IMG/VR virus record: IMGVR_UViG_3300046096_000464
Location: 45,316-109,315 of that record
DNA from: a virus
Length of the DNA stretch: 64,000 bases
Strand: one strand, 5' to 3'
The position numbers and the translations under genes are program-made. Shown here one piece after another: positions 1 to 64,000 of this stretch (the first letter of the stretch is position 1; each line of letters opens with the position of its first letter). The notes beneath the pieces are model-generated. The model ran no database searches and was not told where the DNA came from. It saw only the letters and a program-made list of their open reading frames with translations.

Positions 1-825
1 AATACATTTGAGGGGAGATTATTCAGTAAAAAAAATAACGGCATAGAATCAATCACTGAGTTTGTAAGTACTACCGGAAATTTTATAGGTACAATAGATA
101 CGATACCCATTGGTAGAGGTACTGGAGGATTAGCAGGAAATATTAGAATAGGTATCGGAGCATTAGCAAATAATACAGGAAGTACCTCAAATATAGCGGT
201 AGGAACAAATGCACTAGCCAGTCTTAATGTGGTTAATACTGGCAATAATATTGGATTGGGACAGAATACCCTAACTGCCAATATTAGTGGTACGGATAAT
301 ATAGCAATAGGTACAGGCGCATTATCCGCCAATACAGTAAGTGGTGGTTTGGCAATAGGTGTCAATGCAGGTAGTAACAGTACTATTGGTGCGGGAAATA
401 TATTTTTGGGAAACAATACTACATTAGCTGCTGCTGCTAACACTAATTCAATCGTAATTGGCAATGGTACGGCTGGATTAGGTAATAATACTACTGTCAT
501 CGGGACTACTGCTACGACATTTACTAAATTGTGGGGAAAATTATCACTAGATAGTACAATTGTTACTGTTGCTGCTACTACATTTACTATTAATAAACCA
601 GCAGGAATTCTTCTTTGTTCTGTGGGCAACGCAATCATTACCGTAAATAATAGTTTGGTGACAGTTAATAGTATAGTGTCAGTACAGTTAAGAAATATTC
701 CTTCCCCGACTACTGCTGTTATCCGTAATGTGGTAGTCAATAATGGGTCATTTACCATCAACTTTGCGGCAACTCCTACAGTCACCCAACCAAGAATATC
801 ATTTATTGTTATTGAGACAATCTAA
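1..825 (+). CDS. Trimeric tail-fibre-like protein, 3' part (5' end outside window)
   Basis: The frame is open from base 1 to the stop at 823-825, so this is the C-terminal 274 residues of a longer protein. It is built of short Gly/Asn/Ala/Ile repeats such as NIAIGTGALSANTVSGG and LAIGVNAGSN, which resemble the head repeats of YadA-like trimeric adhesins and are also found in phage tail fibres. The last 90 residues lose the repeat and look like a beta-rich C-terminal knob ending in SFIVIETI. The likely role is a host-contacting fibre or virion decoration. An internal GTG at 229 is not the real start, because the repeats continue upstream of it. An iterated CTAGAATGCC-type element follows at about 843. 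The structural class is fairly sure; the receptor role is inferred. Confidence 0.6.
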   Translation, partial: NTFEGRLFSKKNNGIESITEFVSTTGNFIGTIDTIPIGRGTGGLAGNIRIGIGALANNTGSTSNIAVGTNALASLNVVNTGNNIGLGQNTLTANISGTDNIAIGTGALSANTVSGGLAIGVNAGSNSTIGAGNIFLGNNTTLAAAANTNSIVIGNGTAGLGNNTTVIGTTATTFTKLWGKLSLDSTIVTVAATTFTINKPAGILLCSVGNAIITVNNSLVTVNSIVSVQLRNIPSPTTAVIRNVVVNNGSFTINFAATPTVTQPRISFIVIETI

Positions 826-842
826 ATATACGCGGAGAGGGG

Positions 843-870
843 TCTAGACTGCCTTACAACGCACGAAAAC
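843..870 (+). promoter_or_regulatory. Iterated TCTAGA-TGCC-CAACGCACGA element
   Basis: This is one copy of a motif seen more than twenty times in the window, here TCTAGACTGCCTTACAACG followed by CACGAAAACT. It is followed by CCAAATATGACTACAAGTACCA, a degenerate form of the TATAAATATGACTACTAGTA block found upstream of virion genes. It lies about 60 bases before the gene at 929. The position suggests a late-promoter module, but the function is inferred. Confidence 0.5.
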
Positions 871-928
871 TCCAAATATGACTACAAGTACCAGATTACC
901 TAAATAATTAATATTAATAATAAAAATT

Positions 929-1432
929 ATGTCATTATTACAAACATTAGAAATAGTAGATTTGATTAGTAACAGTATTAATCAAATCTCTAACACCAAA
1001 ATTGCTTTATCGAATCAAGTCGATCAGTTACTAATCAAATTAGAACACCCAGATGTATTAAAATCGATTAGCAATGAAGAATTGCAACGATGTATCGATG
1101 TAATTAATGATGCTGGAGTAGTACTGAATAGAACTTATCCTAATAAAATTGTTCCTTACCCCCGCCCCATTGAATTTAAAAAATACTGTACTAATAAGGC
1201 GAACCCAGTATACACAGTGTATCAGAAAATTATGTATGCTGCTACTAAAGATCTGGCTAAATTCTCCGCATTATATATATTTTCCGAGTTGCTCTGGTAT
1301 GATGTGTATGAGGTGGATAGAGTTGAGCAATCTTTAAAGTACGTGTTATCATTAATTCCGCTTTCTTCCGAGGAATTACAGATAATGCAGTTAGCTTGTG
1401 ATAAGCATTATTTAAACATTAATTTAAGCTAA
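929..1432 (+). CDS. Hypothetical protein, 167 aa
   Basis: I do not recognise this protein. It starts at an ATG after the AT-rich leader AATAATAAAAATT and ends 51 bases before the next gene. The N-terminal 60 residues (SLLQTLEIVDLISNSINQIS) are predicted helical and amphipathic. The middle holds a Pro-rich stretch (NKIVPYPRPIEFKKY), and the C-terminal half looks all-helical. No signal peptide, membrane segment or metal site is visible. It lies with two further small + strand genes downstream of the tail-fibre gene, so a virion or late function is possible, but nothing in the sequence decides this. Confidence 0.7.
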   Translation: MSLLQTLEIVDLISNSINQISNTKIALSNQVDQLLIKLEHPDVLKSISNEELQRCIDVINDAGVVLNRTYPNKIVPYPRPIEFKKYCTNKANPVYTVYQKIMYAATKDLAKFSALYIFSELLWYDVYEVDRVEQSLKYVLSLIPLSSEELQIMQLACDKHYLNINLS

Positions 1433-1483
1433 TTTTTTGATTATAAATAATAATAATAATAATACAATTGCAAATAATATATC

Positions 1484-1729
1484 ATGAAATTACAAGAATT
1501 CCGCGATGACTTTCAATTACAACTACAACAAGTATCACAAAAAATTCAAGAATTGACTACTGAGTTGCAAGGCTTACAACAGCAAGCTTTGAAGCTTCAA
1601 GGGGCATGTGAGGCGGTAGATCTAATTGATCAAAATATGGATTTAGTAGTACCACAAGTAGTGGATTTTGAAGAACCATCCATTATTGATGTAGAATCCA
1701 CACCAATTAAACGAACTACTAAGAAATAA
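1484..1729 (+). CDS. Small Gln-rich coiled-coil protein, 81 aa
   Basis: I do not recognise the family. Residues 5-45 form a clear heptad coiled coil rich in Gln and Leu (FQLQLQQVSQKIQELTTELQ). An acidic stretch follows (VVDFEEPSIIDVES), then a basic tail PIKRTTKK. This layout suits a small oligomeric scaffold or assembly factor, which is inference only. The start ATG at 1484 follows TAATAATAATACAATTGC with no strong Shine-Dalgarno; a TTATAAATA late-promoter-like box lies about 40 bases upstream. The next gene starts 6 bases after the stop, so the two are probably cotranscribed. Confidence 0.7.
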   Translation: MKLQEFRDDFQLQLQQVSQKIQELTTELQGLQQQALKLQGACEAVDLIDQNMDLVVPQVVDFEEPSIIDVESTPIKRTTKK

Positions 1730-1734
1730 TAAAT

Positions 1735-1974
1735 ATGGATGTATCTAAACTGCTGGAATCTATTGATACTTTGTCTACTCAAGCCATGACCACAATTAGT
1801 AATACATTTGATAGTGCCGGAATTACTAATGACCAACTTGCTACTACAAGAATGGCAACTTGTGTTAATTGTCCTCATTTTGTATCATCTTCTGCCAAGT
1901 GTAGTATTTGTGGGTGCTACATGAAACTCAAATGTAGGTTAATTGGTGCAAAATGTCCAGAAAATTTGTGGTAA
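1735..1974 (+). CDS. Small putative zinc-binding protein, 79 aa
   Basis: The C-terminal half carries eight cysteines: CVNCPHF, then KCSICGCYMKLKC, then CPENLW. The CxxC...CxxC spacing suggests one zinc ribbon with extra ligands. The N-terminal 35 residues are helical (MDVSKLLESIDTLSTQAMTTIS). Small proteins with a CPENLW-like Cys-rich end occur in T4-like cyanophages, from memory and without a defined role. It is probably cotranscribed with the coiled-coil gene just upstream. Metal binding is inferred from the cysteine pattern. Confidence 0.7.
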   Translation: MDVSKLLESIDTLSTQAMTTISNTFDSAGITNDQLATTRMATCVNCPHFVSSSAKCSICGCYMKLKCRLIGAKCPENLW

Positions 1975-2133
1975 CTATTCCCTAATGTTCTCTCAGATGC
2001 CCCTAGAATGCCTTGTAAGGTCTTTTGGGGCATTTTGATATAAATCCATATTAAATTTAATACCATGTTGCTGTAGCCAATTCTCGTTAGACTTAATGTT
2101 ATTACAAATCTTTCAAAAGAAATATCAAAAAAG

Positions 2134-2165
2134 ATCGAATATCCTCTTGACATTCGATATTCGAT
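2134..2165. promoter_or_regulatory. Inverted repeat (putative operator) upstream of ParB-like gene
   Basis: ATCGAATATC at 2134-2143 and GATATTCGAT at 2156-2165 form perfect 10-bp arms around a 12-base spacer. A TTGACA hexamer (2147-2152) lies in the spacer, though no good -10 box follows at 17 bases. The site is 70 bases upstream of the ParB-like start, so an autoregulatory operator or a partition-type binding site is plausible. Confidence 0.45.
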
Positions 2166-2233
2166 AATGTTAGCTTTAGTGCATGGGGAAAACAAACACC
2201 CCAACTAACCACTAAACAGCTAAACGAAATTAT

Positions 2234-3463
2234 ATGTCAATCGAAGTCGTAAACCATACTACAGCAACAGCAACAGGTAAAGTAAAAAGTCCTTCTGCCT
2301 ACCTCAAATCTATTACAGACGCAAAGAAAATTGGCGAATTTTTCACAATTCCTTTATCAGCCTTAGAAATATACCCAAACTTCAACAAGCGCACTGACTA
2401 TAAACTCGATGAATTGAAATTATTTATTGAACAAAACAGTGTTAGTGCATTACCAGCTATCAAGCTAATGTATATCGATGGCAAATTGTATGTAGAAGAA
2501 GGGCATCGGCGACAAAAAGCTTGTGTTGAACTGGACTTGCCCCCAGAAACCCCAATCAAAGTATTTATTGGGGAACCATCATCTTCCGCAGAAAGACTAG
2601 CGCGCCAAATTTCCAGTAATTCTGGGGAGAAATATAATTTTGTAGAGATGGTGGCGGTGGTTAAAGAGTTGATTCAAAAGGAAGGTATGACCCAGACTCA
2701 AGTAGCCAAGATGATTGGTAAAACTCAAGGTTCTGTAAGTCAGATGTCTTTGTTCTTCAATTACAGCAATCTCTTGCTGCTCGAAATTCAACATGGTTCC
2801 ATCAAGTATACACGAGTAATGGAATTACAAAAATCTGGTTATACCGAAGAACAGATTTTAGAAGTAATCAAGAAAAGTACTCATAATTCTACTTCAGATA
2901 AAGCACCAGTACCACCAATAAATCCTGATTCTGATAAATTAAACCAATTGTTAGGCGACGATCATCCGATAGATGATAAAAATACATCTGGTGGTAAGCG
3001 GAAAGGTAGTAAATCTGGTGGTAAGCAGAAAGGTAGTAAATCTGGGGGTACGCGGAAAGGGGATGAACCCGTAGAAGAGGATCTGATTAATGCGGAATCC
3101 CTAGAAAACCCAGAAGAGGATCTGATTAATGCGGAATCCCTAGAAAACTCAGAAGAGGATCTGATTAATGCGGAATCCCTAGAAAACTCAGAAGAGGATC
3201 TGATTAATGCGGAATCCCTAGAAAACTCAGAAGATTATGATGACGAAGAACTAAAAAAAGCGGTAATACTCAAAGATAGCGGTGTTGCTCCCAATAAACC
3301 AACTGCAACAGAGACTAGTATTAAAAAAGTTAATGTAAAATTGGTGTTGGTCAATTTCTTCATTGATGCCAAGATTGTTGATAATGGCGATGGTACTGTT
3401 TCATACAACATCACCCAAGAACAGCACGCTGAGTTTCAGCGTAATTGTATGAATATCCAGTAA
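2234..3463 (+). CDS. ParB/Spo0J-like DNA-binding protein with acidic tandem-repeat linker
   Basis: Residues about 35-120 resemble a ParB/sulfiredoxin-fold N-terminal domain: IPLSALEIYPNFNKR, then LYVEEGHRRQKACVEL, which matches the GHRR motif. Residues 125-215 form a KorB/Spo0J-like helix-turn-helix (MTQTQVAKMIGKTQGSVSQM). A basic Gly/Lys/Ser repeat (GGKRKGSKS and two variants) follows, then four copies of a 13-residue acidic repeat (EEDLINAESLENS). The C-terminal domain of about 70 residues (VNVKLVLVNFF...YNITQEQHAEF) is unrecognised. ParB-like phage proteins act in DNA partition, nuclease or regulatory roles; which applies here is unknown. A perfect inverted repeat lies just upstream. Confidence 0.75.
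   Translation: MSIEVVNHTTATATGKVKSPSAYLKSITDAKKIGEFFTIPLSALEIYPNFNKRTDYKLDELKLFIEQNSVSALPAIKLMYIDGKLYVEEGHRRQKACVELDLPPETPIKVFIGEPSSSAERLARQISSNSGEKYNFVEMVAVVKELIQKEGMTQTQVAKMIGKTQGSVSQMSLFFNYSNLLLLEIQHGSIKYTRVMELQKSGYTEEQILEVIKKSTHNSTSDKAPVPPINPDSDKLNQLLGDDHPIDDKNTSGGKRKGSKSGGKQKGSKSGGTRKGDEPVEEDLINAESLENPEEDLINAESLENSEEDLINAESLENSEEDLINAESLENSEDYDDEELKKAVILKDSGVAPNKPTATETSIKKVNVKLVLVNFFIDAKIVDNGDGTVSYNITQEQHAEFQRNCMNIQ
3074..3229 (+). repeat. Four tandem copies of a 39-bp coding repeat
   Basis: The unit GAAGAGGATCTGATTAATGC... is repeated four times almost without change; the only visible difference is CCA/TCA at a unit end. Each unit encodes EEDLINAESLENS (first copy ...ENP). The near-perfect DNA identity implies recent expansion by slippage or recombination. 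It is preceded by three 27-bp GGKRKGSKS-type units at about 2989-3069. Confidence 0.9.
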
Positions 3464-3558
3464 TTTAATAAGGGAACGCTTGATACCGATCCCTTTAATG
3501 ACAAGAAGGTATTAAGTCAAACTACTTCAATTTTAACCTTTTTTTAACCATTTACTAC

Positions 3559-3588
3559 TTGACTTATTAACGTCGTATGTACTATACT
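3559..3588 (+). promoter_or_regulatory. Sigma70-like promoter
   Basis: TTGACT at 3559-3564 and TATACT at 3583-3588 are separated by 18 bases. Transcription would begin near 3595, which makes the ATG at 3596 essentially leaderless and favours the downstream ATG at 3644. Confidence 0.55.
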
Positions 3589-3643
3589 AACTGTAATGAG
3601 TCTAAAACTCACGTCTTCTAACCCAAACAAGGAATATCGAAAC

Positions 3644-3862
3644 ATGAACGCTAAAGATATGATCATTTCATCGGTAGACTCTAATGGAGATGTCACTATT
3701 CTTGCCACTAAGTACGATCCCACAATTCTCCACCCTATCACGGTGTTTGCCAACACTGGATTTTACGGGTGGATTCTAAAAATCCACGACAACAAAACTA
3801 CGATTAATAATGATGCTCCTACCAGCATCTTAAATCGAGTATATAACTTAATCACTTGGTAG
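3644..3862 (+). CDS. Hypothetical protein, 72 aa
   Basis: I do not recognise this protein. I chose ATG 3644 (MNAKDMIISSVDS) because AAGGA lies about 10 bases before it and the promoter at 3559-3588 would start transcription at about 3595. An in-frame ATG at 3596 would add 16 residues. The product looks like a small beta-rich fold (GDVTILATKYDPTILHPITVFANTGFYGWILKIHD). It has its own promoter and is followed by a strong inverted repeat, so it looks like a single-gene transcription unit. It could be an early host-interaction protein, which is only a guess from its size and promoter. Confidence 0.6.
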   Translation: MNAKDMIISSVDSNGDVTILATKYDPTILHPITVFANTGFYGWILKIHDNKTTINNDAPTSILNRVYNLITW

Positions 3863-3878
3863 ATTCTATGTCCAATCC

Positions 3879-3910
3879 AACTAAGTCCACACATTTGTGT
3901 GGACTTAGTT
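3879..3910 (+). terminator. 14-bp perfect stem-loop
   Basis: AACTAAGTCCACAC and GTGTGGACTTAGTT pair perfectly around the loop ATTT, 17 bases after the preceding stop. There is no strong T-run behind it, so it may be a terminator, an mRNA-end stabiliser or a binding palindrome. Confidence 0.5.
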
Positions 3911-3963
3911 GATGCTACTTTAGTATTATAAACTTTCTTCTCTGTTTCTGTTTACCCACTTCA

Positions 3964-3998
3964 AAAAAAAAATATAACTAAAAAGTTATCTTTTTTTT
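3964..3998. terminator. Bidirectional A/T-flanked hairpin
   Basis: A run of A's, ATAACT, AAAA, AGTTAT and a run of T's form a symmetrical hairpin with an A-tract on one side and a T-tract on the other. This is the form of a bidirectional intrinsic terminator. Confidence 0.5.
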
Positions 3999-4069
3999 GT
4001 TATTGGGATAAGCCAATTATGCTCTCAGATCCGTCTAGAGTGCCCCTCAACGCACGAAAACTAGAATAA

Positions 4070-4147
4070 TGACTTACTATATCAAATTACAGCTGTCGTG
4101 CCTTACAGAGCATTCTAGAGGGATATTAAATTTGATATAGTAAGTCA
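4070..4147. repeat. Long inverted repeat enclosing opposed iterated motifs
   Basis: TGACTTACTATATCAAATT (4070-4088) is exactly inverted at 4129-4147. The interval carries an inverted copy of the iterated element (GTGCCTTACAGAGCATTCTAGAGG), and a direct copy lies just outside (GTCTAGAGTGCCCCTCAACG from 4033). Two opposed promoter-like modules have therefore been joined here. The stretch 4150-4197 shows only the start of the next cassette leader. Confidence 0.7.
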
Positions 4148-4197
4148 TCATATTAATATTGGGATATCCGCCATTGTGCTTAATCTGTTAAAATGGC

Positions 4198-4226
4198 TTG
4201 CAATTAGATCGGATTAGTGAGATAGT
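4198..4226 (+). promoter_or_regulatory. Cassette promoter TTGCAA-17-GATAGT
   Basis: TTGCAA (4198-4203) and GATAGT (4221-4226) are 17 bases apart inside a block (GCTTGCAATTAGATCGGATT) that recurs near 7748, 9993, 11473 and 13864. The recurrence upstream of unrelated genes supports a promoter role, although the -10 box is not the T4 late type. Confidence 0.5.
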
Positions 4227-4257
4227 TAAAACAGTTAAACAAGACAACCAAAATAAT

Positions 4258-4350
4258 ATGACATATCTTGAATTATACGATGTATTACACAAGCTGTTCC
4301 CAGATCTGGTAGGAGAACTCAACAATCTAGATTATCGGAGATTTGGGTAA
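4258..4350 (+). pseudogene. 5' stub of a small cassette gene cut by the TnpB element
   Basis: ATG 4258 follows a cassette leader and the promoter at 4198-4226. It encodes MTYLELYDVLHKLFPDLVGE and about ten more residues before a stop at 4348-4350. The last codons (YRRFG) lie in sequence shared with the left end of the IS copy at 49.4 kb, so the original gene was interrupted at about 4332 and its 3' part is lost or lies beyond the element. I could not identify a continuation after 5675. Confidence 0.5.
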
Positions 4351-4674
4351 AAACCCCGTCCTGAAGGACGGCTTTCTTCTAATTGCTCCTTGACTTTCTA
4401 TATTTTCTCCGCTATACTATATACATATCCCATTAATCAATACAATGCTTTCTCGCTATAATTATCGATTTTATCCAACTCCTCACCAACAGTTGCGCCT
4501 TGCGCATACTTTTGGTTGCTGTCGTTTTGTTTATAATCATATTTTAGCGATTATTAAATCTAATACTCTCAAATTTACTTCTGCTTACGATCTAATTAAA
4601 CTTGTTACTTTACTTAAATCTGAGCACACTTTTCTGAAAGATGTCTCGTCTGTTGCTCTTCAACAATCTGTTTC
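4332..4674 (+). mobile_element. IS200/IS605-type element, left end and 5' part of tnpB
   Basis: The left boundary is set by TTATCGGAGATTTGGGTAAA, which is also the left end of the short related element at 49299-49412. A hairpin CCGTCCTGAAGGACGG follows at about 4357-4372, typical of subterminal IS605 structures. The whole element runs from 4332 to about 5674 (right end GGGAGGTATGTCAA). It carries only tnpB; no Y1 transposase (tnpA) is present, so mobility would need help in trans. Confidence 0.7.
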
Positions 4675-5581
4675 TAATTTAGGTAGTTCGTTTAAAAACT
4701 TTTTTGATTCCCTGAAAGGGAAACGCAAAGGTCAAAAAATAGGTTTCCCTAAATTTAAAAAACGTACTAATTCTCAAAGTTGTACATTTCAATCTAATGG
4801 GTATCAATTACTAGCAAATGGCGAAATATCTATAGCTAAAATCGGTACGATTAAACCTATATATTCTCGCGAATTGCCTTCTACCCCTACTTCTTGCACG
4901 ATTACTAAAGATTGTGCAGATAGATATTTTATCAGTTTTGTCGTACAAGTAGAACCAGTACAAATATATAGCGAATCACCGAGTATCGGTATCGATTTAG
5001 GTATTCAAACTTTTGCTATTTGTTCTGATGGGACTGCATATAAATCTCCTAATACCTATAATAAACTCTATGACAAGATTGCTAAAGCACAACATAAACA
5101 TGCTAAGTCACAACCAGGATCTAAACGTAGAAACAATCTTAGGCTTTCGATAGCAAAATTACATAACAAAATTACTGATATTCGTAAGGATTTCCATCAT
5201 AAAGTAAGTACTTTAATTTGCAGCAAAAACCAAACTGTAAGTTTAGAACATCTGAATGTAAAAGGAATGCTTGCTAATCGAAAATTGTCGAAAGCAATAA
5301 GTAGACAAGGGTGGAGTAATTTTGTAGTACTAATTAAAGCTAAATGTGATAAATTTGGGAGAGAATTTGTACAGATAGGGAGATTCTATCCAAGCAGTCA
5401 GATATGTAACGAGTGTGGATACCGATGGGGTTCGCTAGACTTGTCCATAAGGACGATTAAATGCGAAAGATGCGGAGTAATACACGATAGAGACATAAAT
5501 GCAGCAAAGAATATAGATAAAGTCGGCATCGGTCATGGGCACGACTATAAATGTGCGGTGAGAGCAGGTAAGACTAGATAG
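4445..5581 (+). CDS. tnpB: TnpB RNA-guided nuclease of an IS200/IS605-family element
   Basis: This 378-residue protein has the full TnpB layout. The N-terminal region (YNYRFYPTPHQQLRLAHTFG, then CRFVYNHIL) is the classic OrfB start. The RuvC motifs are GIDLGIQTFAI (Asp, about residue 183), SLEHLNVKGM (Glu, about 265) and HDRDINAAKNI (Asp, about 350), with a zinc finger CNECG...CERCG between the last two. All catalytic and zinc residues are present, so the nuclease looks intact. TnpB proteins cut DNA guided by an omega RNA made from the element's right end, which helps the element persist. The gene lies between recognisable left and right ends and has no tnpA partner. A small phage gene is broken at the left junction. 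Confidence 0.92.
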   Translation: MLSRYNYRFYPTPHQQLRLAHTFGCCRFVYNHILAIIKSNTLKFTSAYDLIKLVTLLKSEHTFLKDVSSVALQQSVSNLGSSFKNFFDSLKGKRKGQKIGFPKFKKRTNSQSCTFQSNGYQLLANGEISIAKIGTIKPIYSRELPSTPTSCTITKDCADRYFISFVVQVEPVQIYSESPSIGIDLGIQTFAICSDGTAYKSPNTYNKLYDKIAKAQHKHAKSQPGSKRRNNLRLSIAKLHNKITDIRKDFHHKVSTLICSKNQTVSLEHLNVKGMLANRKLSKAISRQGWSNFVVLIKAKCDKFGREFVQIGRFYPSSQICNECGYRWGSLDLSIRTIKCERCGVIHDRDINAAKNIDKVGIGHGHDYKCAVRAGKTR

Positions 5582-5674
5582 TAACCCTTACGGGGTAATT
5601 GTGTAGCAATTGTTCTGAGAAACGCAAAGGAATCCCTGAGAGAAGCGATGCTTTAGCACAGGGAGGTATGTCAA
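5582..5674 (+). ncRNA. Putative omega RNA 3' region / right end of TnpB element
   Basis: The sequence from the tnpB stop to GGGAGGTATGTCAA is conserved, with few changes, in the short element at 49299-49412 (CCTTACGGGGTAATT, AGCAATTGTTCTGAGAAACG, GAAGCGATGCTTTAGCACAG). In TnpB systems the right end encodes the guide-RNA scaffold, and the guide is the host sequence just after it, here beginning ATCTAACACAAATATCTG. Conservation outside any coding frame supports a structured RNA or transposition end; expression is inferred. Confidence 0.55.
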
Positions 5675-5749
5675 ATCTAACACAAATATCTGTATTAACA
5701 TTGAGGTTAGTATAGTAAGTTGAATAACATTCCTACCAGGCACATATTA

Positions 5750-6256
5750 ATGTCATTCCCCAAAAATTGTTATCGAATTCGCGCTACCGTACCATCATTC
5801 GGCACTCATCTAATTTCGGAATTACAAGAATTTTTTAATATTACCAGAGACATAATAAAAGCAGATCTATTACATTATGTCACAAATATTAAAAAAGAAT
5901 ACGAATTTATGCGGTTTAGTATATCAGAAATAGCCGAAGATGGCTATGATGAACAATTTAGTATTATAAAATATTTCAAGTTAGATGACGACAATCGAGT
6001 AATTTATGTAAAAGAATTATTCAATGATCCGCAAGCTATAATAGATTTTGCGGATAATACGATAGGTGTAACCGAGTTAGTAGATACACTTGCTGAGGTT
6101 CTATATAGGTATATTTCCATACCACCAAAATTATTACTTTTTGTTGAGTATTTGAATGAAAATGAGTATTACACAATGTTTCCTTGGGAAACATTGTCAG
6201 AGTATTTTATTCGGCACCATCATATACTAGACCGATATCATTTAACTAGTAAATAA
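5750..6256 (+). CDS. Hypothetical acidic protein, 168 aa
   Basis: I do not recognise this protein. I take ATG 5750 (MSFPKNCYRIRATV) rather than the in-frame TTG at 5720. It is rich in Asp, Glu, Ile and aromatic residues (AEDGYDEQFSIIKYFKLDDDNR) and has no visible membrane segment or metal site. It is the first complete gene after the TnpB element and opens the 10-kb block of small + strand orphans. Because the element lies between it and the cassette leader at 4198-4260, its original promoter may have been displaced. Confidence 0.65.
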   Translation: MSFPKNCYRIRATVPSFGTHLISELQEFFNITRDIIKADLLHYVTNIKKEYEFMRFSISEIAEDGYDEQFSIIKYFKLDDDNRVIYVKELFNDPQAIIDFADNTIGVTELVDTLAEVLYRYISIPPKLLLFVEYLNENEYYTMFPWETLSEYFIRHHHILDRYHLTSK

Positions 6257-6354
6257 ACAAACATTCCTCAAAATAGCCTATAGACAATTCAGAACGGATC
6301 GAATAAAATACTATATGAGTTGAGCAAACATAATTCTACCAAAATGGAACTAAA

Positions 6355-6672
6355 ATGAATTACAGAATTTTAATTAAACCAGAGTATGATGGCGATACCG
6401 ATCCTGGGCAGTTTGGGGATTGTACCGACGAAACTGTCCAATGGATTAAGGAACAATTATGGAATAATAATGTTTGGGCATGGTGTACCGTCACAGTTAG
6501 TATAGATTTTCCATATTTGGGGATTTTTTTGAGTGAGTCAATTCGTACATGTAGTTATGAGTCAGAAGAGGACTTCAAAAACAGTAGATGCTACGATAGT
6601 ATGGTGGTTATGCTCAAACAACGTGTAGTGGATGCGTGTACCATACTCACAAACGAACTGGTAATACAATAA
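6355..6672 (+). CDS. Hypothetical protein, 105 aa
   Basis: I do not recognise this protein. It begins MNYRILIKPEYDGDTDPGQF, is acidic, and contains several Trp/Cys pairs (WIKEQLWNNNVWAWCTVTVS). The end is more helical (VVMLKQRVVDACTILTNEL). It lies between two other small genes with no overlap. The TCAGCTATGATGTAAACATA box that marks the cassette leaders begins right after its stop. Confidence 0.65.
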   Translation: MNYRILIKPEYDGDTDPGQFGDCTDETVQWIKEQLWNNNVWAWCTVTVSIDFPYLGIFLSESIRTCSYESEEDFKNSRCYDSMVVMLKQRVVDACTILTNELVIQ

Positions 6673-6729
6673 TCAGCTATGATGTAAACATACTTAATTA
6701 GACCTAAACTATGTATGACGGGATAAAAA

Positions 6730-6879
6730 ATGAAAATTATTAATTGTGTAGTAGCGTGGATTGATTGGAGATTGTCTGATATACAGTGCGGATTTTGCAA
6801 AATTAAGTGGAAATATCAAGTCTGGAACTTGACTATTATAAAAAGGGACAATTTGGGTAGTTTGTTTGACTACATGTAA
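6730..6879 (+). CDS. Very small Trp/Lys-rich ORF, 49 aa
   Basis: This short frame runs MKIINCVVAWIDWRLSDIQC to LGSLFDYM. It is supported by its place: the leader box ATGATGTAAACATACT precedes it by about 45 bases, as for neighbouring cassette genes, and another leader hairpin begins 8 bases after its stop. It has four Trp and three Cys in 49 residues and a net positive charge, unlike its acidic neighbours. It could also be a decayed fragment of a longer gene. Confidence 0.4.
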   Translation: MKIINCVVAWIDWRLSDIQCGFCKIKWKYQVWNLTIIKRDNLGSLFDYM

Positions 6880-6886
6880 GTCAATT

Positions 6887-6917
6887 GGCGGATAGACAAC
6901 CATAGAATCTATCCGCT
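6887..6917 (+). promoter_or_regulatory. Cassette leader hairpin (GGCGGATAGA / TCTATCCGCT)
   Basis: The arms at 6887-6896 and 6908-6917 pair and are followed by ATGATGTAAACATACT, then AGAGGTTAATAAC and the start codon at 6951. The same layout with different but still pairing arms occurs at 8127, 8528, 8877 and 10313. Confidence 0.6.
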
Positions 6918-6950
6918 ATGATGTAAACATACTAAATAGAGGTTAATAAC

Positions 6951-7514
6951 ATGACGGACACAAAAGTAGTTTTGCTTCTTTTCTTTTCTGGCACATACGA
7001 CACTATATGGGCACCACCATATCCTACAGACGACAATGGTGACGAACTATTAGGCGATCTAGACTTTGGATTATATATGAATTATATATCACACGGTATT
7101 ACATTAGAAGTAGACAAATTGCTACCATTTGCTGATGGGGATGTAGTATTTCAGTCGTGTCACGTACCAAAAGAATACAATAGTGTCACTGACACTATTA
7201 TAGTGACATTAAAGAACTACCGAAATAACATAAATTATCTACGTGGATATGCAGCATATCACAAAAAATACTTCCAAAAGTATCTCAACAGTAATTTTAA
7301 ATCCTGTGATGGATTTATTTCATACTACTCTGATAATTATGATTTTTGGGCACAACAATATTCTGAAGATCTTGATGAAGTGGAAGTTGGAACATACTTG
7401 TCATTCTATCTGATAAGTGAAGTATCTGTAGATTTGAACGAATACATTTTTGATTCAGTGGCTACAGATGTAAGAGAATGGGTATCGGACAACTTCACTT
7501 ATGAGTCTGAATAG
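6951..7514 (+). CDS. Hypothetical acidic protein, 187 aa
   Basis: I do not recognise this protein. It has a well-placed start: AGAGG lies 11 bases before the ATG, behind a leader hairpin. It is strongly acidic and rich in Tyr and Asp (PPYPTDDNGDELLGDLDFGL; SYYSDNYDFWAQQYSEDLDE). No signal peptide or known motif is visible. The gene is followed by a palindromic ATTATTAAATTTAATAAT element and a good intrinsic terminator, so it closes a transcription unit. Small acidic proteins like this are common among phage early host-takeover genes; that role is inferred only. Confidence 0.68.
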   Translation: MTDTKVVLLLFFSGTYDTIWAPPYPTDDNGDELLGDLDFGLYMNYISHGITLEVDKLLPFADGDVVFQSCHVPKEYNSVTDTIIVTLKNYRNNINYLRGYAAYHKKYFQKYLNSNFKSCDGFISYYSDNYDFWAQQYSEDLDEVEVGTYLSFYLISEVSVDLNEYIFDSVATDVREWVSDNFTYESE

Positions 7515-7520
7515 ACTACA

Positions 7521-7538
7521 ATTATTAAATTTAATAAT
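7521..7538. repeat. Iterated palindrome ATTATTAAATTTAATAAT (example copy)
   Basis: This perfect 18-bp palindrome occurs, complete or with one or two end changes, about 25 times in the window. Copies lie near 9791, 11232, 13352, 16619, 19111, 22160, 23190, 24171, 27648, 31567, 34200, 38788, 43467, 48340, 50462, 53519, 57956, 58002, 60984 and 63267. It is found beside terminators, directly before start codons and inside genes. Confidence 0.9.
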
Positions 7539-7540
7539 CT

Positions 7541-7570
7541 TAGCCGATCTGATTAGATCGGCTATTTTTT
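7541..7570 (+). terminator. Intrinsic terminator, GCCGATC stem
   Basis: TAGCCGATCT and AGATCGGCTA pair around GATT and are followed by a run of T's. It is the first of a family of terminators with nearly the same GCCGATC/GATCGGC stem that close the cassettes of this region. Confidence 0.85.
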
Positions 7571-7747
7571 ATGCCAGATCGATCTCACTCCTCTCTACTG
7601 TGCCTAAAATGCCCTATAAGACGGATCTAACTGATTTTAGGTATATCTCACCTACACCAAAAATACAATGTATAAATTGTAGGTGAAAACAAATGGCTGA
7701 GACACAATGTAATCTCTAAGCCATTATGCCCAATCTCTTGAAATAGC

Positions 7748-7776
7748 TTGCTATTAGATTCGATTGGTGAGATAGT
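7748..7776 (+). promoter_or_regulatory. Cassette promoter TTGCTA-17-GATAGT
   Basis: TTGCTA (7748-7753) and GATAGT (7771-7776) are 17 bases apart, in the conserved block also seen at 4198 and 9993. An imperfect hairpin ATGGCTGAGA...TCTAAGCCAT lies just upstream (about 7692-7726). Confidence 0.5.
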
Positions 7777-7880
7777 AAAGAGGTAAGCAACAAATCGAAC
7801 CATATAAAAAATGACTTGCCCCCTACGCCGCTCTAACGTTTACTCACTATCTGCAACAATTAATTTTGACAATATCGATT

Positions 7881-8081
7881 ATGATCGGGGGAGAATTAGA
7901 GTCCAATTGGGTATCATTTATATATGGGTGGCTAACTCATATCCGACAAAATTATACTATCAACAATGATATTGGATTTATTACTTTTGTTGGTAAAGAT
8001 TATTATGGTCATATAACTTATACTCGCACTCGCCGAATTTATTTAAATAGTTCCCGATTGTATATTAAAACGTTAATATAA
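7881..8081 (+). CDS. Uncertain small ORF, 66 aa, possibly frameshifted
   Basis: ATG 7881 (MIGGELESNWVSFIYGWLTH) gives 66 residues. An ATG at 7811, better placed after the cassette promoter, opens a different frame (MTCPLRRSNVYSLSATINF) of about 48 residues that overlaps it. Either one frame is spurious or a single gene has been split by an indel. I cannot decide, and neither product is recognised. Confidence 0.35.
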   Translation: MIGGELESNWVSFIYGWLTHIRQNYTINNDIGFITFVGKDYYGHITYTRTRRIYLNSSRLYIKTLI

Positions 8082-8126
8082 AACCTATACTATCTATTAA
8101 TAAACATCTCAGTAGTTAAGTAATTT

Positions 8127-8156
8127 GGCTGATGTGTATATATCCTCACATCAGCT
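8127..8156 (+). promoter_or_regulatory. Cassette leader hairpin (GGCTGATGTG / CACATCAGCT)
   Basis: The arms at 8127-8136 and 8147-8156 pair around a short loop, followed by a variant of the ATGTAAACATA box. The gene at 8201 follows an AAAGGTAAACAAA ribosome-binding region. Confidence 0.6.
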
Positions 8157-8200
8157 ACCATCTAATCAGTCAATCTAAACATATACAAAAGGTAAACAAA

Positions 8201-8515
8201 ATGAGTCTTGAAACATTAAATGATACTTTCGGATTGCCACAAGATGCTACATTAGAAGATATACAAGTATTTTTTAAACAAAATAGTGTGTCTTACCAGA
8301 TATTTACCCGTCCGCACGATAAGAATGGTGATCGGTGCTACATAATAGCAGTATATATGACTACTGGTAAGGTATACGGCTTTAAAACTTATAACACTAG
8401 TATTTGTCTATCAATGTTTAAATTTTGTAATAAACTACCAATACAATTAGAATTATCCCCAGCTAATTTTAAATTTTTAGATAAACATCAAATAGATTTT
8501 GTATTTCATTGTTAA
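8201..8515 (+). CDS. Hypothetical protein, 104 aa
   Basis: I do not recognise this protein. The ATG at 8201 (MSLETLNDTFGLPQDATLED) is chosen over the in-frame ATG at 8132 because the latter lies inside the leader hairpin and AAAGGTAAACAAA precedes 8201. The product looks like a small alpha/beta domain (RCYIIAVYMTTGKVYGFKTY) with an Asp/Phe-rich end. It is flanked by leader hairpins on both sides, which marks it as a self-contained cassette. Confidence 0.65.
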   Translation: MSLETLNDTFGLPQDATLEDIQVFFKQNSVSYQIFTRPHDKNGDRCYIIAVYMTTGKVYGFKTYNTSICLSMFKFCNKLPIQLELSPANFKFLDKHQIDFVFHC

Positions 8516-8527
8516 TCTCAGTCATCT

Positions 8528-8558
8528 GGCGGATTGAATATACCAAACCCAATCCGCT
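8528..8558 (+). promoter_or_regulatory. Cassette leader hairpin (GGCGGATT / AATCCGCT)
   Basis: The arms at 8528-8535 and 8551-8558 pair and are followed by ATCATGTAAACAACAAATA. AGAGACATAAC then precedes the ATG at 8592. Confidence 0.55.
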
Positions 8559-8591
8559 ATCATGTAAACAACAAATAAATAGAGACATAAC

Positions 8592-8855
8592 ATGAAATTA
8601 ACCGAATATATCAATCCTTGGATCATATGGTATGCAGATGGCGAAATAATAGAAACGCAACATAACTCACGACCATTAGCTGAGTCTTTTCATAAAATAT
8701 GTACGGTTTATCCTGGAATAAATATGAAGTATTTGCAACATATATTTGATTCGTACGATATAGAAAACTTAGCAGATCCTATCTATGTTGAAAACATTTT
8801 TTGCGAAAAATTAGCACTATATCACGACGAACTATACCCATACTCAGAGGATTAA
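8592..8855 (+). CDS. Hypothetical acidic protein, 87 aa
   Basis: I do not recognise this protein. It reads MKLTEYINPWIIWYADGEII at the N terminus and ends in a helical acidic stretch (YDIENLADPIYVENIFCEKLALYHDELYPYSED). It has no known motif. It lies between two leader hairpins, as do its neighbours, so it is probably expressed as part of the same early-type array. Confidence 0.65.
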   Translation: MKLTEYINPWIIWYADGEIIETQHNSRPLAESFHKICTVYPGINMKYLQHIFDSYDIENLADPIYVENIFCEKLALYHDELYPYSED

Positions 8856-8876
8856 GTAGACTATATTGCGACAATT

Positions 8877-8907
8877 GGCTGATAGACAAATACTCACTCT
8901 ATCAGTT
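8877..8907 (+). promoter_or_regulatory. Cassette leader hairpin (GGCTGATAGA / TCTATCAGTT)
   Basis: The arms at 8877-8886 and 8898-8907 pair with one G-T pair. Compared with the 6887 copy the stem keeps pairing although the bases at two positions differ. CTAGGTAAACAAAA precedes the next ATG. Confidence 0.55.
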
Positions 8908-8951
8908 AAAGTTGAAACATACCAAATCGAATCATAACTAGGTAAACAAAA

Positions 8952-9791
8952 ATGGCAACTGCAATCGAATCAATTACAGAATCTTACAATTTAGTCGATG
9001 GTAATATGGAGATATGCCCTAAAAATAAAGGTAAGTGGATCACATCTGACATGTTGCGCATCGGTGACTATGACAATAGTACCGATGTACAGCGTGCTAA
9101 TGTATCATACATTTTGGAACATTATGCGTCAAATCGTTATCATGAAACACATTTAGGGTATGGTCATCATCAAATATTTCTTAAATTTACCGAAGTAAAC
9201 GCAGCATTGGTATGTGATCTAGAGGATTATCCTACCATCTGTGATTCGTACTACTATGACTGGCAACAAAAACATTCTAAGGAATACTTCAATGATAGTG
9301 ATATATCATATTATCCTGTAATCGAGCAAGCATTAAATCGACTACATGAAGATACAGATTGGACTGTATCAGATCGGATCTATGGTGCTATACTACATTT
9401 TTCTGACTTATGGTGTGGCGGAGAATCTTATCATTGGAGCGGTTCATCATACTACTTCACTCTGCAAGATAGTAATTATGCTTCTGATGACAATATAAAT
9501 GAAGTAGTTTTATACTTTATCGATAACCCACCATACTCAAAAAAAGATCTTAACCCAAATACAATTGATAACATAATACAAAATGTAACTCCTGGCATAT
9601 ATACCCTAGTTGCTACTAGTTATAATGACTTAGAATTACATGGTGGTGGTATAGACTACATGACTACTCACGATTATCCTATGCAAGAGATTACAATATA
9701 TGACGGCGATGACATTAAATCCATAATACAAGACGCATACAATGAAATAGTCGAATACAATTTTGAATATCTCGATTATGCACCTATATAA
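8952..9791 (+). CDS. Hypothetical acidic protein, 279 aa
   Basis: I do not recognise this protein, the largest in the cassette array. It is acidic and rich in Tyr, His, Asp and Ser, with a central His/Trp-rich part (LWCGGESYHWSGSSYYFTLQ) and a Gly-rich turn (DLELHGGGIDYMTTHDY). No signal peptide or membrane helix is visible. The start follows AGGTAAACAAAA. It ends just before a palindrome copy and an AT-rich stem-loop. Mild similarity of style to the 187-aa protein at 6951 (same composition) is not evidence of homology. Confidence 0.68.
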   Translation: MATAIESITESYNLVDGNMEICPKNKGKWITSDMLRIGDYDNSTDVQRANVSYILEHYASNRYHETHLGYGHHQIFLKFTEVNAALVCDLEDYPTICDSYYYDWQQKHSKEYFNDSDISYYPVIEQALNRLHEDTDWTVSDRIYGAILHFSDLWCGGESYHWSGSSYYFTLQDSNYASDDNINEVVLYFIDNPPYSKKDLNPNTIDNIIQNVTPGIYTLVATSYNDLELHGGGIDYMTTHDYPMQEITIYDGDDIKSIIQDAYNEIVEYNFEYLDYAPI

Positions 9792-9804
9792 TTATTAAAT
9801 TTAA

Positions 9805-9834
9805 TATCTAGATCGATTATCCGATCTAGATATC
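9805..9834 (+). terminator. Stem-loop after 279-aa gene
   Basis: ATATCTAGATCG pairs with CGATCTAGATAT across a short loop. There is no T-run, so it may be a weak terminator or a palindromic site. Confidence 0.4.
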
Positions 9835-9992
9835 ATCTCTATGACCGCTAGAATGCCCCAGAACTGCTCTAATCATCAAACTAGACTCGTACTCGTCTCA
9901 ATCATTACGACACTGTATAAATTGTAGTAGGAAACAAATGGCTTAGACACAACGTAATCTCTAAGCCATTATACTGAATCTCTTAAAATAGC

Positions 9993-10021
9993 TTGCAATT
10001 AGATCGGATTAGTGGGATAGT
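9993..10021 (+). promoter_or_regulatory. Cassette promoter TTGCAA-17-GATAGT
   Basis: TTGCAA (9993-9998) and GATAGT (10016-10021) lie 30 bases before the next ATG. Upstream, ATGGCTTAGA and TCTAAGCCAT (about 9938-9968) form a hairpin whose stem covaries with the copies at 7692 and 13809. Confidence 0.55.
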
Positions 10022-10050
10022 TAAGAAGTCGAGCAAACAACACAACAACA

Positions 10051-10299
10051 ATGATAACTCAACTGTATCTTATTAAACGAATCTGTTCAGACTATACCAA
10101 ATCTAAATCAGTCTACTATAATTATGGTAGTATCGATGATGCGATATCAACTACTAAGAATACTTGTGAGACTATATTTAATTATAACCATGTAGCAGAA
10201 TCATCTATATTTGAAATATGGGCAGATGATAGTAAATTAGTGACAATAACAACTAATTTGGTAGATTTTTGTCCAGATACTATGGTTACTTTTCATTAA
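10051..10299 (+). CDS. Hypothetical protein, 82 aa
   Basis: I do not recognise this protein. It starts MITQLYLIKRICSDYTKSKS and has an acidic, beta-rich second half (SIFEIWADDSKLVTITTNLV). The start is set by its distance of 29 bases from the cassette promoter; no strong Shine-Dalgarno is visible (CGAGCAAACAACAC). It is followed by a leader hairpin for the next gene. Confidence 0.62.
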   Translation: MITQLYLIKRICSDYTKSKSVYYNYGSIDDAISTTKNTCETIFNYNHVAESSIFEIWADDSKLVTITTNLVDFCPDTMVTFH

Positions 10300-10312
10300 A
10301 CTTCCGCAATTT

Positions 10313-10342
10313 AGCTGATGTGTAACTATCCTCATATCAGCT
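10313..10342 (+). promoter_or_regulatory. Cassette leader hairpin (AGCTGATGTG / CATATCAGCT)
   Basis: The arms at 10313-10322 and 10333-10342 pair and are followed by ACCATGTAAACATACTCA and an AAGGTAAACACC ribosome-binding region before the ATG at 10388. The first pair here is A-T where other copies have G-C or G-T. Confidence 0.6.
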
Positions 10343-10387
10343 ACCATGTAAACATACTCAATCGAAACACATACAAGGTAAACACCA

Positions 10388-10750
10388 ATGTCCAATACCT
10401 CTAACAGTAAATTTGTCCTAGATTCTGTACGGAATCATGTTACACAATCTGTATCTATTGATGGTACTGTTCCATCATTCTCTGCTGCGGCTGTCTATGT
10501 TTGGCATGAATTCATACGAGTTACAAATAATGATTATTATAAACATCATTTTCCCAACTTGCAAGATCGGTTTAGTAATTATCTCGATGGCTTACCTCAC
10601 TCATTTTTAATTTATTATAATGAGATGGAAACCTATCTAGATACACTCGGTCTTAACAATAATTCCAAGACTAAATTTAGTGAAGACAAAATACATAAAA
10701 TGTATCACTTTCTTATCTATAAAGTAATATATCGCGAAATTTCAAAATAA
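10388..10750 (+). CDS. Hypothetical protein, 120 aa
   Basis: I do not recognise this protein. It opens MSNTSNSKFVLDSVRNHVTQ and is mainly helical, with aromatic-rich segments (AAVYVWHEFIRVTNNDYYKH; HSFLIYYNEMETYLDTLGL). It has no recognised motif. AAGGTAAACACC precedes the start. A perfect GGCGATCTG/CAGATCGCC stem follows the stop. Confidence 0.66.
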   Translation: MSNTSNSKFVLDSVRNHVTQSVSIDGTVPSFSAAAVYVWHEFIRVTNNDYYKHHFPNLQDRFSNYLDGLPHSFLIYYNEMETYLDTLGLNNNSKTKFSEDKIHKMYHFLIYKVIYREISK

Positions 10751-10759
10751 TACATTATT

Positions 10760-10783
10760 GGCGATCTGATATTACAGATCGCC
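10760..10783 (+). terminator. GGCGATCTG stem-loop
   Basis: GGCGATCTG and CAGATCGCC form a perfect 9-bp stem 10 bases after the stop, related to the GCCGATC terminator family but without a T-run. Confidence 0.45.
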
Positions 10784-10815
10784 GTAACTACTCACTCACC
10801 TAACCTTAAAATACA

Positions 10816-11223
10816 ATGAATCATTCTAAACTACAATCTATAGAATTTGACGGATCTATTGCATTTAATGATGCTACTGAATTACTAGAATACGTTCAAT
10901 TACTTACTGGCATCATACCAGATGATAATGAGCATTGTATTATTAATGGTGAGAAATACTACTACAATGATGTGATAACTCCACTATTCGATATCTTTGC
11001 CGCAATTTTACTAGCATTCCCTACACTCACATCAGAACAACAAAATACAATCTCACTACTTGAAGATTACAGTGACTTAAATAAATATCGTATCGGTAGC
11101 TGTGGTATTACATTAGATGACATTTATGATCATGACGAAAATAATTTTCATTATGGCATTCGCCATATCTATGAACTATTAGGGGGGATTGCCCCAACTA
11201 CTGATGATGCTGAAGCTGAATAA
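10816..11223 (+). CDS. Hypothetical acidic protein, 135 aa
   Basis: I do not recognise this protein. It is acidic, with a helical centre (FDIFAAILLAFPTLTSEQQN) and a Gly/Pro-containing end (ELLGGIAPTTDDAEAE). The start at 10816 lies 32 bases after the stem-loop of the previous cassette. A palindrome copy and an intrinsic terminator follow. It is more Ala/Leu-rich than its neighbours. Confidence 0.66.
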   Translation: MNHSKLQSIEFDGSIAFNDATELLEYVQLLTGIIPDDNEHCIINGEKYYYNDVITPLFDIFAAILLAFPTLTSEQQNTISLLEDYSDLNKYRIGSCGITLDDIYDHDENNFHYGIRHIYELLGGIAPTTDDAEAE

Positions 11224-11251
11224 CACTACAAATTATTAAATTTAATAATAC

Positions 11252-11282
11252 AAAAGCCGTTCTCATCAGATCGGCTTTTTTG
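11252..11282 (+). terminator. Intrinsic terminator, AAAAGCCG stem
   Basis: AAAAGCCG and CGGCTTTTTT pair and run into T's, directly after a copy of the palindrome at 11232-11249. Confidence 0.75.
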
Positions 11283-11472
11283 GTTTATAGCAGTTCTACT
11301 CGATCCTTAACATCATCTCTAAGGTGCCCAGAATGCCCTATAACGAATCAAACACTCAAACTAGACTCATAATCACCTTACTAATTACGACACTGTATAA
11401 ATTGTAGTGATACACAAATGGCTTAGACCTATCGTAATCAATACGTCATTATGCTTAATCTCTTAAAATAGC

Positions 11473-11501
11473 TTGCAATTAGATCGCATTAGTGGGATAG
11501 T
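11473..11501 (+). promoter_or_regulatory. Cassette promoter TTGCAA-17-GATAGT
   Basis: TTGCAA (11473-11478) and GATAGT (11496-11501) are 17 bases apart. AGAGGTAAACAA follows and probably serves as the ribosome-binding region for the ATG at 11531. Confidence 0.5.
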
Positions 11502-11530
11502 TGAGAGGTAAACAAATAGCCGCTAATCAA

Positions 11531-11767
11531 ATGATTCCACTAATCCGACTTAAAAATATGATAGCTACCGAACAAAAGGTTTATGCTACCTGGAATAAAC
11601 AAAGAATTACTATCAATAATGTATTACTTTCTGAAATATTTTTTAGTATACATGGTAGTTCTATATTCAATCAATTACATCATACTACAATAGATCACTT
11701 ATCCGATATAAGTTATGATATAGTCCCTAATAAATATCAGCCATTTGGCCGTTCCTATCTATCCTAA
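11531..11767 (+). CDS. Hypothetical protein, 78 aa
   Basis: I do not recognise this protein. ATG 11531 (MIPLIRLKNMIATEQKVYAT) is preferred to an in-frame TTG at 11501, which overlaps the promoter -10 region. It is basic to neutral, unlike most neighbours, with a helical N terminus and a His/Asp-rich middle (NQLHHTTIDHLSDISYDIV). It has no leader hairpin of its own. The next gene follows 54 bases downstream after a GATCGGCTACCATATAAACATA box. Confidence 0.55.
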   Translation: MIPLIRLKNMIATEQKVYATWNKQRITINNVLLSEIFFSIHGSSIFNQLHHTTIDHLSDISYDIVPNKYQPFGRSYLS

Positions 11768-11821
11768 GATCGGCTACCATATAAACATAACAAGCAAACC
11801 GCCACTAAGGGAACAGAGAAC

Positions 11822-12463
11822 ATGAATTTTCAAACCACTACAACTAATTTCAATCTATTTCTTACCACTAATGGGTACCCTACATCAGAAAATACAATGT
11901 ATCTTTTGTCTAAGTCTTATGATGTTTTCCTGACAACTAATTCATACGATCATTTTGTAGATAAAATGCTACAATATGTCTCAGAATCCTATAATACAGA
12001 GTTAGATCGTATAGAACAATGTTTCGATATATTAGGTGATGAGGTATTACTATCTCCCACTATATTCATAGATCTATTGTATGGATTTTATAAGATCCAA
12101 CAAATACTCGATCTTAACACTAGTGACAATCTATTACTAATGACTCAGTATGATATACTAACCTTAACTCTAAGTGTCCTTAATTTTTGTGAATATGGTA
12201 GCACTTTTATCGATTTTGCAAAAATCATATCGATCTGTGATACAGCTTGTGACATAACTTTACTACAACATGACTTTATTGTGTGGTATACATTACAATT
12301 ATATCCATATACTACCCAAAAATTCACTTTATCCGAATTTCGTGATACAATGTGTAATCTAGATATAGTAGCATCTCGTAAAGTACCCTATGGATTAAAT
12401 AATACACTTCTCAATTTTGGCTGTTTCAAAAATATTAATGGTATATACATTCAACTACCATAA
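11822..12463 (+). CDS. Hypothetical protein, 213 aa
   Basis: I do not recognise this protein. It is helical, rich in Leu, Thr, Asp and Cys (LSVLNFCEYGSTFIDFAKII; ICDTACDITLLQHDF). AAGGGAACAGAGAAC before the ATG gives a plausible ribosome-binding site. The gene at 13937, which uses the same AAGGGAACA leader, has a comparable Cys/Leu-rich helical character, so the two may be distant paralogs; this is weak. A strong terminator follows. Confidence 0.66.
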   Translation: MNFQTTTTNFNLFLTTNGYPTSENTMYLLSKSYDVFLTTNSYDHFVDKMLQYVSESYNTELDRIEQCFDILGDEVLLSPTIFIDLLYGFYKIQQILDLNTSDNLLLMTQYDILTLTLSVLNFCEYGSTFIDFAKIISICDTACDITLLQHDFIVWYTLQLYPYTTQKFTLSEFRDTMCNLDIVASRKVPYGLNNTLLNFGCFKNINGIYIQLP

Positions 12464-12489
12464 CCCTACTATCTATTACCTTTAATAAC

Positions 12490-12522
12490 ACAGCCGATCT
12501 GATTAAGATCGGCTGTTTTTTT
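12490..12522 (+). terminator. Intrinsic terminator, CAGCCGATC stem
   Basis: CAGCCGATCT pairs with AGATCGGCTG around GATTA and runs into seven T's. It is nearly the same as those at 13036 and 14447. Confidence 0.9.
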
Positions 12523-12637
12523 GTTCTTAATTTACGCGATCGTTCTCACTACTCTATTACTATCTTCTCTATTACCGCTATTATGCCATCAGATTACGAC
12601 ATTGTAGTGAGAAACATAAGCTATTATGCTTAACTTC

Positions 12638-12666
12638 TGGCAGACTGCTAGATATCTCGTTATAAT
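12638..12666 (+). promoter_or_regulatory. Sigma70-like promoter TGGCAG-17-TATAAT
   Basis: A consensus TATAAT (12661-12666) lies 17 bases after TGGCAG. The whole block CTGCTAGATATCTCGTTATAAT recurs with a better -35 at 14665-14693, and both precede genes starting MTTST. Confidence 0.7.
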
Positions 12667-12698
12667 TTAAGAGTAAACAGATTTCGGAGATACGACTC

Positions 12699-13025
12699 AT
12701 GACTACTTCTACTCATTATGTATTACTAACTCATTGTCTAGAATATTCCTATAATGACTACGAATCAGATGAATCAGATGAATCATACTACACATACGAA
12801 TTGATTGTACCACACTCATTCGCTGATGTGGTAGAAACTGCTTTAGATTATGGTAATGTAAGCTACAGTTGGAACTGCGAATATAATGATTGCCAACACT
12901 ATGTTTTAGATGAGACTCCAGCAGATGACAATGAATGGAAAAAAGTGACAGATCGATTATCGATGATAATGTCTGAATTTTGTATAGATTACCATCATGA
13001 CCTAATCTGCTACCATATTTATTAA
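12699..13025 (+). CDS. Hypothetical acidic protein, 108 aa
   Basis: I do not recognise this protein. It is very acidic and Tyr-rich (YNDYESDESDESYYTYELIV), with several Cys (SWNCEYNDCQHYVLDE). It has its own near-consensus promoter 32 bases upstream. Its first residues MTTST match those of the gene at 14726, which has a related promoter, so the two 5' ends are probably duplicated although the rest differs. A strong terminator begins 10 bases after the stop. Confidence 0.67.
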   Translation: MTTSTHYVLLTHCLEYSYNDYESDESDESYYTYELIVPHSFADVVETALDYGNVSYSWNCEYNDCQHYVLDETPADDNEWKKVTDRLSMIMSEFCIDYHHDLICYHIY

Positions 13026-13035
13026 CTTTAATACC

Positions 13036-13068
13036 ACAGCCGATCTTAATCAGATCGGCTGTTTTTTT
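13036..13068 (+). terminator. Intrinsic terminator, CAGCCGATC stem
   Basis: CAGCCGATCT and AGATCGGCTG pair around TAATC and are followed by a T-run. Confidence 0.9.
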
Positions 13069-13117
13069 GTACCTGAATTCACCACAAAATACTACATTAT
13101 TTGGTAGGCACACTCTA

Positions 13118-13179
13118 TTATAACAATTTGTTATAACATCAAATATTAATGAATGTTATAATAAATTGTTATAACATTC
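13118..13179. promoter_or_regulatory. Two TTATAACA-type palindromes (putative operators)
   Basis: TTATAACAATTTGTTATAA (13118-13136) is a perfect palindrome. GAATGTTATAAT...ATTGTTATAACATTC (13151-13179) is a second inverted repeat built of the same half-sites. They lie in the gene-free stretch 13026-13936, upstream of a promoter candidate, and look like tandem repressor sites. Confidence 0.5.
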
Positions 13180-13275
13180 ATTTTGTAGTATTGTTTGGGT
13201 GGATATAGAAATCACTCCAAACCCATACACAGCACTACATTCAGCCATTTCAAAAACTACAAAAGTGACACCACT

Positions 13276-13304
13276 TTGACACCACTTTTTGTAAGACTTA
13301 TGGT
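13276..13304 (+). promoter_or_regulatory. Promoter candidate TTGACA-17-TATGGT
   Basis: A perfect TTGACA (13276-13281) is followed at 17 bases by TATGGT (13299-13304). No gene follows for 630 bases; the transcript would run into the repeat at 13408-13635. Confidence 0.45.
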
Positions 13305-13407
13305 AAAATCTACTATAACTTCTTACATATTAGGCTACAAATCTACTACACATTATTAAATTTAATAGTCTACTGAGCGATCGTTCTCAATGCTAGGTCA
13401 ACCCCTT

Positions 13408-13635
13408 ACAAAAAGTCATTAAAAGGACTACAAACCTATTGGATACGTCATTATGCACTACTGATTATGTATGTCTATCTTGCTACCTAATGTAATAAAA
13501 TCCAGATCTGGAGATTGTAACTCCCAAACACTATACTCTGTAATATGTGTAGCGGTGGTATATACATTATCTAGTCAGTCTTTTGTAGACAAAAAGTCAT
13601 TAAAAGGACTACAAACCCATTGGAGATCGATCGCC
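13408..13635 (+). repeat. Non-coding repeat unit, copy 1
   Basis: This block contains AAAAGTCATTAAAAGGACTA twice, an 84-base segment (TTATGCACTACTGATTATGT...) and a 110-base segment (CAAACACTATACTCTGTAAT...CCCATTGGAGATCGATCGC). All of it is repeated at 15175-15402. Apart from short chance frames it has no coding content. Confidence 0.8.
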
Positions 13636-13863
13636 ACAAATTACAGTTTATTGCAGTATGTGGTATGACTGGAGATCGATCGCTACCACGCCGATCCCTA
13701 ATATGCTCTGAGAGGTGCCTAGAATGCCCTCAGACAGTCCAGACAGTCAATCTAGACATATACTCACTTCACTCATTACGACAATGTAGAAATTGTAGTG
13801 AGAAACAAATGGCTGAGAGACAATGTAATCCCTCAGCCATTATGCCTAATATCTTAAAATTGC

Positions 13864-13893
13864 TTGGAATTGGATCGGGATTAGTGGGATAGT
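13864..13893 (+). promoter_or_regulatory. Cassette promoter TTGGAA-18-GATAGT
   Basis: TTGGAA (13864-13869) and GATAGT (13888-13893) lie in the recurring cassette block, here with an 18-base spacer. The hairpin upstream has arms ATGGCTGAG and CTCAGCCAT (about 13809-13841), a compensated variant of the 9938 copy. Confidence 0.5.
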
Positions 13894-13936
13894 AGAGAGG
13901 TAAGCAAACAACAACCGATAAGGGAACATAATACAA

Positions 13937-14371
13937 ATGAATATATTCACTATAGAATTACAACGTATTATTACTGCCAGAACCGGATGTACTAGTTTTA
14001 GTAGTGCTAAACTAGTCACATATCTAGATAGTCATATAGATACAGTTAATCTATATGATACAGTTGTAATTTTGGAGCATCTGATAATCTCAGATATTGC
14101 ACCAGAACAATGTATTATCTCTATAGTATGGCTAAAATTATGTAAGCTTTACCCTAAACAATCGATATTGTTTAGCTGGGATTATGTTACAGCATTGTAT
14201 CATTTTTGTATTGATGAATGTTGCTGTAACAATAACAACATTGATGATGTATTATACTCAATATTATCAATGTACTACATTGATGATGATAATGTATTTT
14301 GTGTTGCAAATACACTTAATATGCTACAATGTCAGTTTGTCACATATTGGATTGATATACCTACTAGATAA
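13937..14371 (+). CDS. Hypothetical Cys-rich helical protein, 144 aa
   Basis: I do not recognise this protein. It starts MNIFTIELQRIITARTGCTS and contains an unusual cluster HFCIDECCCNNNNIDDVLYS. It is otherwise helical with many Ile, Leu, Tyr and Asp residues. The AAGGGAACA leader is shared with the gene at 11822. The metal-binding potential of the CCC cluster is uncertain. The gene ends about 75 bases before a terminator. Confidence 0.66.
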   Translation: MNIFTIELQRIITARTGCTSFSSAKLVTYLDSHIDTVNLYDTVVILEHLIISDIAPEQCIISIVWLKLCKLYPKQSILFSWDYVTALYHFCIDECCCNNNNIDDVLYSILSMYYIDDDNVFCVANTLNMLQCQFVTYWIDIPTR

Positions 14372-14446
14372 TCAGTGGTTAGTTAATGGCGATAAAATAT
14401 TAGTTTGTAAATTAGCATAACACTACAATCTAATTATTAACTTTAA

Positions 14447-14485
14447 TAACACAGCCGATCTAGTGAGATCGGCTGTGTTATTTTG
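14447..14485 (+). terminator. Intrinsic terminator, long ACAGCCGATC stem
   Basis: AACACAGCCGATCT pairs with AGATCGGCTGTGTT around AGTG and is followed by ATTTTG. It is the longest stem of this terminator family. Confidence 0.85.
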
Positions 14486-14664
14486 TTTATGCCAGATCGC
14501 CCGATCTGCTAATATCCTCTCTATGGTGTTTAAAAATGCCATACAATCGATCGAACTGCCAAACTAGACATATACTCACTTCACTCATTACGACAATGTA
14601 TAAACTGTAGGAGTTTTAAATGGCTGAGATACAGCGTAATCACTAAGCTATTATGCTTAACTTC

Positions 14665-14693
14665 TGACAAACTGCTAGATATCTCGTTATAAT
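14665..14693 (+). promoter_or_regulatory. Sigma70-like promoter TGACAA-17-TATAAT
   Basis: TGACAA (14665-14670) and TATAAT (14688-14693) are 17 bases apart. It is the best host-type promoter seen in the window and is paralogous to the one at 12638. Confidence 0.75.
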
Positions 14694-14725
14694 TAAAGAG
14701 TAAACAGATTCGAGGTTACGACATT

Positions 14726-15043
14726 ATGACTACTTCAACTACGACTTTAGAATTAATCGATCTACATGATGTGTATGGTGATAATTTAGCGGAATTGTTT
14801 GTAGACATACAAAATGAGTCTTCTGGATCGATAGAGTACGAAAATGATACAATAGCGTATTATATATTACTTAGTGATGGTATATTGTATTACGACTATG
14901 CAGAAAACATCACAAACGGTGACAAAATGTTACCGTATGCTTATATATATCTACCTTGTAATCCTAGTGAGTTACTAGTAGTTAATACAGTTGTATCTGC
15001 TTATAATACACTAGTTGCTGAAAAATTACCATTAGTAAGTTAA
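14726..15043 (+). CDS. Hypothetical acidic protein, 105 aa
   Basis: I do not recognise this protein. It begins MTTSTTTLELIDLHDVYGDN, is acidic, and seems to be a small alpha/beta domain (SDGILYYDYAENITNGDKML). It is driven by the strong promoter at 14665-14693 and closed by a terminator 24 bases after the stop, which makes it a monocistronic early-type unit. It is the last gene of the cassette array. Confidence 0.68.
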   Translation: MTTSTTTLELIDLHDVYGDNLAELFVDIQNESSGSIEYENDTIAYYILLSDGILYYDYAENITNGDKMLPYAYIYLPCNPSELLVVNTVVSAYNTLVAEKLPLVS

Positions 15044-15066
15044 CTACAACTATTAAATTTAATACC

Positions 15067-15096
15067 TTAGCCGATCTATTAGATCGGCTTTTTTTG
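15067..15096 (+). terminator. Intrinsic terminator, TAGCCGATC stem
   Basis: TAGCCGATCT and AGATCGGCTT pair tightly and run into seven T's, closing the cassette array. Confidence 0.88.
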
Positions 15097-15102
15097 TATC
15101 AG

Positions 15103-15402
15103 TCAAACACTATACTCTGTAATATGTGTAGCTGTGGTATATACATTATCTAGTCAGTCTTTTGTAGGAGAAAAGTCATTAAAAGCACTTCAAACCTATT
15201 GGATACGTCAAAGAGTATTATTATGCACTACCGATTATGTATGTCTATCTTGCTACCTAATGTAATAAAATCCAGATCGGAGATTGTAACTCCCAAACAC
15301 TATAGTCTGTAATATATGTAGCTGTGGTATATACATTATCTAGTCAGTCTTTTGTAGACAAAAAGTCATTAAAAGGACTACAAACCCATTGGAGATCGAT
15401 CG
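15103..15402 (+). repeat. Non-coding repeat units, copies 2 and 3
   Basis: 15103-15202 holds a second copy of the CAAACACTATACTCTGTAAT segment. 15175-15402 repeats the whole composite block of 13408-13635 with few changes. The repeats sit after a terminator and hold no gene. Their high identity over more than 200 bases outside coding frames suggests recent duplication or a selected RNA or DNA function. Confidence 0.8.
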
Positions 15403-15810
15403 CTACCTACCTCAGCTTAGTTACTAACATCCTCTCAAACTGCGCTAGAATGCCCGATCGACAGTGTTTGTAGTGTAGTGGTAGTGAAGTGTAGTTGTTG
15501 CCTGTGTTGTCATGTAATATACTACATCAGGAAGGACAAAAAGACAGTGTGTGGTTGTAGTGTAGTGAAGTATGCTGGATATGCCTGACTTTTTTACTCA
15601 TCGACTTCGCATGATTTAAAATAGGGGGTAGGGGGTTTCCTATAAGAATTTGACTTCTAAGACAGTGCATTTGACGGATATATTTACCAATCTTTTTAAA
15701 ATTTTTTTAGAATTTTTTTTTTTGAAAAGGTCTTTAGATTTGCCAGCTATATTTACAAATCTTTTAAAATTTTTTTTAATAATAAATAAATAAACAAATA
15801 AATTTATATT
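15403..15810. other. Gene-free AT-rich spacer
   Basis: I see no gene here. The first part has GTAGTGTAGTGGTAGTGAAG-like repeats and a degenerate iterated motif (GCTAGAATGCCCGATCGAC at about 15441). The second part has GGGGGTAGGGGG (about 15604) and two copies of a TTTACAAATCTTTTAAAATT-type sequence with long A/T tracts. It separates the early-type array from the late-type gene at 15811. Confidence 0.6.
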
Positions 15811-16614
15811 ATGAGAAAATTATATCAACAAATTACAGAATTTTATGAATTGCAAGAAGCATTGAGCAAAATGCCATCATCGGATATAATTTCCGATGAA
15901 GGATATCATCAAACAAAACTTACGCATTATCAGGGAGATGCGGAATTTACACCAAGTAGATATCACCAAGATTATTCAGGGGTTACACATAGTGTAGCGT
16001 GGATGAATAAAAAAAAGGGTAACAGCAGTTCGATAACAGACAAAAAGAACACATTACATGATGCAGCACATTTACATAATCATTATATACAGAATAACAC
16101 AGATATTGGAGATGTAGTCAGATCTGATACTATGCCAGATGCGGATGGCGAAGGAAACAAACGAGCAAGAATATATGGAAAAATGGCAGGATTTGGGGGA
16201 CTAAATAAAGCGGGGGAACAATATGGAATCGTAAAAAAACACGCAGACGATCATCCAGAAGAACACAAACGAGGAAAAAAATATTTACATCCGTTAGAAC
16301 ATGATGAAATAAACGCGCATGGAGATAAACCTAGTGCTGGTTCGACTGATGGAAAAATTCGTACTATGAGTAGAGATTATGGAGAAGGGGGGAAATTACA
16401 TATCACTCGAAGAAATAGAGTAATGCACGGAACTGCAATAAATGCAGATGGGAGCGAATCCGAACATATGACAGATACAGAATCCGATCATCCAGACAAT
16501 GAAAAACATTTAGCAGAACTACATAGTCATCACAAAGATTATGTAAATTCTAAACAAAAATCTAAAACTCCAGCAATTGATGCGCTAATTACGAAGTTAA
16601 AAACTAAAAAATAG
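15811..16614 (+). CDS. Hypothetical hydrophilic His-rich protein, 267 aa
   Basis: I do not recognise this protein. It is very hydrophilic and rich in His, Asp, Lys and Gly (HADDHPEEHKRGKKYLHPLE; SESEHMTDTESDHPDNEKHL). It has almost no hydrophobic core after residue 25 and ends in a basic helix (IDALITKLKTKK). The composition suits a disordered or scaffold-type protein, or a cleaved internal head protein; this is inference. It is preceded by AAATAAATAAATAAACAAATAAAT instead of a typical ribosome-binding site and followed by a palindrome copy and a strong hairpin terminator. Confidence 0.65.
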   Translation: MRKLYQQITEFYELQEALSKMPSSDIISDEGYHQTKLTHYQGDAEFTPSRYHQDYSGVTHSVAWMNKKKGNSSSITDKKNTLHDAAHLHNHYIQNNTDIGDVVRSDTMPDADGEGNKRARIYGKMAGFGGLNKAGEQYGIVKKHADDHPEEHKRGKKYLHPLEHDEINAHGDKPSAGSTDGKIRTMSRDYGEGGKLHITRRNRVMHGTAINADGSESEHMTDTESDHPDNEKHLAELHSHHKDYVNSKQKSKTPAIDALITKLKTKK

Positions 16615-16632
16615 AAAAATTATTAAATTTAA

Positions 16633-16672
16633 TAATGACCTTCTAAAATCAATTAGAAGGTCATTATTTTTA
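16633..16672. terminator. Intrinsic terminator, GACCTTCTAA stem
   Basis: AATGACCTTCTAA and TTAGAAGGTCATT form a long stem followed by ATTTTT, directly after a palindrome copy. Near-identical hairpins lie at 22175, 27664, 32651 and 58017. Confidence 0.9.
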
Positions 16673-16705
16673 TAATTTGGTACTAGTAGTCATTATTTAG
16701 ATTAT

Positions 16706-16745
16706 CATTCGTTGTAGGGCATCCTAGAGGGGTCTGAGAGCATAA
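16706..16745 (-). promoter_or_regulatory. Iterated element, inverted copy
   Basis: GTTGTAGGGCATCCTAGAGG followed by GGTCTGAGAGCATAATA is the reverse of the element at 843. The TGAGAGCATAATA part equals the 3' end of the HNH family genes, as if an HNH copy had been lost from this site. Confidence 0.5.
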
Positions 16746-16756
16746 TATAGGTTCCC

Positions 16757-17143
16757 CTAATATGTGTCATTATTAAAAAGAATATTATAAATTTGAATGA
16801 GTGGAATAAATCTGTGATAATATGTCACAGGGGTACTATTAATCACTTCTACCGTCTTCTGGGTTTGGATTGCCATAAATATCACCAACTCTTTGTAAAT
16901 TATATCGCATTTCAATCTATTTGGGTGTATACAACTTAGAATAGTTTCAAGAACATCAAATGGGGGGTTTGGTGACTGTTCATAGATACCATCTTCATTT
17001 TCAGTGAATGAGATGAGATGTGAGTGATGAACATAATCGAAGTCTATTTTCTCATCAGCACAAAACTCATGAGGATCCCATATTGTTCCAATAGAACTGG
17101 TTAACAAATGCTGAAATTTGTTATAAAAATCTTGGTATGCCAT
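16757..17143 (-). CDS. Hypothetical protein, 128 aa, paralog of the gene upstream
   Basis: I do not recognise the family. The protein is clearly paralogous to the one encoded just upstream at 17143-17523: both share FYNKF.HLLT.S.GT.WDPHEF, DY.HH.H, and a similar PVTYYHRFIPLIQIYNILF end. The ATG overlaps the upstream stop as TGATG at 17141-17145, so the two are translationally coupled. The tandem duplication suggests a small family under diversification. No catalytic motif is obvious; the repeated HH and DPHE residues could bind metal, but this is speculative. Confidence 0.7.
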   Translation of the reverse strand: MAYQDFYNKFQHLLTSSIGTIWDPHEFCADEKIDFDYVHHSHLISFTENEDGIYEQSPNPPFDVLETILSCIHPNRLKCDIIYKELVIFMAIQTQKTVEVINSTPVTYYHRFIPLIQIYNILFNNDTY

Positions 17144-17523
17144 CAGTATAAAAATAGTAAATTGTAGAACTGTCTGATATGAATGAAGTGGTGCAAAATG
17201 GTAGTAGGTACACGATTAACCCAACCAAGAGTTTTTTGATGTCGAATAGACATATAAACTTCAATTTCTTTAAGTTTTATATCATTGTTCATTCTTCTAC
17301 CAGAATGGACAGCATTAAATATTTCTTCTAGTTCATCAAATATAGGTTCGGGGGGTTGTGTAAGTATAGTATCAACTCCTTTAATAGTATAAATAGGATG
17401 GTTATGGTGGATAAAATCGAAGTTAATTTTCTCACTAGCATCGAATTCGTGAGGATCCCACAAAGTGCCGACAGAATTAGTGAGGAGGTGTTCAAATTTG
17501 TTATAAAATTCGGTGTAAGTCAT
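17143..17523 (-). CDS. Hypothetical protein, 126 aa, tandem paralog
   Basis: This is the upstream partner of the tandem pair with 16757-17143. It reads MTYTEFYNKFEHLLTNSVGT at the start, has LWDPHEFDASEKINFDFIHH in the first third and ends VPTTILHHFIHIRQFYNLLF. Identity to the partner is highest in the first 45 residues and at the C terminus. It starts 5 bases after the stop of the gene at 17528-17890, so the three form one operon. The function is unknown. Confidence 0.7.
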   Translation of the reverse strand: MTYTEFYNKFEHLLTNSVGTLWDPHEFDASEKINFDFIHHNHPIYTIKGVDTILTQPPEPIFDELEEIFNAVHSGRRMNNDIKLKEIEVYMSIRHQKTLGWVNRVPTTILHHFIHIRQFYNLLFLY

Positions 17524-17527
17524 ATTT

Positions 17528-17890
17528 TTATAATCCTCGCAATAATGAGTTTAAATTAGACAAATCTTCAGAAGATAGTGTATATGTCTCAATATAAGTG
17601 TTGTTACAGTGTTCAATTTTGATGGTTATTTCGGCACCAAAACGAATAAGAGTTAATTTGTGGGGATAAGCATTACGACAGATTGTAATAGTCCGAGTAT
17701 TTTTTACAAAAGAGCGTTTGTGAAAGTATTGAATTTTGCCGTTAGGTACAAGTTTATTATTACAACCAGGAACAGAATCTGTCAATACTTGATATACAGG
17801 AACTAGTAATACATCACTAGTCATTTGTTCTGTTAAGTGGTACAATTTGGCATCAACAAGAGAATCAAAAATTTTAGTATCAGAAGACAT
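17528..17890 (-). CDS. Hypothetical protein, 120 aa
   Basis: I do not recognise this protein. It begins MSSDTKIFDSLVDAKLYHLT. A basic central part (KIQYFHKRSFVKNTRTITIC) is followed by a beta-rich stretch (LIRFGAEITIKIEHCNNTYI) and a helical end (SSEDLSNLNSLLRGL). It is the first gene of the operon with the two paralogs downstream. A degenerate iterated motif (GTAAGGCATTCTATGGGCAT, about 17924) lies in front of it, where a promoter would be expected. Confidence 0.65.
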   Translation of the reverse strand: MSSDTKIFDSLVDAKLYHLTEQMTSDVLLVPVYQVLTDSVPGCNNKLVPNGKIQYFHKRSFVKNTRTITICRNAYPHKLTLIRFGAEITIKIEHCNNTYIETYTLSSEDLSNLNSLLRGL

Positions 17891-17943
17891 AGTTAATTTG
17901 GTGAGAATATGTAAGTGGTGTAGTAAGGCATTCTATGGGCATC

Positions 17944-18642
17944 TCAGAACATAATCGGGGCATCCCAAGTAAGTTGATTCTCTAGATGTGCTTCGATCAA
18001 TTGGTTTAGTTTTGATTGATGTTCTGGAGTAAATTGTATAGTAGAATCAGGCAACCAATTAGGTACTTCTTTGAGGTATCGTTCGGGAGATACTACCCCT
18101 GATTTAGTGGCAAACTGATAATGAATGTTTTGAAGGCAATTCTGATCTTTTGAACCAAAATTTATAAATTTGTCATGTATTCTTGGCATACGGATTATTG
18201 TTTGATAGCTAGTACCACCACGATTATATTTTATACCTATAGGAAGTCCCGATGACTTTTTCATTAATGCTATATTGAACCAATTTGTCACTAATTCTAA
18301 ATTAGATCTTGTATTATTACTAGGATCGCCATCTATATGATTGATCACCCAATTTTGATTAGTCTTCAATCCAACTATTAATTCATAAATTTTTACATTT
18401 TTTCCATTTTTCTTTGTACTAAATCTGCCTTCACAATCCGGACACCAATTATATAGTTTTAATAGATCTACTTTATCAAGATCGATAGTATTAGTATATA
18501 ATCTACCAGTATTAGTATTGAGTACATGTAAAGTTTCATCTACAAACAATTGATTAAAAATTAATTTATAATTACTTTTATTTACATTATGATGAGGTAG
18601 ATCGAATTCCCATTTATTAGTAGTGTTGGTATAATGAATCAT
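17944..18642 (-). CDS. HNH homing endonuclease with AP2-like DNA-binding domain, family copy 1
   Basis: This is an intact member (232 residues) of a family present seven times in the window. The HNH core is NWVINHIDGDPSNNTRSNLE, with the His of INHIDGD and the Asn of SNN as the expected catalytic and metal residues. It is followed by an AP2-like segment (SYQTIIRMPRIHDKFINFGS) and a conserved end LIEAHLENQ.TWD.PI. I start at ATG 18642 (MIHYTNTTNKWEF) because other copies begin MIHFC; the longer frame from 18693 overlaps the preceding gene. The ATG overlaps the upstream stop (ATGA). Free-standing HNH enzymes of this kind spread by nicking intron-less or endonuclease-less alleles. Confidence 0.85.
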   Translation of the reverse strand: MIHYTNTTNKWEFDLPHHNVNKSNYKLIFNQLFVDETLHVLNTNTGRLYTNTIDLDKVDLLKLYNWCPDCEGRFSTKKNGKNVKIYELIVGLKTNQNWVINHIDGDPSNNTRSNLELVTNWFNIALMKKSSGLPIGIKYNRGGTSYQTIIRMPRIHDKFINFGSKDQNCLQNIHYQFATKSGVVSPERYLKEVPNWLPDSTIQFTPEHQSKLNQLIEAHLENQLTWDAPIMF

Positions 18643-18983
18643 ACAGTTTGTCTCATTCGCAAATAAAGGATAGTAGGTAAGCATAAATGGCAATGAGGCG
18701 GCATACCAGCATTCCAGACAATAGGAGATTCTTTATCGTCGTCACATTCTAATCTGTAAGATATTTGAGTAGATTTGGGGAAAGATTTAGTGGTATGGTA
18801 TAGTTCAAGAACCATATTAGTGATTACATAATTTACAATTTCTTGGACAGAAGGGACTACGCAAATATAATCTTCGAGATTGATTGATCTTAGGTAATTA
18901 TTGTCTTGATTGTTTATGTTTATTGAGTAAATCGTATCTTCGAGATTGATTTGTTTAATGAGTTGATAGATTTGTTGAGTCAT
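18639..18983 (-). CDS. Hypothetical protein, 114 aa
   Basis: I do not recognise this protein. The first half carries a duplicated phrase, NLEDTIYSI and NLEDYICVV. The second half has a Cys/His/Trp-rich end (SPIVWNAGMPPHCHLCLPTI). It overlaps the preceding ORF by 29 bases and its stop overlaps the HNH start (ATGA), so it forms a coupled cluster. The Cys/His end could bind zinc but lacks a standard pattern. Confidence 0.6.
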   Translation of the reverse strand: MTQQIYQLIKQINLEDTIYSININNQDNNYLRSINLEDYICVVPSVQEIVNYVITNMVLELYHTTKSFPKSTQISYRLECDDDKESPIVWNAGMPPHCHLCLPTILYLRMRQTV

Positions 18984-19158
18984 ATTTTGGCGAAAGAGAT
19001 GAATAATAATTGACTAATACTTTAGTAACATTGTCACACATAGATTGTTGTTCTTCTAGCGTCATTCCTTCCATAAGATTATTACACTCTTGAATGTAGG
19101 AATTGACATGATTATTAAATTTAATAATTAGTGAGTGAGTGGAGTAGGTTGTTCCCAA
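18955..19158 (-). CDS. Small ORF, 67 aa, overlapping its neighbours
   Basis: I do not recognise it. The frame from 19158 overlaps the end of the HNH gene at 19128 by 31 bases, and its residues LIIKFNNH are encoded by a copy of the iterated palindrome (19111-19128). The downstream part (SYIQECNNLMEGMTLEEQQS) looks like a real helical protein. The true start is uncertain, because there is no ATG between 19158 and the MEGM codon. Translational coupling to the HNH gene is possible. Confidence 0.4.
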   Translation of the reverse strand: MGTTYSTHSLIIKFNNHVNSYIQECNNLMEGMTLEEQQSMCDNVTKVLVNYYSSLSPKYDSTNLSTH

Positions 19159-19832
19159 GTTGCTTGATTAGCTAGATGTGCTTCAATTAATTTATCTAGT
19201 TTTGATTGATGTTCTGGAGTGAATAGGATAGTATGATCTGGTAGCCAGTTTGGGACTGATAATAGATATCTTTCTGGCAATACTAAACCTGATTTAATAG
19301 CAAATTGGTAGTGCAAGTTTTGAAGATAGTTAAGATCTTCAGAACCAAAATTTATTTGTTTCTTTACTCTTGGCATAGCAATTTGTGTTTGATAGCTACT
19401 ATCACCATGATGATACAGTATACCAATAGGAAGTCCAGATGACTTCTTCATTATTGCGGTGTTGAACCAATTAGTGACTAATTCTAAATTAGATCTTGTA
19501 TTATTACTAGGATCGCCATTTATATGATTGATCACCCAATTCTTATTAGTCTTTGCACCATATACAGATTCATGAATTTTTACAGTTTGTCCATTTTTAT
19601 ATGTTAGAAATCTACCTTTATTGTCAGGACACCAATTATATAGTTTAAGAAGATCTACTTTATCAAGATCGATAGAATTAGTATATAATTTACCAGTATT
19701 AGTATTGAGCAGATGTAGTAGATCGTCTACAAATAATTGATTATATGTTAATGGCTTACAAGATCCATTATTTATATTATGATGAGGCTGAACGAACTGA
19801 TAGAAATTGAGTATTTTGCAGAAATGTATCAT
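19128..19832 (-). CDS. HNH homing endonuclease with AP2-like domain, family copy 2
   Basis: This intact copy of 234 residues starts MIHFCKILNFYQFVQPHHN, has the HNH core NWVINHINGDPSNNTRSNLE and the AP2-like part SYQTQIAMPRVKKQINFGSE, and ends LIEAHLANQATWEQPTPLTH. Compared with copy 1 the core shows INGD instead of IDGD. The longer frame from 19874 would overlap the methyltransferase gene, so ATG 19832 is preferred. It lies between the methyltransferase and the cluster at 18.6-19.1 kb. An extended -10-like GTTATAG...ATTAATTATGAT region precedes it. Confidence 0.85.
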   Translation of the reverse strand: MIHFCKILNFYQFVQPHHNINNGSCKPLTYNQLFVDDLLHLLNTNTGKLYTNSIDLDKVDLLKLYNWCPDNKGRFLTYKNGQTVKIHESVYGAKTNKNWVINHINGDPSNNTRSNLELVTNWFNTAIMKKSSGLPIGILYHHGDSSYQTQIAMPRVKKQINFGSEDLNYLQNLHYQFAIKSGLVLPERYLLSVPNWLPDHTILFTPEHQSKLDKLIEAHLANQATWEQPTPLTH

Positions 19833-19866
19833 AATTAATCCCCTATAACAAAAATGGTGAGAAATG

Positions 19867-20367
19867 TCAACCAAATACTACCACCATTGAGTCGAAAGTA
19901 CCTGAGTTTTTAGCTTTTGGTAGATGTTCTGTGTTGGGGATAGAATTTATACCAGTGCCAGGATTGATATGGGCGGGTTGTAGTACACCATTAACTTTAA
20001 TCTTACCAATACCTTCAAATTTTAGTCTGCCTTCTATGAATAGAATTTGACTAGCATGAGGTTTAATTACATGGTGATAAAGTCTGGTAGACGTGCTGAC
20101 AGGAAGTAGAAATACAGATTTATTACCATTAATTTGCCATTCTGCTAACCCCTTCATAACAAATGCTTCTTTTTCTATTTTGCTGTATGGAGGATTGACA
20201 AAATTAACTTTTTTCCAAGGGACGATTAGTGCATCATTTTCTGGCGTGATTACTTCATTTATGGGGCAAACATCAAACATTTCACCATGTACATCAACTA
20301 ATTGATCGTAGAAATATTTTGGTGTCGTCCAATGATTACTTGGGTTGGAAATTCTAGGTTTAGTCAT
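19867..20367 (-). CDS. dam: Phage DNA N6-adenine methyltransferase (Dam family)
   Basis: This 166-residue protein matches the small phage Dam-type N6-adenine methyltransferases (DNA_N-6-adenine-Mtase). The N terminus NHWTTPKYFYDQLVDVHGEMFDV is typical, the catalytic NPPYS is present (residue about 58) in VNFVNPPYSKIEKEAFVMKG, and the end FDSMVVVFG is also characteristic. The length is normal. Such enzymes methylate adenine in phage DNA, often to escape host restriction. It precedes the HNH copy in the same direction. Upstream, GCTATAATTATATGAAAG resembles the -10 region found before the homing endonuclease genes. Confidence 0.87.
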   Translation of the reverse strand: MTKPRISNPSNHWTTPKYFYDQLVDVHGEMFDVCPINEVITPENDALIVPWKKVNFVNPPYSKIEKEAFVMKGLAEWQINGNKSVFLLPVSTSTRLYHHVIKPHASQILFIEGRLKFEGIGKIKVNGVLQPAHINPGTGINSIPNTEHLPKAKNSGTFDSMVVVFG

Positions 20368-20424
20368 TTTTGATTAATTTCTATCTTTCATATAATTATA
20401 GCATCAATCACTATAGAATGTCAA

Positions 20425-20455
20425 CAAAAAAAGAGAGCAATTATTGCTCTCTTTC
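20425..20455 (-). terminator. Intrinsic terminator on the - strand
   Basis: AGAGAGCAA and TTGCTCTCT pair around TTA; on the - strand the stem runs into TTTTTTTGTTG. It lies 34 bases downstream of the 42-aa ORF at 20489-20617. Confidence 0.85.
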
Positions 20456-20488
20456 TTAATATTTTGAGTGGTGTTATCCAACAAAGAA

Positions 20489-20617
20489 TTATCCAAGTGT
20501 ATTAGGCTTCGATTTGCGAATTACTTTAACTGGTGGAAGAACATAATAATCAGTCACTAACCGAGTTGCGCCAGTTGTCGCTTTCATTAATTGTGCATTT
20601 CGTTCAGTGTTGGTCAT
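20489..20617 (-). CDS. Very small ORF, 42 aa
   Basis: The frame reads MTNTERNAQLMKATTGATRL and ends KVIRKSKPNTLG. It is supported by an intrinsic terminator right after it and by the absence of any other gene in this interval. It is basic, with a PPVKVIRKSKP tail that could bind nucleic acid. It is not recognised. Confidence 0.5.
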   Translation of the reverse strand: MTNTERNAQLMKATTGATRLVTDYYVLPPVKVIRKSKPNTLG

Positions 20618-20660
20618 AAAATTTTGGTGAGAGAGTGGAATATATCTATTATAACATTAT

Positions 20661-20933
20661 TTATTGATATTTGTAAAGTAATTTGCGAAGTTCTATTGAC
20701 TTACCATTTACGACAATCATCATTTTTTTCAATTGTTCTGACCAAAATATGTGTGGATTGTATATTCGTTCAAATCGAGGAAAATATTGTCTCAAGTTTT
20801 GTCCGTGTTTGCAATCACAAAAATCTAGAACATTAAAAGATTTGAGAAATTTGCTACCTTCACTATGGTATAAACGCAAACCAAGATCTTTGCATTTACA
20901 ATTTGACAACCAGCCAGACGAAATTATGCTCAT
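20661..20933 (-). CDS. Hypothetical protein, 90 aa
   Basis: I do not recognise this protein. It has two Cys pairs (SNCKCKDLGLR and DFCDCKHGQNL), an aromatic-rich middle (LRQYFPRFERIYNPHIFWSE) and a basic end (GKSIELRKLLYKYQ). The Cys-x-Cys pairs may bind metal. It follows the 105-aa ORF with a 1-base gap, so the two are probably one operon. A frame on the opposite strand also covers this region and is the less likely one. Confidence 0.5.
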   Translation of the reverse strand: MSIISSGWLSNCKCKDLGLRLYHSEGSKFLKSFNVLDFCDCKHGQNLRQYFPRFERIYNPHIFWSEQLKKMMIVVNGKSIELRKLLYKYQ

Positions 20934-20934
20934 A

Positions 20935-21252
20935 TTAACTAATAAATGTGTTGCTAGGCGATCCGATGATTACCCCTCCGTATATACCTATATTATCACC
21001 AATTTTTAATTTTGGCAATCCTCCAGAGTACGAATTTGTAGCGGTGCCAGCAGCAAATAGTTGATCGGGCAAACACGGGGATGCACAGGTCAGATTAATA
21101 TTACTTCTAATCCCATAAAATCCCGCAGTTAGAACGGGATAACCATTTACGAAGTTGTTATTTTGTCTGACTAATGGTGTTTGGGGGTAAATGCAGCAGG
21201 GGGGTATTGCGGACAGTGACACAAAACAGGATGAATTTGCTACTTGACTCAT
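20935..21252 (-). CDS. Possible PAAR-like spike-tip protein, 105 aa
   Basis: The protein ends with IGDNIGIYGGVIIGSPSNTFIS, which resembles the terminal repeat of PAAR proteins (G.I..GSP.VF...). An earlier stretch GYPVLTAGFYGIRSNINLTC could be the first repeat. It is rich in Pro, Gly and Cys and small like T4 gp5.4, a PAAR protein that sharpens the tail spike. This call is a resemblance only: the metal-binding His pattern of classical PAAR is not seen, although several Cys are present. It lies next to a GIY-YIG gene and upstream of a 90-aa orphan. Confidence 0.4.
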   Translation of the reverse strand: MSQVANSSCFVSLSAIPPCCIYPQTPLVRQNNNFVNGYPVLTAGFYGIRSNINLTCASPCLPDQLFAAGTATNSYSGGLPKLKIGDNIGIYGGVIIGSPSNTFIS

Positions 21253-21347
21253 ATAAATTTATTTATTTATCACTTAATATTTATAATATTATAACATGCT
21301 TCCAGGTTTTTGCTAACTTTATATCATTAATAGTAGCCTTATGAACA

Positions 21348-22088
21348 TTATATTTTTTTGATATATATATATATATATACTCCAGTAAACCCATCTCTTA
21401 GTAATACTTTTATTTCTCGCACTTGTTGTTCATTTAACTTTGCATGTGGTGCCTTTTCGCCACACAAAGAAACTGACAAGTTTTTTTTATGTTCGTCGGT
21501 AAAAATTCGCCCAGCCATAACAACTGATAAATGTTTCTTCGCTTCTTCTGATAAAGTTTTTCCCTTTTGAGAAGCAGACATATTTTTCTTAGTTTGCTGC
21601 GTGTGTTTATATCCATACAAAGGATGTTCTTCCCCAAATTTTCCATACATGGGATTATTACTACCAACTTTGCAATTTGATAGTTTTTGTTTAGTTTTTT
21701 CTGATGGAGTGTTACCGATATGAGAATCAGACATTTTTTTCCTTGTTGATGTGGAAAAATCTTTTGCAAAATTAGGATGATTTTCACCAGATAACCCGTT
21801 ACCACCACCAGAAATTGGCGAAAAATTCATACAATATGGTTTGTGCAAATGTTCGGCGATCAATTCCGTCTCTGCTATCATCAATTCTTCTATGGTGTCA
21901 TAGTAAGAAAGTATTGTTCGTCGCAATAGATTCTTATCTTTAATAGACTTCACCCATTTACCAGATCCCAAATAAGGATCATTATCTGGATGTTTGTCTG
22001 ATGAGTGCATACCGTAATATTTCTTATCACTACCCACTAGGATAGTTTCATACAAATAGTTATATTTTTTAGGGGTTCTGTTGGTCAT
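21348..22088 (-). CDS. GIY-YIG homing endonuclease (Seg-like) with frameshifted C terminus
   Basis: The N-terminal GIY-YIG domain is visible: NYLYETILVGSDKKYYGMHS, then DNDPYLGSGKWVKSIK, and a Glu in MIAETELIAEH. NUMOD3-type repeats follow (HPLYGYKHTQQTKKNMSASQ; GRIFTDEHKKNLSVSLCGEK), then KLNEQQVREIKVLLRDGFTG. Here the frame enters an (AT)9 run at 21361-21378 and ends VYIYIYIKKI. In a shifted frame the expected tail continues as SKKYNVHKATINDIKLAKTW to a stop at 21281-21283. The microsatellite has therefore shortened the DNA-binding tail. I start at ATG 22088 (MTNRTPKKYN); a longer frame begins at 22118. Confidence 0.8.
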   Translation of the reverse strand: MTNRTPKKYNYLYETILVGSDKKYYGMHSSDKHPDNDPYLGSGKWVKSIKDKNLLRRTILSYYDTIEELMIAETELIAEHLHKPYCMNFSPISGGGNGLSGENHPNFAKDFSTSTRKKMSDSHIGNTPSEKTKQKLSNCKVGSNNPMYGKFGEEHPLYGYKHTQQTKKNMSASQKGKTLSEEAKKHLSVVMAGRIFTDEHKKNLSVSLCGEKAPHAKLNEQQVREIKVLLRDGFTGVYIYIYIKKI

Positions 22089-22174
22089 AAAAATTAATGA
22101 TAAAGACAGCATTATCATACTAACATATATTGGCGCAAAATACCACCACCAAATTCTAAATTATTAAATTTAAT

Positions 22175-22213
22175 AATGACCTTCTAAAAATCAATTAGGA
22201 GGTCATTATTTTT
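22175..22213. terminator. Intrinsic terminator, GACCTTCTAA stem
   Basis: AATGACCTTCTAA pairs with TTAGGAGGTCATT, followed by T's, next to a palindrome copy. One pair differs from the 16633 copy (C-G becomes C-G/T-G), and the stem is kept. Confidence 0.85.
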
Positions 22214-22286
22214 ATGATTTGATGCTAGTGGTCATTATTTCAATTAAGACCTGCTACATGGCATTTTAGACCCCTCCCAGGGCATA

Positions 22287-25200
22287 TTAAACAATAATAG
22301 AAACATCAGACTCGATCATACAATAATGTTCAGATTCAATTTGCCCATAATAGTACAATTTTGTAGTATAGTTGGTATTAGTTAACCCACTACCAGCATC
22401 AATAATTTTTGCTCTAACAATACTACCGTTCAAACATTCTAATAAGATCTTAGCAGGGTCAGCAACCCCCTCTACCGCTAACATCATGTAGCGGGGATAA
22501 TGCAATCCAGCATACACAATATCAACGCCAGTCAATTCGCCCCCAACAATATTAAATTTGAATTCAGCGGGGATCACGTCTTTATCATTATTACTATTAT
22601 ATACAATAGAATATACATCATCTACTCCAATAGTATCATCAACGATCCAAGCACTCAAATGAGTAATAAAATCAGTAGAATTAACAGTAAGTGTTGTACT
22701 AGTAGTAGTATAATTTGCAGATGGTTGGATAACTCCATTTACAAATAGTATTATGTTTCTATTAGTGGGGTTATTGGTAATGGTATAGATTTTATTGGTA
22801 AGGCTGACTAAATTTAATGCAGTAAAATTATCACTATAGACCCCATATGCCGTACCAGTAATATTTTGTGTAAAGACAACATTATTACCAACAATACTAA
22901 ATTCATTATTTGGTACATTATTTACAAACATAATCAATTTTGAAACATCTACAGGGACAAAAAGGTTAGTATTTGTGGTGAGTGTGGTAGTATTGGAGTT
23001 CGTTAATACTTTTTTGTCCGTATAAGTTAAAAATGAACTCGGTAGGTTGAGTATAGAGACCCGGTCACTCAAATCATTTATTGTTTGATGAATAGTTACG
23101 TTATTGTTAGCCACCGAATAATCATAAGATGGATGTTGTGTAACTCCATTGATGTACAAAATTGAATTACTGGCAATCCTACTAACCAAATTATTAAATT
23201 TAATAATACTATAGTCAGTTGCCAATACGGTATTAGAATTAATTTTTTCTAATATCAATCTGTTATGATTTTCTGTCAGCCATACTAGATCTCCGTAATC
23301 ATAATTGATAAAGGACGAGTAGTTGCTGTGAACATAATCATTATCATTCCAAATGTAGTCGAAATATTGTTTTTTGAATTTAGTATTTTTGTATAGATCT
23401 TCTGGTAATGAATCGATATTAATAACGAAATCAGTTTCGTTTTTTTCGGCTAATATACTTAAAATATTCTCGATATTGATCTTATAGTCAATAACATTGT
23501 TGATCTGTGTCTCTCTATGTAGGTACATCTTCACTATATTATCTATGCTGTATATGCTGTATATCTTATTACCGAGCATATGTACATTATCCACCACAAA
23601 ATTTTTCCATTCTATTAGTGAATGTGGGGATTTTATTGAATAAGAATATTGTTGATGAGTAAGGTTGTCTGCGATCACATTATTAGAAGTAATAATACTA
23701 TCCAAATTATCAGTAAAATCTTGAATAGTTTTGTTGCTGGTTGGAGTACAAATTAGTTCTGCTGTACGGACATTATGAATTTTACCAATTTTTCGTCCAG
23801 ATTCATCCCACAAAAAATAATCATTATTCACTACAAATTTTCCAAATAATGATTTCACTTGCAAAGTCGAAGCAATTTTATTATATAAATTAATTTTACC
23901 CTTTGCCACATAATTATTTCTAGTTAATCCATAATAAACAATACTGGTATTGATATCAGATTTGCTTAATATTGGAATGATAGTTGCACCAATACCAATT
24001 GATATAGAAACAATAGGAATACTTTCAAAATAATTATCACTTTCAATAATGTCAATTCTACTAATAACACTATTAGCAACCACTAAACTAGCAGAAAACT
24101 GATTATTTAATACTACAGAATTTTCAGTATAGCCAATACCATTAGTGATAATTATAAAATCGGTGATGGTATTATTAAATTTAATATCTAAAATCACATC
24201 ACTATCCACTGAATAATTTATAGTAGGGTCGCCACCAAACCCATCTCCATTGGTAATATTTTTAATATTTTTAATAGTTCCAATAGTATCACTACGAAAT
24301 ATAATAACTGCACCAACTCCATATTGTGATAATATAGTATGTGGTGGGATGGATTCTAAATTAATGCCGTTATCAATTATGTTTACTCCAATAATCCCAC
24401 CAGTATTAGATACTGCTGAAACGATTATTTTTATATTAACATCTTCAAATTTTATAATATCTCCTACTGCATAATTAATACCAGGAATCTCTATTAGGTA
24501 ATCATCTATTGCCCCATAGCTAATATTATCCACCTTTGCCAAATATGGATAAATTTTATTATTTGGTGAAGGGAATTTAACTTCATCATTGTATATTCTG
24601 ATTGAACCACTAGGAATATTGCAATTATTTTGCAATTTCAGATGATTATAGGAATCAAATTTGTATTTGTATTGATTACCGACAAAATAAGGAAATGCGT
24701 CGGTTGCAAAATAGCAATATCTACCTTCTGGAAATTCTGGGGTATACGCAAACACCCCATTATACTCATCCAAAACACCACCAATATACTCATAATCTTC
24801 AATAAATGTTCCTAATGGTGCGGTTGGTCTATTAGTAGAAGTAGTAATCTTGAGTGTCCAACTAGAGTATAGTTTATCAACCCCCCCTCTTGGCGCATCT
24901 ACATATGCTCCATATATAGGCACACCATCAAATGCCCAACCAATTATGGGAGAATGTACTGTTCTTACTGGTTCAATGTGTACTAATTGTAAATATTGTG
25001 GCGAAAAATTAGTATCAGGTAGATTAGATTCGCCGACCCCACTATCTCCTTGATTATATACATATCCACCAGTACTATCTATAGGGGCATTATTTGCAAT
25101 ATTGTACGTCCAGCTATTTATAGTCGCAGCAAATACCGCAGAGTTTGGAAAATAATTGACTACCAATGTTGGATTATTGAAGTAGCTAGAACCACCATTT

Positions 25201-27593
25201 ATTACTTCTACAGACACTACTCTACCGAATTCAACATTGACAGAAAATTTAGCACCACTACCAGTAGTATTGATTACCTTTAATTCTGGACTAGTGAAGT
25301 AGTTTATACCACTATTTTCTACCGATACGGACACAATTACTCCCAATTCTACCACTATACTAAATACCACTCCACTACCAGATTTTAAATATACTTCTGG
25401 AGTGGCAGAATATACATCGGTGTTTGGGATGGCTAATGATTTGTAGTTGATAGGATCAAAGTCAACATCTGATAGTTCTGTAGGTAGAAAATAATATTTA
25501 CCTACAAAACCAGATATATACACGTTTGTAGTGGGAATAGTTAATGGAGTTAGATATTTCCCACCATTAACTATTTTTATTTCTGGGATCTCTGTATACC
25601 ATTTACCAGGATTTTTTATTATTATTCCATTAATTACTCCACTCACATCATAATCAACTTCCAACTCCATATCTATCCCAGTAACATCATTAATATTTCT
25701 GGTGACAATTACTTCTGGCTTTTTATTATATCCACTCAATAAATCTTGGCTGATACCATCCAATGTTATTCTCTTCAAACTTCCATATATTTTTATAATA
25801 TTGCTGTAATTCTGAGTATTAACATACAACTCTGGAATAGATTCATTAATTCTATTCGGTAAAAAATAATCATCCCCATTACTAATAATATCGATATTAG
25901 TCAAGTTACCATAGTCAATAGTTGCCCCTTTATAACTACAAATTTCTACCCCATTGGTGGTTAAGCCAATACCTTTATTGGTTGGACTTGGTTCGACTAT
26001 ATTATTTTTGATAAATCTTTTCAGGATAGTTTGTTCCGAAAATGATCTAGTATTCGTAGTACTTACTGGCTTACCATCAGCAGTAATATACATATAATCA
26101 TCAGTATCATATATACCATAAATATTACTCCACACATTGTATTCGGTAGCATCTTTAGTGATTGGAGATATACTATCAAAGATACTATCATTTTTATACC
26201 CACTGGCACCATCTAAAATCACGGCACCCGACCCACTACTAATTACTGAAAACTGACATTTTTTGTTGCCGGAACTCAATTCAACGGTAGCTGTACGATA
26301 TTGATTATCGCTATAAATTCTATACAATTTTACCACATCTTCGCCAACCATACTATAATTTTGCGTACCAGGAATCAATACATTTCTCGTAATACCAATC
26401 AGTTTATTGATAGTCTTAGATGTATAATTTATATACTCACCATTTAGACTGACTGTACCAGCAGTAGGAAATCCAATAGTAGAATCAACAATAATATCAG
26501 TTCCTACTATTGGAATTAATTTGGTAGTTGGTGGCACATATAGTGAGTTATTTTTATCAGTGATAATCTTGACTATTACTCTTTCATTATCCCGATAAAC
26601 TACACTTAAATCCGAGGTATAAATACTTATTTTATTCTGTGTTAATACAATATTCTTCTCTGATCTGATCTGCTCAAAATTGGTAGTGGTATCATTTAAT
26701 TCTAATAATATTTCAGAATATACACTGTTGTCAGAATTTGTTTTAATCGTATACTCGTACGGTAATATTACAGAAGGTTCTTCGGTAGTAATATCTATAT
26801 TGTTTATTACTGCTGTACAATTGGTACTAGTTATAGACTCACCAATTCTAAAACTTTTATCAGTTTCGTTCAAATATAATTCATTTATATCGGGGTTCCA
26901 ATATGTAATTTTACCCTTCGCGCCACTAATACTGCCAGTAACAATAGAATTGATATCAAAATCACGTTCAAGAATTACTACATTATTATTGTTGTTGTAT
27001 AGAGTACCAGGATTTACTATGGACACCGCAGTAATCACTCCAGCGACTATATTATCTATTTGCAAAACCGCATCAGTACCAGCACCAATCACATCAATTG
27101 TTGGTTTGAAATTGTTGTTATAGCCAGAACCGCCATTAATTATAGTAGCAGTAGCTACGCTGCCATTCAACACTTCTAACAATACTACCGCACCAGAACC
27201 TCTCAGCAGTACTTTAATTTTGGTGGTAGTGTCATCGAACAACAATTTGAATAACGTTTTGATCGATTCCTCAGTACCTTTGCTGGTGTTGAAATCTTTG
27301 ATGTGGGGTATTAATGTCGAGTAATTGATTTTAGGATTCAATTTTTGTGGTAGATTTCCTAGATATTTGTATCTAAACTGGTCTAAGATCAGGTTTTGTT
27401 TATCTGTAAGATCTTGTATTTTATAGTTTTGAATATTGTAGTACTCAATCAGATTGTTCATCAGATCCAAATTGCCCAACGGCTGTTCTTGAGACTTGTA
27501 GTATTCCTCAATGAATTGTACAAATTTAGGGTAACTCTCTACAATGTGATCTGGTAATAGTGATGAGACGGTGAGACTACTAGTTACTTTCAT
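22287..27593 (-). CDS. Large virion structural protein with YHYH domain, 1768 aa
   Basis: The N terminus (PDHIVESYPKFVQFIEEYYKSQ, then FRYKYLGNLPQKL) is like the start of large cyanomyophage virion proteins that probably belong to the baseplate or tail periphery. Most of the chain is made of beta-rich repeats with recurring phrases such as VSVEVINGGSSYFNNPTLVV and ITNGIGYTENSVVL. A YHYH-type domain is seen near residues 875-910 (HSPIIGWAFDGVPIYGAY, then APRGGVDKLYSSW). The start lies 32 bases after a TATAAATA late box. Several iterated palindromes fall within the coding sequence. The exact virion position is unknown. Confidence 0.75.
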   Translation of the reverse strand: MKVTSSLTVSSLLPDHIVESYPKFVQFIEEYYKSQEQPLGNLDLMNNLIEYYNIQNYKIQDLTDKQNLILDQFRYKYLGNLPQKLNPKINYSTLIPHIKDFNTSKGTEESIKTLFKLLFDDTTTKIKVLLRGSGAVVLLEVLNGSVATATIINGGSGYNNNFKPTIDVIGAGTDAVLQIDNIVAGVITAVSIVNPGTLYNNNNNVVILERDFDINSIVTGSISGAKGKITYWNPDINELYLNETDKSFRIGESITSTNCTAVINNIDITTEEPSVILPYEYTIKTNSDNSVYSEILLELNDTTTNFEQIRSEKNIVLTQNKISIYTSDLSVVYRDNERVIVKIITDKNNSLYVPPTTKLIPIVGTDIIVDSTIGFPTAGTVSLNGEYINYTSKTINKLIGITRNVLIPGTQNYSMVGEDVVKLYRIYSDNQYRTATVELSSGNKKCQFSVISSGSGAVILDGASGYKNDSIFDSISPITKDATEYNVWSNIYGIYDTDDYMYITADGKPVSTTNTRSFSEQTILKRFIKNNIVEPSPTNKGIGLTTNGVEICSYKGATIDYGNLTNIDIISNGDDYFLPNRINESIPELYVNTQNYSNIIKIYGSLKRITLDGISQDLLSGYNKKPEVIVTRNINDVTGIDMELEVDYDVSGVINGIIIKNPGKWYTEIPEIKIVNGGKYLTPLTIPTTNVYISGFVGKYYFLPTELSDVDFDPINYKSLAIPNTDVYSATPEVYLKSGSGVVFSIVVELGVIVSVSVENSGINYFTSPELKVINTTGSGAKFSVNVEFGRVVSVEVINGGSSYFNNPTLVVNYFPNSAVFAATINSWTYNIANNAPIDSTGGYVYNQGDSGVGESNLPDTNFSPQYLQLVHIEPVRTVHSPIIGWAFDGVPIYGAYVDAPRGGVDKLYSSWTLKITTSTNRPTAPLGTFIEDYEYIGGVLDEYNGVFAYTPEFPEGRYCYFATDAFPYFVGNQYKYKFDSYNHLKLQNNCNIPSGSIRIYNDEVKFPSPNNKIYPYLAKVDNISYGAIDDYLIEIPGINYAVGDIIKFEDVNIKIIVSAVSNTGGIIGVNIIDNGINLESIPPHTILSQYGVGAVIIFRSDTIGTIKNIKNITNGDGFGGDPTINYSVDSDVILDIKFNNTITDFIIITNGIGYTENSVVLNNQFSASLVVANSVISRIDIIESDNYFESIPIVSISIGIGATIIPILSKSDINTSIVYYGLTRNNYVAKGKINLYNKIASTLQVKSLFGKFVVNNDYFLWDESGRKIGKIHNVRTAELICTPTSNKTIQDFTDNLDSIITSNNVIADNLTHQQYSYSIKSPHSLIEWKNFVVDNVHMLGNKIYSIYSIDNIVKMYLHRETQINNVIDYKINIENILSILAEKNETDFVINIDSLPEDLYKNTKFKKQYFDYIWNDNDYVHSNYSSFINYDYGDLVWLTENHNRLILEKINSNTVLATDYSIIKFNNLVSRIASNSILYINGVTQHPSYDYSVANNNVTIHQTINDLSDRVSILNLPSSFLTYTDKKVLTNSNTTTLTTNTNLFVPVDVSKLIMFVNNVPNNEFSIVGNNVVFTQNITGTAYGVYSDNFTALNLVSLTNKIYTITNNPTNRNIILFVNGVIQPSANYTTTSTTLTVNSTDFITHLSAWIVDDTIGVDDVYSIVYNSNNDKDVIPAEFKFNIVGGELTGVDIVYAGLHYPRYMMLAVEGVADPAKILLECLNGSIVRAKIIDAGSGLTNTNYTTKLYYYGQIESEHYCMIESDVSIIV

Positions 27594-27624
27594 TTAATAA
27601 ATTTGATACTTTTATTCATATTCA

Positions 27625-27632
27625 TATTTATA
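27625..27632 (-). promoter_or_regulatory. T4-type late promoter box TATAAATA
   Basis: On the - strand ACTATAAATATGAATATGAA lies 32 bases before the ATG of the 1768-aa gene. TATAAATA is the T4 late-promoter consensus. Confidence 0.65.
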
Positions 27633-27663
27633 GTTATCATGCGTGTAATTATTAAATTTAATA

Positions 27664-27702
27664 AATGACCTTCTAAAATCAATTAGAAGGTCATTATTTT
27701 TA
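27664..27702. terminator. Intrinsic terminator, GACCTTCTAA stem
   Basis: ATGACCTTCTAA pairs with TTAGAAGGTCAT and is followed by T's. A palindrome copy lies on its left and an inverted iterated element at about 27738 on its right. Confidence 0.88.
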
Positions 27703-27884
27703 TGATTTGGTACTAGTAGTGATTATTTAAATTATCGTGCCTTACAGGGCATTCTAGACCCCCCCTCAGTGTATGTATGATGTGTTTAAGATATCTAACA
27801 ATAGACAAAATTGATGGAATGATAATTTCAACATATCATTTAAAATAAACCAACTATGTCTTTTTTTGGGGTCACTAATCCACT

Positions 27885-28190
27885 TCACTTCACTTGTTTT
27901 TTAGTCAATTCTAATTCTGTTTGATATTTTAATAAAAACTCACCAGATATAAATTCTGGCAAGTTTAATTCTGTATATGCCTTATCAGAGATATTATTAT
28001 AATAATATCTCCATTTAAAATACAAAGAATTCATTCCATTGTCCTCATTCTTCTTAATAGAATACCCAGTAGTAATTCCTAGTATTCCCTCTGCACATAG
28101 GCAAGTTTGATCATTTTTATCAACCAAACTACAAAACCCTTGTTTATATTTTGCGAAGTTGTCTTTCAGTTCTTGTAATTTGTTAATCAT
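27885..28190 (-). CDS. Paralog family member 4, truncated, 101 aa
   Basis: This is the last and shortest of four tandem paralogs (27885-29519). It begins MINKLQELKDNFAKYKQGFC and has the family signature CLCAEGILGITTG and YTELNLPEFIS. It stops at ELTKKQVK, about 40 residues before the family C terminus (the .LTF.QF.LLLD.LN part), so it is C-terminally truncated. The family is not recognised; the Cys/CAE motif and conserved LNLP are its marks. It may be decaying. Confidence 0.68.
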   Translation of the reverse strand: MINKLQELKDNFAKYKQGFCSLVDKNDQTCLCAEGILGITTGYSIKKNEDNGMNSLYFKWRYYYNNISDKAYTELNLPEFISGEFLLKYQTELELTKKQVK

Positions 28191-28259
28191 GATAATTTAC
28201 TCAAAAAAATTAGTTTATGTGACTTGAGGGACACTCTAGAACTAGTAGGGGGAGCATAT

Positions 28260-28670
28260 TTATTGTTCATTCAATAAATCTAGCAGCAAAGAAAATTGGG
28301 AGAAGGTTAAGTTAATATAATCATTAATATCATGCCAAAAAAATGAATCAAATTCTTTATTAATGCTAACAATTTGAAATTTTGTTAATTTTAATTGTTT
28401 TTGATGAGTTAATAATAAAGTTTTAGGAATGGGGTTGGGTAAATTTAATTGTTGATACACACTGCCAGGTATAGTACTATAATAGTATCCTCCATCCAAT
28501 AGTATCATTTTTATATTATTGTGCATAGGAACATTAGCAATTGTTCCCCCCACAGTAATTGCTAATACCCCTTCAGCACATAGAGAACACCCATCAAGAG
28601 ACACCAATCTTCGGTGATATTGATTATATTTGGCGAAATTCTCTTTTAATTGTTCTAATTTATTAATCAT
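28260..28670 (-). CDS. Paralog family member 3, 136 aa
   Basis: The start at ATG 28670 (MINKLEQLKENFAKYNQYHR) is chosen to match the paralogs; a longer frame from 28766 runs back into the preceding gene. The family features are SLCAEGVLAITVGGTI, YQQLNLPNPIP, a KLTKFQI helix, and the C-terminal NDYINLTFSQFSLLLDLLNE. The leader ATATATATCATG is shared with the gene upstream. The function is unknown. Tandem copies that differ mostly in the middle suggest diversification for variable targets. Confidence 0.72.
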   Translation of the reverse strand: MINKLEQLKENFAKYNQYHRRLVSLDGCSLCAEGVLAITVGGTIANVPMHNNIKMILLDGGYYYSTIPGSVYQQLNLPNPIPKTLLLTHQKQLKLTKFQIVSINKEFDSFFWHDINDYINLTFSQFSLLLDLLNEQ

Positions 28671-28687
28671 GATATATATATATCTAT

Positions 28688-29095
28688 CTATAATTTGTTC
28701 AGGATGTCCAGCAGTAAAATAAATTGTGGAAAGGTTAATCTGACAATATCGTTTAGATTTGCCCAAGAAATGAGAGAATTAAGACTTTGTAGCATATCTA
28801 TTTGTCTCGAAGTTAGTTGTAATTTTTTTGCCCACCAAAGAAGTTCAATTTTTGTTATATATTTGGGTAAATTTAACTCTGTATAATGGTAGCTGGGTAT
28901 AGAAAACTCAAAATAGCAACTATTTTCTTCTTCGTAAACCATATCGTCAGAAAATGAATATTGTTTTTTGATAATTAAACCATTAGATATAGCCAAAATA
29001 GCCTCTGCACACAGGCATTCGCCAGTCACTAATTTACAAAATCCTTGTTCATATTTGGCAAAATTCTCTTTTAATTGTTCTAATTTATTAATCAT
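28688..29095 (-). CDS. Paralog family member 2, 135 aa
   Basis: It reads MINKLEQLKENFAKYEQGFC, ECLCAEAILAISNG, YTELNLPKYIT and ends NDIVRLTFPQFILLLDILNK. The first 15 residues equal those of member 3. Its start overlaps the end of member 1 by 8 bases (29088-29095), which suggests coupled translation. The middle 35 residues (YSFSDDMVYEEENSCYFEFS) have no counterpart in the other copies. The function is unknown. Confidence 0.72.
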   Translation of the reverse strand: MINKLEQLKENFAKYEQGFCKLVTGECLCAEAILAISNGLIIKKQYSFSDDMVYEEENSCYFEFSIPSYHYTELNLPKYITKIELLWWAKKLQLTSRQIDMLQSLNSLISWANLNDIVRLTFPQFILLLDILNKL

Positions 29096-29519
29096 GATAT
29101 ATATATAGTTTGTCCAGAATGTCCAGCAGTAAAATAAATTGGGAAAAAGTTAATCTGACCCCATCGTTCAAAGATGCCCAACAAATTTGTTCGCCTTCCT
29201 GCATAATAGCCTTAATTTGCTTTTTTGTCAACTTTAATTGTTCCCCCCATCCTATTAATTTTGATGTAGATATAAGCAACGGCAAATCTAAATTATCATA
29301 GATATTATGAGGAATATTCAAATATAGATATACCCCATTAATACAAAACATGGAGACGTTATGTTCTGGATGAATTTTGATGTCAAGACCAGCAGTAAGT
29401 CCTAAAATTCCTTCTGCACAAAACTCGTATCCATCTTCATCTGTATTTCTCATCAACCTGCCGTATGTTTGTTCAAATGTGGCGAAGTTTTCTTTTAATT
29501 TGGTTATTTTTTCAATCAT
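29088..29519 (-). CDS. Paralog family member 1, 143 aa
   Basis: It is the first gene of the four-copy array and the most divergent: MIEKITKLKENFATFEQTYG, FCAEGILGLTAGLDI, YDNLDLPLLIS, QLKLTKKQIKAIM and NDGVRLTFSQFILLLDILDK. The conserved core is CAEGIL...LNLP...LT..QI...LTF.QF.LLLD.L. An iterated element (GTGCGTTGTAGGGCATTCTA) lies just upstream at about 29546. No known domain is recognised. Confidence 0.72.
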   Translation of the reverse strand: MIEKITKLKENFATFEQTYGRLMRNTDEDGYEFCAEGILGLTAGLDIKIHPEHNVSMFCINGVYLYLNIPHNIYDNLDLPLLISTSKLIGWGEQLKLTKKQIKAIMQEGEQICWASLNDGVRLTFSQFILLLDILDKLYIYHD

Positions 29520-29563
29520 GATGCTTTCCTCAAAAAATTAATTTTCGTGCGTTGTAGGGCATT

Positions 29564-29770
29564 CTAGCGGTGTTTGGGAAGATATTCTCGCAGTCTGTCC
29601 ATCTGTTTTAGTTCTTCTTTGTTTAATGTTGGTTGTAGCACATTAAAAAACTCTACCATTGCTGTTGCTTGTTGTGCTGCACTCTTAGCTGGTAGATCAT
29701 CTTCGTAATATGCGATTTCACTTGCTAGGAGTAGTTTAAAGATATTTTCTGCCAGTTGTTTGTCAATCAT
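29564..29770 (-). CDS. Hypothetical helical protein, 68 aa
   Basis: I do not recognise this protein. It is all-helical and charged (MIDKQLAENIFKLLLASEIA; KSAAQQATAMVEFFNVLQPT; LKQMDRLREYLPKHR). It starts after a AATATATG region and ends in the iterated element in front of the paralog array. It could be an assembly or regulatory factor; nothing decides this. Confidence 0.6.
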   Translation of the reverse strand: MIDKQLAENIFKLLLASEIAYYEDDLPAKSAAQQATAMVEFFNVLQPTLNKEELKQMDRLREYLPKHR

Positions 29771-29820
29771 ATATTAATAATGTTGGCTTATTACTAGTAT
29801 ATAACAGATTCTCGTTTTTG

Positions 29821-30159
29821 TCAAGATAAATCACGAAAAAACTCACCAATTTCTATTTTTTTCCTTTTTATTGAACTAAATAATTTAGGGACTACCCAAC
29901 CTTGTCTATATCTGGAATGTATTGTATTGTAGCTTAGATTAAATGCAATGCACCATTCGCGCAAAGTTTGTTTTTTTTTAATTGGTACGAATTCCCTGTT
30001 GCAATATTCACATACTTTTGATTTCTTTTGATATATATATATATTATGAAATTTTTTATAATCTGATAAATTTTGATATCCATGAGATTTAACATGAAAT
30101 CTTAAATTATATTTGTCATAGAAGTTATTACAATTAACACATATTACACTATTTAACAT
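29821..30159 (-). CDS. Zinc-finger/HTH fragment of a homing-endonuclease type protein, 112 aa
   Basis: Two Cys pairs are visible, CVNCNNFYDKYNLRFHVKSH (with two His, C2H2-like) and VCEYCNREF. They are followed by a helix-turn-helix LREWCIAFNLSYNTIHSRYR, which resembles the DNA-binding segment of HNH and related homing endonucleases. No catalytic domain is left, so it is either a truncated endonuclease or a free-standing DNA-binding protein. It sits directly downstream of TerL-N, where a homing endonuclease is expected in fractured split-intein loci. GTGTTATAATAATTATATTA lies upstream, as for other homing genes here. A short (AT)n run encodes IYIY. Confidence 0.6.
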   Translation of the reverse strand: MLNSVICVNCNNFYDKYNLRFHVKSHGYQNLSDYKKFHNIYIYQKKSKVCEYCNREFVPIKKKQTLREWCIAFNLSYNTIHSRYRQGWVVPKLFSSIKRKKIEIGEFFRDLS

Positions 30160-30262
30160 AACAGTTAATTTATAAGATAATATAATTATTATAACACAAA
30201 TCCCCAGAGTTATCCAGGGATTTGTGTTATGTGTTATTCAGTTTTACATGATGAGGCTTATA

Positions 30263-30684
30263 CTATATGGAGTTGAAATATTCTGCAATAGTTATAATTT
30301 TTACTTCATCGGTAATTCGGTTTTTGATGGTGATTGCGGTGTCACCTGTAACACATTTCCCGCTTTGACGAGGTTGTCCCCAATATTAGCTAACCAGTTT
30401 ATTGATTATGCGGCAATCGGGGACAAAAAAGGATACTTAACGACAACGAAGCGGTTGCGGTCAAACGTCTTCAGCAATTTTTCCTGATATTTATAAAGTT
30501 TTATATTTGTCAACCCTTTATCCAATGTAACGATTTTGATGTAATTATTTGCAAAATAATTTATATCTTTTTTGCACTTCATAAATTCGTTTACATTATC
30601 CTCATCAAATTCTATGTCTACACCAATTCTTTTTAGGAGCGGATTCGATTGAAAAGAGTTTTCCAGTTCTTTTTTTCTTGCCAT
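30263..30684 (-). CDS. Large terminase fragment TerL-N with short N-intein; frame needs a 59-nt bypass
   Basis: The first 85 codons (MARKKELENSFQS to NRFVVVKYP) match the T4 gp17 N terminus: INYFANNYIKIVTLDKGL corresponds to the YAKNYVKLVNLDKGL region and NRFVVVKYP to NRFSICNLS. In the direct frame translation would end eight residues later (FLSPIAA, stop 30406-30408). After a 59-nt gap (30371-30429) the other frame continues RQSGK, completing Walker A, then a 30-residue N-intein beginning CVTGDTAITIKNR and ending AEYFNSI. The stop is 30263-30265. The extein is meant to be ligated to Ser-123 of TerL-M (STTMICYALW). A TATAAATA box lies at 30720-30727 and gp13 is upstream. Confidence 0.85.
30266..30355 (-). 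other. Short split N-intein (30 residues) of TerL site 1
   Basis: The codons give CVTGDTAITIKNR...IITIAEYFNSI. Cys1, the GDT block A motif and the following IKNR..D / ITIAEY pattern are typical of intein N termini. It splits after only 30 residues, much earlier than classical split inteins, as in the AceL-TerL type. It directly follows GGG AAA of Walker A. Confidence 0.85.
30371..30432 (-). other. Candidate ribosomal-bypass element with hairpin
   Basis: Read on the - strand, CCU (30430-30432, take-off) is followed by 56 bases and a second CCU (30371-30373, landing). The 56 bases contain TTGTCCCC (30419-30426) and GGGGACAA (30374-30381), a perfect 8-bp stem with a 37-base loop. Resuming after the landing CCU gives CGT CAA AGC GGG AAA, the exact expected Walker A end. 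The zero-frame stop (30406-30408) and a stop in the landing frame (30386-30388) exclude a single frameshift. Confidence 0.7.
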
Positions 30685-30719
30685 TTTTATTTTTGCTTGG
30701 ATAAGTGTTTGAGTAATAA

Positions 30720-30727
30720 TATTTATA
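30720..30727 (-). promoter_or_regulatory. T4-type late promoter box TATAAATA upstream of TerL-N
   Basis: GCGTATAAATATTATTACTC on the - strand lies 36 bases before the TerL-N ATG, so this fragment probably has its own late transcription besides read-through from gp13. Confidence 0.65.
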
Positions 30728-30768
30728 CGCAATATAAATAAAAATAAAATATGGCAACATATAAAAAT

Positions 30769-31566
30769 TTAGCCTATCATGAATATAGGATATTCCTCCC
30801 ATTCTGATGACATTTTCGCCAAAAATGCTTCTTTTTCTCGAACACCGTCGTTGTATAGTGAGTCAGCGTTAAACATCACCCCACTAGGAAGTTGTATATT
30901 AGAAAATTTTCTTAGATTTTGCCCAAATTGTATTTTGACAAGTATTGCGAAATATTCTTTGACGAATCTATCATTATATATCTTCGCAAATTGAACAGGA
31001 TCGAGTGCGCGTTGACACTGAATAATTATAAAACGATCTAACATTGATTCAATATCAAAATCTAGATATAATCTACCATTATTTCTATTAAATTTAATAG
31101 CAGTTTCCGCATTCAATATATTTATAATGTTTTCAATGCTTTGACGTAGTAGATAAATATCAGTCAGATCTAACATCTGACCACCATAAAAGTTAAACTG
31201 TTCCATTATGAAGAATTCGGGGGATCGACCGAACATGTCATGTAGGTAATTATTATTTGTTCTGGCAACACTAGTAATGCCAATTATATAGTCAGGAACT
31301 ATTAAAAAGTTTTGATTGTCAAAGAATGACAATCCACCAGGATTCAATATTTGTGTGTGTGTCTTTTTGTTATCAATATCTTGCTGTGTAATTTTATATT
31401 TAAGATACACCTCTTCTGTGCCGTCATACACACGATCCTGGTATAGTTGGAGTACGTCATCAAGAAGTTGTTCTAACTGGGAATTCTCTACATTTATTTC
31501 TATTAGTGGCGCACCTAATTTCTTTTTTGCGTAATCAAACAATGCTGTGCGAGAATTTATTGACAT
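30769..31566 (-). CDS. 13: T4 gp13-like neck protein
   Basis: The 265-residue protein matches the gp13 neck/head-completion family in its opening RTALFDYAKKKLGAPLIEIN and VENSQLEQLLDDVLQLYQDR, followed by DGTEEVYLKYKITQQDID. The later parts PDYIIGITSVARTNN and LDPVQFAKIYNDRFVKEYFA also fit. gp13 with gp14 forms the connector between the packaged head and the tail. The next gene downstream is TerL-N, 85 bases away, which recalls the T4 order 13-14-15-16-17. The iterated palindrome lies just before the start (about 31567). Confidence 0.8.
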   Translation of the reverse strand: MSINSRTALFDYAKKKLGAPLIEINVENSQLEQLLDDVLQLYQDRVYDGTEEVYLKYKITQQDIDNKKTHTQILNPGGLSFFDNQNFLIVPDYIIGITSVARTNNNYLHDMFGRSPEFFIMEQFNFYGGQMLDLTDIYLLRQSIENIINILNAETAIKFNRNNGRLYLDFDIESMLDRFIIIQCQRALDPVQFAKIYNDRFVKEYFAILVKIQFGQNLRKFSNIQLPSGVMFNADSLYNDGVREKEAFLAKMSSEWEEYPIFMIG

Positions 31567-31594
31567 TTTATTAAATTTAATAATTTTGTGTTAG

Positions 31595-32002
31595 TTAGGG
31601 AAAATTTCCCCCGTCTATAAAATAGTCATTATCACCATCATTAGTTGGTGGTATAGCTGTATTTAATATGTCAGTCACCCCTTGAGTCACGGTTATTGTG
31701 CCAGAATATAATCTGTATACTGTGTTTGTATCTACTAATGTCGATATATCATATACATATTGCCCAGTCGCCATACTAGAGGTAGTAAGATTAGTCAACT
31801 CTATAGTAAATTCTCCTAATAATGGATTAGTTTTATTACATAATATATATATAGTTTCTGAAGAATTGTACACTCCTTGTATTGCTCCAGAAATTGCCCA
31901 ACTGGTAATGTCTTTTGGTGAGCGATTATCATTCAATATCTTGATTGTTTCTAGAAACGTTGAAAACTGTTTAACTTCATAATTCTTTATAATGGTTTTC
32001 AT
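31595..32002 (-). CDS. Virion-associated beta-rich protein, 135 aa
   Basis: I do not recognise a precise family. The layout (WAISGAIQGVYNSSETIYIL, then GEFTIELTNLTTSSMATGQY, VYDI and YRLYSGTITVTQGVT) resembles the BppU-type N-terminal domains of phage tail and baseplate proteins, where a beta-sandwich ends in a strand before G.I.V..GVT. It overlaps the upstream gene by ATGA (31999-32002) and precedes gp13. A structural role is likely; the details are inferred. Confidence 0.55.
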   Translation of the reverse strand: MKTIIKNYEVKQFSTFLETIKILNDNRSPKDITSWAISGAIQGVYNSSETIYILCNKTNPLLGEFTIELTNLTTSSMATGQYVYDISTLVDTNTVYRLYSGTITVTQGVTDILNTAIPPTNDGDNDYFIDGGNFP

Positions 32003-32214
32003 TTTTGTAGTAATTGTTTTAATAGTGTTGTTATTTCTAATAAACTTTCTGACAACTCTATTACAGAAATTTCTAAATTAACTAATCTGAGATTATTGTT
32101 TTGAATATTAGCAAGATTATCTATATATTGTTTATACATATCACTATCTTGTAATAGTATAGCACCAGTAATAGGGTCTTTACATAATGATGGTTCAGAG
32201 ATTATCTTGTACAT
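31999..32214 (-). CDS. Small coiled-coil protein, 71 aa
   Basis: I do not recognise it. The first 25 residues (MYKIISEPSLCKDPITGAIL) look like a short beta segment. The rest forms a leucine-rich helix (LVNLEISVIELSESLLEITTLLKQLL) suited to oligomerisation. Its ATGA overlap with the next gene implies coupled expression. CATAAATATATAATAAAT lies upstream and may be a weak late box. Confidence 0.6.
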   Translation of the reverse strand: MYKIISEPSLCKDPITGAILLQDSDMYKQYIDNLANIQNNNLRLVNLEISVIELSESLLEITTLLKQLLQK

Positions 32215-32304
32215 AGTTATAATGCTGTATTTATTATATATTTATGTTATAATGATTATATCGTTTATTATTAGTATGGCAAAACTTCGATAAATATAAC
32301 ATAT

Positions 32305-32583
32305 GCCAATGGCAGTAGCTATAAAACACAAGTTATTATGCCAAGAGTAAATGGTAAGCAAATAAATTTTACTTCTAAAGATCTTAATTCCCTCCAGAAT
32401 ATTCATTTTCAGTTTGGTACAGAATCAGGATTAGTGTCTCCAGAACGATACCTCAAAGAAACTCCTAACTGGTTGCCCGATTCTACTATCCAATTCTCAC
32501 TAGAACAGCAGAATAAACTAGACCAATTAATTGAAGCACATTTAGAAAATCAGGCATCTTGGGATAAGCCTATTAGATTCTAA
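32305..32583 (+). pseudogene. 3' remnant of an HNH family gene
   Basis: From 32305 the frame encodes ANGSSYKTQVIMPRVNGKQI, then LQNIHFQFGTESGLVSPERY and a normal end LIEAHLENQASWDKPIRF. This equals the C-terminal 40 percent of the HNH family; the HNH core is missing. Upstream, ATGTTATAATGATTATAT matches the promoter-like element in front of intact copies, so an internal deletion removed the middle. It is the only copy on the + strand. A direct iterated element follows its stop. Confidence 0.85.
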
Positions 32584-32650
32584 GAGGGGTCTGGAATGCC
32601 CCACAATGCACGATAACTATAAATACGAGTGCTAGTGTCATAATCATAAA

Positions 32651-32690
32651 AATATGACCTTCTAAAAATCAATTAGAAGGTCATATTTTT
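32651..32690. terminator. Intrinsic terminator, GACCTTCTAA stem
   Basis: AATATGACCTTCTAA and TTAGAAGGTCATATT form a stem that works in both directions, between the HNH remnant and the 3' end of the 2011-aa gene. Confidence 0.85.
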
Positions 32691-32695
32691 GTATA

Positions 32696-35600
32696 TTAAG
32701 AAGCAGTACTGATAATTCTAAGATTTTTTATGGTTGGGTACGATGCTTGATTGTCAGATTTACAAACAATCTTGATTTGAAATTTTTTGTATTGTGGTAT
32801 GTTTCGTAATTCAAATCTAAACTCTTTAAAATCACTATTGGCTGGGTATACAATAGATGGAACCAATACAAAGTTATTATTATCAAAATTAGGAGAATTG
32901 TCTTCTCTGGATAACTTTAGATATACTTCAATACTCTCACTGGCGTTTCTAGTTGCATCCAATATGATAGTAATTGCTTGCGACGGAAGAATTAATGATA
33001 TAGGTTTAGTGATGTATACGAATGATGACATAATATAATTAGGTAACAACTCATTCCCAGCAACATTATTAATTATATTGGTGGTAGCTACTACAGAACA
33101 TTTATCATAGTCAATAATTGGTGAGATATTTTCGTTACTGGTGGACATATCTATATTTAATTTCATAGATTTGGTGCCCAATATCGCTTCATTATCGGTA
33201 GATGCCACCAATAATGGTTTGTTGAAATTAGTAGTTTTATCTATAGACAGATCAGAAGTAAATGGAATATATGATGGTTGGATTAGATTAGTACTAGAAA
33301 TACTAGTTCCAGTAGTGGCGATTAATGATAAATTAACATTAGTTTCTGGGAAATATTTATAAGATATGTTTGGTGTGACTGATTCATATTGGTGATTGAC
33401 AGAAACACTAATATTATCCCCACCACAAACATTCGTATAATTGGCACTAGAAATAGCGTATACCCCAAAATTATCTAAATCAATTGGTACAATCGAAGTA
33501 AAGGTTTTATTTAATTCTACTAGTGGAATACCATTTATAGAATAAATCTCTACTACACTATTTGTTAAATGCTGAATGATTGAAGTGTTATTCTTACCTC
33601 TACCACCAGCAGGGATAGTGATTAATTTTGTGCCATTATTCACATTAATATATGATAGGATCTCATCATCTATTTTGATATAACCTGGATTGGTGATAGA
33701 TATTGGTAGATTATTTATAAATTGAGGTACCAATTCAGGAGTTTCTACTGGTATCGTTGTAGCCACTGTATACTGAGTGTCAGAAATAATATCAGTCAAT
33801 ATAGTTGGAATATAATTAGACACTATATTCTTTATAGTCACACTGTTATTAGTGGTGTGCATCCCATGATTTTTGGAATATACACTAACTAAGTTGCTAT
33901 TTTTTGTTGTGGTTATATAATTTCCAATAATTTCTGGGAGATTGTCTTCATTATTAAAATTAATATTTCCAGTCAAACTAAATTTTGCTTTATTCAACTT
34001 GAATTTTATCGATTTCTTATTGTCTGCGATCCAATTTTTATAGTTTTGTGGGACGTATAGATTGGAAATATTAGGATTTTTGATTGAAACTATATCAGTT
34101 GTATTTTTTACTTCAAAGTCATTACTGAATATTTCATAATTATTTGAGTTAGATAGTACACAAATACAATATTGAGTATTGTCCTTTAAGTATACCATAT
34201 TATTAAATTTAATAATAGTAGGCGTATTTCCATCACTACTGGTAACTATATCTTTTGTATTTACGCTTATTTCTGAGTATGGTAGAATAGTTTCAGTAGG
34301 ATAGTTATTTTCAACAGTTCTCAACTGAACTATTAAAGGGATGAAATTATCTTTTTTGTTGAAGAATAGTTCTAATGAGGTGATAAAGCAGCCACCAACA
34401 ATATTGTTATTAAATGATTGAGTTATTGGACTATTCCAACCATTATTGTTGATGATATTACCATTGATCTGATTTTGAATTATGTTAGTGTCATTATTTT
34501 CAGGAATGCTTAGTGAGATGATGTCTTTAGTTTCGATGTTAGAATTGCCACCACACTGAAATATGGTTTTAGCAAATGTAGTATTACCAATTGCGGATAA
34601 CACTAGTGTTCCTACTGAAAATTTGTAATCGCTTTTAGTTGGGTTGGGAATAAATACATTTCCTGCAAAATTACCATTGTCATCACTAATGATATCAGTG
34701 TTTGTCAAAATTGCAATTGCCCCCGAAGTTTGTCCAATGATGTATGTGCCGACTCCAATATCCTCCACATTAAACTGATACCCGTCATTCCAATTTATTT
34801 TTATGGTGTTAGTGGTGCCAGTGTACACTCCACTAGATAAACTATCTACTTTGGCGGATATATAATTTGATAGTACTGTTGGCTGATATCTTGAACCTGT
34901 TAATACTCTAGTATTGACATTTCTCCACAACAATTTTTCACCAACTACAAATGATATAGTATTAGTGCCATTAGTACCATCCTTTTTAATTACACAAGTA
35001 GAGGGTACTACTAGATCTGTAATATTTTTTGAATTTATATATACATCCAGTTTAGTGTTTGGTTTTAGTGCATCTATATTTATTTTTATAGTTTGTTGTT
35101 TTAAGTAATTGTTGGTGTTAGTATTTTTCTTAGTAGATTTGTTGCTGGTGATAGGCAACCAATTTTCTTTGTCAGAGTAATCTCCATAAAACCAATTGTC
35201 AGAACTAGGATGAGTGTTTATAACACCTTCCCAATTATTCAACGCATATGGATTGACCTTCAATACATAATTTTTGTTATTTTGTTCGATAAATGTTGCC
35301 TCAGTATATGGTAGACTGATTAAATTATTGCTTATTTTGTAACTACCATTATTAATTTTCAATTTTATATTTTTACTTGCAGTCTTTGGTACTAAAGTTT
35401 GATCATCGGGATTTATGCTGCTTTTATATGCTAAATTACTTATGTCGGATAATTGGTAATTTAAAAATTCATCTACCACAAATCCAGTCTTTAGTCGAAC
35501 TATTCCAGTATTGTCTAGTAATACTGTATTATTGGCAGTAGATTCTAATTTGTTTAATGCTATTTCATTTTCTGTATTTTTTATTCTTTTTTCTAAATTT

Positions 35601-38600
35601 CCAATATCTTCCATAGTGTATCTCTTGTTTGGATACACCACAGTTTTAATGTCACTAATAGCTTTAACTACTGGTGGGATTTGTAATGTTGCTATCGCCA
35701 AACAATCTTGTGGCAGATCGGGATTATTTGGATTGTTTGCCGAAATACCACTAATTATTCTACATTTACCAGTAGTATCTATTATTAGTAAATCTGTTCT
35801 AGGAGTGTAATAATTATAATCACCTTTTAGTATGGTGCTTGGTGCAGGAAATGATCTTAGTTTTAATAGTCTGGTGCTGGGGTTTAGACCACTATACAAC
35901 AAACTATATGGGGATAGGAGATTGCCTAGTCCAACAATTGTTGGAGATTTAGCATAGTATCTCAAATCGATTATATTAGTCTCTATATCATCAGTTGGGT
36001 TGATGTAAGAATCAATACTCGTTATATCTCCTATACTAGTGTTAAAATAATCAAACACCACTACTAAATGATTGGTGGGTATGTTACTATTATTGATTAT
36101 GGTCAATTTGTCGATGTCATGAATGTTATTATTACTATTTTTTATTAATTTGTAATTGCCAGTTACATCAATATAATTTCCTCTATATACATTTGTCACT
36201 GTACTAGTAGTTGCAGTATTCCAATTGAACGCTGTATCAGCAATATTAAAATGATTGCTACTGTAATATATTAAATTTAATATATTACCAGTTATGCCTA
36301 TTATTTTGGCTTTTATATTCTTGTTATAAACAATATCACCTACATTAAATAATGAATTGTTGGATATAGTGATATTGTCGAAACATTCATTAGTGTAGTT
36401 GTTATTGGTATTGTCATTGTTAGAATATCTGACTGCCAATACATTACTCACATTACTATATCCTAAAGATAGTTCAGGATCATCATAACGAATACCATAG
36501 TCAGAAGGAACTACATCAGTTTTTGACTTAATGTACTTTATTACTTTATTTTGTATTAAAGTATTAGTAGTAATGGTTGGGGTGAGTAATTCTACGGTAT
36601 AAGAAACTAACCCATTCCCAGTAAAGGGCACTCCTAGATTTACTAAAGTTATTGTGTTAATCCCTGTAAATGTACCAACAAAACTTCCTACACTGGTCTG
36701 CACTAGCGTATCTCCACTATAAATTTCATTAATATTTTGATTTGGCAGTACGCCCACATTATTTGTGAACGATATTGAACTGTTTCTTATAATAGAAATA
36801 GTTTTGTTGGTGGTGTCTTTGATATTCTTATCTGTTAATGGCACATATAAGTTTTTGTTATTACTTTTTAGTATAGTAACAGATTTGTAGATGGTATCAA
36901 TATTTTGAGAAGTAAAGCTATTGGATAAAGAAAGAGTAGTATTATTTAAAATGCCATCAACTGTGGTAATAACCCCAGCCAAATTTATATTACTTCCAAC
37001 ATGTAATTCTGATATAAATTTAGAATTAATACCCGTTAAGGTTGTGCCATTGACATTGAAGTTGCTACCAGTCAAAACAAATTCTGTTTTTAATGTTGAT
37101 GCCGCAAATCCGACTCTACCAATACTTCTAATATCATCAATCAAGTAATCTCTTATTTCCAATATATTGTTGATGATATTGTTTTTTGAGTTAATAATTG
37201 GTTCGTTCAAAATAAATGTACCTGTATTGTTCTCCAACGTAATCATATCACCAACTACTGAATATACATATCCAGAAGAACCAGAAATTGTTCCAGTCAC
37301 ATGATCGCCATAGACGATATTAGTTAATGCCCCACTTACTCTTAAATCGGTGTGAGTGGATAAATCTATCACATACAGTCTCACCGAATTTTGAAGATAA
37401 TTAATCGATACGGCTTTGGCTACCCCAATAATCTTCGATGGGGTAGCTACAGTGCTAGTACTATATAAATTTATATTTTGTGGTGATGATGATACATCTA
37501 ACATACCGCCTATGCCACTAATTTCAAGATAAGACCCACAATCTATGAATGATTGGTGATTTATTCTTCGGTTTGTTTTGGTGGGTAGGTCTACGGTTAT
37601 TAATTGTTTATCTGGAAACTTGTAATTGTACCCCTTTACTACAGCATCGCCAGCAGACAATTCCACAGAAAAGTAATCATTTCCATTGATCTTATTTGGT
37701 TCACTCACCAATGGATCTACATTGATTACTGTTCTATTTTGATCGTCTACCTCATTTACTTTATATACACCATTATTAAATAAATTATCTAGTGTTGGGT
37801 ATACATTAATGTCAAAATCCTTGAGTACATAATTGCCAGCTTGTTTGTAAGTCTGAACCGCAATTGCATCAATAATTTGAGTATTTACACTTACATCGAT
37901 TTTGTAATTGATATTTCCATTCAATATTTGTACTAACTCTGTGTAATTAGTAGGAATGGCGGAACCATAAGTAAGTTTTACTACATTTGCTAATATTTGT
38001 AATCTGTCTGCTCCAACAGCAGCACAATTATTGAATCCATTCGCATTATCTGTTAAAGTTGCGTCATCTACAGCAGTGACAAATTTAGGAGTAAATTGTA
38101 TCCCAATACTATAATTACCTGTGTTGGTGTATTGATCTAATACCACACTAGTATTGTTCAGGTTGGTATAGTACCCGTCCCAATAAAATGTGCCCTGATT
38201 TACGTGTACTATACTTGAATTATATAGTGTACTATTCGTGCTAATAGTTGTGGCAAATTTAATATTATTGAATGACAATATTTCATTATCTGCAAATTTG
38301 TTATATTGTACTCCCATCAATACAGTACCACCACTAACATATTTTACATATAATGATGGTTTGGATATAGTACTATTCTTTTTGCTTACATATGCAACTA
38401 CTATGGCTTGTACGTTTGTAGTATTACCTTTAATAGTTTTGCCAATTAGTTTATTTATTTCTACATCGGGTGTATTGCCATTAAATAGATCATTTAATAA
38501 TACTACATCTACCTCTTTGTCATGAGTAATCTCACCACCAGAAATCAAATCTCCATTTTGGTATTGTACATCAGATAAAGATTTTATTTGATTCTGAGCA

Positions 38601-38731
38601 ATACTTTGTAGATTATTTAATTCTCTAGCTTGGATCGGATATCCTGGTTTAAATAATACTTGGTGATAATTTTTGGATTTGCCAAAATCATCATGATACG
38701 GTGGGATGTTTGTGTTGATTTTGTCGGTCAT
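32696..38731 (-). CDS. Very large virion protein with DUF4815-type N terminus, 2011 aa
   Basis: The N terminus (PPYHDDFGKSKNYHQVLFKP, then GYPIQARELNNLQSIAQNQI) is the hallmark of the DUF4815 proteins of cyanomyophages. These are long virion proteins probably attached to the baseplate or forming tail fibres. The chain is Asn/Thr/Ser-rich and beta-repetitive throughout. A short helical section VYPNKRYTMEDIGNLEKRIK near residue 1040 may be a coiled-coil hinge. The C-terminal part resembles a carbohydrate-binding beta sandwich (KEFRFELRNIPQYKKFQIKI). It diverges from gp8 with about 70 bases between, which hold late-promoter boxes. It is longer than any T4 fibre gene. Confidence 0.78.
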   Translation of the reverse strand: MTDKINTNIPPYHDDFGKSKNYHQVLFKPGYPIQARELNNLQSIAQNQIKSLSDVQYQNGDLISGGEITHDKEVDVVLLNDLFNGNTPDVEINKLIGKTIKGNTTNVQAIVVAYVSKKNSTISKPSLYVKYVSGGTVLMGVQYNKFADNEILSFNNIKFATTISTNSTLYNSSIVHVNQGTFYWDGYYTNLNNTSVVLDQYTNTGNYSIGIQFTPKFVTAVDDATLTDNANGFNNCAAVGADRLQILANVVKLTYGSAIPTNYTELVQILNGNINYKIDVSVNTQIIDAIAVQTYKQAGNYVLKDFDINVYPTLDNLFNNGVYKVNEVDDQNRTVINVDPLVSEPNKINGNDYFSVELSAGDAVVKGYNYKFPDKQLITVDLPTKTNRRINHQSFIDCGSYLEISGIGGMLDVSSSPQNINLYSTSTVATPSKIIGVAKAVSINYLQNSVRLYVIDLSTHTDLRVSGALTNIVYGDHVTGTISGSSGYVYSVVGDMITLENNTGTFILNEPIINSKNNIINNILEIRDYLIDDIRSIGRVGFAASTLKTEFVLTGSNFNVNGTTLTGINSKFISELHVGSNINLAGVITTVDGILNNTTLSLSNSFTSQNIDTIYKSVTILKSNNKNLYVPLTDKNIKDTTNKTISIIRNSSISFTNNVGVLPNQNINEIYSGDTLVQTSVGSFVGTFTGINTITLVNLGVPFTGNGLVSYTVELLTPTITTNTLIQNKVIKYIKSKTDVVPSDYGIRYDDPELSLGYSNVSNVLAVRYSNNDNTNNNYTNECFDNITISNNSLFNVGDIVYNKNIKAKIIGITGNILNLIYYSSNHFNIADTAFNWNTATTSTVTNVYRGNYIDVTGNYKLIKNSNNNIHDIDKLTIINNSNIPTNHLVVVFDYFNTSIGDITSIDSYINPTDDIETNIIDLRYYAKSPTIVGLGNLLSPYSLLYSGLNPSTRLLKLRSFPAPSTILKGDYNYYTPRTDLLIIDTTGKCRIISGISANNPNNPDLPQDCLAIATLQIPPVVKAISDIKTVVYPNKRYTMEDIGNLEKRIKNTENEIALNKLESTANNTVLLDNTGIVRLKTGFVVDEFLNYQLSDISNLAYKSSINPDDQTLVPKTASKNIKLKINNGSYKISNNLISLPYTEATFIEQNNKNYVLKVNPYALNNWEGVINTHPSSDNWFYGDYSDKENWLPITSNKSTKKNTNTNNYLKQQTIKINIDALKPNTKLDVYINSKNITDLVVPSTCVIKKDGTNGTNTISFVVGEKLLWRNVNTRVLTGSRYQPTVLSNYISAKVDSLSSGVYTGTTNTIKINWNDGYQFNVEDIGVGTYIIGQTSGAIAILTNTDIISDDNGNFAGNVFIPNPTKSDYKFSVGTLVLSAIGNTTFAKTIFQCGGNSNIETKDIISLSIPENNDTNIIQNQINGNIINNNGWNSPITQSFNNNIVGGCFITSLELFFNKKDNFIPLIVQLRTVENNYPTETILPYSEISVNTKDIVTSSDGNTPTIIKFNNMVYLKDNTQYCICVLSNSNNYEIFSNDFEVKNTTDIVSIKNPNISNLYVPQNYKNWIADNKKSIKFKLNKAKFSLTGNINFNNEDNLPEIIGNYITTTKNSNLVSVYSKNHGMHTTNNSVTIKNIVSNYIPTILTDIISDTQYTVATTIPVETPELVPQFINNLPISITNPGYIKIDDEILSYINVNNGTKLITIPAGGRGKNNTSIIQHLTNSVVEIYSINGIPLVELNKTFTSIVPIDLDNFGVYAISSANYTNVCGGDNISVSVNHQYESVTPNISYKYFPETNVNLSLIATTGTSISSTNLIQPSYIPFTSDLSIDKTTNFNKPLLVASTDNEAILGTKSMKLNIDMSTSNENISPIIDYDKCSVVATTNIINNVAGNELLPNYIMSSFVYITKPISLILPSQAITIILDATRNASESIEVYLKLSREDNSPNFDNNNFVLVPSIVYPANSDFKEFRFELRNIPQYKKFQIKIVCKSDNQASYPTIKNLRIISTAS

Positions 38732-38769
38732 ACTAGAAATTTTTGTATTCTTTTTAATATTTAGTTTAA

Positions 38770-38789
38770 TATAAATATCTGTATAAATA
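38770..38789 (+). promoter_or_regulatory. Two T4-type late promoter boxes upstream of gp8
   Basis: TATAAATA occurs at 38770-38777 and again at 38782-38789, 14 to 34 bases before the gp8 ATG. A palindrome copy follows directly and reaches the start codon. Confidence 0.65.
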
Positions 38790-38803
38790 TTAAATTTAAT
38801 AAA

Positions 38804-40279
38804 ATGAGTTCAATCATTACAAATCAATTTCGTACTGCTATTGCAAAGAATTTTTTATCTCTTGCCGCCACTGACAATTTATATCTCTTCATCTCTAGAC
38901 CACAACAATGGCAGTCTGAAGAGTATGCTGGTAATCCTGCCGTCAGTGAATTAACCCCCCCAGTGCCTAATGACAATTCTGCTGAATTTGTGAATAGTCA
39001 CAATAATATGATCGGGATTAAGAAAATTAATTCTACCGATCTCTCGCTTGTGATTAAGAAAATTGTATGGCAACCAGGCGTAATTTATGATATGTATAAG
39101 CATAATTACTCTCAAAATAATCCTACCGCCACTGGTTCTACTATTTTGGCGGATAGTAATTTTTACATAGTCAACAGCCAATTTCAAGTTTTTAAATGTA
39201 TATATAACGGACAAACCCCAGAAACTCCATTAGGGATACCAACTACTATCGGGTCGGAACCTACTGTAATAGGTTCTTCTACCGCTATTGTCACTACGTC
39301 AGATGGATATAAATGGAAATATTTATTCTCTCTGACCACTAATCAAGTATTGAAATTTGCAAATAACAATTATATTCCTGTACTAGTAGATAGTGTTGTT
39401 AGCATTGCTGCTGCTCCTGGTTCAATTTCTCAATTGAATATCCTTAATAGAGGTACAAACCTGACTCCAGGTACATATTACTCCAGAATTATTGGTAATG
39501 GTGAAGGTGGGATTATTAGAATTATTGTTCCCAATGATACTTTAGACCCATTTAATCAAAAAATTGGTAGTGTATCTGTTATTTCTGGTGGTACTGATTA
39601 TACTTATGCTAAAGTTAATTTGGGTGCTGTCTTTAGTGACATTCTGTGTACCATTCCTTCTAATATTGGCACTATTAATAATTCAGTACAGTATTTGGAA
39701 GTAATTATTCCACCAATATTAGGGCATGGGAGCGATCCGGAAAAAGAATTGTTCGCTCATCGCGTAGTTATCGCTCCCAAATTAGAATCTATCGATCAAG
39801 ATATTCCCGTAAATATCCAGTATCGTCAGTTTGGTTTGTTCATAAATCCAAAAGTTGCTGGCACGGATACATTATTTGATGCTGCTACTGGTAATTGTAC
39901 CACTCGTATCAAATTTCCTAATACTTTCGTAGGTACGTTTGTGTTAGGTGAGCGAGTTGTGCAAGCTATAACTGGCGCAATTGGTAATGTAGTGGCGTGG
40001 GATGTAGTTAATAAGATATTGTCTGTGTATCAGAATCAGTTTCAAAACAATTTTGTTGTTGATGACTTTGCTGGCGCAAATACTGTAACTGCTGGTGGGT
40101 TGACTGGAGTTCCTGAAATTGCTTTTAATGGTGTATTGAATTACAATACTTTCATTAATGGATATTCCACTAGCGAGATCGAAAAATATTCTGGTGAAAT
40201 ACTTTACATAGAAAACAGGGGGGCGATCAATAGAAGTCTCGATCAAACAGAGCAGATACTTCTCATAATTGAACTCTGA
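38804..40279 (+). CDS. 8: T4 gp8-like baseplate wedge protein
   Basis: The 491-residue protein has the gp8 family features: TDNLYLFISRPQQWQSEEYA near the start, then MIGIKKINSTDLSLVIKKIV, WQPGVIYDMYKHN, and TTSDGYKWKYLFSLTTNQVL. gp8 is a dimeric wedge component of the baseplate. It is longer than T4 gp8 (334 residues), with an inserted beta-rich stretch and a typical SIEKYSGEILYIENRGAI-like end (SEIEKYSGEILYIENRGAIN) that is also found in cyanophage gp8 homologs. It is divergent from the 2011-aa gene and followed by a GIY-YIG gene. Confidence 0.82.
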   Translation: MSSIITNQFRTAIAKNFLSLAATDNLYLFISRPQQWQSEEYAGNPAVSELTPPVPNDNSAEFVNSHNNMIGIKKINSTDLSLVIKKIVWQPGVIYDMYKHNYSQNNPTATGSTILADSNFYIVNSQFQVFKCIYNGQTPETPLGIPTTIGSEPTVIGSSTAIVTTSDGYKWKYLFSLTTNQVLKFANNNYIPVLVDSVVSIAAAPGSISQLNILNRGTNLTPGTYYSRIIGNGEGGIIRIIVPNDTLDPFNQKIGSVSVISGGTDYTYAKVNLGAVFSDILCTIPSNIGTINNSVQYLEVIIPPILGHGSDPEKELFAHRVVIAPKLESIDQDIPVNIQYRQFGLFINPKVAGTDTLFDAATGNCTTRIKFPNTFVGTFVLGERVVQAITGAIGNVVAWDVVNKILSVYQNQFQNNFVVDDFAGANTVTAGGLTGVPEIAFNGVLNYNTFINGYSTSEIEKYSGEILYIENRGAINRSLDQTEQILLIIEL

Positions 40280-40336
40280 TGACAAATAATTAAAATTTGT
40301 GTTATAATAGGAATGTTGTCATTCCTATTATTTTTT

Positions 40337-40540
40337 ATGGATAAAAATAAGAAATACTATTACACTTATATCATTCGACACAAAAATGGGCAATATTATG
40401 TAGGCAGAAGGACTTCTAAAGTAGAACCACAATTAGATTCGTACATGGGATCTGGCGTGTGGGTAACTGCAATTAAAGATAGGGACTCTATTGAAAAATA
40501 TATAATTGCTGAGTACAATTATGCTATAAGAACATCATAA
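40337..40540 (+). CDS. Truncated GIY-YIG homing endonuclease, 67 aa
   Basis: The GIY-YIG motif is clear: YYTYIIRHKNGQYYVGRRTS, then LDSYMGSGVWVTAIKDRDSI. The frame ends at IAEYNYAIRTS before the catalytic Glu region and NUMOD tail seen in the gene at 21348, so only the first third of the protein remains. It breaks off in sequence (ATCATAACACAGATAT) that also occurs upstream of the HNH copy at 43396. ATG 40337 follows a perfect 12-bp hairpin (40304-40331) overlapping TATAAT. It is probably non-functional. Confidence 0.7.
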   Translation: MDKNKKYYYTYIIRHKNGQYYVGRRTSKVEPQLDSYMGSGVWVTAIKDRDSIEKYIIAEYNYAIRTS

Positions 40541-40548
40541 CACAGATA

Positions 40549-42252
40549 TCAAATAAATGGGAAAATCTGCACCACCTCAGCAAACCAATTATTTATTTCG
40601 TTAGAACCTATTTCTTCGTAGCTATATTGAGTATTCGCATCAATCCAAAAAGATGTTAAAGTTTTCATAGAATAATATACTATTTCACTTCCTACATATT
40701 CATAATTTCTAATTTCATTAGAACCACTAGTGGTAAAGGTTACATTAAATTTGTTCAATTGTAAATAACCAGAACTCATGAATTCACTAGTGTCAACAAC
40801 ATTAATGACTCTTTGACCAATTAGCAAATCGGTAGTCATCGTAGTAATGGCAGGAGTGGGGTATTCATAATTACCACCAATATCGTTAACTAATTTTATT
40901 TTTTCTGCACCAAAGCTGTATTTTGTAGAAATATCGATCTGATTTTGGATGTCGCGCAAATTAGTAACATTAGACGAACCATATGGTTCGATATCGTAGT
41001 CTAATACATGAGTAGTAGTTTCATAAACTACATCATTACCAGCAAATAATACATTAGTGGTAGTGTTATTAGTATATCCTACAAAATTGACATAATTATT
41101 GGCATCTTTATTGTATCTTATAGATGGAGGTGCAGAATATGTAATATCATCAGGTACTTGTGGATCTATATTTGGAGTGACAGTAGTGGTATAGTTATAA
41201 GTATGTAACAGCCAGCCATCAATGACACGAGAATTAAGAGTAGTAGCAGGAGGGTTAGTGATAGGAATTGGTGAATAGAACCTATTAAATTTAATAGTTA
41301 TTGCCCCAAAACTAGGAGAAACATAAGTAAAATCGTTATTTTTGGGGGTAATGTTACTAACGCCGAAACCAACAATATTAGTTTTGATGGGGATATCCAG
41401 CCAAGAAGTCACTACTATAGGATTATCTATATTACTGATACCATCTACAGGACTATCATTTTTGACAAATGTTGCACCATTGAGATCTGCAATAGATGAG
41501 ATGTGACTATTAGCAGTAGATAATATACTATTAGCAGTAGATAATCTGTTATTTGGGGTGGAGATGGGGACAATTTGCGAATTATCCACATATTTGGTAT
41601 TATTTTGTTCAGTATAGGGATTTGGCAATTTTAGATCATAATTACTAAAATTACTCACCGAATCTGAATTTGTAGGTAAATTTGGTGTAAATTTGGCATA
41701 ATACGATATATTTTTATAATCTGTGGAATATTTACCAACTACTCCAGCACGATCTAATATTCCTTTTCCAGCTAATATTATGACTTGAATTCCATTAACT
41801 GTGATAACCTGATTGACAGTAAAAGTAGCAGTGCCAGTATATTCAAAATATGAATATTTGTCAAACAAATTAACCACTTTTGTAATAATTCCATTATTAA
41901 ATGTATCACCCAATTTTAGTAAGTTTTTATTAGACCTTGGGTTTATAATGTAGTCAAATATGACTGCATTAGTAGTCATATCTGCATAATAAATGGTAGC
42001 ATTAGGATTAGGTATTACAGATATAGCAGTAGCAACTAATTGAATAGTGCCTTGTAAATCTAATGTATAGTTATCTACGTTTTCTGGGGTAGATTCTGTT
42101 CGAGTATCTGCTTTATTAGCCGTGGACAGATTAAGAGTTAATTGATTTGATGGGATGACGAAAACATGGGCAAATGTGGTGTCGTCAGTATAAAATATGG
42201 GTAGGGGTGGGTTAATTGTTAAAGTTTTTTTGTAACTATTCTGGAGCGTCAT
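40549..42252 (-). CDS. Putative virion/baseplate protein, 567 aa
   Basis: I do not recognise a family. The protein is beta-rich and Asn/Thr/Ser-rich, like the large virion proteins nearby. It begins MTLQNSYKKTLTINPPLPIF; a middle section has a short repeat (STANSILSTANSHISSIADL) and the end has YEYVGSEIVYYSMKTLTSFW. It starts 7 bases after the gp25 stop, so it is in the same operon, and lies between gp25 and gp8. A baseplate or fibre-attachment role is therefore likely, by context only. Confidence 0.65.
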   Translation of the reverse strand: MTLQNSYKKTLTINPPLPIFYTDDTTFAHVFVIPSNQLTLNLSTANKADTRTESTPENVDNYTLDLQGTIQLVATAISVIPNPNATIYYADMTTNAVIFDYIINPRSNKNLLKLGDTFNNGIITKVVNLFDKYSYFEYTGTATFTVNQVITVNGIQVIILAGKGILDRAGVVGKYSTDYKNISYYAKFTPNLPTNSDSVSNFSNYDLKLPNPYTEQNNTKYVDNSQIVPISTPNNRLSTANSILSTANSHISSIADLNGATFVKNDSPVDGISNIDNPIVVTSWLDIPIKTNIVGFGVSNITPKNNDFTYVSPSFGAITIKFNRFYSPIPITNPPATTLNSRVIDGWLLHTYNYTTTVTPNIDPQVPDDITYSAPPSIRYNKDANNYVNFVGYTNNTTTNVLFAGNDVVYETTTHVLDYDIEPYGSSNVTNLRDIQNQIDISTKYSFGAEKIKLVNDIGGNYEYPTPAITTMTTDLLIGQRVINVVDTSEFMSSGYLQLNKFNVTFTTSGSNEIRNYEYVGSEIVYYSMKTLTSFWIDANTQYSYEEIGSNEINNWFAEVVQIFPFI

Positions 42253-42258
42253 GTCTGT

Positions 42259-42627
42259 TTATCTATCTCTCACTAAGTTTACAGTGAATGAATCTGTTTC
42301 TTCCAGTTGTTTAATAGTGTATTCTAGATAAACAGATAATGTAATATTATCATCTTCTAAAATAACTTCTATTTTTTCTATAATAACACGATTCTCCCAT
42401 AACGTCAAGGAGGTTCTGATCTCTTCAAGTATTTCGTTCCCAAGATTGTTGTCTGCAACTTCAAATAAATATTTTGATAGTGATGTACCGTAATAAGGTT
42501 GGAAAATTGCACTACCTCTTTCGGTGAGTATAATATTTTTTACTGATGCTTTTACGGCTGCTTTTGTATTTAAGATTGTGATATCGTGACTATTAGTTTG
42601 GCTGAATGATAAATCCAAGTCTGGCAT
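42259..42627 (-). CDS. 25: T4 gp25-like baseplate wedge protein
   Basis: The 122-residue protein matches the GPW/gp25 family: LNTKAAVKASVKNIILTERG, SAIFQPYYGTSLSKYLFEVA and EIRTSLTLWENRVIIEKIEV. gp25 is the small wedge component that starts sheath assembly in contractile systems. The length is normal for the family (T4 gp25 is 132). It is the first gene of an operon with the 567-aa gene. CTAAATATGACTATTAGTAT, a form of the late-promoter module, lies about 30 bases upstream. Confidence 0.9.
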   Translation of the reverse strand: MPDLDLSFSQTNSHDITILNTKAAVKASVKNIILTERGSAIFQPYYGTSLSKYLFEVADNNLGNEILEEIRTSLTLWENRVIIEKIEVILEDDNITLSVYLEYTIKQLEETDSFTVNLVRDR

Positions 42628-42667
42628 AATTTTTATGTTTTGATACTAATAGTCATATTTAGAGTTT

Positions 42668-43396
42668 CTATGCGGTGTAGGGCATTCTAGACCCCTCTGG
42701 GAGCATAATAGGTTGTTCCCAAGATGCTTGATTTTCTAAATGTGCTTCAATTAATTGGTCTAGTTTTATCTGATGTTTTGGTGAGAATTGGATAGTATGA
42801 TCTGGCAACCAATTAGGAGTTTCTTTGAGGTATCGTTCTGGCAATACTAAACCTGATTTGATGCCGAACTGATAGTGAATATTTTGAAGGTAATTTATTG
42901 ATTGTGAACCAAAACTTATTCTCTCACCATTTACTCTTGGCATACGAATTTGTGTTTTATAGCTACTACTACCACCATTAGCACATTTTATACCAATAGG
43001 GAGTCCAGATGACTTCTTCATTAATGCTATATTAAACCATTGAGTGACTACTTCTAAATTAGATAATTTGTTATTACTAGGATCTCCGTCGATATGATTG
43101 ATCACCCAATTATTATTAGTCTTCAATCCAACTATTAATTCATGAATTTTTACAGTTTGTCCATTTTTATATGTTAGAAATCTACCTGTATTATTAGGAT
43201 TAAAATTATATAGTTTTAATAGATCTACTTTATCAAGATCTATAGAATTAGTATATAATATACCAGTATTAGTATTGAGTACATACAGTTGGTCATAAGT
43301 AAAGAATTGATTATATATTAAATTGTAACCATTGTCTACATTATGATGAGGTTGATTGAACTGCCATAAATCCAGCGTTGTGTCGTAGTAAATCAT
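42668..43396 (-). CDS. HNH homing endonuclease with AP2-like domain, family copy 3
   Basis: This intact copy starts at MIYYDTTLDLWQFNQPHHNV (ATG 43396, matching other copies). It has the HNH core NWVINHIDGDPSNNKLSNLE and the AP2-like SYKTQIRMPRVNGERISFGS, and ends LIEAHLENQASWEQPIMLPE plus GSRMPYTA. The last ten residues are translated from the iterated element itself (CTCCCAGAGGGGTCTAGAATGCCC), so the gene runs into the late-promoter module of gp25. GTGTTATGATGATTATATAC lies upstream. It sits between gp6 and gp25, a typical place for a homing gene between essential virion genes. Confidence 0.87.
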   Translation of the reverse strand: MIYYDTTLDLWQFNQPHHNVDNGYNLIYNQFFTYDQLYVLNTNTGILYTNSIDLDKVDLLKLYNFNPNNTGRFLTYKNGQTVKIHELIVGLKTNNNWVINHIDGDPSNNKLSNLEVVTQWFNIALMKKSSGLPIGIKCANGGSSSYKTQIRMPRVNGERISFGSQSINYLQNIHYQFGIKSGLVLPERYLKETPNWLPDHTIQFSPKHQIKLDQLIEAHLENQASWEQPIMLPEGSRMPYTA

Positions 43397-43484
43397 TTTA
43401 ATATAATAAAGTATATAATCATCATAACACAGATATTGATGTATCGCAATCATAAATATCTATAGAATTATTAAATTTAATAGA

Positions 43485-45341
43485 ATGAAGATCTCCCCGT
43501 TGACTAATCTCGACTACGAAAGCATTAAAACAGATCTAAAGCTATTTTTGAAAGATAACACTACATTTAGTGATTATGACTATAATGGTTCAAATATCAC
43601 TCAACTGATAAATTTGCTTGCGTATAATACATTTCTAAGTCAGTTTCAACTCAACTTAGCATTAAATGAATTATCGTTAGAAACTGCAACATTACGAGAT
43701 AATGTCACAGCTAAAGCGAATGAACTCGGATACACACCTAACAACTATTCTTCAGCACTTCTAGATTTGCCACTCACGTTCACCGTTCCCGCTGGTGCAA
43801 AATTTGTAGAGATTCCATCAGGAATAATGTTTGTCGGCACTAAATCTACAGACAACATTGGTTACACATTCAATAATGTAGATAGAAAGATCTTGCCAGC
43901 AACAAATGGTAATGTAACAACTACATTAACGCTAAGTGAAGGTGTATTGCTAACAAATTCTTACATTTATGGTGAAGAAGATGCAGATCGAATCATTCTG
44001 TTCAATGACAAAATCGACATCAACACAATTCGAGTTACATCAAATGGGATAAATTATACTAAATTTGACCGAAATAACGCTACAGATACAACATTCTATG
44101 TCTCTTTAATACAAGATCAAAACATAGAAATTCAATTTGGTGGTAATATTTTGGGAAAATCTCCGAATATTGGTGATACGGTAACAGTATCATACCTCAC
44201 TAATAATGGTTCTAATGGTAATAATATTAATCAAGGTACATTTGTAGGAAACATCAAATACTACTTTGACAACAATGCAATTGGTATAATAGTACCATTA
44301 GGAGATATTACAGTAGGAACAATTGCTGTTAGTAGTGGTGGGACAGATAGCCAGCCGCTTAAACAGATCAAATTTAATGCTAGAAATTTGTATACTGCAC
44401 AGGATAGAGCAGTAGTAGCTAGTGACTATCAAGCGTTGTTGATAGAACATTTCCCTTTTATCAACTCAGTGATGGTCATTGGTGGAGAAACATTAGTACC
44501 ACCAAGATACGGTCATGTGAAGCTAATTATACAAAATAAAGATGGAAATAAGCTGAATCAAGTACAGAAAAACAATATATTACAATTTTTGAAGCGATAC
44601 AACTTAACAAATATAATCATCATAGAGGACGCAAAGTATACCAAATTGAAGATCCGATCTTATATCAAATATGATCTGAAGAAATTGCCTACTTATATCG
44701 ATAAACTAATAGAAAAAATTAGTACTGCAATAAACGATTACGTCGCCACAGAAGACTTTGCTAATGGTTTTTATGGTAATAGGTTAGAATCAATCATTTA
44801 TAATTTGGACAAATCCATCCTATCGGCAAAAATTAAACTAGTGCTAGTGGATGAGTTGAGTAGTAATAATGGTAATTATAAGGGAAATATTGGCAACAAG
44901 ATTAAATCAGATAACTGCAAATTATTTTCCCTGATGAGTAAATCCTATAATCAGAATGGGACAAACTATAGAATTGTGTCTGTAGGAGATAGTGGAATAG
45001 TAGAGAAGCAGAAGTATACATCGGATGGGGATGTATATTCTTGGAATATGGATTCCAATGTAGGTACGATAGATCCTAAAACTGGCGAATTTGATCTAAA
45101 TGTGGATACTAACGATCTAACTATTGTGACTATACCAGATACGCTAGACATAGATAATACTGGGGGTATATTAGTGCCAGTAGTATTGCCCCCAGTGGTG
45201 TCTGTTGATGATATTGTAATCATTGATGATATTTCCATAGAGGAAGAAGTAGTCGATCCAGTAGTGATAGATGTGGTAACGCCAATCGATACGGTAGTGA
45301 TTAGCGATATTATTCCAATTTTGTCCAATATTGTTTGTTAA
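43485..45341 (+). CDS. 6: T4 gp6-like baseplate wedge protein (baseplate J family)
   Basis: The 618-residue protein has the gp6/J signature: LTNLDYESIKTDLKLFLKDN, DYDYNGSNITQLINLLAYNT, and LSLETATLRDNVTAKANELG at the N terminus, then FNARNLYTAQDRAVVASDYQALL in the middle. gp6 dimers form the core ring of the baseplate wedge. The length is close to T4 gp6 (660). The C-terminal 60 residues are an acidic Val/Ile/Asp-rich extension (IDDISIEEEVVDPVVIDVVT) that looks like a low-complexity addition. CATAAATATC lies 27 bases upstream as a late-type box. Confidence 0.88.
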   Translation: MKISPLTNLDYESIKTDLKLFLKDNTTFSDYDYNGSNITQLINLLAYNTFLSQFQLNLALNELSLETATLRDNVTAKANELGYTPNNYSSALLDLPLTFTVPAGAKFVEIPSGIMFVGTKSTDNIGYTFNNVDRKILPATNGNVTTTLTLSEGVLLTNSYIYGEEDADRIILFNDKIDINTIRVTSNGINYTKFDRNNATDTTFYVSLIQDQNIEIQFGGNILGKSPNIGDTVTVSYLTNNGSNGNNINQGTFVGNIKYYFDNNAIGIIVPLGDITVGTIAVSSGGTDSQPLKQIKFNARNLYTAQDRAVVASDYQALLIEHFPFINSVMVIGGETLVPPRYGHVKLIIQNKDGNKLNQVQKNNILQFLKRYNLTNIIIIEDAKYTKLKIRSYIKYDLKKLPTYIDKLIEKISTAINDYVATEDFANGFYGNRLESIIYNLDKSILSAKIKLVLVDELSSNNGNYKGNIGNKIKSDNCKLFSLMSKSYNQNGTNYRIVSVGDSGIVEKQKYTSDGDVYSWNMDSNVGTIDPKTGEFDLNVDTNDLTIVTIPDTLDIDNTGGILVPVVLPPVVSVDDIVIIDDISIEEEVVDPVVIDVVTPIDTVVISDIIPILSNIVC

Positions 45342-45403
45342 TAAGTCGTTTGTCCATAAAAAATAATAGTAATGACAACATTACTATTATAACATAAATA
45401 TTT

Positions 45404-45829
45404 TTATATATCAGATTTCTTATTTATAAATTTTAATAACTGCGCCGTACTTCCAACGAAAATACTATTATTAGTAGTATTGTTAGTATTGCCGCCATTC
45501 AATCCTTTGACCTTTTTGACTTCATTCGCCAATTTGATCAAAGATAAATTCAGTTCAACCGCCTCTCTCACCAACCCACCAGCGACTTCATATGCGCGGG
45601 GAGTTTCTGATGCTTGGGCGACATCTATTGCATTGTCGATCAATCCGTTTAGTTTTTCTGAAAGAGCATGTAAATTGCTTCTGGTACGAACATAATCTAC
45701 ATCTAGATTAGTATTTATAGATGTGTCACCAATAGTAGTAGTAATAGGTTCGGCATCTACAACCTCTACTGGGGTAATAGACACATTTTCTATGTCCAAT
45801 GATTCTGTAAGTTTATCAAATATTGACAT
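45404..45829 (-). CDS. 16: T4 gp16-like small terminase subunit
   Basis: The 141-residue protein resembles T4 gp16. It has DYVRTRSNLHALSEKLNGLI in the place of the first coiled-coil helix, ASETPRAYEVAGGLVREAVE in the place of NADSPRHMEVFATLMGQMT, and the end NNSIFVGSTAQLLKFI matching NATVFMGSPTELMDEI. gp16 forms rings that recognise DNA and regulate the gp17 motor. An acidic N-terminal 45 residues precede the coiled-coil core. It is not next to any TerL fragment. TATAAATA lies at 45854-45861 on the same strand. Confidence 0.8.
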   Translation of the reverse strand: MSIFDKLTESLDIENVSITPVEVVDAEPITTTIGDTSINTNLDVDYVRTRSNLHALSEKLNGLIDNAIDVAQASETPRAYEVAGGLVREAVELNLSLIKLANEVKKVKGLNGGNTNNTTNNSIFVGSTAQLLKFINKKSDI

Positions 45830-45853
45830 TTTATTTTTTTTTGAATCTGACTA

Positions 45854-45861
45854 TATTTATA
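45854..45861 (-). promoter_or_regulatory. T4-type late promoter box TATAAATA upstream of gp16
   Basis: ATATAAATATAGTCAGATTC on the - strand ends about 25 bases before the gp16 start. Confidence 0.6.
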
Positions 45862-46019
45862 TCAAATTGTTACATGTTTCCATGTTCTGCCGACTGTGAT
45901 TCCAATCACTACCGCGACCGCGGTAGTAGTATCAAATTATTCAAATATGCTAATTAAAATCATTTTGGATATATCATTGGTGACAGCTGCTTTGCAGCAT
46001 TTCTCACCAATGATATGCC

Positions 46020-48335
46020 TCATACATCAATTATACTGATACTCACTGGGTCAGGAGTAGCTATTAAATAATTATTACCAGAAACCAAAGTAAGAGTAAC
46101 CGTCTTATTACCTTCTACAAAAGCACCAGTAATAGGAGTAATTATTAATTCTGTGGTAAGAATATTATTATTATCAAATGTAATAACTGTGTCAACTAAT
46201 TCATAATCAATACCATTAACCGCAATACCACCTAATATATAATTAACGCTCATAATACTAGTATTACCATCAGTCCTCGTAAAAGTAAATCCAGTGTTAT
46301 TAGCATTAGCAACCACACTAACATCAGTAGGATCAATAATAGTCATAATAAATATGTCTGGTGTAAGTATTTCGTATCCACCTCCAGCAACTAATGTAAT
46401 AGTAACTGTCTCAGAACCATCATTAAGCGCATCAAGAATAGGACGTATAGTTATAAAGGCATATTCAGAACCACGAGTAAATGTGACGGTATTATCCAGT
46501 AATTCATAATCAACACCATTAACCGCAGTACCACCTAATGTGTAATTAATAGTTAGAGGATTAGTATTGGAACCAGTTCTTTGTAATGTGAACGTCCCAA
46601 TGAAGTCATCATTTTCCACAACAACAGGAAAATTAGCTGCATTCATAATCACACCAGCAAGAGAATCGTTAAGATTAATAGTAACGGGATTAGGAGTAAT
46701 AACGGTATATTCGCTACTGCCTAGCACAGTTAATTGAATATTTTCAGTTGGTTCTGCTACGTTATCAATAGTAGGATCAATTATTAATTCAGCAGTGGCA
46801 GAACCAGCAGCAATTATGACAGAAGAATTAATTACTGTATAATCAACCCCATCAGTAGCAGTACCACCTAATGTGTAATTAATAGTTAAAGGATTAGTAG
46901 TGGAACCACTTCTTGTGAATGTATATGTAGCATTTACTACTTCATTTTCAACAATGCTCGTAGTACTAGCAACAGTGGTGATTTCAGGAAGTGCAGTAGT
47001 ACTATCTAAAATATTAATACTTACCGGATCGGGAGTAATAGACACATATCCACTACCATCGACTAATGTAATAGAAACGGTTTCCGTTGCTTCGCTGTCT
47101 GCATCCACAATAGGAACGATTACCAAAGTAGAAGTAGCAGAATTGGCACCAAAAATAATAGAATTACCTACCGCAACATAATCTGCACTAGTGGTAGCAG
47201 TACCACCCAATATATAATTAACCGTCAATGGATTAGTAATATCGCCATTTCTTGTAAATGTATATACGGAATTGGTGTTTCCATCTTCAGTGATATTAGT
47301 ATTAGTCGCAAATAAACTAACATCAACGGGAATAGTATTACTTAATAAATTAATAATTACCGGATTAATACTAATAGAAATATATCCGCTACCATTTATT
47401 AAATTTAATGATATTGTTTCTGTTTCCTCTTCAACATTATCAACAATAGGATTGATTACTAGTGTGGTGGTAGAAGAATTGGTAGCAAATATAGCTGAGG
47501 TACTAATTAATTCATAATCAACACCATTAACCGCAGTACCACCTAATGTGTAATTAATAGTTAGAGGATTAGCAGTGGAACCACTTCTTGTGAATGTATA
47601 TGTAGCATTTAATACTTCATTTTCAACAATAGTTGCCGTAGATGCAGTAACACTAACCTGAATATTACTTACCAACTCAAAATTAATAATATTTACAACA
47701 ACTGGATTAACAGTATTTTTAATATATTCTGTATCATCAAGTAATTCTACAGAAATCGTTTCTGTAAATTCTACAATATTATCAGAAGTAGGATCGATTA
47801 TCAGGGTGGCAGTATCAGATCCCGCAGGTATTATAATATTATCAGGTAATAACGCATAATCAAAACCATTAGTACAAGAACCGCTTAATATATAATTTAC
47901 CACCAAGTCATAATTGTTATACCCAGTTCTAGTAAATGTATATACTAGATTGGTAGCACTATTTTCATCAGCAGTAGAAATAGTGGCAGATACACTGACC
48001 CCGACATCTTTAATTATATTTACTATAATTGGGGTAATAGTATCTACAGCATAATCAGCACTATCCACTAATGTTAAAGAAATAGCCTCATACAATTGAG
48101 TAAGATTAGTTGTGCGAGGATTAATAGTTAATGTAGTAGTATTAGATCCGGCGGGGATGACGATGGGAATTTTGGCAGAAATCGCACCAACATTATTACT
48201 ATCAGTAAATCTATAAAAAATAGTCAATGGATTGTCTGTACTACCAGTTCTAATAAATGTAAATTCGATATAATGTATAGTATTTACCGAATTATAAACT
48301 CTAACTCTAGTATCATCAGAAATTAATATTGGCAT
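46020..48335 (-). CDS. Calx-beta repeat protein, 771 aa
   Basis: Seven repeats of about 105 residues can be counted by their central strand: TFIRTGSTDNPLTIFY, TFTRTGYNNYDLVVNY, TFTRSGSTANPLTINY, TFTRNGDITNPLTVNY, TFTRSGSTTNPLTINY, TLQRTGSNTNPLTINY and TFTRTDGNTSIMSVNY. Each is followed by GGTA..G.DY and E..ETISL.L, which is the Calx-beta domain pattern. No signal peptide is present and the gene lies among virion genes with a TATAAATA box at 48353-48360, so a virion decoration or adhesin role is likely. Repeats 3, 5 and 6 are very close in DNA sequence, which implies recent internal duplication. Confidence 0.85.
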   Translation of the reverse strand: MPILISDDTRVRVYNSVNTIHYIEFTFIRTGSTDNPLTIFYRFTDSNNVGAISAKIPIVIPAGSNTTTLTINPRTTNLTQLYEAISLTLVDSADYAVDTITPIIVNIIKDVGVSVSATISTADENSATNLVYTFTRTGYNNYDLVVNYILSGSCTNGFDYALLPDNIIIPAGSDTATLIIDPTSDNIVEFTETISVELLDDTEYIKNTVNPVVVNIINFELVSNIQVSVTASTATIVENEVLNATYTFTRSGSTANPLTINYTLGGTAVNGVDYELISTSAIFATNSSTTTLVINPIVDNVEEETETISLNLINGSGYISISINPVIINLLSNTIPVDVSLFATNTNITEDGNTNSVYTFTRNGDITNPLTVNYILGGTATTSADYVAVGNSIIFGANSATSTLVIVPIVDADSEATETVSITLVDGSGYVSITPDPVSINILDSTTALPEITTVASTTSIVENEVVNATYTFTRSGSTTNPLTINYTLGGTATDGVDYTVINSSVIIAAGSATAELIIDPTIDNVAEPTENIQLTVLGSSEYTVITPNPVTINLNDSLAGVIMNAANFPVVVENDDFIGTFTLQRTGSNTNPLTINYTLGGTAVNGVDYELLDNTVTFTRGSEYAFITIRPILDALNDGSETVTITLVAGGGYEILTPDIFIMTIIDPTDVSVVANANNTGFTFTRTDGNTSIMSVNYILGGIAVNGIDYELVDTVITFDNNNILTTELIITPITGAFVEGNKTVTLTLVSGNNYLIATPDPVSISIIDV

Positions 48336-48352
48336 AAAATTATTAAATTTAA

Positions 48353-48360
48353 TATTTATA
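48353..48360 (-). promoter_or_regulatory. T4-type late promoter box TATAAATA upstream of Calx-beta gene
   Basis: ACTAAATATAAATATTAAAT on the - strand lies 18 bases before the ATG and merges with a palindrome copy. Confidence 0.6.
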
Positions 48361-48370
48361 TTTAGTTCAG

Positions 48371-49168
48371 CTAATTTATTGCCAATGCGAATCCAAAATC
48401 ACTAGTAGCAGTTAATAAATTATTATCTAATTGATTTATTGCCCCATCATTATTCAGATCGGTCTTAGCTACTGGCGTTACTACTAATGTAGATGCAGGC
48501 ACGACACTATTATTGACTGTATTTATATTTACGGTTACATGTTTAATCAACTTATTACTGTTATCAGTAATTGCTCCAAATATATTACCACTAGCCGTAA
48601 ATCTTAATGTATATATAATTTCTCTAGTGGAATCCATATAATTCCCCGCATAACTATCACTATAATTAATATTATTCAGGGTGATTGGTACTTCTGTACT
48701 TGGGAATCCTGCCGTACTGACTATATTTATAGTGAATGTGGGAGTAAAGTATGGTAATATTTGTTCGACTATTTGTAGAACATCATCATTAGAAATAGTG
48801 AGTATATTGACTTCAAAATCTAAATTGTAGGGCACTGGTACTAAAGTTGAGGACTTCCCATCAATACTGCAATTGTAGAGTTTGTTTAAGGTATTCAGTT
48901 TTCGTTCTGGATCGTATTGGAGCGAGATCATCTCAAAAACGATCTGAGGATACTTCATTCCAATCAAAGTAGTATCTTCCAGATCTGGTACTTCTAGTGC
49001 CCTCGCTAGAAGGCGGTCTCTGTTCGAGTAGTGGATCGGGACTTTGATAGTTTGGATCAATGTGTTGGTCTTGTCATATCTTCGTAATTCAATGTTCGAG
49101 AATAGAGTGCCGAATGCTATAATAATTCGTTTAATTGATTCGTTATAAAACCATCTATTTCCTAACAT
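48371..49168 (-). CDS. 15: T4 gp15-like tail sheath terminator
   Basis: The N terminus FYNESIKRIIIAFGTLFSNI and ELRRYD, followed by KVPIHYSNRDRLLARALEVP, matches the T4 gp15 pattern (FYNSSFRRY...LFSNIQIKR...VPITY). The later VLQIVEQILPYFTPTFTINI is nearly the same as the gp15 phrase MFQIVEQILPYFQPHFN. gp15 caps the tail and joins it to the neck. The 265-residue length is close to T4 gp15 (272). It lies downstream of gp14 on the same strand, as in T4, but with an HNH pseudogene between them. Confidence 0.85.
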   Translation of the reverse strand: MLGNRWFYNESIKRIIIAFGTLFSNIELRRYDKTNTLIQTIKVPIHYSNRDRLLARALEVPDLEDTTLIGMKYPQIVFEMISLQYDPERKLNTLNKLYNCSIDGKSSTLVPVPYNLDFEVNILTISNDDVLQIVEQILPYFTPTFTINIVSTAGFPSTEVPITLNNINYSDSYAGNYMDSTREIIYTLRFTASGNIFGAITDNSNKLIKHVTVNINTVNNSVVPASTLVVTPVAKTDLNNDGAINQLDNNLLTATSDFGFALAIN

Positions 49169-49235
49169 TTTTATATTTTGATACTTGTATTCATATTTAG
49201 AGTTATGGTGCGTTGTGGGGCATCCTAGACCTCTC

Positions 49236-49499
49236 TCAGAGCAGAATAGGTTTACCCCATGTTGCTTGATTCTCTAGATGTGCTTCAATTAATTGATTTT
49301 GACATACCTCCCTGTGCTAAAGCATCGCTTCGCTCAGGGATTCCTCTGCGTTTCTCAGAACAATTGCTATCTAATTACCCCGTAAGGGGTTTTTACCCAA
49401 ATCTCCGATAAACTATCTTTTTATTAGCATTTTTTTATATACATTATGATTAGGTTGATCGAACTGCCAAAGATTTAATATTTTACAGAAATGAATCAT
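49236..49499 (-). pseudogene. HNH family remnant interrupted by a TnpB-derived element
   Basis: From ATG 49499 the frame reads MIHFCKILNLWQFDQPNHNV and soon stops. At the other end (49236-49298) the family C terminus remains as NQLIEAHLENQATWGKPILL. The HNH and AP2 parts are gone, and a 114-base element with IS605-type ends (49299-49412) occupies the gap. This was a full HNH gene that suffered deletion and insertion. It lies between gp14 and gp15. Confidence 0.85.
49299..49412 (-). mobile_element. Non-autonomous TnpB-family element (MITE-like)
   Basis: Read on the - strand it begins TTATCGGAGATTTGGGTAAA, as at 4332, and jumps directly to the right end of the TnpB element (CCTTACGGGGTAATT, AGCAATTGTTCTGAGAAACG, CTTTAGCACAGGGAGGTATG, TCAA). 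It is thus the full element with tnpB deleted, keeping both ends and the putative omega RNA scaffold. It would be mobilised in trans. The flank after its right end is AATCAATTAATTGAAGCACA, which is HNH family sequence. Confidence 0.85.
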
Positions 49500-49541
49500 A
49501 ATTTGCTAATATAAAGTATATAATCATTATAACACAAAAAA

Positions 49542-50402
49542 TTAAAAGTTATTCATAAAATTACTTGTCACGATTTTGCCTAAAGCATTGACTTCGCTCT
49601 GATCTACAATAGTATCTGCCTTCTTCTCTAGTAAATCATTTATATCCATCAAAATATTAGTATCATCAGTGGTCTTAAATTTGGCAATACTCCAGACAGT
49701 AGAACCACTAATTATAGGTAAAATCTCATTCACCGCACCATTCATATCAATTAATTTCAATTCTCTAGTGACTATATTCCAGTCAACTACCTTACCATTA
49801 ACAGTTCCATTATTTGCCGCTTCGCCAATAATAAAATCACCAACTCCAGCATCTAATGTGATAGTAAGTGCAGTGCTAAACCCGTTTGCTTCTCGTTCCA
49901 CAATGTCAGTATTAATACGTTGATTGCTATATTTGTAAGCTTCACAACTTAATTTGTACGTTTGTATCTTACCGAACTGTCTATAGGGGTTCTCTTCTTC
50001 AACAAACTTTATTTGAAACAGTTCTCTAGAAACGATAGAATATATAAGATCCCCTTCCAATGGTCTGGTTAGTGATGAAAGATTGTTGTCCAATACCACT
50101 TGCTCAAACTTAGTTTTAGAGATGGTGTATATTGCTTCATCCTTAACTTCTATCCCAAACTTACCAAAAATGTTAGCTTGATTCCCAAACCCAGAGTTTT
50201 GATTGTCCATATATGCTTCTAATAAAAAAGATTCCGTGTATTTGGACAGAATATCCTCACCAAATAAAGTATCAAAATTGACAATTGTGCGAGGAAGATA
50301 TAGAATGTCCTCACCCATGATATAGATGGATTCAGTGATGATGTTTTCATATAATCTCTGCTCATTTTCCGAAGAATTTCTAAAGTACGGTGATTTAGCC
50401 AT
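49542..50402 (-). CDS. 14: T4 gp14-like neck protein
   Basis: The 286-residue protein shows the gp14 pattern: ENEQRLYENIITESIYIMGE, DILYLPRTIVNFDTLFGEDI, TESFLLEAYMDNQNSGFGNQ and ANIFGKFGIEVKDEAIYTIS. The typical middle DLIYSIVSRELFQIKFVEEE and QFGKIQTYKLSCEAYKYSNQ is also present. gp14 joins gp13 in the neck. The length is close to T4 gp14 (256). It is upstream of gp15 on the same strand. A TATAAATA box lies at 50427-50434. Confidence 0.87.
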   Translation of the reverse strand: MAKSPYFRNSSENEQRLYENIITESIYIMGEDILYLPRTIVNFDTLFGEDILSKYTESFLLEAYMDNQNSGFGNQANIFGKFGIEVKDEAIYTISKTKFEQVVLDNNLSSLTRPLEGDLIYSIVSRELFQIKFVEEENPYRQFGKIQTYKLSCEAYKYSNQRINTDIVEREANGFSTALTITLDAGVGDFIIGEAANNGTVNGKVVDWNIVTRELKLIDMNGAVNEILPIISGSTVWSIAKFKTTDDTNILMDINDLLEKKADTIVDQSEVNALGKIVTSNFMNNF

Positions 50403-50426
50403 TGTAACCCCAAATATTGGTATTAA

Positions 50427-50434
50427 TATTTATA
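50427..50434 (-). promoter_or_regulatory. T4-type late promoter box TATAAATA upstream of gp14
   Basis: TTATAAATATTAATACCAAT on the - strand lies 24 bases before the gp14 ATG, directly after the T-run of the previous terminator. Confidence 0.65.
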
Positions 50435-50463
50435 AAAAAACTCCCCATTATTAACAGGGAGTT
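50432..50463 (-). terminator. Intrinsic terminator on the - strand
   Basis: AACTCCCTG and TGGGGAGTT pair with a short mismatched loop and run into TTTTTTTAT on the - strand, right after the 49-aa gene and just before the gp14 promoter. Confidence 0.7.
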
Positions 50464-50470
50464 ATTAAAT

Positions 50471-50620
50471 TTAATAATTATATTCTTCCAAAGTTTGTCT
50501 AGCTGCATCTTCTGCGGTTAACCCATTATTAATTAAATACCTGCGGCGCGATACTAGTTTACAAATCATTTGCTTATCGTTTTTTATACTAAAAATCAGT
50601 GTTTTTAATTTGGTGTCCAT
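50471..50620 (-). CDS. Very small basic protein, 49 aa
   Basis: The frame reads MDTKLKTLIFSIKNDKQMIC, KLVSRRRYLINNG, then LTAEDAARQTLEEYNY. Its ATG overlaps the stop of the preceding gene (TAATG at 50618-50622), and a terminator follows, so it is well supported as a gene. It has a basic SRRRY patch and an acidic helical end. It is not recognised. The stop codon lies in the palindrome copy. Confidence 0.6.
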   Translation of the reverse strand: MDTKLKTLIFSIKNDKQMICKLVSRRRYLINNGLTAEDAARQTLEEYNY

Positions 50621-51012
50621 TATAGTTTATGTAGTGATGTGAACATAGTTTCTCCAGCAATTGATAACTCTAATAAAAATTCGGAAACAGTTGGCAATTT
50701 TGATAAATTATTAAGGTAGTATTCAACTTTGTTGAATATAAAATCAAAATCTGCATCGTCTGATATTAATACAGTTTCTGCTGACCAATCACCATCATCA
50801 ATGTTATTAATAGTCACATTAACTGCCGCACCATTTTGTTTAATATTTTTTACATATTTTATAGACTGACGTAATTTGATCGATAGTAATCCACTATCAT
50901 AATCAAACATTGGAAAATCACCAGTGGGTATATAACGAATGAGGTTATATTTAGACATTTCTCGAAATTTAAAATATTCTCGATAGACTGCGGACAAACT
51001 TTTATAGTTCAT
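50620..51012 (-). CDS. Hypothetical protein, 130 aa
   Basis: I do not recognise this protein. It begins MNYKSLSAVYREYFKFREMS, has TGDFPMFDYDSGLLSIKLRQ and VNVTINNIDDGDWSAETVLI in the middle, and ends in helices (NLSKLPTVSEFLLELSIAGE). It is coupled by a 1-base stop/start overlap to the 49-aa gene. It precedes gp14 in the same direction, so it may be a virion-assembly protein, by context only. Confidence 0.65.
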   Translation of the reverse strand: MNYKSLSAVYREYFKFREMSKYNLIRYIPTGDFPMFDYDSGLLSIKLRQSIKYVKNIKQNGAAVNVTINNIDDGDWSAETVLISDDADFDFIFNKVEYYLNNLSKLPTVSEFLLELSIAGETMFTSLHKL

Positions 51013-51189
51013 TGTTATTAATATTTGAATGACCCGTACTTACTAATAAAGTTACAAGTTCCTTAGACCAACATATCCAAGATGTCCTATTTAATAGAAT
51101 CTAAACAATTAGATTTATAGAGGTACAGCCTAGGAAAATATCTGAACGTATGTGCCAGGATATGTATTGTAGATGTGGTCAGACCACAA

Positions 51190-51262
51190 ATGATCTAGAC
51201 AAGACTTGAGTTAGATATATTGTTATACCCAAGCCACGGGGTTAACCCCGTGGTTCTTGACA
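51190..51262. mobile_element. Possible IS200/IS605-type end remnant
   Basis: The stretch ending TATACCCAAGCCACGGGGTT then AACCCCGTGGTTCTTGACAA contains the perfect palindrome CCACGGGGTTAACCCCGTGG. Subterminal hairpins of this kind are typical of IS605-group ends in cyanobacteria. No transposase gene remains nearby. The rest of the 51013-51189 interval shows no feature I can name. Confidence 0.4.
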
Positions 51263-51308
51263 ATTAATCTTTCGCTACTTATATATTATGACACCATCTC
51301 CATAAAAT

Positions 51309-51336
51309 GGTTATCCGCCATTTGGCGGATAACCAA
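51309..51336 (-). terminator. Strong hairpin after the DNA polymerase gene
   Basis: GGTTATCCGCC and GGCGGATAACC pair around ATTT. On the - strand the stem begins 5 bases after the polymerase stop and is followed by ATTTTATGG, a plausible terminator. Confidence 0.7.
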
Positions 51337-51340
51337 TACA

Positions 51341-53827
51341 CTAGAACAGCAAATCTTCTAGTGTATTGGATTCAGTTAATTCCCATCCTACAACATTTAG
51401 AACGCCCTCTAGGGGAGTTAAGAAACATTTCTCTAGCATTAAGTCGTGATCCACATACTGCTCTAACCCCATTTCTGGCGGTATGCTGCCAAAAAAGGCA
51501 ATAATATTCTCGTGGATGGGATTGGGCATCTTTAGATATACCGTTTTAATTTTATCACCATTTTTGATTAATTGATATTTTTTTTCCAAATTATTAACAA
51601 GAATATATCCATTATATACAATTGCAGACCTTGCACCAATAGGTGTCCCTTTTATGTATCCATTACTATACGGATCCGTATACTTGTTCACATCAGACAC
51701 TCCACGCGCAACACCAATTTCGGCAGAAGTTAGCTTTTTGCTATCAGACCGTACCCGATCTACATATTCAATCAATTCTGAATTATTAGAATTGATGATA
51801 ACAGAATATGCAGAGTTCAACTTATCTCGAAAACACTTAGGAGTAGACGAACGTACTACTTCTAATCCAACTACCTTTAATTTTGGTTCTTTGTAGCGCA
51901 CCCCTTCTGCATCATAAACATTAGATATGTATCGTTTTTTACCAGTAATCAAGAATTTACTAGAAATCGTGTCCCGAACCATCGTAAGACACTGCTTATA
52001 CACATGCAAATATTCTCCCAGTTCGTCATATATTTCTGATATCTTTGGACTGATAATAGCTTGACAATATTCGTCCAAATAATCAACTATTTGCTCATTA
52101 TTCATACCTTCACATTTAGCCAATACTAAATCGTTAAAATCAATAAACATAGAATCTGTATCGTTAGCAATAATACGGTCTTTACTCTTGCCTACTAGTT
52201 CAGAAATAAATATGTTAATTCTGTCACTCGCGCAACGAATAGCGACTTGTCCAGTATGCGTAATTGAAGTAGCGTTTGCTAAGTTATAATACCTGAAATA
52301 TGGCGATCCTAGAACACCATAAGCACTATTCATGGCAATTTTTTTGGCAAGCTGTATGTTATTGTAGGTAGATATATCTATCGCTAATTGCTCGGTAGGA
52401 TTAATTTGATATTCCTTTTCTGCTTCTTTTTGTAATTTTTTATAATGTTTTCGTTCACTATAGTACTTTGACATTAGTTGAGATAACATACCTTCACTAG
52501 TACGATCATACAACGTACCAGAAGGAGAAATACAATAATCGGTGTATCGAGAGAAGTCTAAACTTTCATTCAATACCTTTTCTATTGTTATTTGTGGGTC
52601 AAATCCTCGTATAGTCTCTGGGGAGATATTAAGCAGTTGGATAATGTGAGGATACAGAGATGCCAAATCGAATGACACAACCCAACTATACATACCAGGG
52701 TTAGGTTCTTTGACAAATGCACCATCAAATTTGTCATCTTTGGTATTATAAGCTTTAGAAGGAACTACTATATTTCTTTCTTTGAGGTAATTATAGATAA
52801 TATTATCCCAGCAACATACTTGAGAATATACATCAGAGAAATTAATTTTGGCATCATATGATACTACTAATGCTAAGTCTAGTAGACCCATCTTTTCTTC
52901 TAATCGCCGGAGTAATCGTACATCTTGTAAATTATAAGAAGTAAATTTGAAAATGTTTTCAGTGTAGAATGAAATCCAACTACCATACTCGCTATGATCT
53001 AACTTTTCTGCCCCCAATTCCACATTAGCAATATGATCCAATGAATAACTTTCTTGATTCTTATATGTAAACTTTTTGTAAAGCTGCATATAATCTAAGT
53101 GAGATACCCCTACGATCTCATACACAGTATATTCATTACCAAAATCATAATCCTTTTTAGTATGAATCCTACCCCAAGGTGACAACTTCTTGCTATATGA
53201 TTCACCCAAGACTAGATTGATTCGATTAATTATATAGGGAATATCAAATTTTATACCATTCCAACTAGAAAGAACATCTGGATAATTATCTTTCCAATAA
53301 TTAAGAAACCCAATCAGCATATCAGGTTCAGTGCTATATTGGTGATACACCGTATCTACTTCTTCTAAAGTTATATCTGCAATACCATACACATTGTATA
53401 TCTTTGTATATGAATCGTATAAAGTAAGACAAATTATACTCTCTTGTGGATCGTTTACATTGGGAAATCCATATTCGCTGGTAGTTTCGATATCCAAATA
53501 GAACTTCCTGACCAGTTCATTATTAAATTTAATAATTTCTGGAAACTTTTCTGATAACCATATATAGTTAAATTTCTCATAACCATACACTTTGAAATCA
53601 GTTACATACTCGTACTCCTTAATAAAATCCTTTGCTTCTTTGACGGTATTGAAGGATTTTGGTGATACAAATTCGCCAGATAAAGTTTTATAATCAGTGG
53701 GAGTATTTGATTTTAGATATAAAGATGGGGAAATTGGTTCTTTGAATTGAACCCTTTTCCCATCCTGATACCCAATATAATATATAATATTTCCGAAAAG
53801 TTTGCAGCTAACATACTGTGCAGACAT
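51341..53827 (-). CDS. 43: T4 gp43-like family B DNA polymerase
   Basis: All polymerase and proofreading motifs are visible: Exo I FYLDIETTS (residues 109-117), Exo II WNGIKFDIPYI (189-199), Exo III YNLQDVRLL (298-306), motif A VSFDLASLYPHIIQLLNISP (384-403), motif B KKIAMNSAYGVLGSPYFRYY (495-514), motif C NDTDSMFID (555-563) and KKRYISNV (630-637). The 828 residues are slightly shorter than T4 gp43 (898). The end TLEDLLF resembles the sliding-clamp binding tail. It replicates the phage genome. The gene is intact and not fractured or interrupted, although a palindrome copy lies in it at about 53519. AAGGAAATTGAAAC precedes the ATG. Confidence 0.95.
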   Translation of the reverse strand: MSAQYVSCKLFGNIIYYIGYQDGKRVQFKEPISPSLYLKSNTPTDYKTLSGEFVSPKSFNTVKEAKDFIKEYEYVTDFKVYGYEKFNYIWLSEKFPEIIKFNNELVRKFYLDIETTSEYGFPNVNDPQESIICLTLYDSYTKIYNVYGIADITLEEVDTVYHQYSTEPDMLIGFLNYWKDNYPDVLSSWNGIKFDIPYIINRINLVLGESYSKKLSPWGRIHTKKDYDFGNEYTVYEIVGVSHLDYMQLYKKFTYKNQESYSLDHIANVELGAEKLDHSEYGSWISFYTENIFKFTSYNLQDVRLLRRLEEKMGLLDLALVVSYDAKINFSDVYSQVCCWDNIIYNYLKERNIVVPSKAYNTKDDKFDGAFVKEPNPGMYSWVVSFDLASLYPHIIQLLNISPETIRGFDPQITIEKVLNESLDFSRYTDYCISPSGTLYDRTSEGMLSQLMSKYYSERKHYKKLQKEAEKEYQINPTEQLAIDISTYNNIQLAKKIAMNSAYGVLGSPYFRYYNLANATSITHTGQVAIRCASDRINIFISELVGKSKDRIIANDTDSMFIDFNDLVLAKCEGMNNEQIVDYLDEYCQAIISPKISEIYDELGEYLHVYKQCLTMVRDTISSKFLITGKKRYISNVYDAEGVRYKEPKLKVVGLEVVRSSTPKCFRDKLNSAYSVIINSNNSELIEYVDRVRSDSKKLTSAEIGVARGVSDVNKYTDPYSNGYIKGTPIGARSAIVYNGYILVNNLEKKYQLIKNGDKIKTVYLKMPNPIHENIIAFFGSIPPEMGLEQYVDHDLMLEKCFLTPLEGVLNVVGWELTESNTLEDLLF

Positions 53828-53877
53828 GTTTCAATTTCCTTATTTTAATACTATCGTATCACTAAAATTAATTATTG

Positions 53878-54078
53878 TCAATCATCGATTTCTATATATC
53901 CTTCACCTACTAATGAAAAGTGATCGTAACCTAATGGCAATTGCATCCTCAATCGATTCCTTAATTGTATAGTGGCTGTCTGTAATATGGTTTCATATGG
54001 TTGTTTATAAACAATCACTACACCAGATAATAAGGGTAGCTGATATTGAAAACAATAATATTTTAGTTTAGTATTCAT
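53878..54078 (-). CDS. Hypothetical protein, 66 aa
   Basis: I do not recognise it. I start at ATG 54078 (MNTKLKYYCFQYQLPLLSGV), whose ATGA overlaps the stop of the gene upstream; a longer frame from 54099 is less likely. It is a small beta-rich protein ending GYDHFSLVGEGYIEIDD. It lies between a helix-turn-helix gene and the polymerase, and its role is unknown. Confidence 0.55.
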   Translation of the reverse strand: MNTKLKYYCFQYQLPLLSGVVIVYKQPYETILQTATIQLRNRLRMQLPLGYDHFSLVGEGYIEIDD

Positions 54079-54452
54079 AGCTTCACATATCCCACACAAG
54101 TTTGATATAATGCAGTAAATTCCGCACCATTCGCAGTAACCATAATGTCTTCATATATTTTTTGAGACAATTCTTCTAATTTACCTTCTGGTAAGTCTTT
54201 CCAGACTTCATCTGGTTTTGTATTAACTACCAGATCTACTTTTTTAATTTGTGAATAATTATTAGCAGGATCGACTCCTCTCAACTCACGAACTTTATGG
54301 TTCGGCATATAATGAAGTTGTTTGTTTAGTATCCCATATTCTTTAATCAAATCACAAATTTCTGGTACTGTAATACCTAACTGCATAGCCATATCTGTAC
54401 GACTACAACTTGTTTTTGCTAATAAAATTATTTCTTCTTTTGTTGGTTTCAT
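54075..54452 (-). CDS. Protein with homing-endonuclease-like HTH, 125 aa
   Basis: The N-terminal 35 residues (KPTKEEIILLAKTSCSRTDM, AMQLGITVPEICDLIKEYGI) are similar to the first HTH of the HNH protein encoded just upstream (LTKKELLDIAKTVHSGSDIA, KQLGYSVTGIHLHIKRLGI). The remaining 90 residues (SQIKKVDLVVNTKPDEVWKD to FTALYQTCVGYVKL) are not recognised and have no nuclease motif. It may be a fusion of a copied HTH onto a resident gene. I use ATG 54452, 6 bases after the upstream stop. Confidence 0.55.
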   Translation of the reverse strand: MKPTKEEIILLAKTSCSRTDMAMQLGITVPEICDLIKEYGILNKQLHYMPNHKVRELRGVDPANNYSQIKKVDLVVNTKPDEVWKDLPEGKLEELSQKIYEDIMVTANGAEFTALYQTCVGYVKL

Positions 54453-54460
54453 GTTCTTAA

Positions 54461-55501
54461 TTAAATATGTTTCCAAGTACGTCTTTCTACCATATCCGAA
54501 ACAGTTTTTCTATCCAAACTATAACGTCTAGATAATTCTCCTTTACTTACTCCTTCACTCCATAATCTTCTTATTTCTAATACTTGTTCGTCAGATACTT
54601 TACTATTCTTGTGCGAACTTCCAACCATTGTACGAGATTTGATGACAACACCTGGGAATATTTTACGCTCCACATGTTTAAAGCATTCTCGTCTCAATAT
54701 TCTCCCTACTTGTACTTGACTGATTTGGAATTTCTCACCAATTTCTTTTTGTGTCCATTTATGTATATCATACAATTCTACAATATGGAGAATATCTTCT
54801 TCACTTAAATCAGAATTAGTTCGGAATTTCTCGGCTTTATCATTATTATTGTCTATTCTGGAACCTTCAAATAAATTATCTGGGTGAACATTTAATTTAT
54901 TATCATCTTTATGACATAAACATATATCTGAAGTTAATACTACCTTTGTTAGTTGATATATGATTCTATGTATTTTATGAGATGATGGTTTTCCATTTTT
55001 ACATAAAGTGATTTTAGGATAGCCATTAGTGGTACTATACTTACACAACCAAGTATTTTCATCTATTACATCTATCTTACCTTCCAATTTTTCGATCATA
55101 TCTTGCAAATATATATCACTCAATCCTAATTTATTTACAATTGGCACACCAAAAATATTAAAATTAATATCTAATTCAATATATGCACGAACTACTCGCA
55201 CAATATTATATTTATCAATTAATCGATTTATTGTAGATGGCGAACTATTAAGTAATTTAGCTGCTTCTGATTGATGCCAATTACATTCTTCCAATGCTTC
55301 CATCAACTGTTCTCGACTAATGCTGCTGAATTTAGGTTTTTGTAGAAATATTAGTTCCTTTTTATTAATCCCCAATCGTTTAATGTGAAGATGAATACCA
55401 GTTACACTGTATCCTAATTGTTTAGCTATATCAGAACCACTATGTACAGTTTTAGCAATATCAAGCAATTCTTTTTTCGTTAAAGTTATTTTATTAGCCA
55501 T
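54461..55501 (-). CDS. HNH homing endonuclease with multiple HTH domains, 346 aa
   Basis: This is a different HNH type from the seven-copy family. The N terminus holds two HTH units (GSDIAKQLGYSVTGIHLHIK; HQSEAAKLLNSSPSTINRLI). The HNH core follows (SHKIHRIIYQLTK; DICLCHKDDNKLNVHPDNLF; EGSRIDNNNDKAEK). Two more HTH units end the protein (WTQKEIGEKFQISQVQVGRI and VSKGELSRRYSLDRKTVSDM, then VERRTWKHI). It is complete. It sits immediately downstream of TerL-M, in keeping with homing enzymes that lie beside fractured intein genes. GTTATGATTAATTTATTGAA upstream resembles the promoter of other homing genes. Confidence 0.87.
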   Translation of the reverse strand: MANKITLTKKELLDIAKTVHSGSDIAKQLGYSVTGIHLHIKRLGINKKELIFLQKPKFSSISREQLMEALEECNWHQSEAAKLLNSSPSTINRLIDKYNIVRVVRAYIELDINFNIFGVPIVNKLGLSDIYLQDMIEKLEGKIDVIDENTWLCKYSTTNGYPKITLCKNGKPSSHKIHRIIYQLTKVVLTSDICLCHKDDNKLNVHPDNLFEGSRIDNNNDKAEKFRTNSDLSEEDILHIVELYDIHKWTQKEIGEKFQISQVQVGRILRRECFKHVERKIFPGVVIKSRTMVGSSHKNSKVSDEQVLEIRRLWSEGVSKGELSRRYSLDRKTVSDMVERRTWKHI

Positions 55502-55541
55502 CTATACATCTTAATTCAATAAATTAATCATAACATCCACA

Positions 55542-57953
55542 TCATTCTTTGTCAAGTACTATTTCTGAATCAATATCTATGCACTCTTGCTTCTGCTCTA
55601 ATATGTTCTGTTCTTTTAATAAATTGTATAATTCTCCTAATTGTATGTCTCTCTCAACCCCCTCTAGATCGATGATACGAACAATACTACAAGATGAAAG
55701 CGACTCAAACTCCTGCTCGAATTGTTTAGCACTCGTATTCGCGATGGTCATTCGTTTAAATTCCGCATCTCTTCCTGGAATCATATCCCATGTAATCTCT
55801 ACTGGCACATACTCATTCTTACCATTCTTTGCATCAACAAAAATACGATAAAATAAGTTTAGCCCACGGGGGGTTTGTTCACCAACAAATCCATTATAGA
55901 TAACGGAATGACACCAAGGATCGTTAGGAACATTATCTAGAGAAAAATCATATAACTGTTCGATGTGGTCGTCATTAATCCGACGAATTTTAGTCCACAA
56001 CAAATCCGGTCTAACATTCAATTCAACAAATTCGCTAACACTACTATTAATTACAGATTGAATGATTGGTAATTTTTTAAGAGCATTTTGTCGATTCATG
56101 TGTACATATTTGTGTTGTCCCTCCCCATTAAAAGCAAAATATTGTTTAATATATTTCTTTTGTGTTTCTAATGGGAGATGTTGTTTAATGAATGGAATAA
56201 AAAATGGAATAGAATCACTCTGTTTACGAAATTTTCTGATATTAGTCTGATAGCAATTCCATTGTTGTTTGTGAGGATGTTTAAAATTAATTATTTCAAA
56301 AAATTCTGGGGTGTAGCAATTTGGTATCTTCAGCAAAGTGCGACGAGAGTATCTCATTTTTCTTCTCATATGCCAATAATATCTTCGTTGTTCATATAAC
56401 CCCTTTTTGATAGAATTAACCACACCAATATTCAATAATAATAGGTGTATTTGTTCCAATAGGTCTTCATTAGTATTAGTGATGTATATATCACCATAAT
56501 TGTTATTTTTTTTACGATGATTCACTAGTGCCATACTATCGAAGCATCCTTGGAGAAAGGTAACAGTATTAATTTTAGACCACCGAAGGGGAATATCAGT
56601 TAGACCATTTCCAAAAGTAGTATACTTATCAGGAGAAGTGTACTTCAATTTTTTTAATACACTGGCTAGTTCAATTGAATCTATAATGTAATTAACCCCA
56701 TCAAACTCATAATCCAGTCCAATATTTTTTATGGCATCATCATAACAATCCTCATCCAAATATCCACTATCCGTAATACGAAGAGTCAGAGTAATAAATC
56801 TGCCATCAGTTATATAACCACTACCAGCATATATACCAAAAAAATAAGCAAATTCTGGAGTAACTATTGGGAATTTTTCAGAATCTAATGTATCCAAATT
56901 ACCAAATATTTGAGTATTATATCTGACTGCAATAAAATCATTAGGTTCCAACTCAGATGCCCTAAACCAACCATATTTGCCTTGCTTACAGGCATAAAGT
57001 TTATGAGTAGTCGAACACTCCAATTCAGTAAAATTAGTATATATTTTTCTAACGTTTGATTTACCGTTATTACACATAACAGTACCTTTATTATTTCCCT
57101 TCATACCCACTAATTCATATGGTGGGATATGATATGATTTTTTCTCTAATTGATCTTTAATAAAAGTTTCGATGCGAGTATAACCTTTAGTGGTGAGAAT
57201 ATATGTATTTTTCACTACACAAGAAGTGATAATTAATTTAGATTCTTTAGATGACGAAATAGTAGGATATACCGAGGTCATAAACTCTTCTTGGATACCA
57301 TTAGGGACGAATGCGAATTCGTCGCAAAATACGATATTGAAGGTAGACCCGCGAACAGAGGTGGCACTGGTGGATGAGGCTAATATTTGAGAACCATTTT
57401 CAAGTTCGATATGTGTTTTATTCCATTGTATTACTCCTTGTTGTAACCACATTGGCAAATTTTCATATGCCATTTGTAGTCTACCTAATAGTTCCATAGA
57501 TAGATCTCTTTTGTTTGCTAATATTGCAATATTTTGATGAGGTTTAAATAGTGCGACCCAGAGGGCATAGCAAATCATCGTAGTCGAGTTATGTGAAACT
57601 ATATTATTGGTGATGTAGAGGTCATCTTCTACATTCAATAAATCATACATATTTTCAATATTATCTGATTCATTAATAGCAAGAATTATATCAGGATACA
57701 AATATCCACCATCATCCATTACCAATATCTCGTCCCCAACTATTAAATCTACTAGTTTAGTTTCTTCATACTCATCTTTATCATTCAATCTAATTAGAAT
57801 ATGATCGTCAGCACAAGATAGATGATATTGGGTGGTGTATACGTTCCAAACATTATATTTAATAGTTTGCCCTACTCCAGCAAAATCTTTATATCCAGTA
57901 GGCGTTAGTACTTGCCAATCATTAGTATATTTTTCTTGTACAAACTCAGCCAT
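55542..57953 (-). CDS. Large terminase middle fragment TerL-M with C-intein, internal intein and N-intein
   Basis: The 803 residues have five parts. 1-122: C-intein of site 1 (QVLTPTGYKDFAGVG..., block G ITNNIVSHN). 123-244: TerL ATPase continuing from Walker A (STTMICYALWVALFKPHQNI) with Walker B IVFCDEFAF (Asp211, Glu212) up to SKLIITS. 245-693: contiguous intein. 694-750: TerL continues TPRGLNLFYRIFVDAKNG to KQFEQEFE. 751-803: N-intein of site 2 beginning SLSSCSIVRIIDLEG. Joined exteins read KLIITSTPRGLNLFY, as in T4 gp17 IIITTTPNGLNHFY. The translated gene alone cannot be a working motor: it lacks Walker A's GK and the nuclease. AATAAATATCAG lies upstream as a late-type box. Confidence 0.9.
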   Translation of the reverse strand: MAEFVQEKYTNDWQVLTPTGYKDFAGVGQTIKYNVWNVYTTQYHLSCADDHILIRLNDKDEYEETKLVDLIVGDEILVMDDGGYLYPDIILAINESDNIENMYDLLNVEDDLYITNNIVSHNSTTMICYALWVALFKPHQNIAILANKRDLSMELLGRLQMAYENLPMWLQQGVIQWNKTHIELENGSQILASSTSATSVRGSTFNIVFCDEFAFVPNGIQEEFMTSVYPTISSSKESKLIITSCVVKNTYILTTKGYTRIETFIKDQLEKKSYHIPPYELVGMKGNNKGTVMCNNGKSNVRKIYTNFTELECSTTHKLYACKQGKYGWFRASELEPNDFIAVRYNTQIFGNLDTLDSEKFPIVTPEFAYFFGIYAGSGYITDGRFITLTLRITDSGYLDEDCYDDAIKNIGLDYEFDGVNYIIDSIELASVLKKLKYTSPDKYTTFGNGLTDIPLRWSKINTVTFLQGCFDSMALVNHRKKNNNYGDIYITNTNEDLLEQIHLLLLNIGVVNSIKKGLYEQRRYYWHMRRKMRYSRRTLLKIPNCYTPEFFEIINFKHPHKQQWNCYQTNIRKFRKQSDSIPFFIPFIKQHLPLETQKKYIKQYFAFNGEGQHKYVHMNRQNALKKLPIIQSVINSSVSEFVELNVRPDLLWTKIRRINDDHIEQLYDFSLDNVPNDPWCHSVIYNGFVGEQTPRGLNLFYRIFVDAKNGKNEYVPVEITWDMIPGRDAEFKRMTIANTSAKQFEQEFESLSSCSIVRIIDLEGVERDIQLGELYNLLKEQNILEQKQECIDIDSEIVLDKE
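55545..55703 (-). other. Split N-intein (53 residues) of TerL site 2, with Ser at position 1
   Basis: It reads SLSSCSIVRIIDLEG, then VERDIQLGELYNLLKEQN and a tail to the stop. Aligning the flanking exteins with T4 gp17 (QFRQEHTAAFEGTSGTLI against QFEQEFE+CSFIGSSLTLL) puts the junction after QEFE. Position 1 is therefore Ser and the Cys lies at position 5, where other inteins have the Asp of block A. The E-x-x-D-I..GELY pattern is typical. Confidence 0.7.
55875..57221 (-). other. Contiguous intein in TerL-M with degenerate LAGLIDADG region
   Basis: The 449 residues run from CVVKNTYILTTKGYTRIETF to HSVIYNGFVGEQ. Block A (Cys1), block B (FTELECSTTHKLYACKQ), and blocks F/G (LYDFSLDN...CHSVIYNG) are present. 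The endonuclease region has FFGIYAGSGYI and FLQGCFDSMAL, where the catalytic Asp of LAGLIDADG motifs is Ser and Met, so DNA cutting is probably lost while splicing parts look intact. The last residue is Gln and +1 is Thr, both rarer but known alternatives. Confidence 0.85.
57588..57953 (-). other. Split C-intein (122 residues) of TerL site 1
   Basis: It begins MAEFVQEKYTNDWQVLTPTG, has block B-like residues YHLSCADDHILIRLND and ends YITNNIVSHN with +1 Ser. The layout (a short N-intein elsewhere, a C-intein of about 120 residues starting with K/Q-x-LTPTG) matches the AceL-TerL kind of atypical split intein. It pairs with the N-intein at 30266-30355, 27 kb away. Confidence 0.85.
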
Positions 57954-58016
57954 TTTATTAAATTTAATAATTCTATACTGATATTTATTGGTGTGTTTTT
58001 AATTATTAAATTTAAT

Positions 58017-58055
58017 AATGACCTCCTAAAATCAATTAGGAGGTCATTATTTTAT
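58017..58055. terminator. Intrinsic terminator, GACCTCCTAA stem
   Basis: AATGACCTCCTAA pairs with TTAGGAGGTCATT and is followed by T's. Both arms changed relative to 16633 (TTC/GAA to TCC/GGA), keeping the pairing. Palindrome copies lie at 57956 and 58002. Confidence 0.88.
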
Positions 58056-58118
58056 GATTTGATACTAGTAGTCATATTTGTGATTTTTATGCTCTGAGAG
58101 GGGCATCCTAGACCCCTC

Positions 58119-58817
58119 TCAGAGCATAATAGGTTTATCCCAAGTAGCTTGATTTTCTAGATGCGTTTCAATAAGTTGTTCTAGTTTTGATTGATGTTCT
58201 GCTGTGAATACAATATTAGGATCTGGCAACCAATTAGGTACTTCTTGTAAGTATCTTTCGGGAGTGACTAATCCAGATTTTACTCCAAACTGATAATGCA
58301 AGTTTTGTAAGTAATTGAGATCTTTATAACAAAAATTTATATGTTTACCATTTACTCTTGGCATAGCAATTTGTGTTATATAGCTACCATTATTATATGT
58401 TGCACCAATAGGGAGTCCAGATGACTTCTTTTGTATTAATATGTTAAACCATTGAGTAACTACTTCTAAATTAGAACGTTTATTATTACTAGGATCGCCA
58501 TCTATATGATTAATTACCCAATTAGCATTAGTTTTATATCCATATACTAACTCATGAATTCTTACAGTTTGTCCATCTTTTTTTGTACTAAATCTACCTC
58601 CACTATTATGATACCAATTATATAGTTTTAACAATTCTACTTTATCAAGATCTATTGTGTTAGTATATATTTTACCAGATTTAGTATTCAGTACATGTAA
58701 CGTTTCATCTACAAATAGTTGATTGTAAGTAAGTTTACCTGCATATAGTTTATTGAGATTATGGTGAGGTTGATCGAATTGATAGAAATTGAGTATTTTG
58801 TCGCAGAAATGTATCAT
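58119..58817 (-). CDS. HNH homing endonuclease with AP2-like domain, family copy 4
   Basis: This intact 232-residue copy starts MIHFCDKILNFYQFDQPHHN, has the core NWVINHIDGDPSNNKRSNLE and the AP2-like part SYITQIAMPRVNGKHINFCY, and ends LIETHLENQATWDKPIML. The stop lies in the iterated element (CATAATAGG / AGAGCATAATAG). It lies between TerL-M and the divergent TerL-C, so it may have taken part in the break of terL. The 123-aa gene upstream ends 2 bases before its start. Confidence 0.87.
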   Translation of the reverse strand: MIHFCDKILNFYQFDQPHHNLNKLYAGKLTYNQLFVDETLHVLNTKSGKIYTNTIDLDKVELLKLYNWYHNSGGRFSTKKDGQTVRIHELVYGYKTNANWVINHIDGDPSNNKRSNLEVVTQWFNILIQKKSSGLPIGATYNNGSYITQIAMPRVNGKHINFCYKDLNYLQNLHYQFGVKSGLVTPERYLQEVPNWLPDPNIVFTAEHQSKLEQLIETHLENQATWDKPIML

Positions 58818-58819
58818 TT

Positions 58820-59191
58820 TTAATAATAATATATAGAATATATCTCAATCTGACGCATCCGATTTAGAAAATAGGTTTTTTCATTTTCAGTTTCAACTAT
58901 CGCAACCGACGCATAAAATTCAACACAATTCCCTAAGTCAATTCTTTCAACTTCTATATATTCTTTTAGTCCCGAACCAATTTTAAATATTTGATCTTTT
59001 AATATTATACCAGATTCACCATTAACACTGATATTAATAATTTTGATATATTTTTCGTTTAAATCTTCAACAATTCCAGAGTATCTTTGAGATCTATTTT
59101 TGTACTTAACTAAGTTGCCATTAATAATGTTCAATATATTTTTTCTCGATGTGTATTCTAATAATATAACATTATTGGTGAGATATGTCAA
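58820..59191 (-). CDS. Hypothetical protein, 123 aa
   Basis: I do not recognise this protein. It looks like a small beta-barrel: MTYLTNNVILLEYTSRKNIL, NLVKYKNRSQRYSGIVEDLN, EKYIKIINISVNGESGIILK, then VEFYASVAIVETENEKTYFL. It is divergent from TerL-C, with 37 bases between the two starts, and is followed at 2 bases by the HNH copy. It could be a resident gene captured between the terminase fragments. Confidence 0.62.
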   Translation of the reverse strand: MTYLTNNVILLEYTSRKNILNIINGNLVKYKNRSQRYSGIVEDLNEKYIKIINISVNGESGIILKDQIFKIGSGLKEYIEVERIDLGNCVEFYASVAIVETENEKTYFLNRMRQIEIYSIYYY

Positions 59192-59228
59192 GTATATCTA
59201 AATATCAATATAAAAATTCAGTTTTTAC

Positions 59229-59573
59229 ATGTTAAAATTACTTCCGTCATTACAGCAAAATATAGGAAATTTGGTAGAAACACCAGATGGTTTCGAGAAA
59301 TTTATGGGAGTGCAGAAAATTTATAGAAATAAATATATAGAATTAGAATTCTTAGACGACAATAAATTAGTTTGCTCACTTAATCATCCGATAAACACCA
59401 CAGAAGGTATAATATTAGCTAAAGATCTCACTAAAACTATAGAAATAATTGGAAAAGTAAATAATACTTTTCTTAAAACAAAAAAAACTATAAGAAAAAA
59501 AATAGAATTATATGATATTGTTAATTCTGGCAAGAATCATTGGTATTATGCGAACGATATATTAAATAAAAAC
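59229..59573 (+). other. Split C-intein (115 residues) of TerL site 2
   Basis: It runs MLKLLPSLQQNIGNLVETPD to YYANDILNKN, with +1 Cys at 59574-59576. Compared with the site 1 C-intein it keeps TP.G...F.GV/Q and the block B-like NHP, but the penultimate residue is Lys in place of His. The partner N-intein is at 55545-55703 on the other strand. Confidence 0.82.
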
Positions 59574-60452
59574 TGTAGCTTCATAGGTTCATCGCTCACC
59601 CTTCTTAATGCCAATAAATTAGCAGCATTAACCCATAAAGAACCAATAGAAAGAAATGACAATATAGTTGTCTACGCAAAACCAAATCCTACGCATAGAT
59701 ATATGATTTGTGCAGACACCGCAGAAGGTGTTGAAAAGGATTATTCAGTAGCAATGGTGTTTGACATCACTACTGTACCATACACCATAACAGCTATTTA
59801 TAAAAACAATAATATTGCACCAATAGTATTCCCCAACATAATATTGAAATTGGCGAATGAATATAATAAAGCTTACGTTCTTGTAGAGTTAAACAGCATT
59901 GGATCACAAGTAGGAGATATTCTACATTACGATCTAGAATATAGCAACCTACTTATGACAGCCACCGTGGGACGAAACGGGTTAATTCTAGGTCAAGGAT
60001 TCGGTAATAAGTGCAAATTTGGATTACAAATTACTAAAACTACAAAACGACTAGGTTATAGTAACATGAAATCTTTGATTGAAGATGATAAATTACTAAT
60101 AGAAGATTTTGGTATTATTAGTGAATTATCAACATATGTAGAAAAAGGGGATTCTTATGCAGCAGATGATGGTAGTAATGATGATCTAGTAGCTTGTATC
60201 GTATTATTTTCTTGGTGTGTTACCCAGCCGTATTTCAAAGAACTTACAGATTTAGACGTAGCAAAAGATATTCGGGAATTACACAGACAAGAAATAGAAG
60301 ACGACATGGCGGTATTAGGTGCTTTATTGATAAATGGAGAAGAATTAGAAGATGGTATTGTGGAAGAAGGTGGAGATCTGTGGTGGAATGCTAAGTTAAC
60401 TGACAGTTATTATGAGTACGGGTACGAGGTGCCAGTTATTTATTACTTTTAA
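59229..60452 (+). CDS. Large terminase fragment TerL-C (nuclease domain) with N-terminal C-intein
   Basis: Residues 1-115 form a C-intein (GNLVETPDGFEKFMGVQKIY, SLNHPINTTEGIILAKDL, end YYANDILNKN). The extein starts at Cys116: CSFIGSSLTLLNANKLAALT, matching T4 gp17 AFEGTSGTLISGMKLA. It is the complete RNase H-fold nuclease: ICADTAEGVEKDY (Asp163), VLVELNSIGSQVGDILHYDL (Glu220) and GSNDDLVACIVLFSWCVTQP (Asp318/319). After trans-splicing to TerL-M it gives the C-terminal half of the packaging motor that cuts concatemers into headful lengths. It lies on the + strand upstream of gp18, as gp17 precedes gp18 in T4, whereas N and M lie on the - strand. CTAAATATCA upstream may be the late box. Confidence 0.9.
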   Translation: MLKLLPSLQQNIGNLVETPDGFEKFMGVQKIYRNKYIELEFLDDNKLVCSLNHPINTTEGIILAKDLTKTIEIIGKVNNTFLKTKKTIRKKIELYDIVNSGKNHWYYANDILNKNCSFIGSSLTLLNANKLAALTHKEPIERNDNIVVYAKPNPTHRYMICADTAEGVEKDYSVAMVFDITTVPYTITAIYKNNNIAPIVFPNIILKLANEYNKAYVLVELNSIGSQVGDILHYDLEYSNLLMTATVGRNGLILGQGFGNKCKFGLQITKTTKRLGYSNMKSLIEDDKLLIEDFGIISELSTYVEKGDSYAADDGSNDDLVACIVLFSWCVTQPYFKELTDLDVAKDIRELHRQEIEDDMAVLGALLINGEELEDGIVEEGGDLWWNAKLTDSYYEYGYEVPVIYYF

Positions 60453-60504
60453 TTGCTTACTATAATTATAGTTTTCGTGCGTTGTAGGGCATTTTAGCCA
60501 TCTC

Positions 60505-60909
60505 TCAGAGTATAATTGGCTGCTCCCAAGTAGATTGATTCTCTAGATGTGCTTCAATTAATTGATCTAATTTTGTTTGATGTTTTGGTGAGCATTGTAT
60601 GGTAGAATCGGGTAGCCAATTAGGAACTTCTCTGAGGTATCTTTCTGGAGTAACTAATCCTGACTTTACTGCAAAATGATAATGTATGTTTTGTAAGTAA
60701 TTTATATATTTAGAACCAAAAGTCATAGCTTTACTATTTTTTCTTGGCATAGCAATATTTGTTAGATAACTACCGCCACTAACAATTATTTATAGATCGT
60801 CTATAAATAATTGATTATATGTTAATTTTAATTTTTATTTTCCATTATCTACATTATGATTAGGCAGATTGAACTGATAGAGATTTAATGTTTTGCAGAA
60901 GTGGATCAT
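60505..60909 (-). pseudogene. HNH family remnant with internal deletion and stops
   Basis: From ATG 60909 the frame reads MIHFCKTLNLYQFNLPNHNV and reaches a stop after NGK. Pieces of the next segment remain (LTYNQLFIDDL), then the HNH core is missing. The C-terminal part is open from 60750 (MPRKNSKAMTFGSKYINYLQ to LIEAHLENQSTWEQPIIL). It is therefore a decayed copy lying between TerL-C and gp18. Its upstream AAAGTATATAATAATTATAA matches the promoter element of intact copies. Confidence 0.85.
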
Positions 60910-60948
60910 TTTTACCAATATAAAGTATATAATAATTATAACACATAA

Positions 60949-61248
60949 ATGCAAAAAAAACAGGTTTATATTATCTTTAATGAATTATTAAATTTAATAA
61001 AAATAGGAGTCACCAACAACATTCCTCGCAGACTAAGGCAACTTGAGTGCAGTTCTGGATGCAAACTAGAACTATACTATCATACTGAACCGATATATAA
61101 CGCAACCAAAATAGAAAAGTCACTGCATCAGTATTTTAATTTAAAACGAAAAGAAGGCGAGTACTTTTTTATAAGCGCAGAAGAAGCAAAAGAAAAATTG
61201 TTATTTATGATATCTAACTTGACTAAAGTATATACAGACAATTTATAA
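60949..61248 (+). CDS. T5orf172/MUG113-type GIY-YIG nuclease, 99 aa
   Basis: The protein opens KQVYIIFNELLNLIKIGVTN, a YIG-like pair in the form used by T5orf172-type GIY-YIG proteins. It continues NIPRRLRQLECSSGCKLELY, EKSLHQYFNLKRKEGEYFFI (conserved Glu and His) and ends in a short helix. It is complete for this minimal family. The residues LLNLIK are encoded by a palindrome copy (60984-61000). It sits between TerL-C and gp18 as a probable homing gene. Confidence 0.8.
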   Translation: MQKKQVYIIFNELLNLIKIGVTNNIPRRLRQLECSSGCKLELYYHTEPIYNATKIEKSLHQYFNLKRKEGEYFFISAEEAKEKLLFMISNLTKVYTDNL

Positions 61249-61251
61249 ATA
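61244..61251 (+). promoter_or_regulatory. T4-type late promoter box TATAAATA upstream of gp18
   Basis: TTTATAAATATAAATAATAG begins at the stop of the GIY-YIG gene, 32 bases before the gp18 ATG. Confidence 0.7.
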
Positions 61252-61283
61252 TAAATAATAGTAATAACAATAAGTATAATAAA

Positions 61284-63260
61284 ATGCCTATAAATTTATC
61301 CTCGCCTGGTGTGTCGATTCAAGAAATAGATAAGTCCGCAACAATCAATACAGAAAATAGCAAAATTGCAATTATTGCATTACCCGCATCTAAAGGCGTA
61401 ACTAATAAAGTAACATACATTTCTAATGAAGCAGAATTAGTAGAGCAATTTGGTAAACCAGATGATAATAATTACATTGAATGGTTTAGCGCATTAGAAG
61501 TAATGCGTTATGGAGTACTAGCAGGGGTAATTCGCCCAAATGATAGTACCACTGCACTAAAAACAGCAAACGTAACTAGCAATGGATTTGATAGTACATT
61601 ATCTGTATCAGGAATGTCAGAATACGAATTAAACACCAATAACTATATTTTTTCTGCACAAAGTCAATCTGATTTATACAATGGGGTGACAGTAGCGGTA
61701 ATCGATCATGGAGCAGATCAAATTCTGACAATAAATGTTGGTACAAATCCAGTACCAACAATTGCAGTTGGGGATATTGTAAAAACGATAACTAGTTTTG
61801 GATGGGTGTATTCTATTAATACAAATGGATATACAGTTACAATAAATGACCCCACCAAAAAATTTAATTTGGGGGAAACTATTTATCTAGTAGATGGTAT
61901 TACACCTATTGGGGTAATCACTGGCATTACTGATTTTTATAATACACAAAATATATTACCAGGACTTCCTTGGTCAACTATTGCACCACAACCAGGAACT
62001 AGTCAAAAAGCTAAAGATTTGAATAGCAAATTTGATGAATTTCATGCAGTAATTATTGATACTACTGGTAAAATTAGTGGTAATATTAATGCAATTTTAG
62101 AATCATACACATACCTATCCAAAGCATCAGATGGAACTAGTGCGGAAGGAGTAGACACTTATTGGAAACGAGCAATTTTAAATCGTTCAAAATATATTTT
62201 CCCTGGTTCACAAAAATTTAATATTGGTACTACATTAACTCCAGTAATCCCAGCAAATGCTACATATATTGGAGCAGATATTGGAGATCAAATTGCCGGA
62301 AAAATATTTAGACTATTTCGGAATAGTTCGAGTGGAGCAACATTAAAATTACATTTACAAGGTGGTACATCTTACAATTGGCTATTACCTACAGTTGTCG
62401 AAAGCAGTATTAGTTCTGCCTATGATATTGTAGAAGATTCCGAAGTATTTGGTGATATCGATTTTTTAATCCCTGGTAAAATTACTACACAGAGAATATT
62501 AAAATTACTCAGTATTTGCGAACGTCGTAGAGACTGTAGAATGGCGGTCGCGCCTGCACAAGCAGATGTTTTAAATAGTTTCAGTAGTAACAATAAAGTT
62601 AACAGAATTATTAATTTCTTTGATACACTACCTAGTAGTTCATTCATGATTTTCTGTGATAATTATAAATACATTTATGACAAGTACAATAATACTTTTA
62701 GATATATTCCATGCTCTGCTGATGTGGCTGGATTAACTTTATCTACATTAAATTCTTGGCAATCTCCCGCAGGAGTTACACATGGGGTAATAAAAAATGC
62801 AATTAAACTAGCATATAGTCCAAAACGTTCTGAAAGAGATCAACTATATAGTCATAGAGTAAATTCGATCATTAGCTACCCAGGTAGAGGGGTAATTCTA
62901 AATGGTGACAAAACTGCATTATCTTCACCATCGGCATTCGATCGAATTGGTGTAAGAGGATTGATGATTGAATTACAACGAGTAATTTCTCAATTTGCAG
63001 AAAATCAATTATTTGAAATCAATGACGATAACAGCAGAAAGAATTTTCTAGATAACGTAACACCTTATCTACAGAATATTCAAGCAAATCGCGGAATTTA
63101 CGAATACCAAGTGATTGCCGACACTACTAATAATAGTGTTCAAGATATTGATGCCAATAAGTTTACTGCGGATATCTACATCAAACCTGCACGTAGTATA
63201 AACTTTATCGTATTGAATTTTATTGTTACTGCTACTGGTGCAAGTTTCACAGAAACTTAA
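61284..63260 (+). CDS. 18: T4 gp18-like tail sheath protein
   Basis: The 658-residue protein (T4 gp18 is 659) has the family start INLSSPGVSIQEIDKSATIN, then YIEWFSALEVMRYGVLAGVI, and the C-terminal sheath core: AGVTHGVIKNAIKLAYSPKR, then RDQLYSHRVNSIISYPGRGV, SAFDRIGVRGLMIELQRVIS, and the end DIYIKPARSINFIVLNFIVT. Sheath subunits form the contractile tube that drives injection. It is the best preserved virion gene in the window. A palindrome copy and a terminator follow. Confidence 0.95.
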   Translation: MPINLSSPGVSIQEIDKSATINTENSKIAIIALPASKGVTNKVTYISNEAELVEQFGKPDDNNYIEWFSALEVMRYGVLAGVIRPNDSTTALKTANVTSNGFDSTLSVSGMSEYELNTNNYIFSAQSQSDLYNGVTVAVIDHGADQILTINVGTNPVPTIAVGDIVKTITSFGWVYSINTNGYTVTINDPTKKFNLGETIYLVDGITPIGVITGITDFYNTQNILPGLPWSTIAPQPGTSQKAKDLNSKFDEFHAVIIDTTGKISGNINAILESYTYLSKASDGTSAEGVDTYWKRAILNRSKYIFPGSQKFNIGTTLTPVIPANATYIGADIGDQIAGKIFRLFRNSSSGATLKLHLQGGTSYNWLLPTVVESSISSAYDIVEDSEVFGDIDFLIPGKITTQRILKLLSICERRRDCRMAVAPAQADVLNSFSSNNKVNRIINFFDTLPSSSFMIFCDNYKYIYDKYNNTFRYIPCSADVAGLTLSTLNSWQSPAGVTHGVIKNAIKLAYSPKRSERDQLYSHRVNSIISYPGRGVILNGDKTALSSPSAFDRIGVRGLMIELQRVISQFAENQLFEINDDNSRKNFLDNVTPYLQNIQANRGIYEYQVIADTTNNSVQDIDANKFTADIYIKPARSINFIVLNFIVTATGASFTET

Positions 63261-63280
63261 TTTAAATTATTAAATTTAAT

Positions 63281-63310
63281 AAAATGCCCTCAACTATGAG
63301 GGCATTTTAT
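63281..63310 (+). terminator. Intrinsic terminator after gp18
   Basis: AAAATGCCCTCA and TGAGGGCATTTT pair around ACTA and are followed by ATTG. The stem differs from the GACCTTCTAA family. Confidence 0.85.
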
Positions 63311-63386
63311 TGTATTAGATGCTAGTAGTCATTATTCTAGTTATCATGCGTTGAGGGGCATTCTACACCCCTCTCAGCGCATAATA

Positions 63387-63590
63387 TTAGATATCAGGAA
63401 AATTTAAGTGTGCAAATTGTTTATGATGTATTTTCGCAGCATCATCATAAGCTTTAGCTGCTTCAATTTCAGTTTTAAACCTTCCTAATCGGTACTTGGT
63501 CTTATTTGCAATTATTGTTGCCATCCAGGTATTATTACGAGAATCTAAATAGTATCGAATAATATAGACATTTAAGTCTTTACTACTCAT
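63387..63590 (-). CDS. Stand-alone AP2-domain protein, 67 aa
   Basis: Nearly the whole protein is one AP2/ERF DNA-binding domain: VYIIRYYLDSRNNTWMATII, ANKTKYRLGRFKTEIEAAKA, YDDAAKIHHKQFAHLNFPDI. In phages this domain is usually the C-terminal part of HNH homing endonucleases; here it is alone. Its ATG overlaps the stop of the tnpB-like gene upstream (ATGA at 63587-63590), so the two are translationally coupled. An inverted iterated element lies downstream at about 63350. Confidence 0.82.
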   Translation of the reverse strand: MSSKDLNVYIIRYYLDSRNNTWMATIIANKTKYRLGRFKTEIEAAKAYDDAAKIHHKQFAHLNFPDI

Positions 63591-64000
63591 TTGTAAGTTT
63601 TTATCCTTACTGGGTGTACTACTAAACCCTCTATCCCATTGCTGAACACGTTTGGGATTGCTTTTCTCATGATATTATAACTACCATTTATGTCTGCATT
63701 AAATTTCAGACCACTCTTGGCTTTGTATATCCCTCGTTGCAGTCTTCTACCGCTGAACTGGCGTTTTACACCTGCACTGTAAGTAGGAATTGAATCTGCA
63801 TCTAAGAAACTTGCTTTACTTGTATAACTCTCTTCTTGTTCGATAAATTTTATACCTACCAATTCACATTTGTAATGCAGTTTGGCTATCAAATCATTAA
63901 ATGGTACTTGAACGAAGTTCTGGTTATTTTTACTCCCTATATTGATGTTTTGTTTCCATCCATTGTTTTTACCTACTACCAATGTGCCCACATCATTTTC
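63587..64000 (-). CDS. TnpB (IS200/IS605 OrfB), C-terminal part, runs off the window
   Basis: The frame is open to the window edge (ENDVGTLVVGKNNGWKQNIN), so only the C-terminal 137 residues are seen. It contains the RuvC II-III region and end of a TnpB of another subgroup than the copy at 4445: ELVGIKFIEQEESYTSKASF, the phrase FSGRRLQRGIYKAKSG, and LKFNADINGSYNIMRKAIPN with the last catalytic Asp. It lacks the CxxC...CxxC finger, having SYTSKAS.LD in this place with no CxxC. It ends VVHPVRIKTYK and overlaps the AP2 gene. Confidence 0.85.
   Translation of the reverse strand, partial: ENDVGTLVVGKNNGWKQNINIGSKNNQNFVQVPFNDLIAKLHYKCELVGIKFIEQEESYTSKASFLDADSIPTYSAGVKRQFSGRRLQRGIYKAKSGLKFNADINGSYNIMRKAIPNVFSNGIEGLVVHPVRIKTYK

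What the first reader, a model, noticed from the sequence alone, without database searches (positions are those of the whole stretch)
30263..60452. Large terminase fractured into three genes on both strands over 30 kb
Seen: TerL-N (30263-30684, -), TerL-M (55542-57953, -) and TerL-C (59229-60452, +) each hold a different part of T4 gp17. The N part ends in Walker A RQSGK, the M part has Walker B CDEFAF, the C part has the nuclease Asp/Glu/Asp. Each junction carries the two halves of a split intein, and M has an additional whole intein. Known: split-intein fractured genes exist in phage metagenomes, including TerL in the AceL case. Inferred: the working motor is assembled from three polypeptides by two trans-splicing and one cis-splicing reactions. 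Three introns-worth of inteins plus two fractures in one gene, with one fragment inverted, would be an extreme case.
Basis: partly seen in the sequence, partly recalled or inferred. Interest (0 to 1): 0.95.

Follow-up and report, generated by a model that had tools for sequence, protein, structure and literature searches.

The report
Three-piece split-intein phage packaging motor
A T4-like phage encodes its DNA-packaging motor protein as three separate gene fragments, one of them inverted, that must be stitched together by self-splicing protein elements, and the first fragment is also broken by a 59-base hairpin that ribosomes may have to jump over.

Summary
TerL of this T4-like phage lies in three genes: N (30263-30684, -), M (55542-57953, -) and C (59229-60452, +). 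The joined exteins give 561 aa and match T4 gp17 in one stretch (305 bits). Both junctions carry atypical split inteins, and M also holds a whole LAGLIDADG intein. Two other assemblies carry 100% identical DNA.

Correction: TerL-N is not an open frame. A 59-nt hairpin insert lies between KYP and RQSGK, changes the frame, and has stops in all three frames. Matched CCT codons flank it, as in T4 gene 60, so ribosomal bypassing is a candidate, unproven.

Multi-piece TerL is recurrent. Marine contigs L113/L114 have three collinear TerL genes; their near-identical relative L112 has two and lacks a cassette inserted exactly between the EFE and C codons. A 381-kb phage has four TerL genes spread over about 290 kb. 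Two-piece TerL occurs in isolates (Campylobacter phage CPX, Vibrio phage vB_VmeM-32).

Verdict: a new variant of a known kind (genes fractured by split inteins). The record is a 109-kb fragment, so an intact terL elsewhere is not excluded, and no splicing was observed.

The parts
30430..30684 (-). TerL-N, first reading frame: extein residues 1-85 (MARKKEL...VVVKYP); the last codon CCT (30432-30430) is the candidate take-off codon
   Evidence: matches T4 gp17 and S-CAM8 TerL 7-81
30371..30429 (-). 59-nt frame-breaking hairpin insert, ending in a second CCT (30373-30371, candidate landing codon)
   Evidence: MFE -23.1 kcal/mol, z -4.8; stops in all three frames; no counterpart in relatives
30356..30370 (-). 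RQSGK, first part of the Walker A P-loop, in the second frame
30263..30355 (-). N half (30 aa, Cys1, CVTGDT...) of the Walker A split intein, with stop
57588..57953 (-). C half (122 aa, ends SHN) of the Walker A split intein, start of TerL-M
   Evidence: homologous intein C-parts in 335 phage records
57222..57587 (-). TerL-M extein 1 (STTMICY...LIITS), with Walker B DE at about 57323
55875..57221 (-). whole cis intein with LAGLIDADG domain (CVVKN...GEQ) at ITS|TPRG
   Evidence: Pfam Intein_splicing and LAGLIDADG_3; boundaries
55704..55874 (-). TerL-M extein 2 (TPRGLNL...EQEFE)
55542..55703 (-). N half (Ser1, SLSSCSIV..., up to 53 aa with tail) of the EFE|C split intein, with stop
   Evidence: same site as CVSGDT... 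in L035/L036
59229..59573 (+). C half (115 aa, ends NKN) of the EFE|C split intein, start of TerL-C
59574..60452 (+). TerL-C extein: nuclease domain (CSFIGSS...), catalytic D, E and DD
   Evidence: Pfam Terminase_6C
58119..58817 (-). HNH endonuclease gene between M and C, member of a multi-copy family
54461..55501 (-). HNH/HTH endonuclease gene directly downstream of TerL-M

Best explanation
This T4-like phage makes its large terminase from three separately encoded polypeptides. N and M are ligated in trans at Walker A (RQSGK|STT) by an atypical split intein, M and C are ligated in trans at EFE|C by a second one, and a LAGLIDADG intein is removed in cis at ITS|TPRG. No fragment alone has a complete P-loop. 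The state most likely arose by successive invasion of conserved homing sites by intein plus endonuclease cassettes that were first collinear (as in the L112 to L113 step), followed by rearrangement that moved N away and inverted C. Shown at sequence level: fragments, exteins, intein halves, kept catalytic residues, recurrence, and one cassette present/absent in a near-identical pair of relatives. Inferred: that splicing occurs, that the products meet, and that the 59-nt insert in TerL-N is somehow overcome (ribosomal bypassing preferred).
For: Joined exteins match T4 gp17 in one stretch and S-CAM8 TerL end to end. Intein halves fit each other and the Cat split intein. Same DNA in other assemblies. 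Three collinear TerL genes in L113/L114 against two in L112, cassette exactly at EFE|C, mature protein identical. Four TerL genes in G001. Distant inverted two-piece TerL in isolates CPX and vB_VmeM-32.
Against: TerL-N has a frame-breaking insert and cannot be read straight through. The M-C intein has Ser1 and a KN end and the cis intein an EQ end, so their activity is uncertain. No protein data. The genome record is incomplete.
Confidence: 0.75

Rival explanations
1. TerL-N at 30 kb is a recently killed copy, inactivated by the 59-nt insertion, and a working terL or terL-N lies in the unassembled part of the genome or is supplied by a co-infecting phage.
For: Frame broken with stops in all three frames. 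The record is a 109-kb fragment lacking capsid and portal genes known from S-CAM8.
Against: The rest of TerL-N, its intein half and its stop are intact. The insert is the same in three assemblies, so it is the population consensus. No empty allele was found in viral contigs, genome contigs or the record.
Confidence: 0.2
2. The three fragments act without ligation, as a non-covalent genes-in-pieces enzyme, and the inteins are dead remnants.
For: Non-covalent split enzymes exist in T4-like phages (NrdA of Aeh1; the paper is listed in the references of PMC3322345). Some intein end residues are non-canonical.
Against: The P-loop is cut inside GK|S, hard to use unligated. Clean intein boundaries are kept at every junction here and in relatives. 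L112 and L113 keep an identical joined TerL.
Confidence: 0.05
3. The arrangement is an assembly artefact (chimera or inversion).
For: Metagenome-derived record; repeats lie around M and C.
Against: Other assemblies give 100% identical DNA, and one 42.8-kb contig carries all three pieces. Independent fractured cases exist elsewhere.
Confidence: 0.03

Closest known systems
Fractured genes with split inteins and free-standing endonuclease genes in phage metagenomes (Dassa et al. 2009, doi 10.1093/nar/gkp095; not held, content from memory)
   Same: Conserved phage enzyme broken by split inteins, endonuclease genes nearby
   Different: Described there as genes broken in two with the endonuclease between; here three pieces 30 kb apart with one inverted, plus a cis intein and a frame-breaking insert
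AceL-TerL split intein / Cat consensus split intein (PDB 6dsl)
   Same: Atypical split with a short N half; C halves match 6dsl; site EFE|C in TerL as recalled for AceL
   Different: Ser1 and KN end at EFE|C; a second split intein at Walker A of the same protein
L113/L114 marine T4-like contigs, found here
   Same: TerL in three genes split at the same two sites, Walker A and EFE|C
   Different: Collinear and adjacent with endonuclease genes between; no cis intein at ITS|TPRG; no insert in N
G001, 381-kb phage contig IMGVR_UViG_3300011242_000001, found here
   Same: TerL pieces far apart and on both strands with split inteins
   Different: Four genes; extra break before Walker B; whole mini-intein directly followed by a second N half in the N gene
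Two-piece terL of isolates: Vibrio phage vB_VmeM-32, Campylobacter phage CPX
   Same: TerL pieces distant and on opposite strands
   Different: Only one trans junction
T4 gene 60 translational bypass (PMC5009743, PMC11194080)
   Same: Short non-coding insert with hairpin and matched flanking codons, frame changed across it, in a gene fragment created by endonuclease invasion
   Different: CCT not GGA codons; 56 not 47 nt between them; no stop next to take-off; take-off codon not in the stem; upstream stem-loop not significant

Membership tests
T4-type large terminase (gp17) | ATPase and nuclease domains in one homologous protein after joining exteins | tested here: met
   305 bits to 3ezk, one stretch 9-498; Pfam Terminase_6N and Terminase_6C
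T4-type large terminase (gp17) | Walker A and B and nuclease catalytic residues | tested here: met
   Walker A exists only after N-M ligation
Fractured gene with split intein | Gene broken at a point where one side ends in an intein N half and the other starts with a C half | tested here: met
   two junctions:
Fractured gene with split intein | Endonuclease gene at the fracture | tested here: met
   HNH gene 58119-58817 between M and C and 54461-55501 beside M; beside N only a weak hint
Fractured gene with split intein | Protein trans-splicing to a ligated product | not testable with these tools
   needs expression or mass spectrometry
Class 1 intein chemistry | Cys/Ser at position 1, terminal Asn with penultimate His, Cys/Ser/Thr at +1 | tested here: inconclusive
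   Walker A intein: C1, HN, S+1, met. EFE|C intein: S1, KN, C+1. Cis intein: C1, EQ, T+1
[quoted passage not shown]
   CCT 30432-30430 and CCT 30373-30371, 56 nt between; frame changes; relatives read xPRQxGK without a gap
T4 gene 60-type programmed bypass | Stop codon directly after take-off and take-off codon within a stem-loop | tested here: not met
   next codon is TTT, first stop 8 codons after take-off; stem starts after the take-off codon
T4 gene 60-type programmed bypass | Nascent peptide signal and upstream stem-loop | tested here: inconclusive
   KLYKY 19-23 aa upstream lies in a region shared by TerL relatives; upstream stem z -0.7
T4 gene 60-type programmed bypass | Shown to be bypassed in translation | not testable with these tools
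   needs a reporter or mass spectrometry

The most novel reading that the evidence does not exclude
The packaging motor of this phage needs one ribosomal bypass of a 59-nt hairpin insert, two protein trans-splicing reactions and one cis-splicing reaction before a working P-loop exists: a further phage gene-60-like bypass, again in a gene fragment made by endonuclease invasion.
Probability: 0.4. Interest if true: 0.9.

Novelty: new variant of a known kind. Interest (0 to 1): 0.72.

Why it matters
It would show that an essential phage motor can be spread over three or four distant genes and still be rebuilt by protein splicing. The L112/L113 pair captures the step from two pieces to three at base resolution. 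If the insert is bypassed, it adds a rare natural case of ribosome hopping, and again in a gene broken up by mobile endonucleases. The two split-intein sites are also candidates for three-segment protein ligation.

Tried and rejected
Simple frameshifting across the insert: all three frames hit stops. Insert as a genome repeat: no other long copy in the 109-kb record, and in viral contigs only the two contigs of the same phage. Known RNA family at the insert: none above threshold. Other frame breaks of this type in genes shared with cyanophage S-CAM8: none seen. Retrieval of the missing genome part through a repeat fingerprint: the new contigs only matched the same 109 kb. Allele of TerL-N without the insert: not found. 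Relation of ORF 29821-30159 to the endonuclease between N and M in L112: only 13 of 38 residues, E 0.003 in a single comparison, kept as a hint. NCBIfam gave nothing for the split inteins themselves. Structure prediction was not run, because the joined protein is not a translation of the window and sequence evidence was enough.

Full report
Observation. N (30263-30684, -) covers T4 gp17 up to Walker A, M (55542-57953, -) the rest of the ATPase, C (59229-60452, +) the nuclease. Removing the predicted inteins and joining gives exactly 561 aa, which matches T4 gp17 (3ezk) with 305 bits in one stretch, 9-498. Pfam gives Terminase_6N (3.9e-10), Intein_splicing and LAGLIDADG_3 in M, and Terminase_6C (4e-9) in C. 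The intact TerL of cyanophage S-CAM8 aligns to the pieces end to end: 7-81, 84-208, 209-265 and 266-549. Walker B DE and the nuclease D, E and DD are kept.

Correction. TerL-N is not an open frame. The codons run to KYP (last codon CCT, 30432-30430). Then come 59 nt (30429-30371) ending in a second CCT, then CGT CAA AGC GGG AAA = RQSGK in another frame, followed by CVTGDT... and a stop at 30263. Relatives read on into RQxGK without a gap. The insert folds into a hairpin of -23.1 kcal/mol with an 11-bp outer stem, z -4.8, none of 200 shuffles as stable; about 0.25% of 59-nt windows of the genome fold as well. All three frames carry stops, so no single frameshift passes it. The insert is identical in contigs 3300046335_000050 and 3300046339_000011, has no other long copy in the record and none elsewhere in viral contigs. 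No empty allele was found.

Assembly. The window is 45316-109315 of a 109,315-base virus record. Contigs from metagenomes 3300046335 and 3300046339 are 100% identical over the regions they cover, and 3300046335_000050 holds N, M and C. Contigs from 3300046311, 3300046313 and 3300046315 match other parts of the record at 99.98% or more. These metagenome numbers are close together and may be one sampling series, so they are separate assemblies but perhaps not independent populations. No other terL match lies in the record. Homologues of the S-CAM8 portal, capsid and several replication genes were not seen in it, so the genome is probably incomplete.

Inteins. Walker A site: Cys1 N half of 30 aa and a C half of 122 aa ending SHN|S. 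EFE|C site: Ser1 N half (up to 53 aa with its tail) and a C half of 115 aa ending NKN|C. Both C halves match the Cat consensus split intein 6dsl (1.3e-7 and 4.2e-10). The cis intein at ITS|TPRG ends EQ. A KN end also occurs at the M1-M2 junction of G001. Whether these variants splice is not known.

Relatives in IMG/VR. G009 has a cis intein at Walker A. G006 has a cis intein at Walker A plus a split at EFE|C. G007/G008 have a split at EFE|C, with an HNH gene between the halves in G007. G003 is split at Walker A. The 381-kb contig G001 has four TerL genes: N at 328 kb (-), with a whole mini-intein directly followed by a second N half; M1 at 198 kb (+); M2 at 195 kb (+); C at 38 kb (+). A 78-kb relative, G016, keeps M1 and M2. 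L112 has N, a Vsr/DUF559-like endonuclease gene and M-C. L113 and L114, 99.6-99.8% identical to it on the upstream side, have N, that gene, M, another gene (GIY-YIG in L113) and C; the extra stretch of about 988 bp in L113 starts exactly between the EFE and C codons. The mature TerL of L112 and L113 is the same. In the tree, L112/L113 join the intact S-CAM8 TerL (100/99), not the window, so multiple fracture probably arose more than once.

Isolates. Vibrio phage vB_VmeM-32 has TerL-N at 80 kb (-) and the rest at about 1.5-3.2 kb (+), with a cis intein at Walker B. Campylobacter phage CPX is split at Walker B, with the pieces about 22 kb apart on opposite strands. PspYZU05, PSTRCR_127 and 92A1 have adjacent pieces with a further gene between, an endonuclease in the two that were checked. 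VP-1 has a cis intein at Walker A and a split at EFE|C. So distant and inverted two-piece TerL exists in isolates; three or four pieces go beyond it. A paper on Campylobacter phage IBB_35 already noted an intein and an endonuclease insertion in terL (PMC3322345). I found no open paper that describes a TerL in three pieces, but most subscription papers are not held.

Mechanism. Trans-splicing at both junctions and cis-splicing in M would give a normal TerL; no piece alone has the whole P-loop. A likely path is that two homing sites were filled one after the other by intein plus endonuclease cassettes (the L112 to L113 step), with later rearrangement. Multi-copy HNH genes and repeats lie around M and C. 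For the insert, T4 gene 60 is the nearest model: matched codons, a gap of similar length (47 nt there, 56 here), and a gene fragment made by endonuclease invasion (PMC5009743). In the gene 60 system sliding stays processive for gaps up to 56 nt (PMC11194080). [quoted passage not shown] The same review names a terminase of Streptomyces phage Hau3 as another likely bypass. A dead TerL-N with an intact copy elsewhere is the main rival.

Verdict. The finding is real and well supported at sequence level. It is an extreme but not unique form of a known kind. The frame-breaking hairpin is the least explained part and the most interesting to test.

Noticed in passing
L113:2222-3210 against L112:4980-4982: Near-identical marine T4-like contigs that differ by a split-intein plus GIY-YIG cassette inserted exactly between the EFE and C codons of terL, turning a two-gene TerL into a three-gene one; synonymous differences cluster next to the site, as after homing.
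   Followed up: yes
L044, L071, L072 (G001, 381 kb): TerL in four genes; the N gene carries a whole mini-intein directly followed by a second intein N half.
   Followed up: partly
whole 109-kb record; in the window for example 57957, 58005, 63269: The palindrome ATTAAATTTAAT occurs 43 times against 0.2 expected from base-shuffled sequence; several copies, such as those at 31570, 38789 and 57957, lie close to gene starts, so it may be a promoter or operator.
   Followed up: partly
window 17944-18693, 19128-19874, 42668-43453, 58119-58817; fragments near 32295-32653 and 60462-60945: Multi-copy HNH endonuclease gene family, 75-82% identical at DNA level, with repeats of about 110 bp beside many copies.
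   Followed up: partly
L039:4681-11229: nrdA with two cis inteins and a break at about 7825-7848, where a copy of the endonuclease-flanking repeat lies; nrdB with one cis intein.
   Followed up: partly
L047:10001-10099 (302-kb phage contig): A Clp-like AAA+ protein appears cut at its Walker A (GKTGTGK) by a similar intein N half CVTGDT... ending in a stop.
   Followed up: no
L045 (G002, 239 kb): Stand-alone TerL-N with a Walker A intein N half; no M or C piece was detected in the contig.
   Followed up: partly
window 3073-3195: 39-base tandem repeat inside ORF 2234-3463.
   Followed up: no
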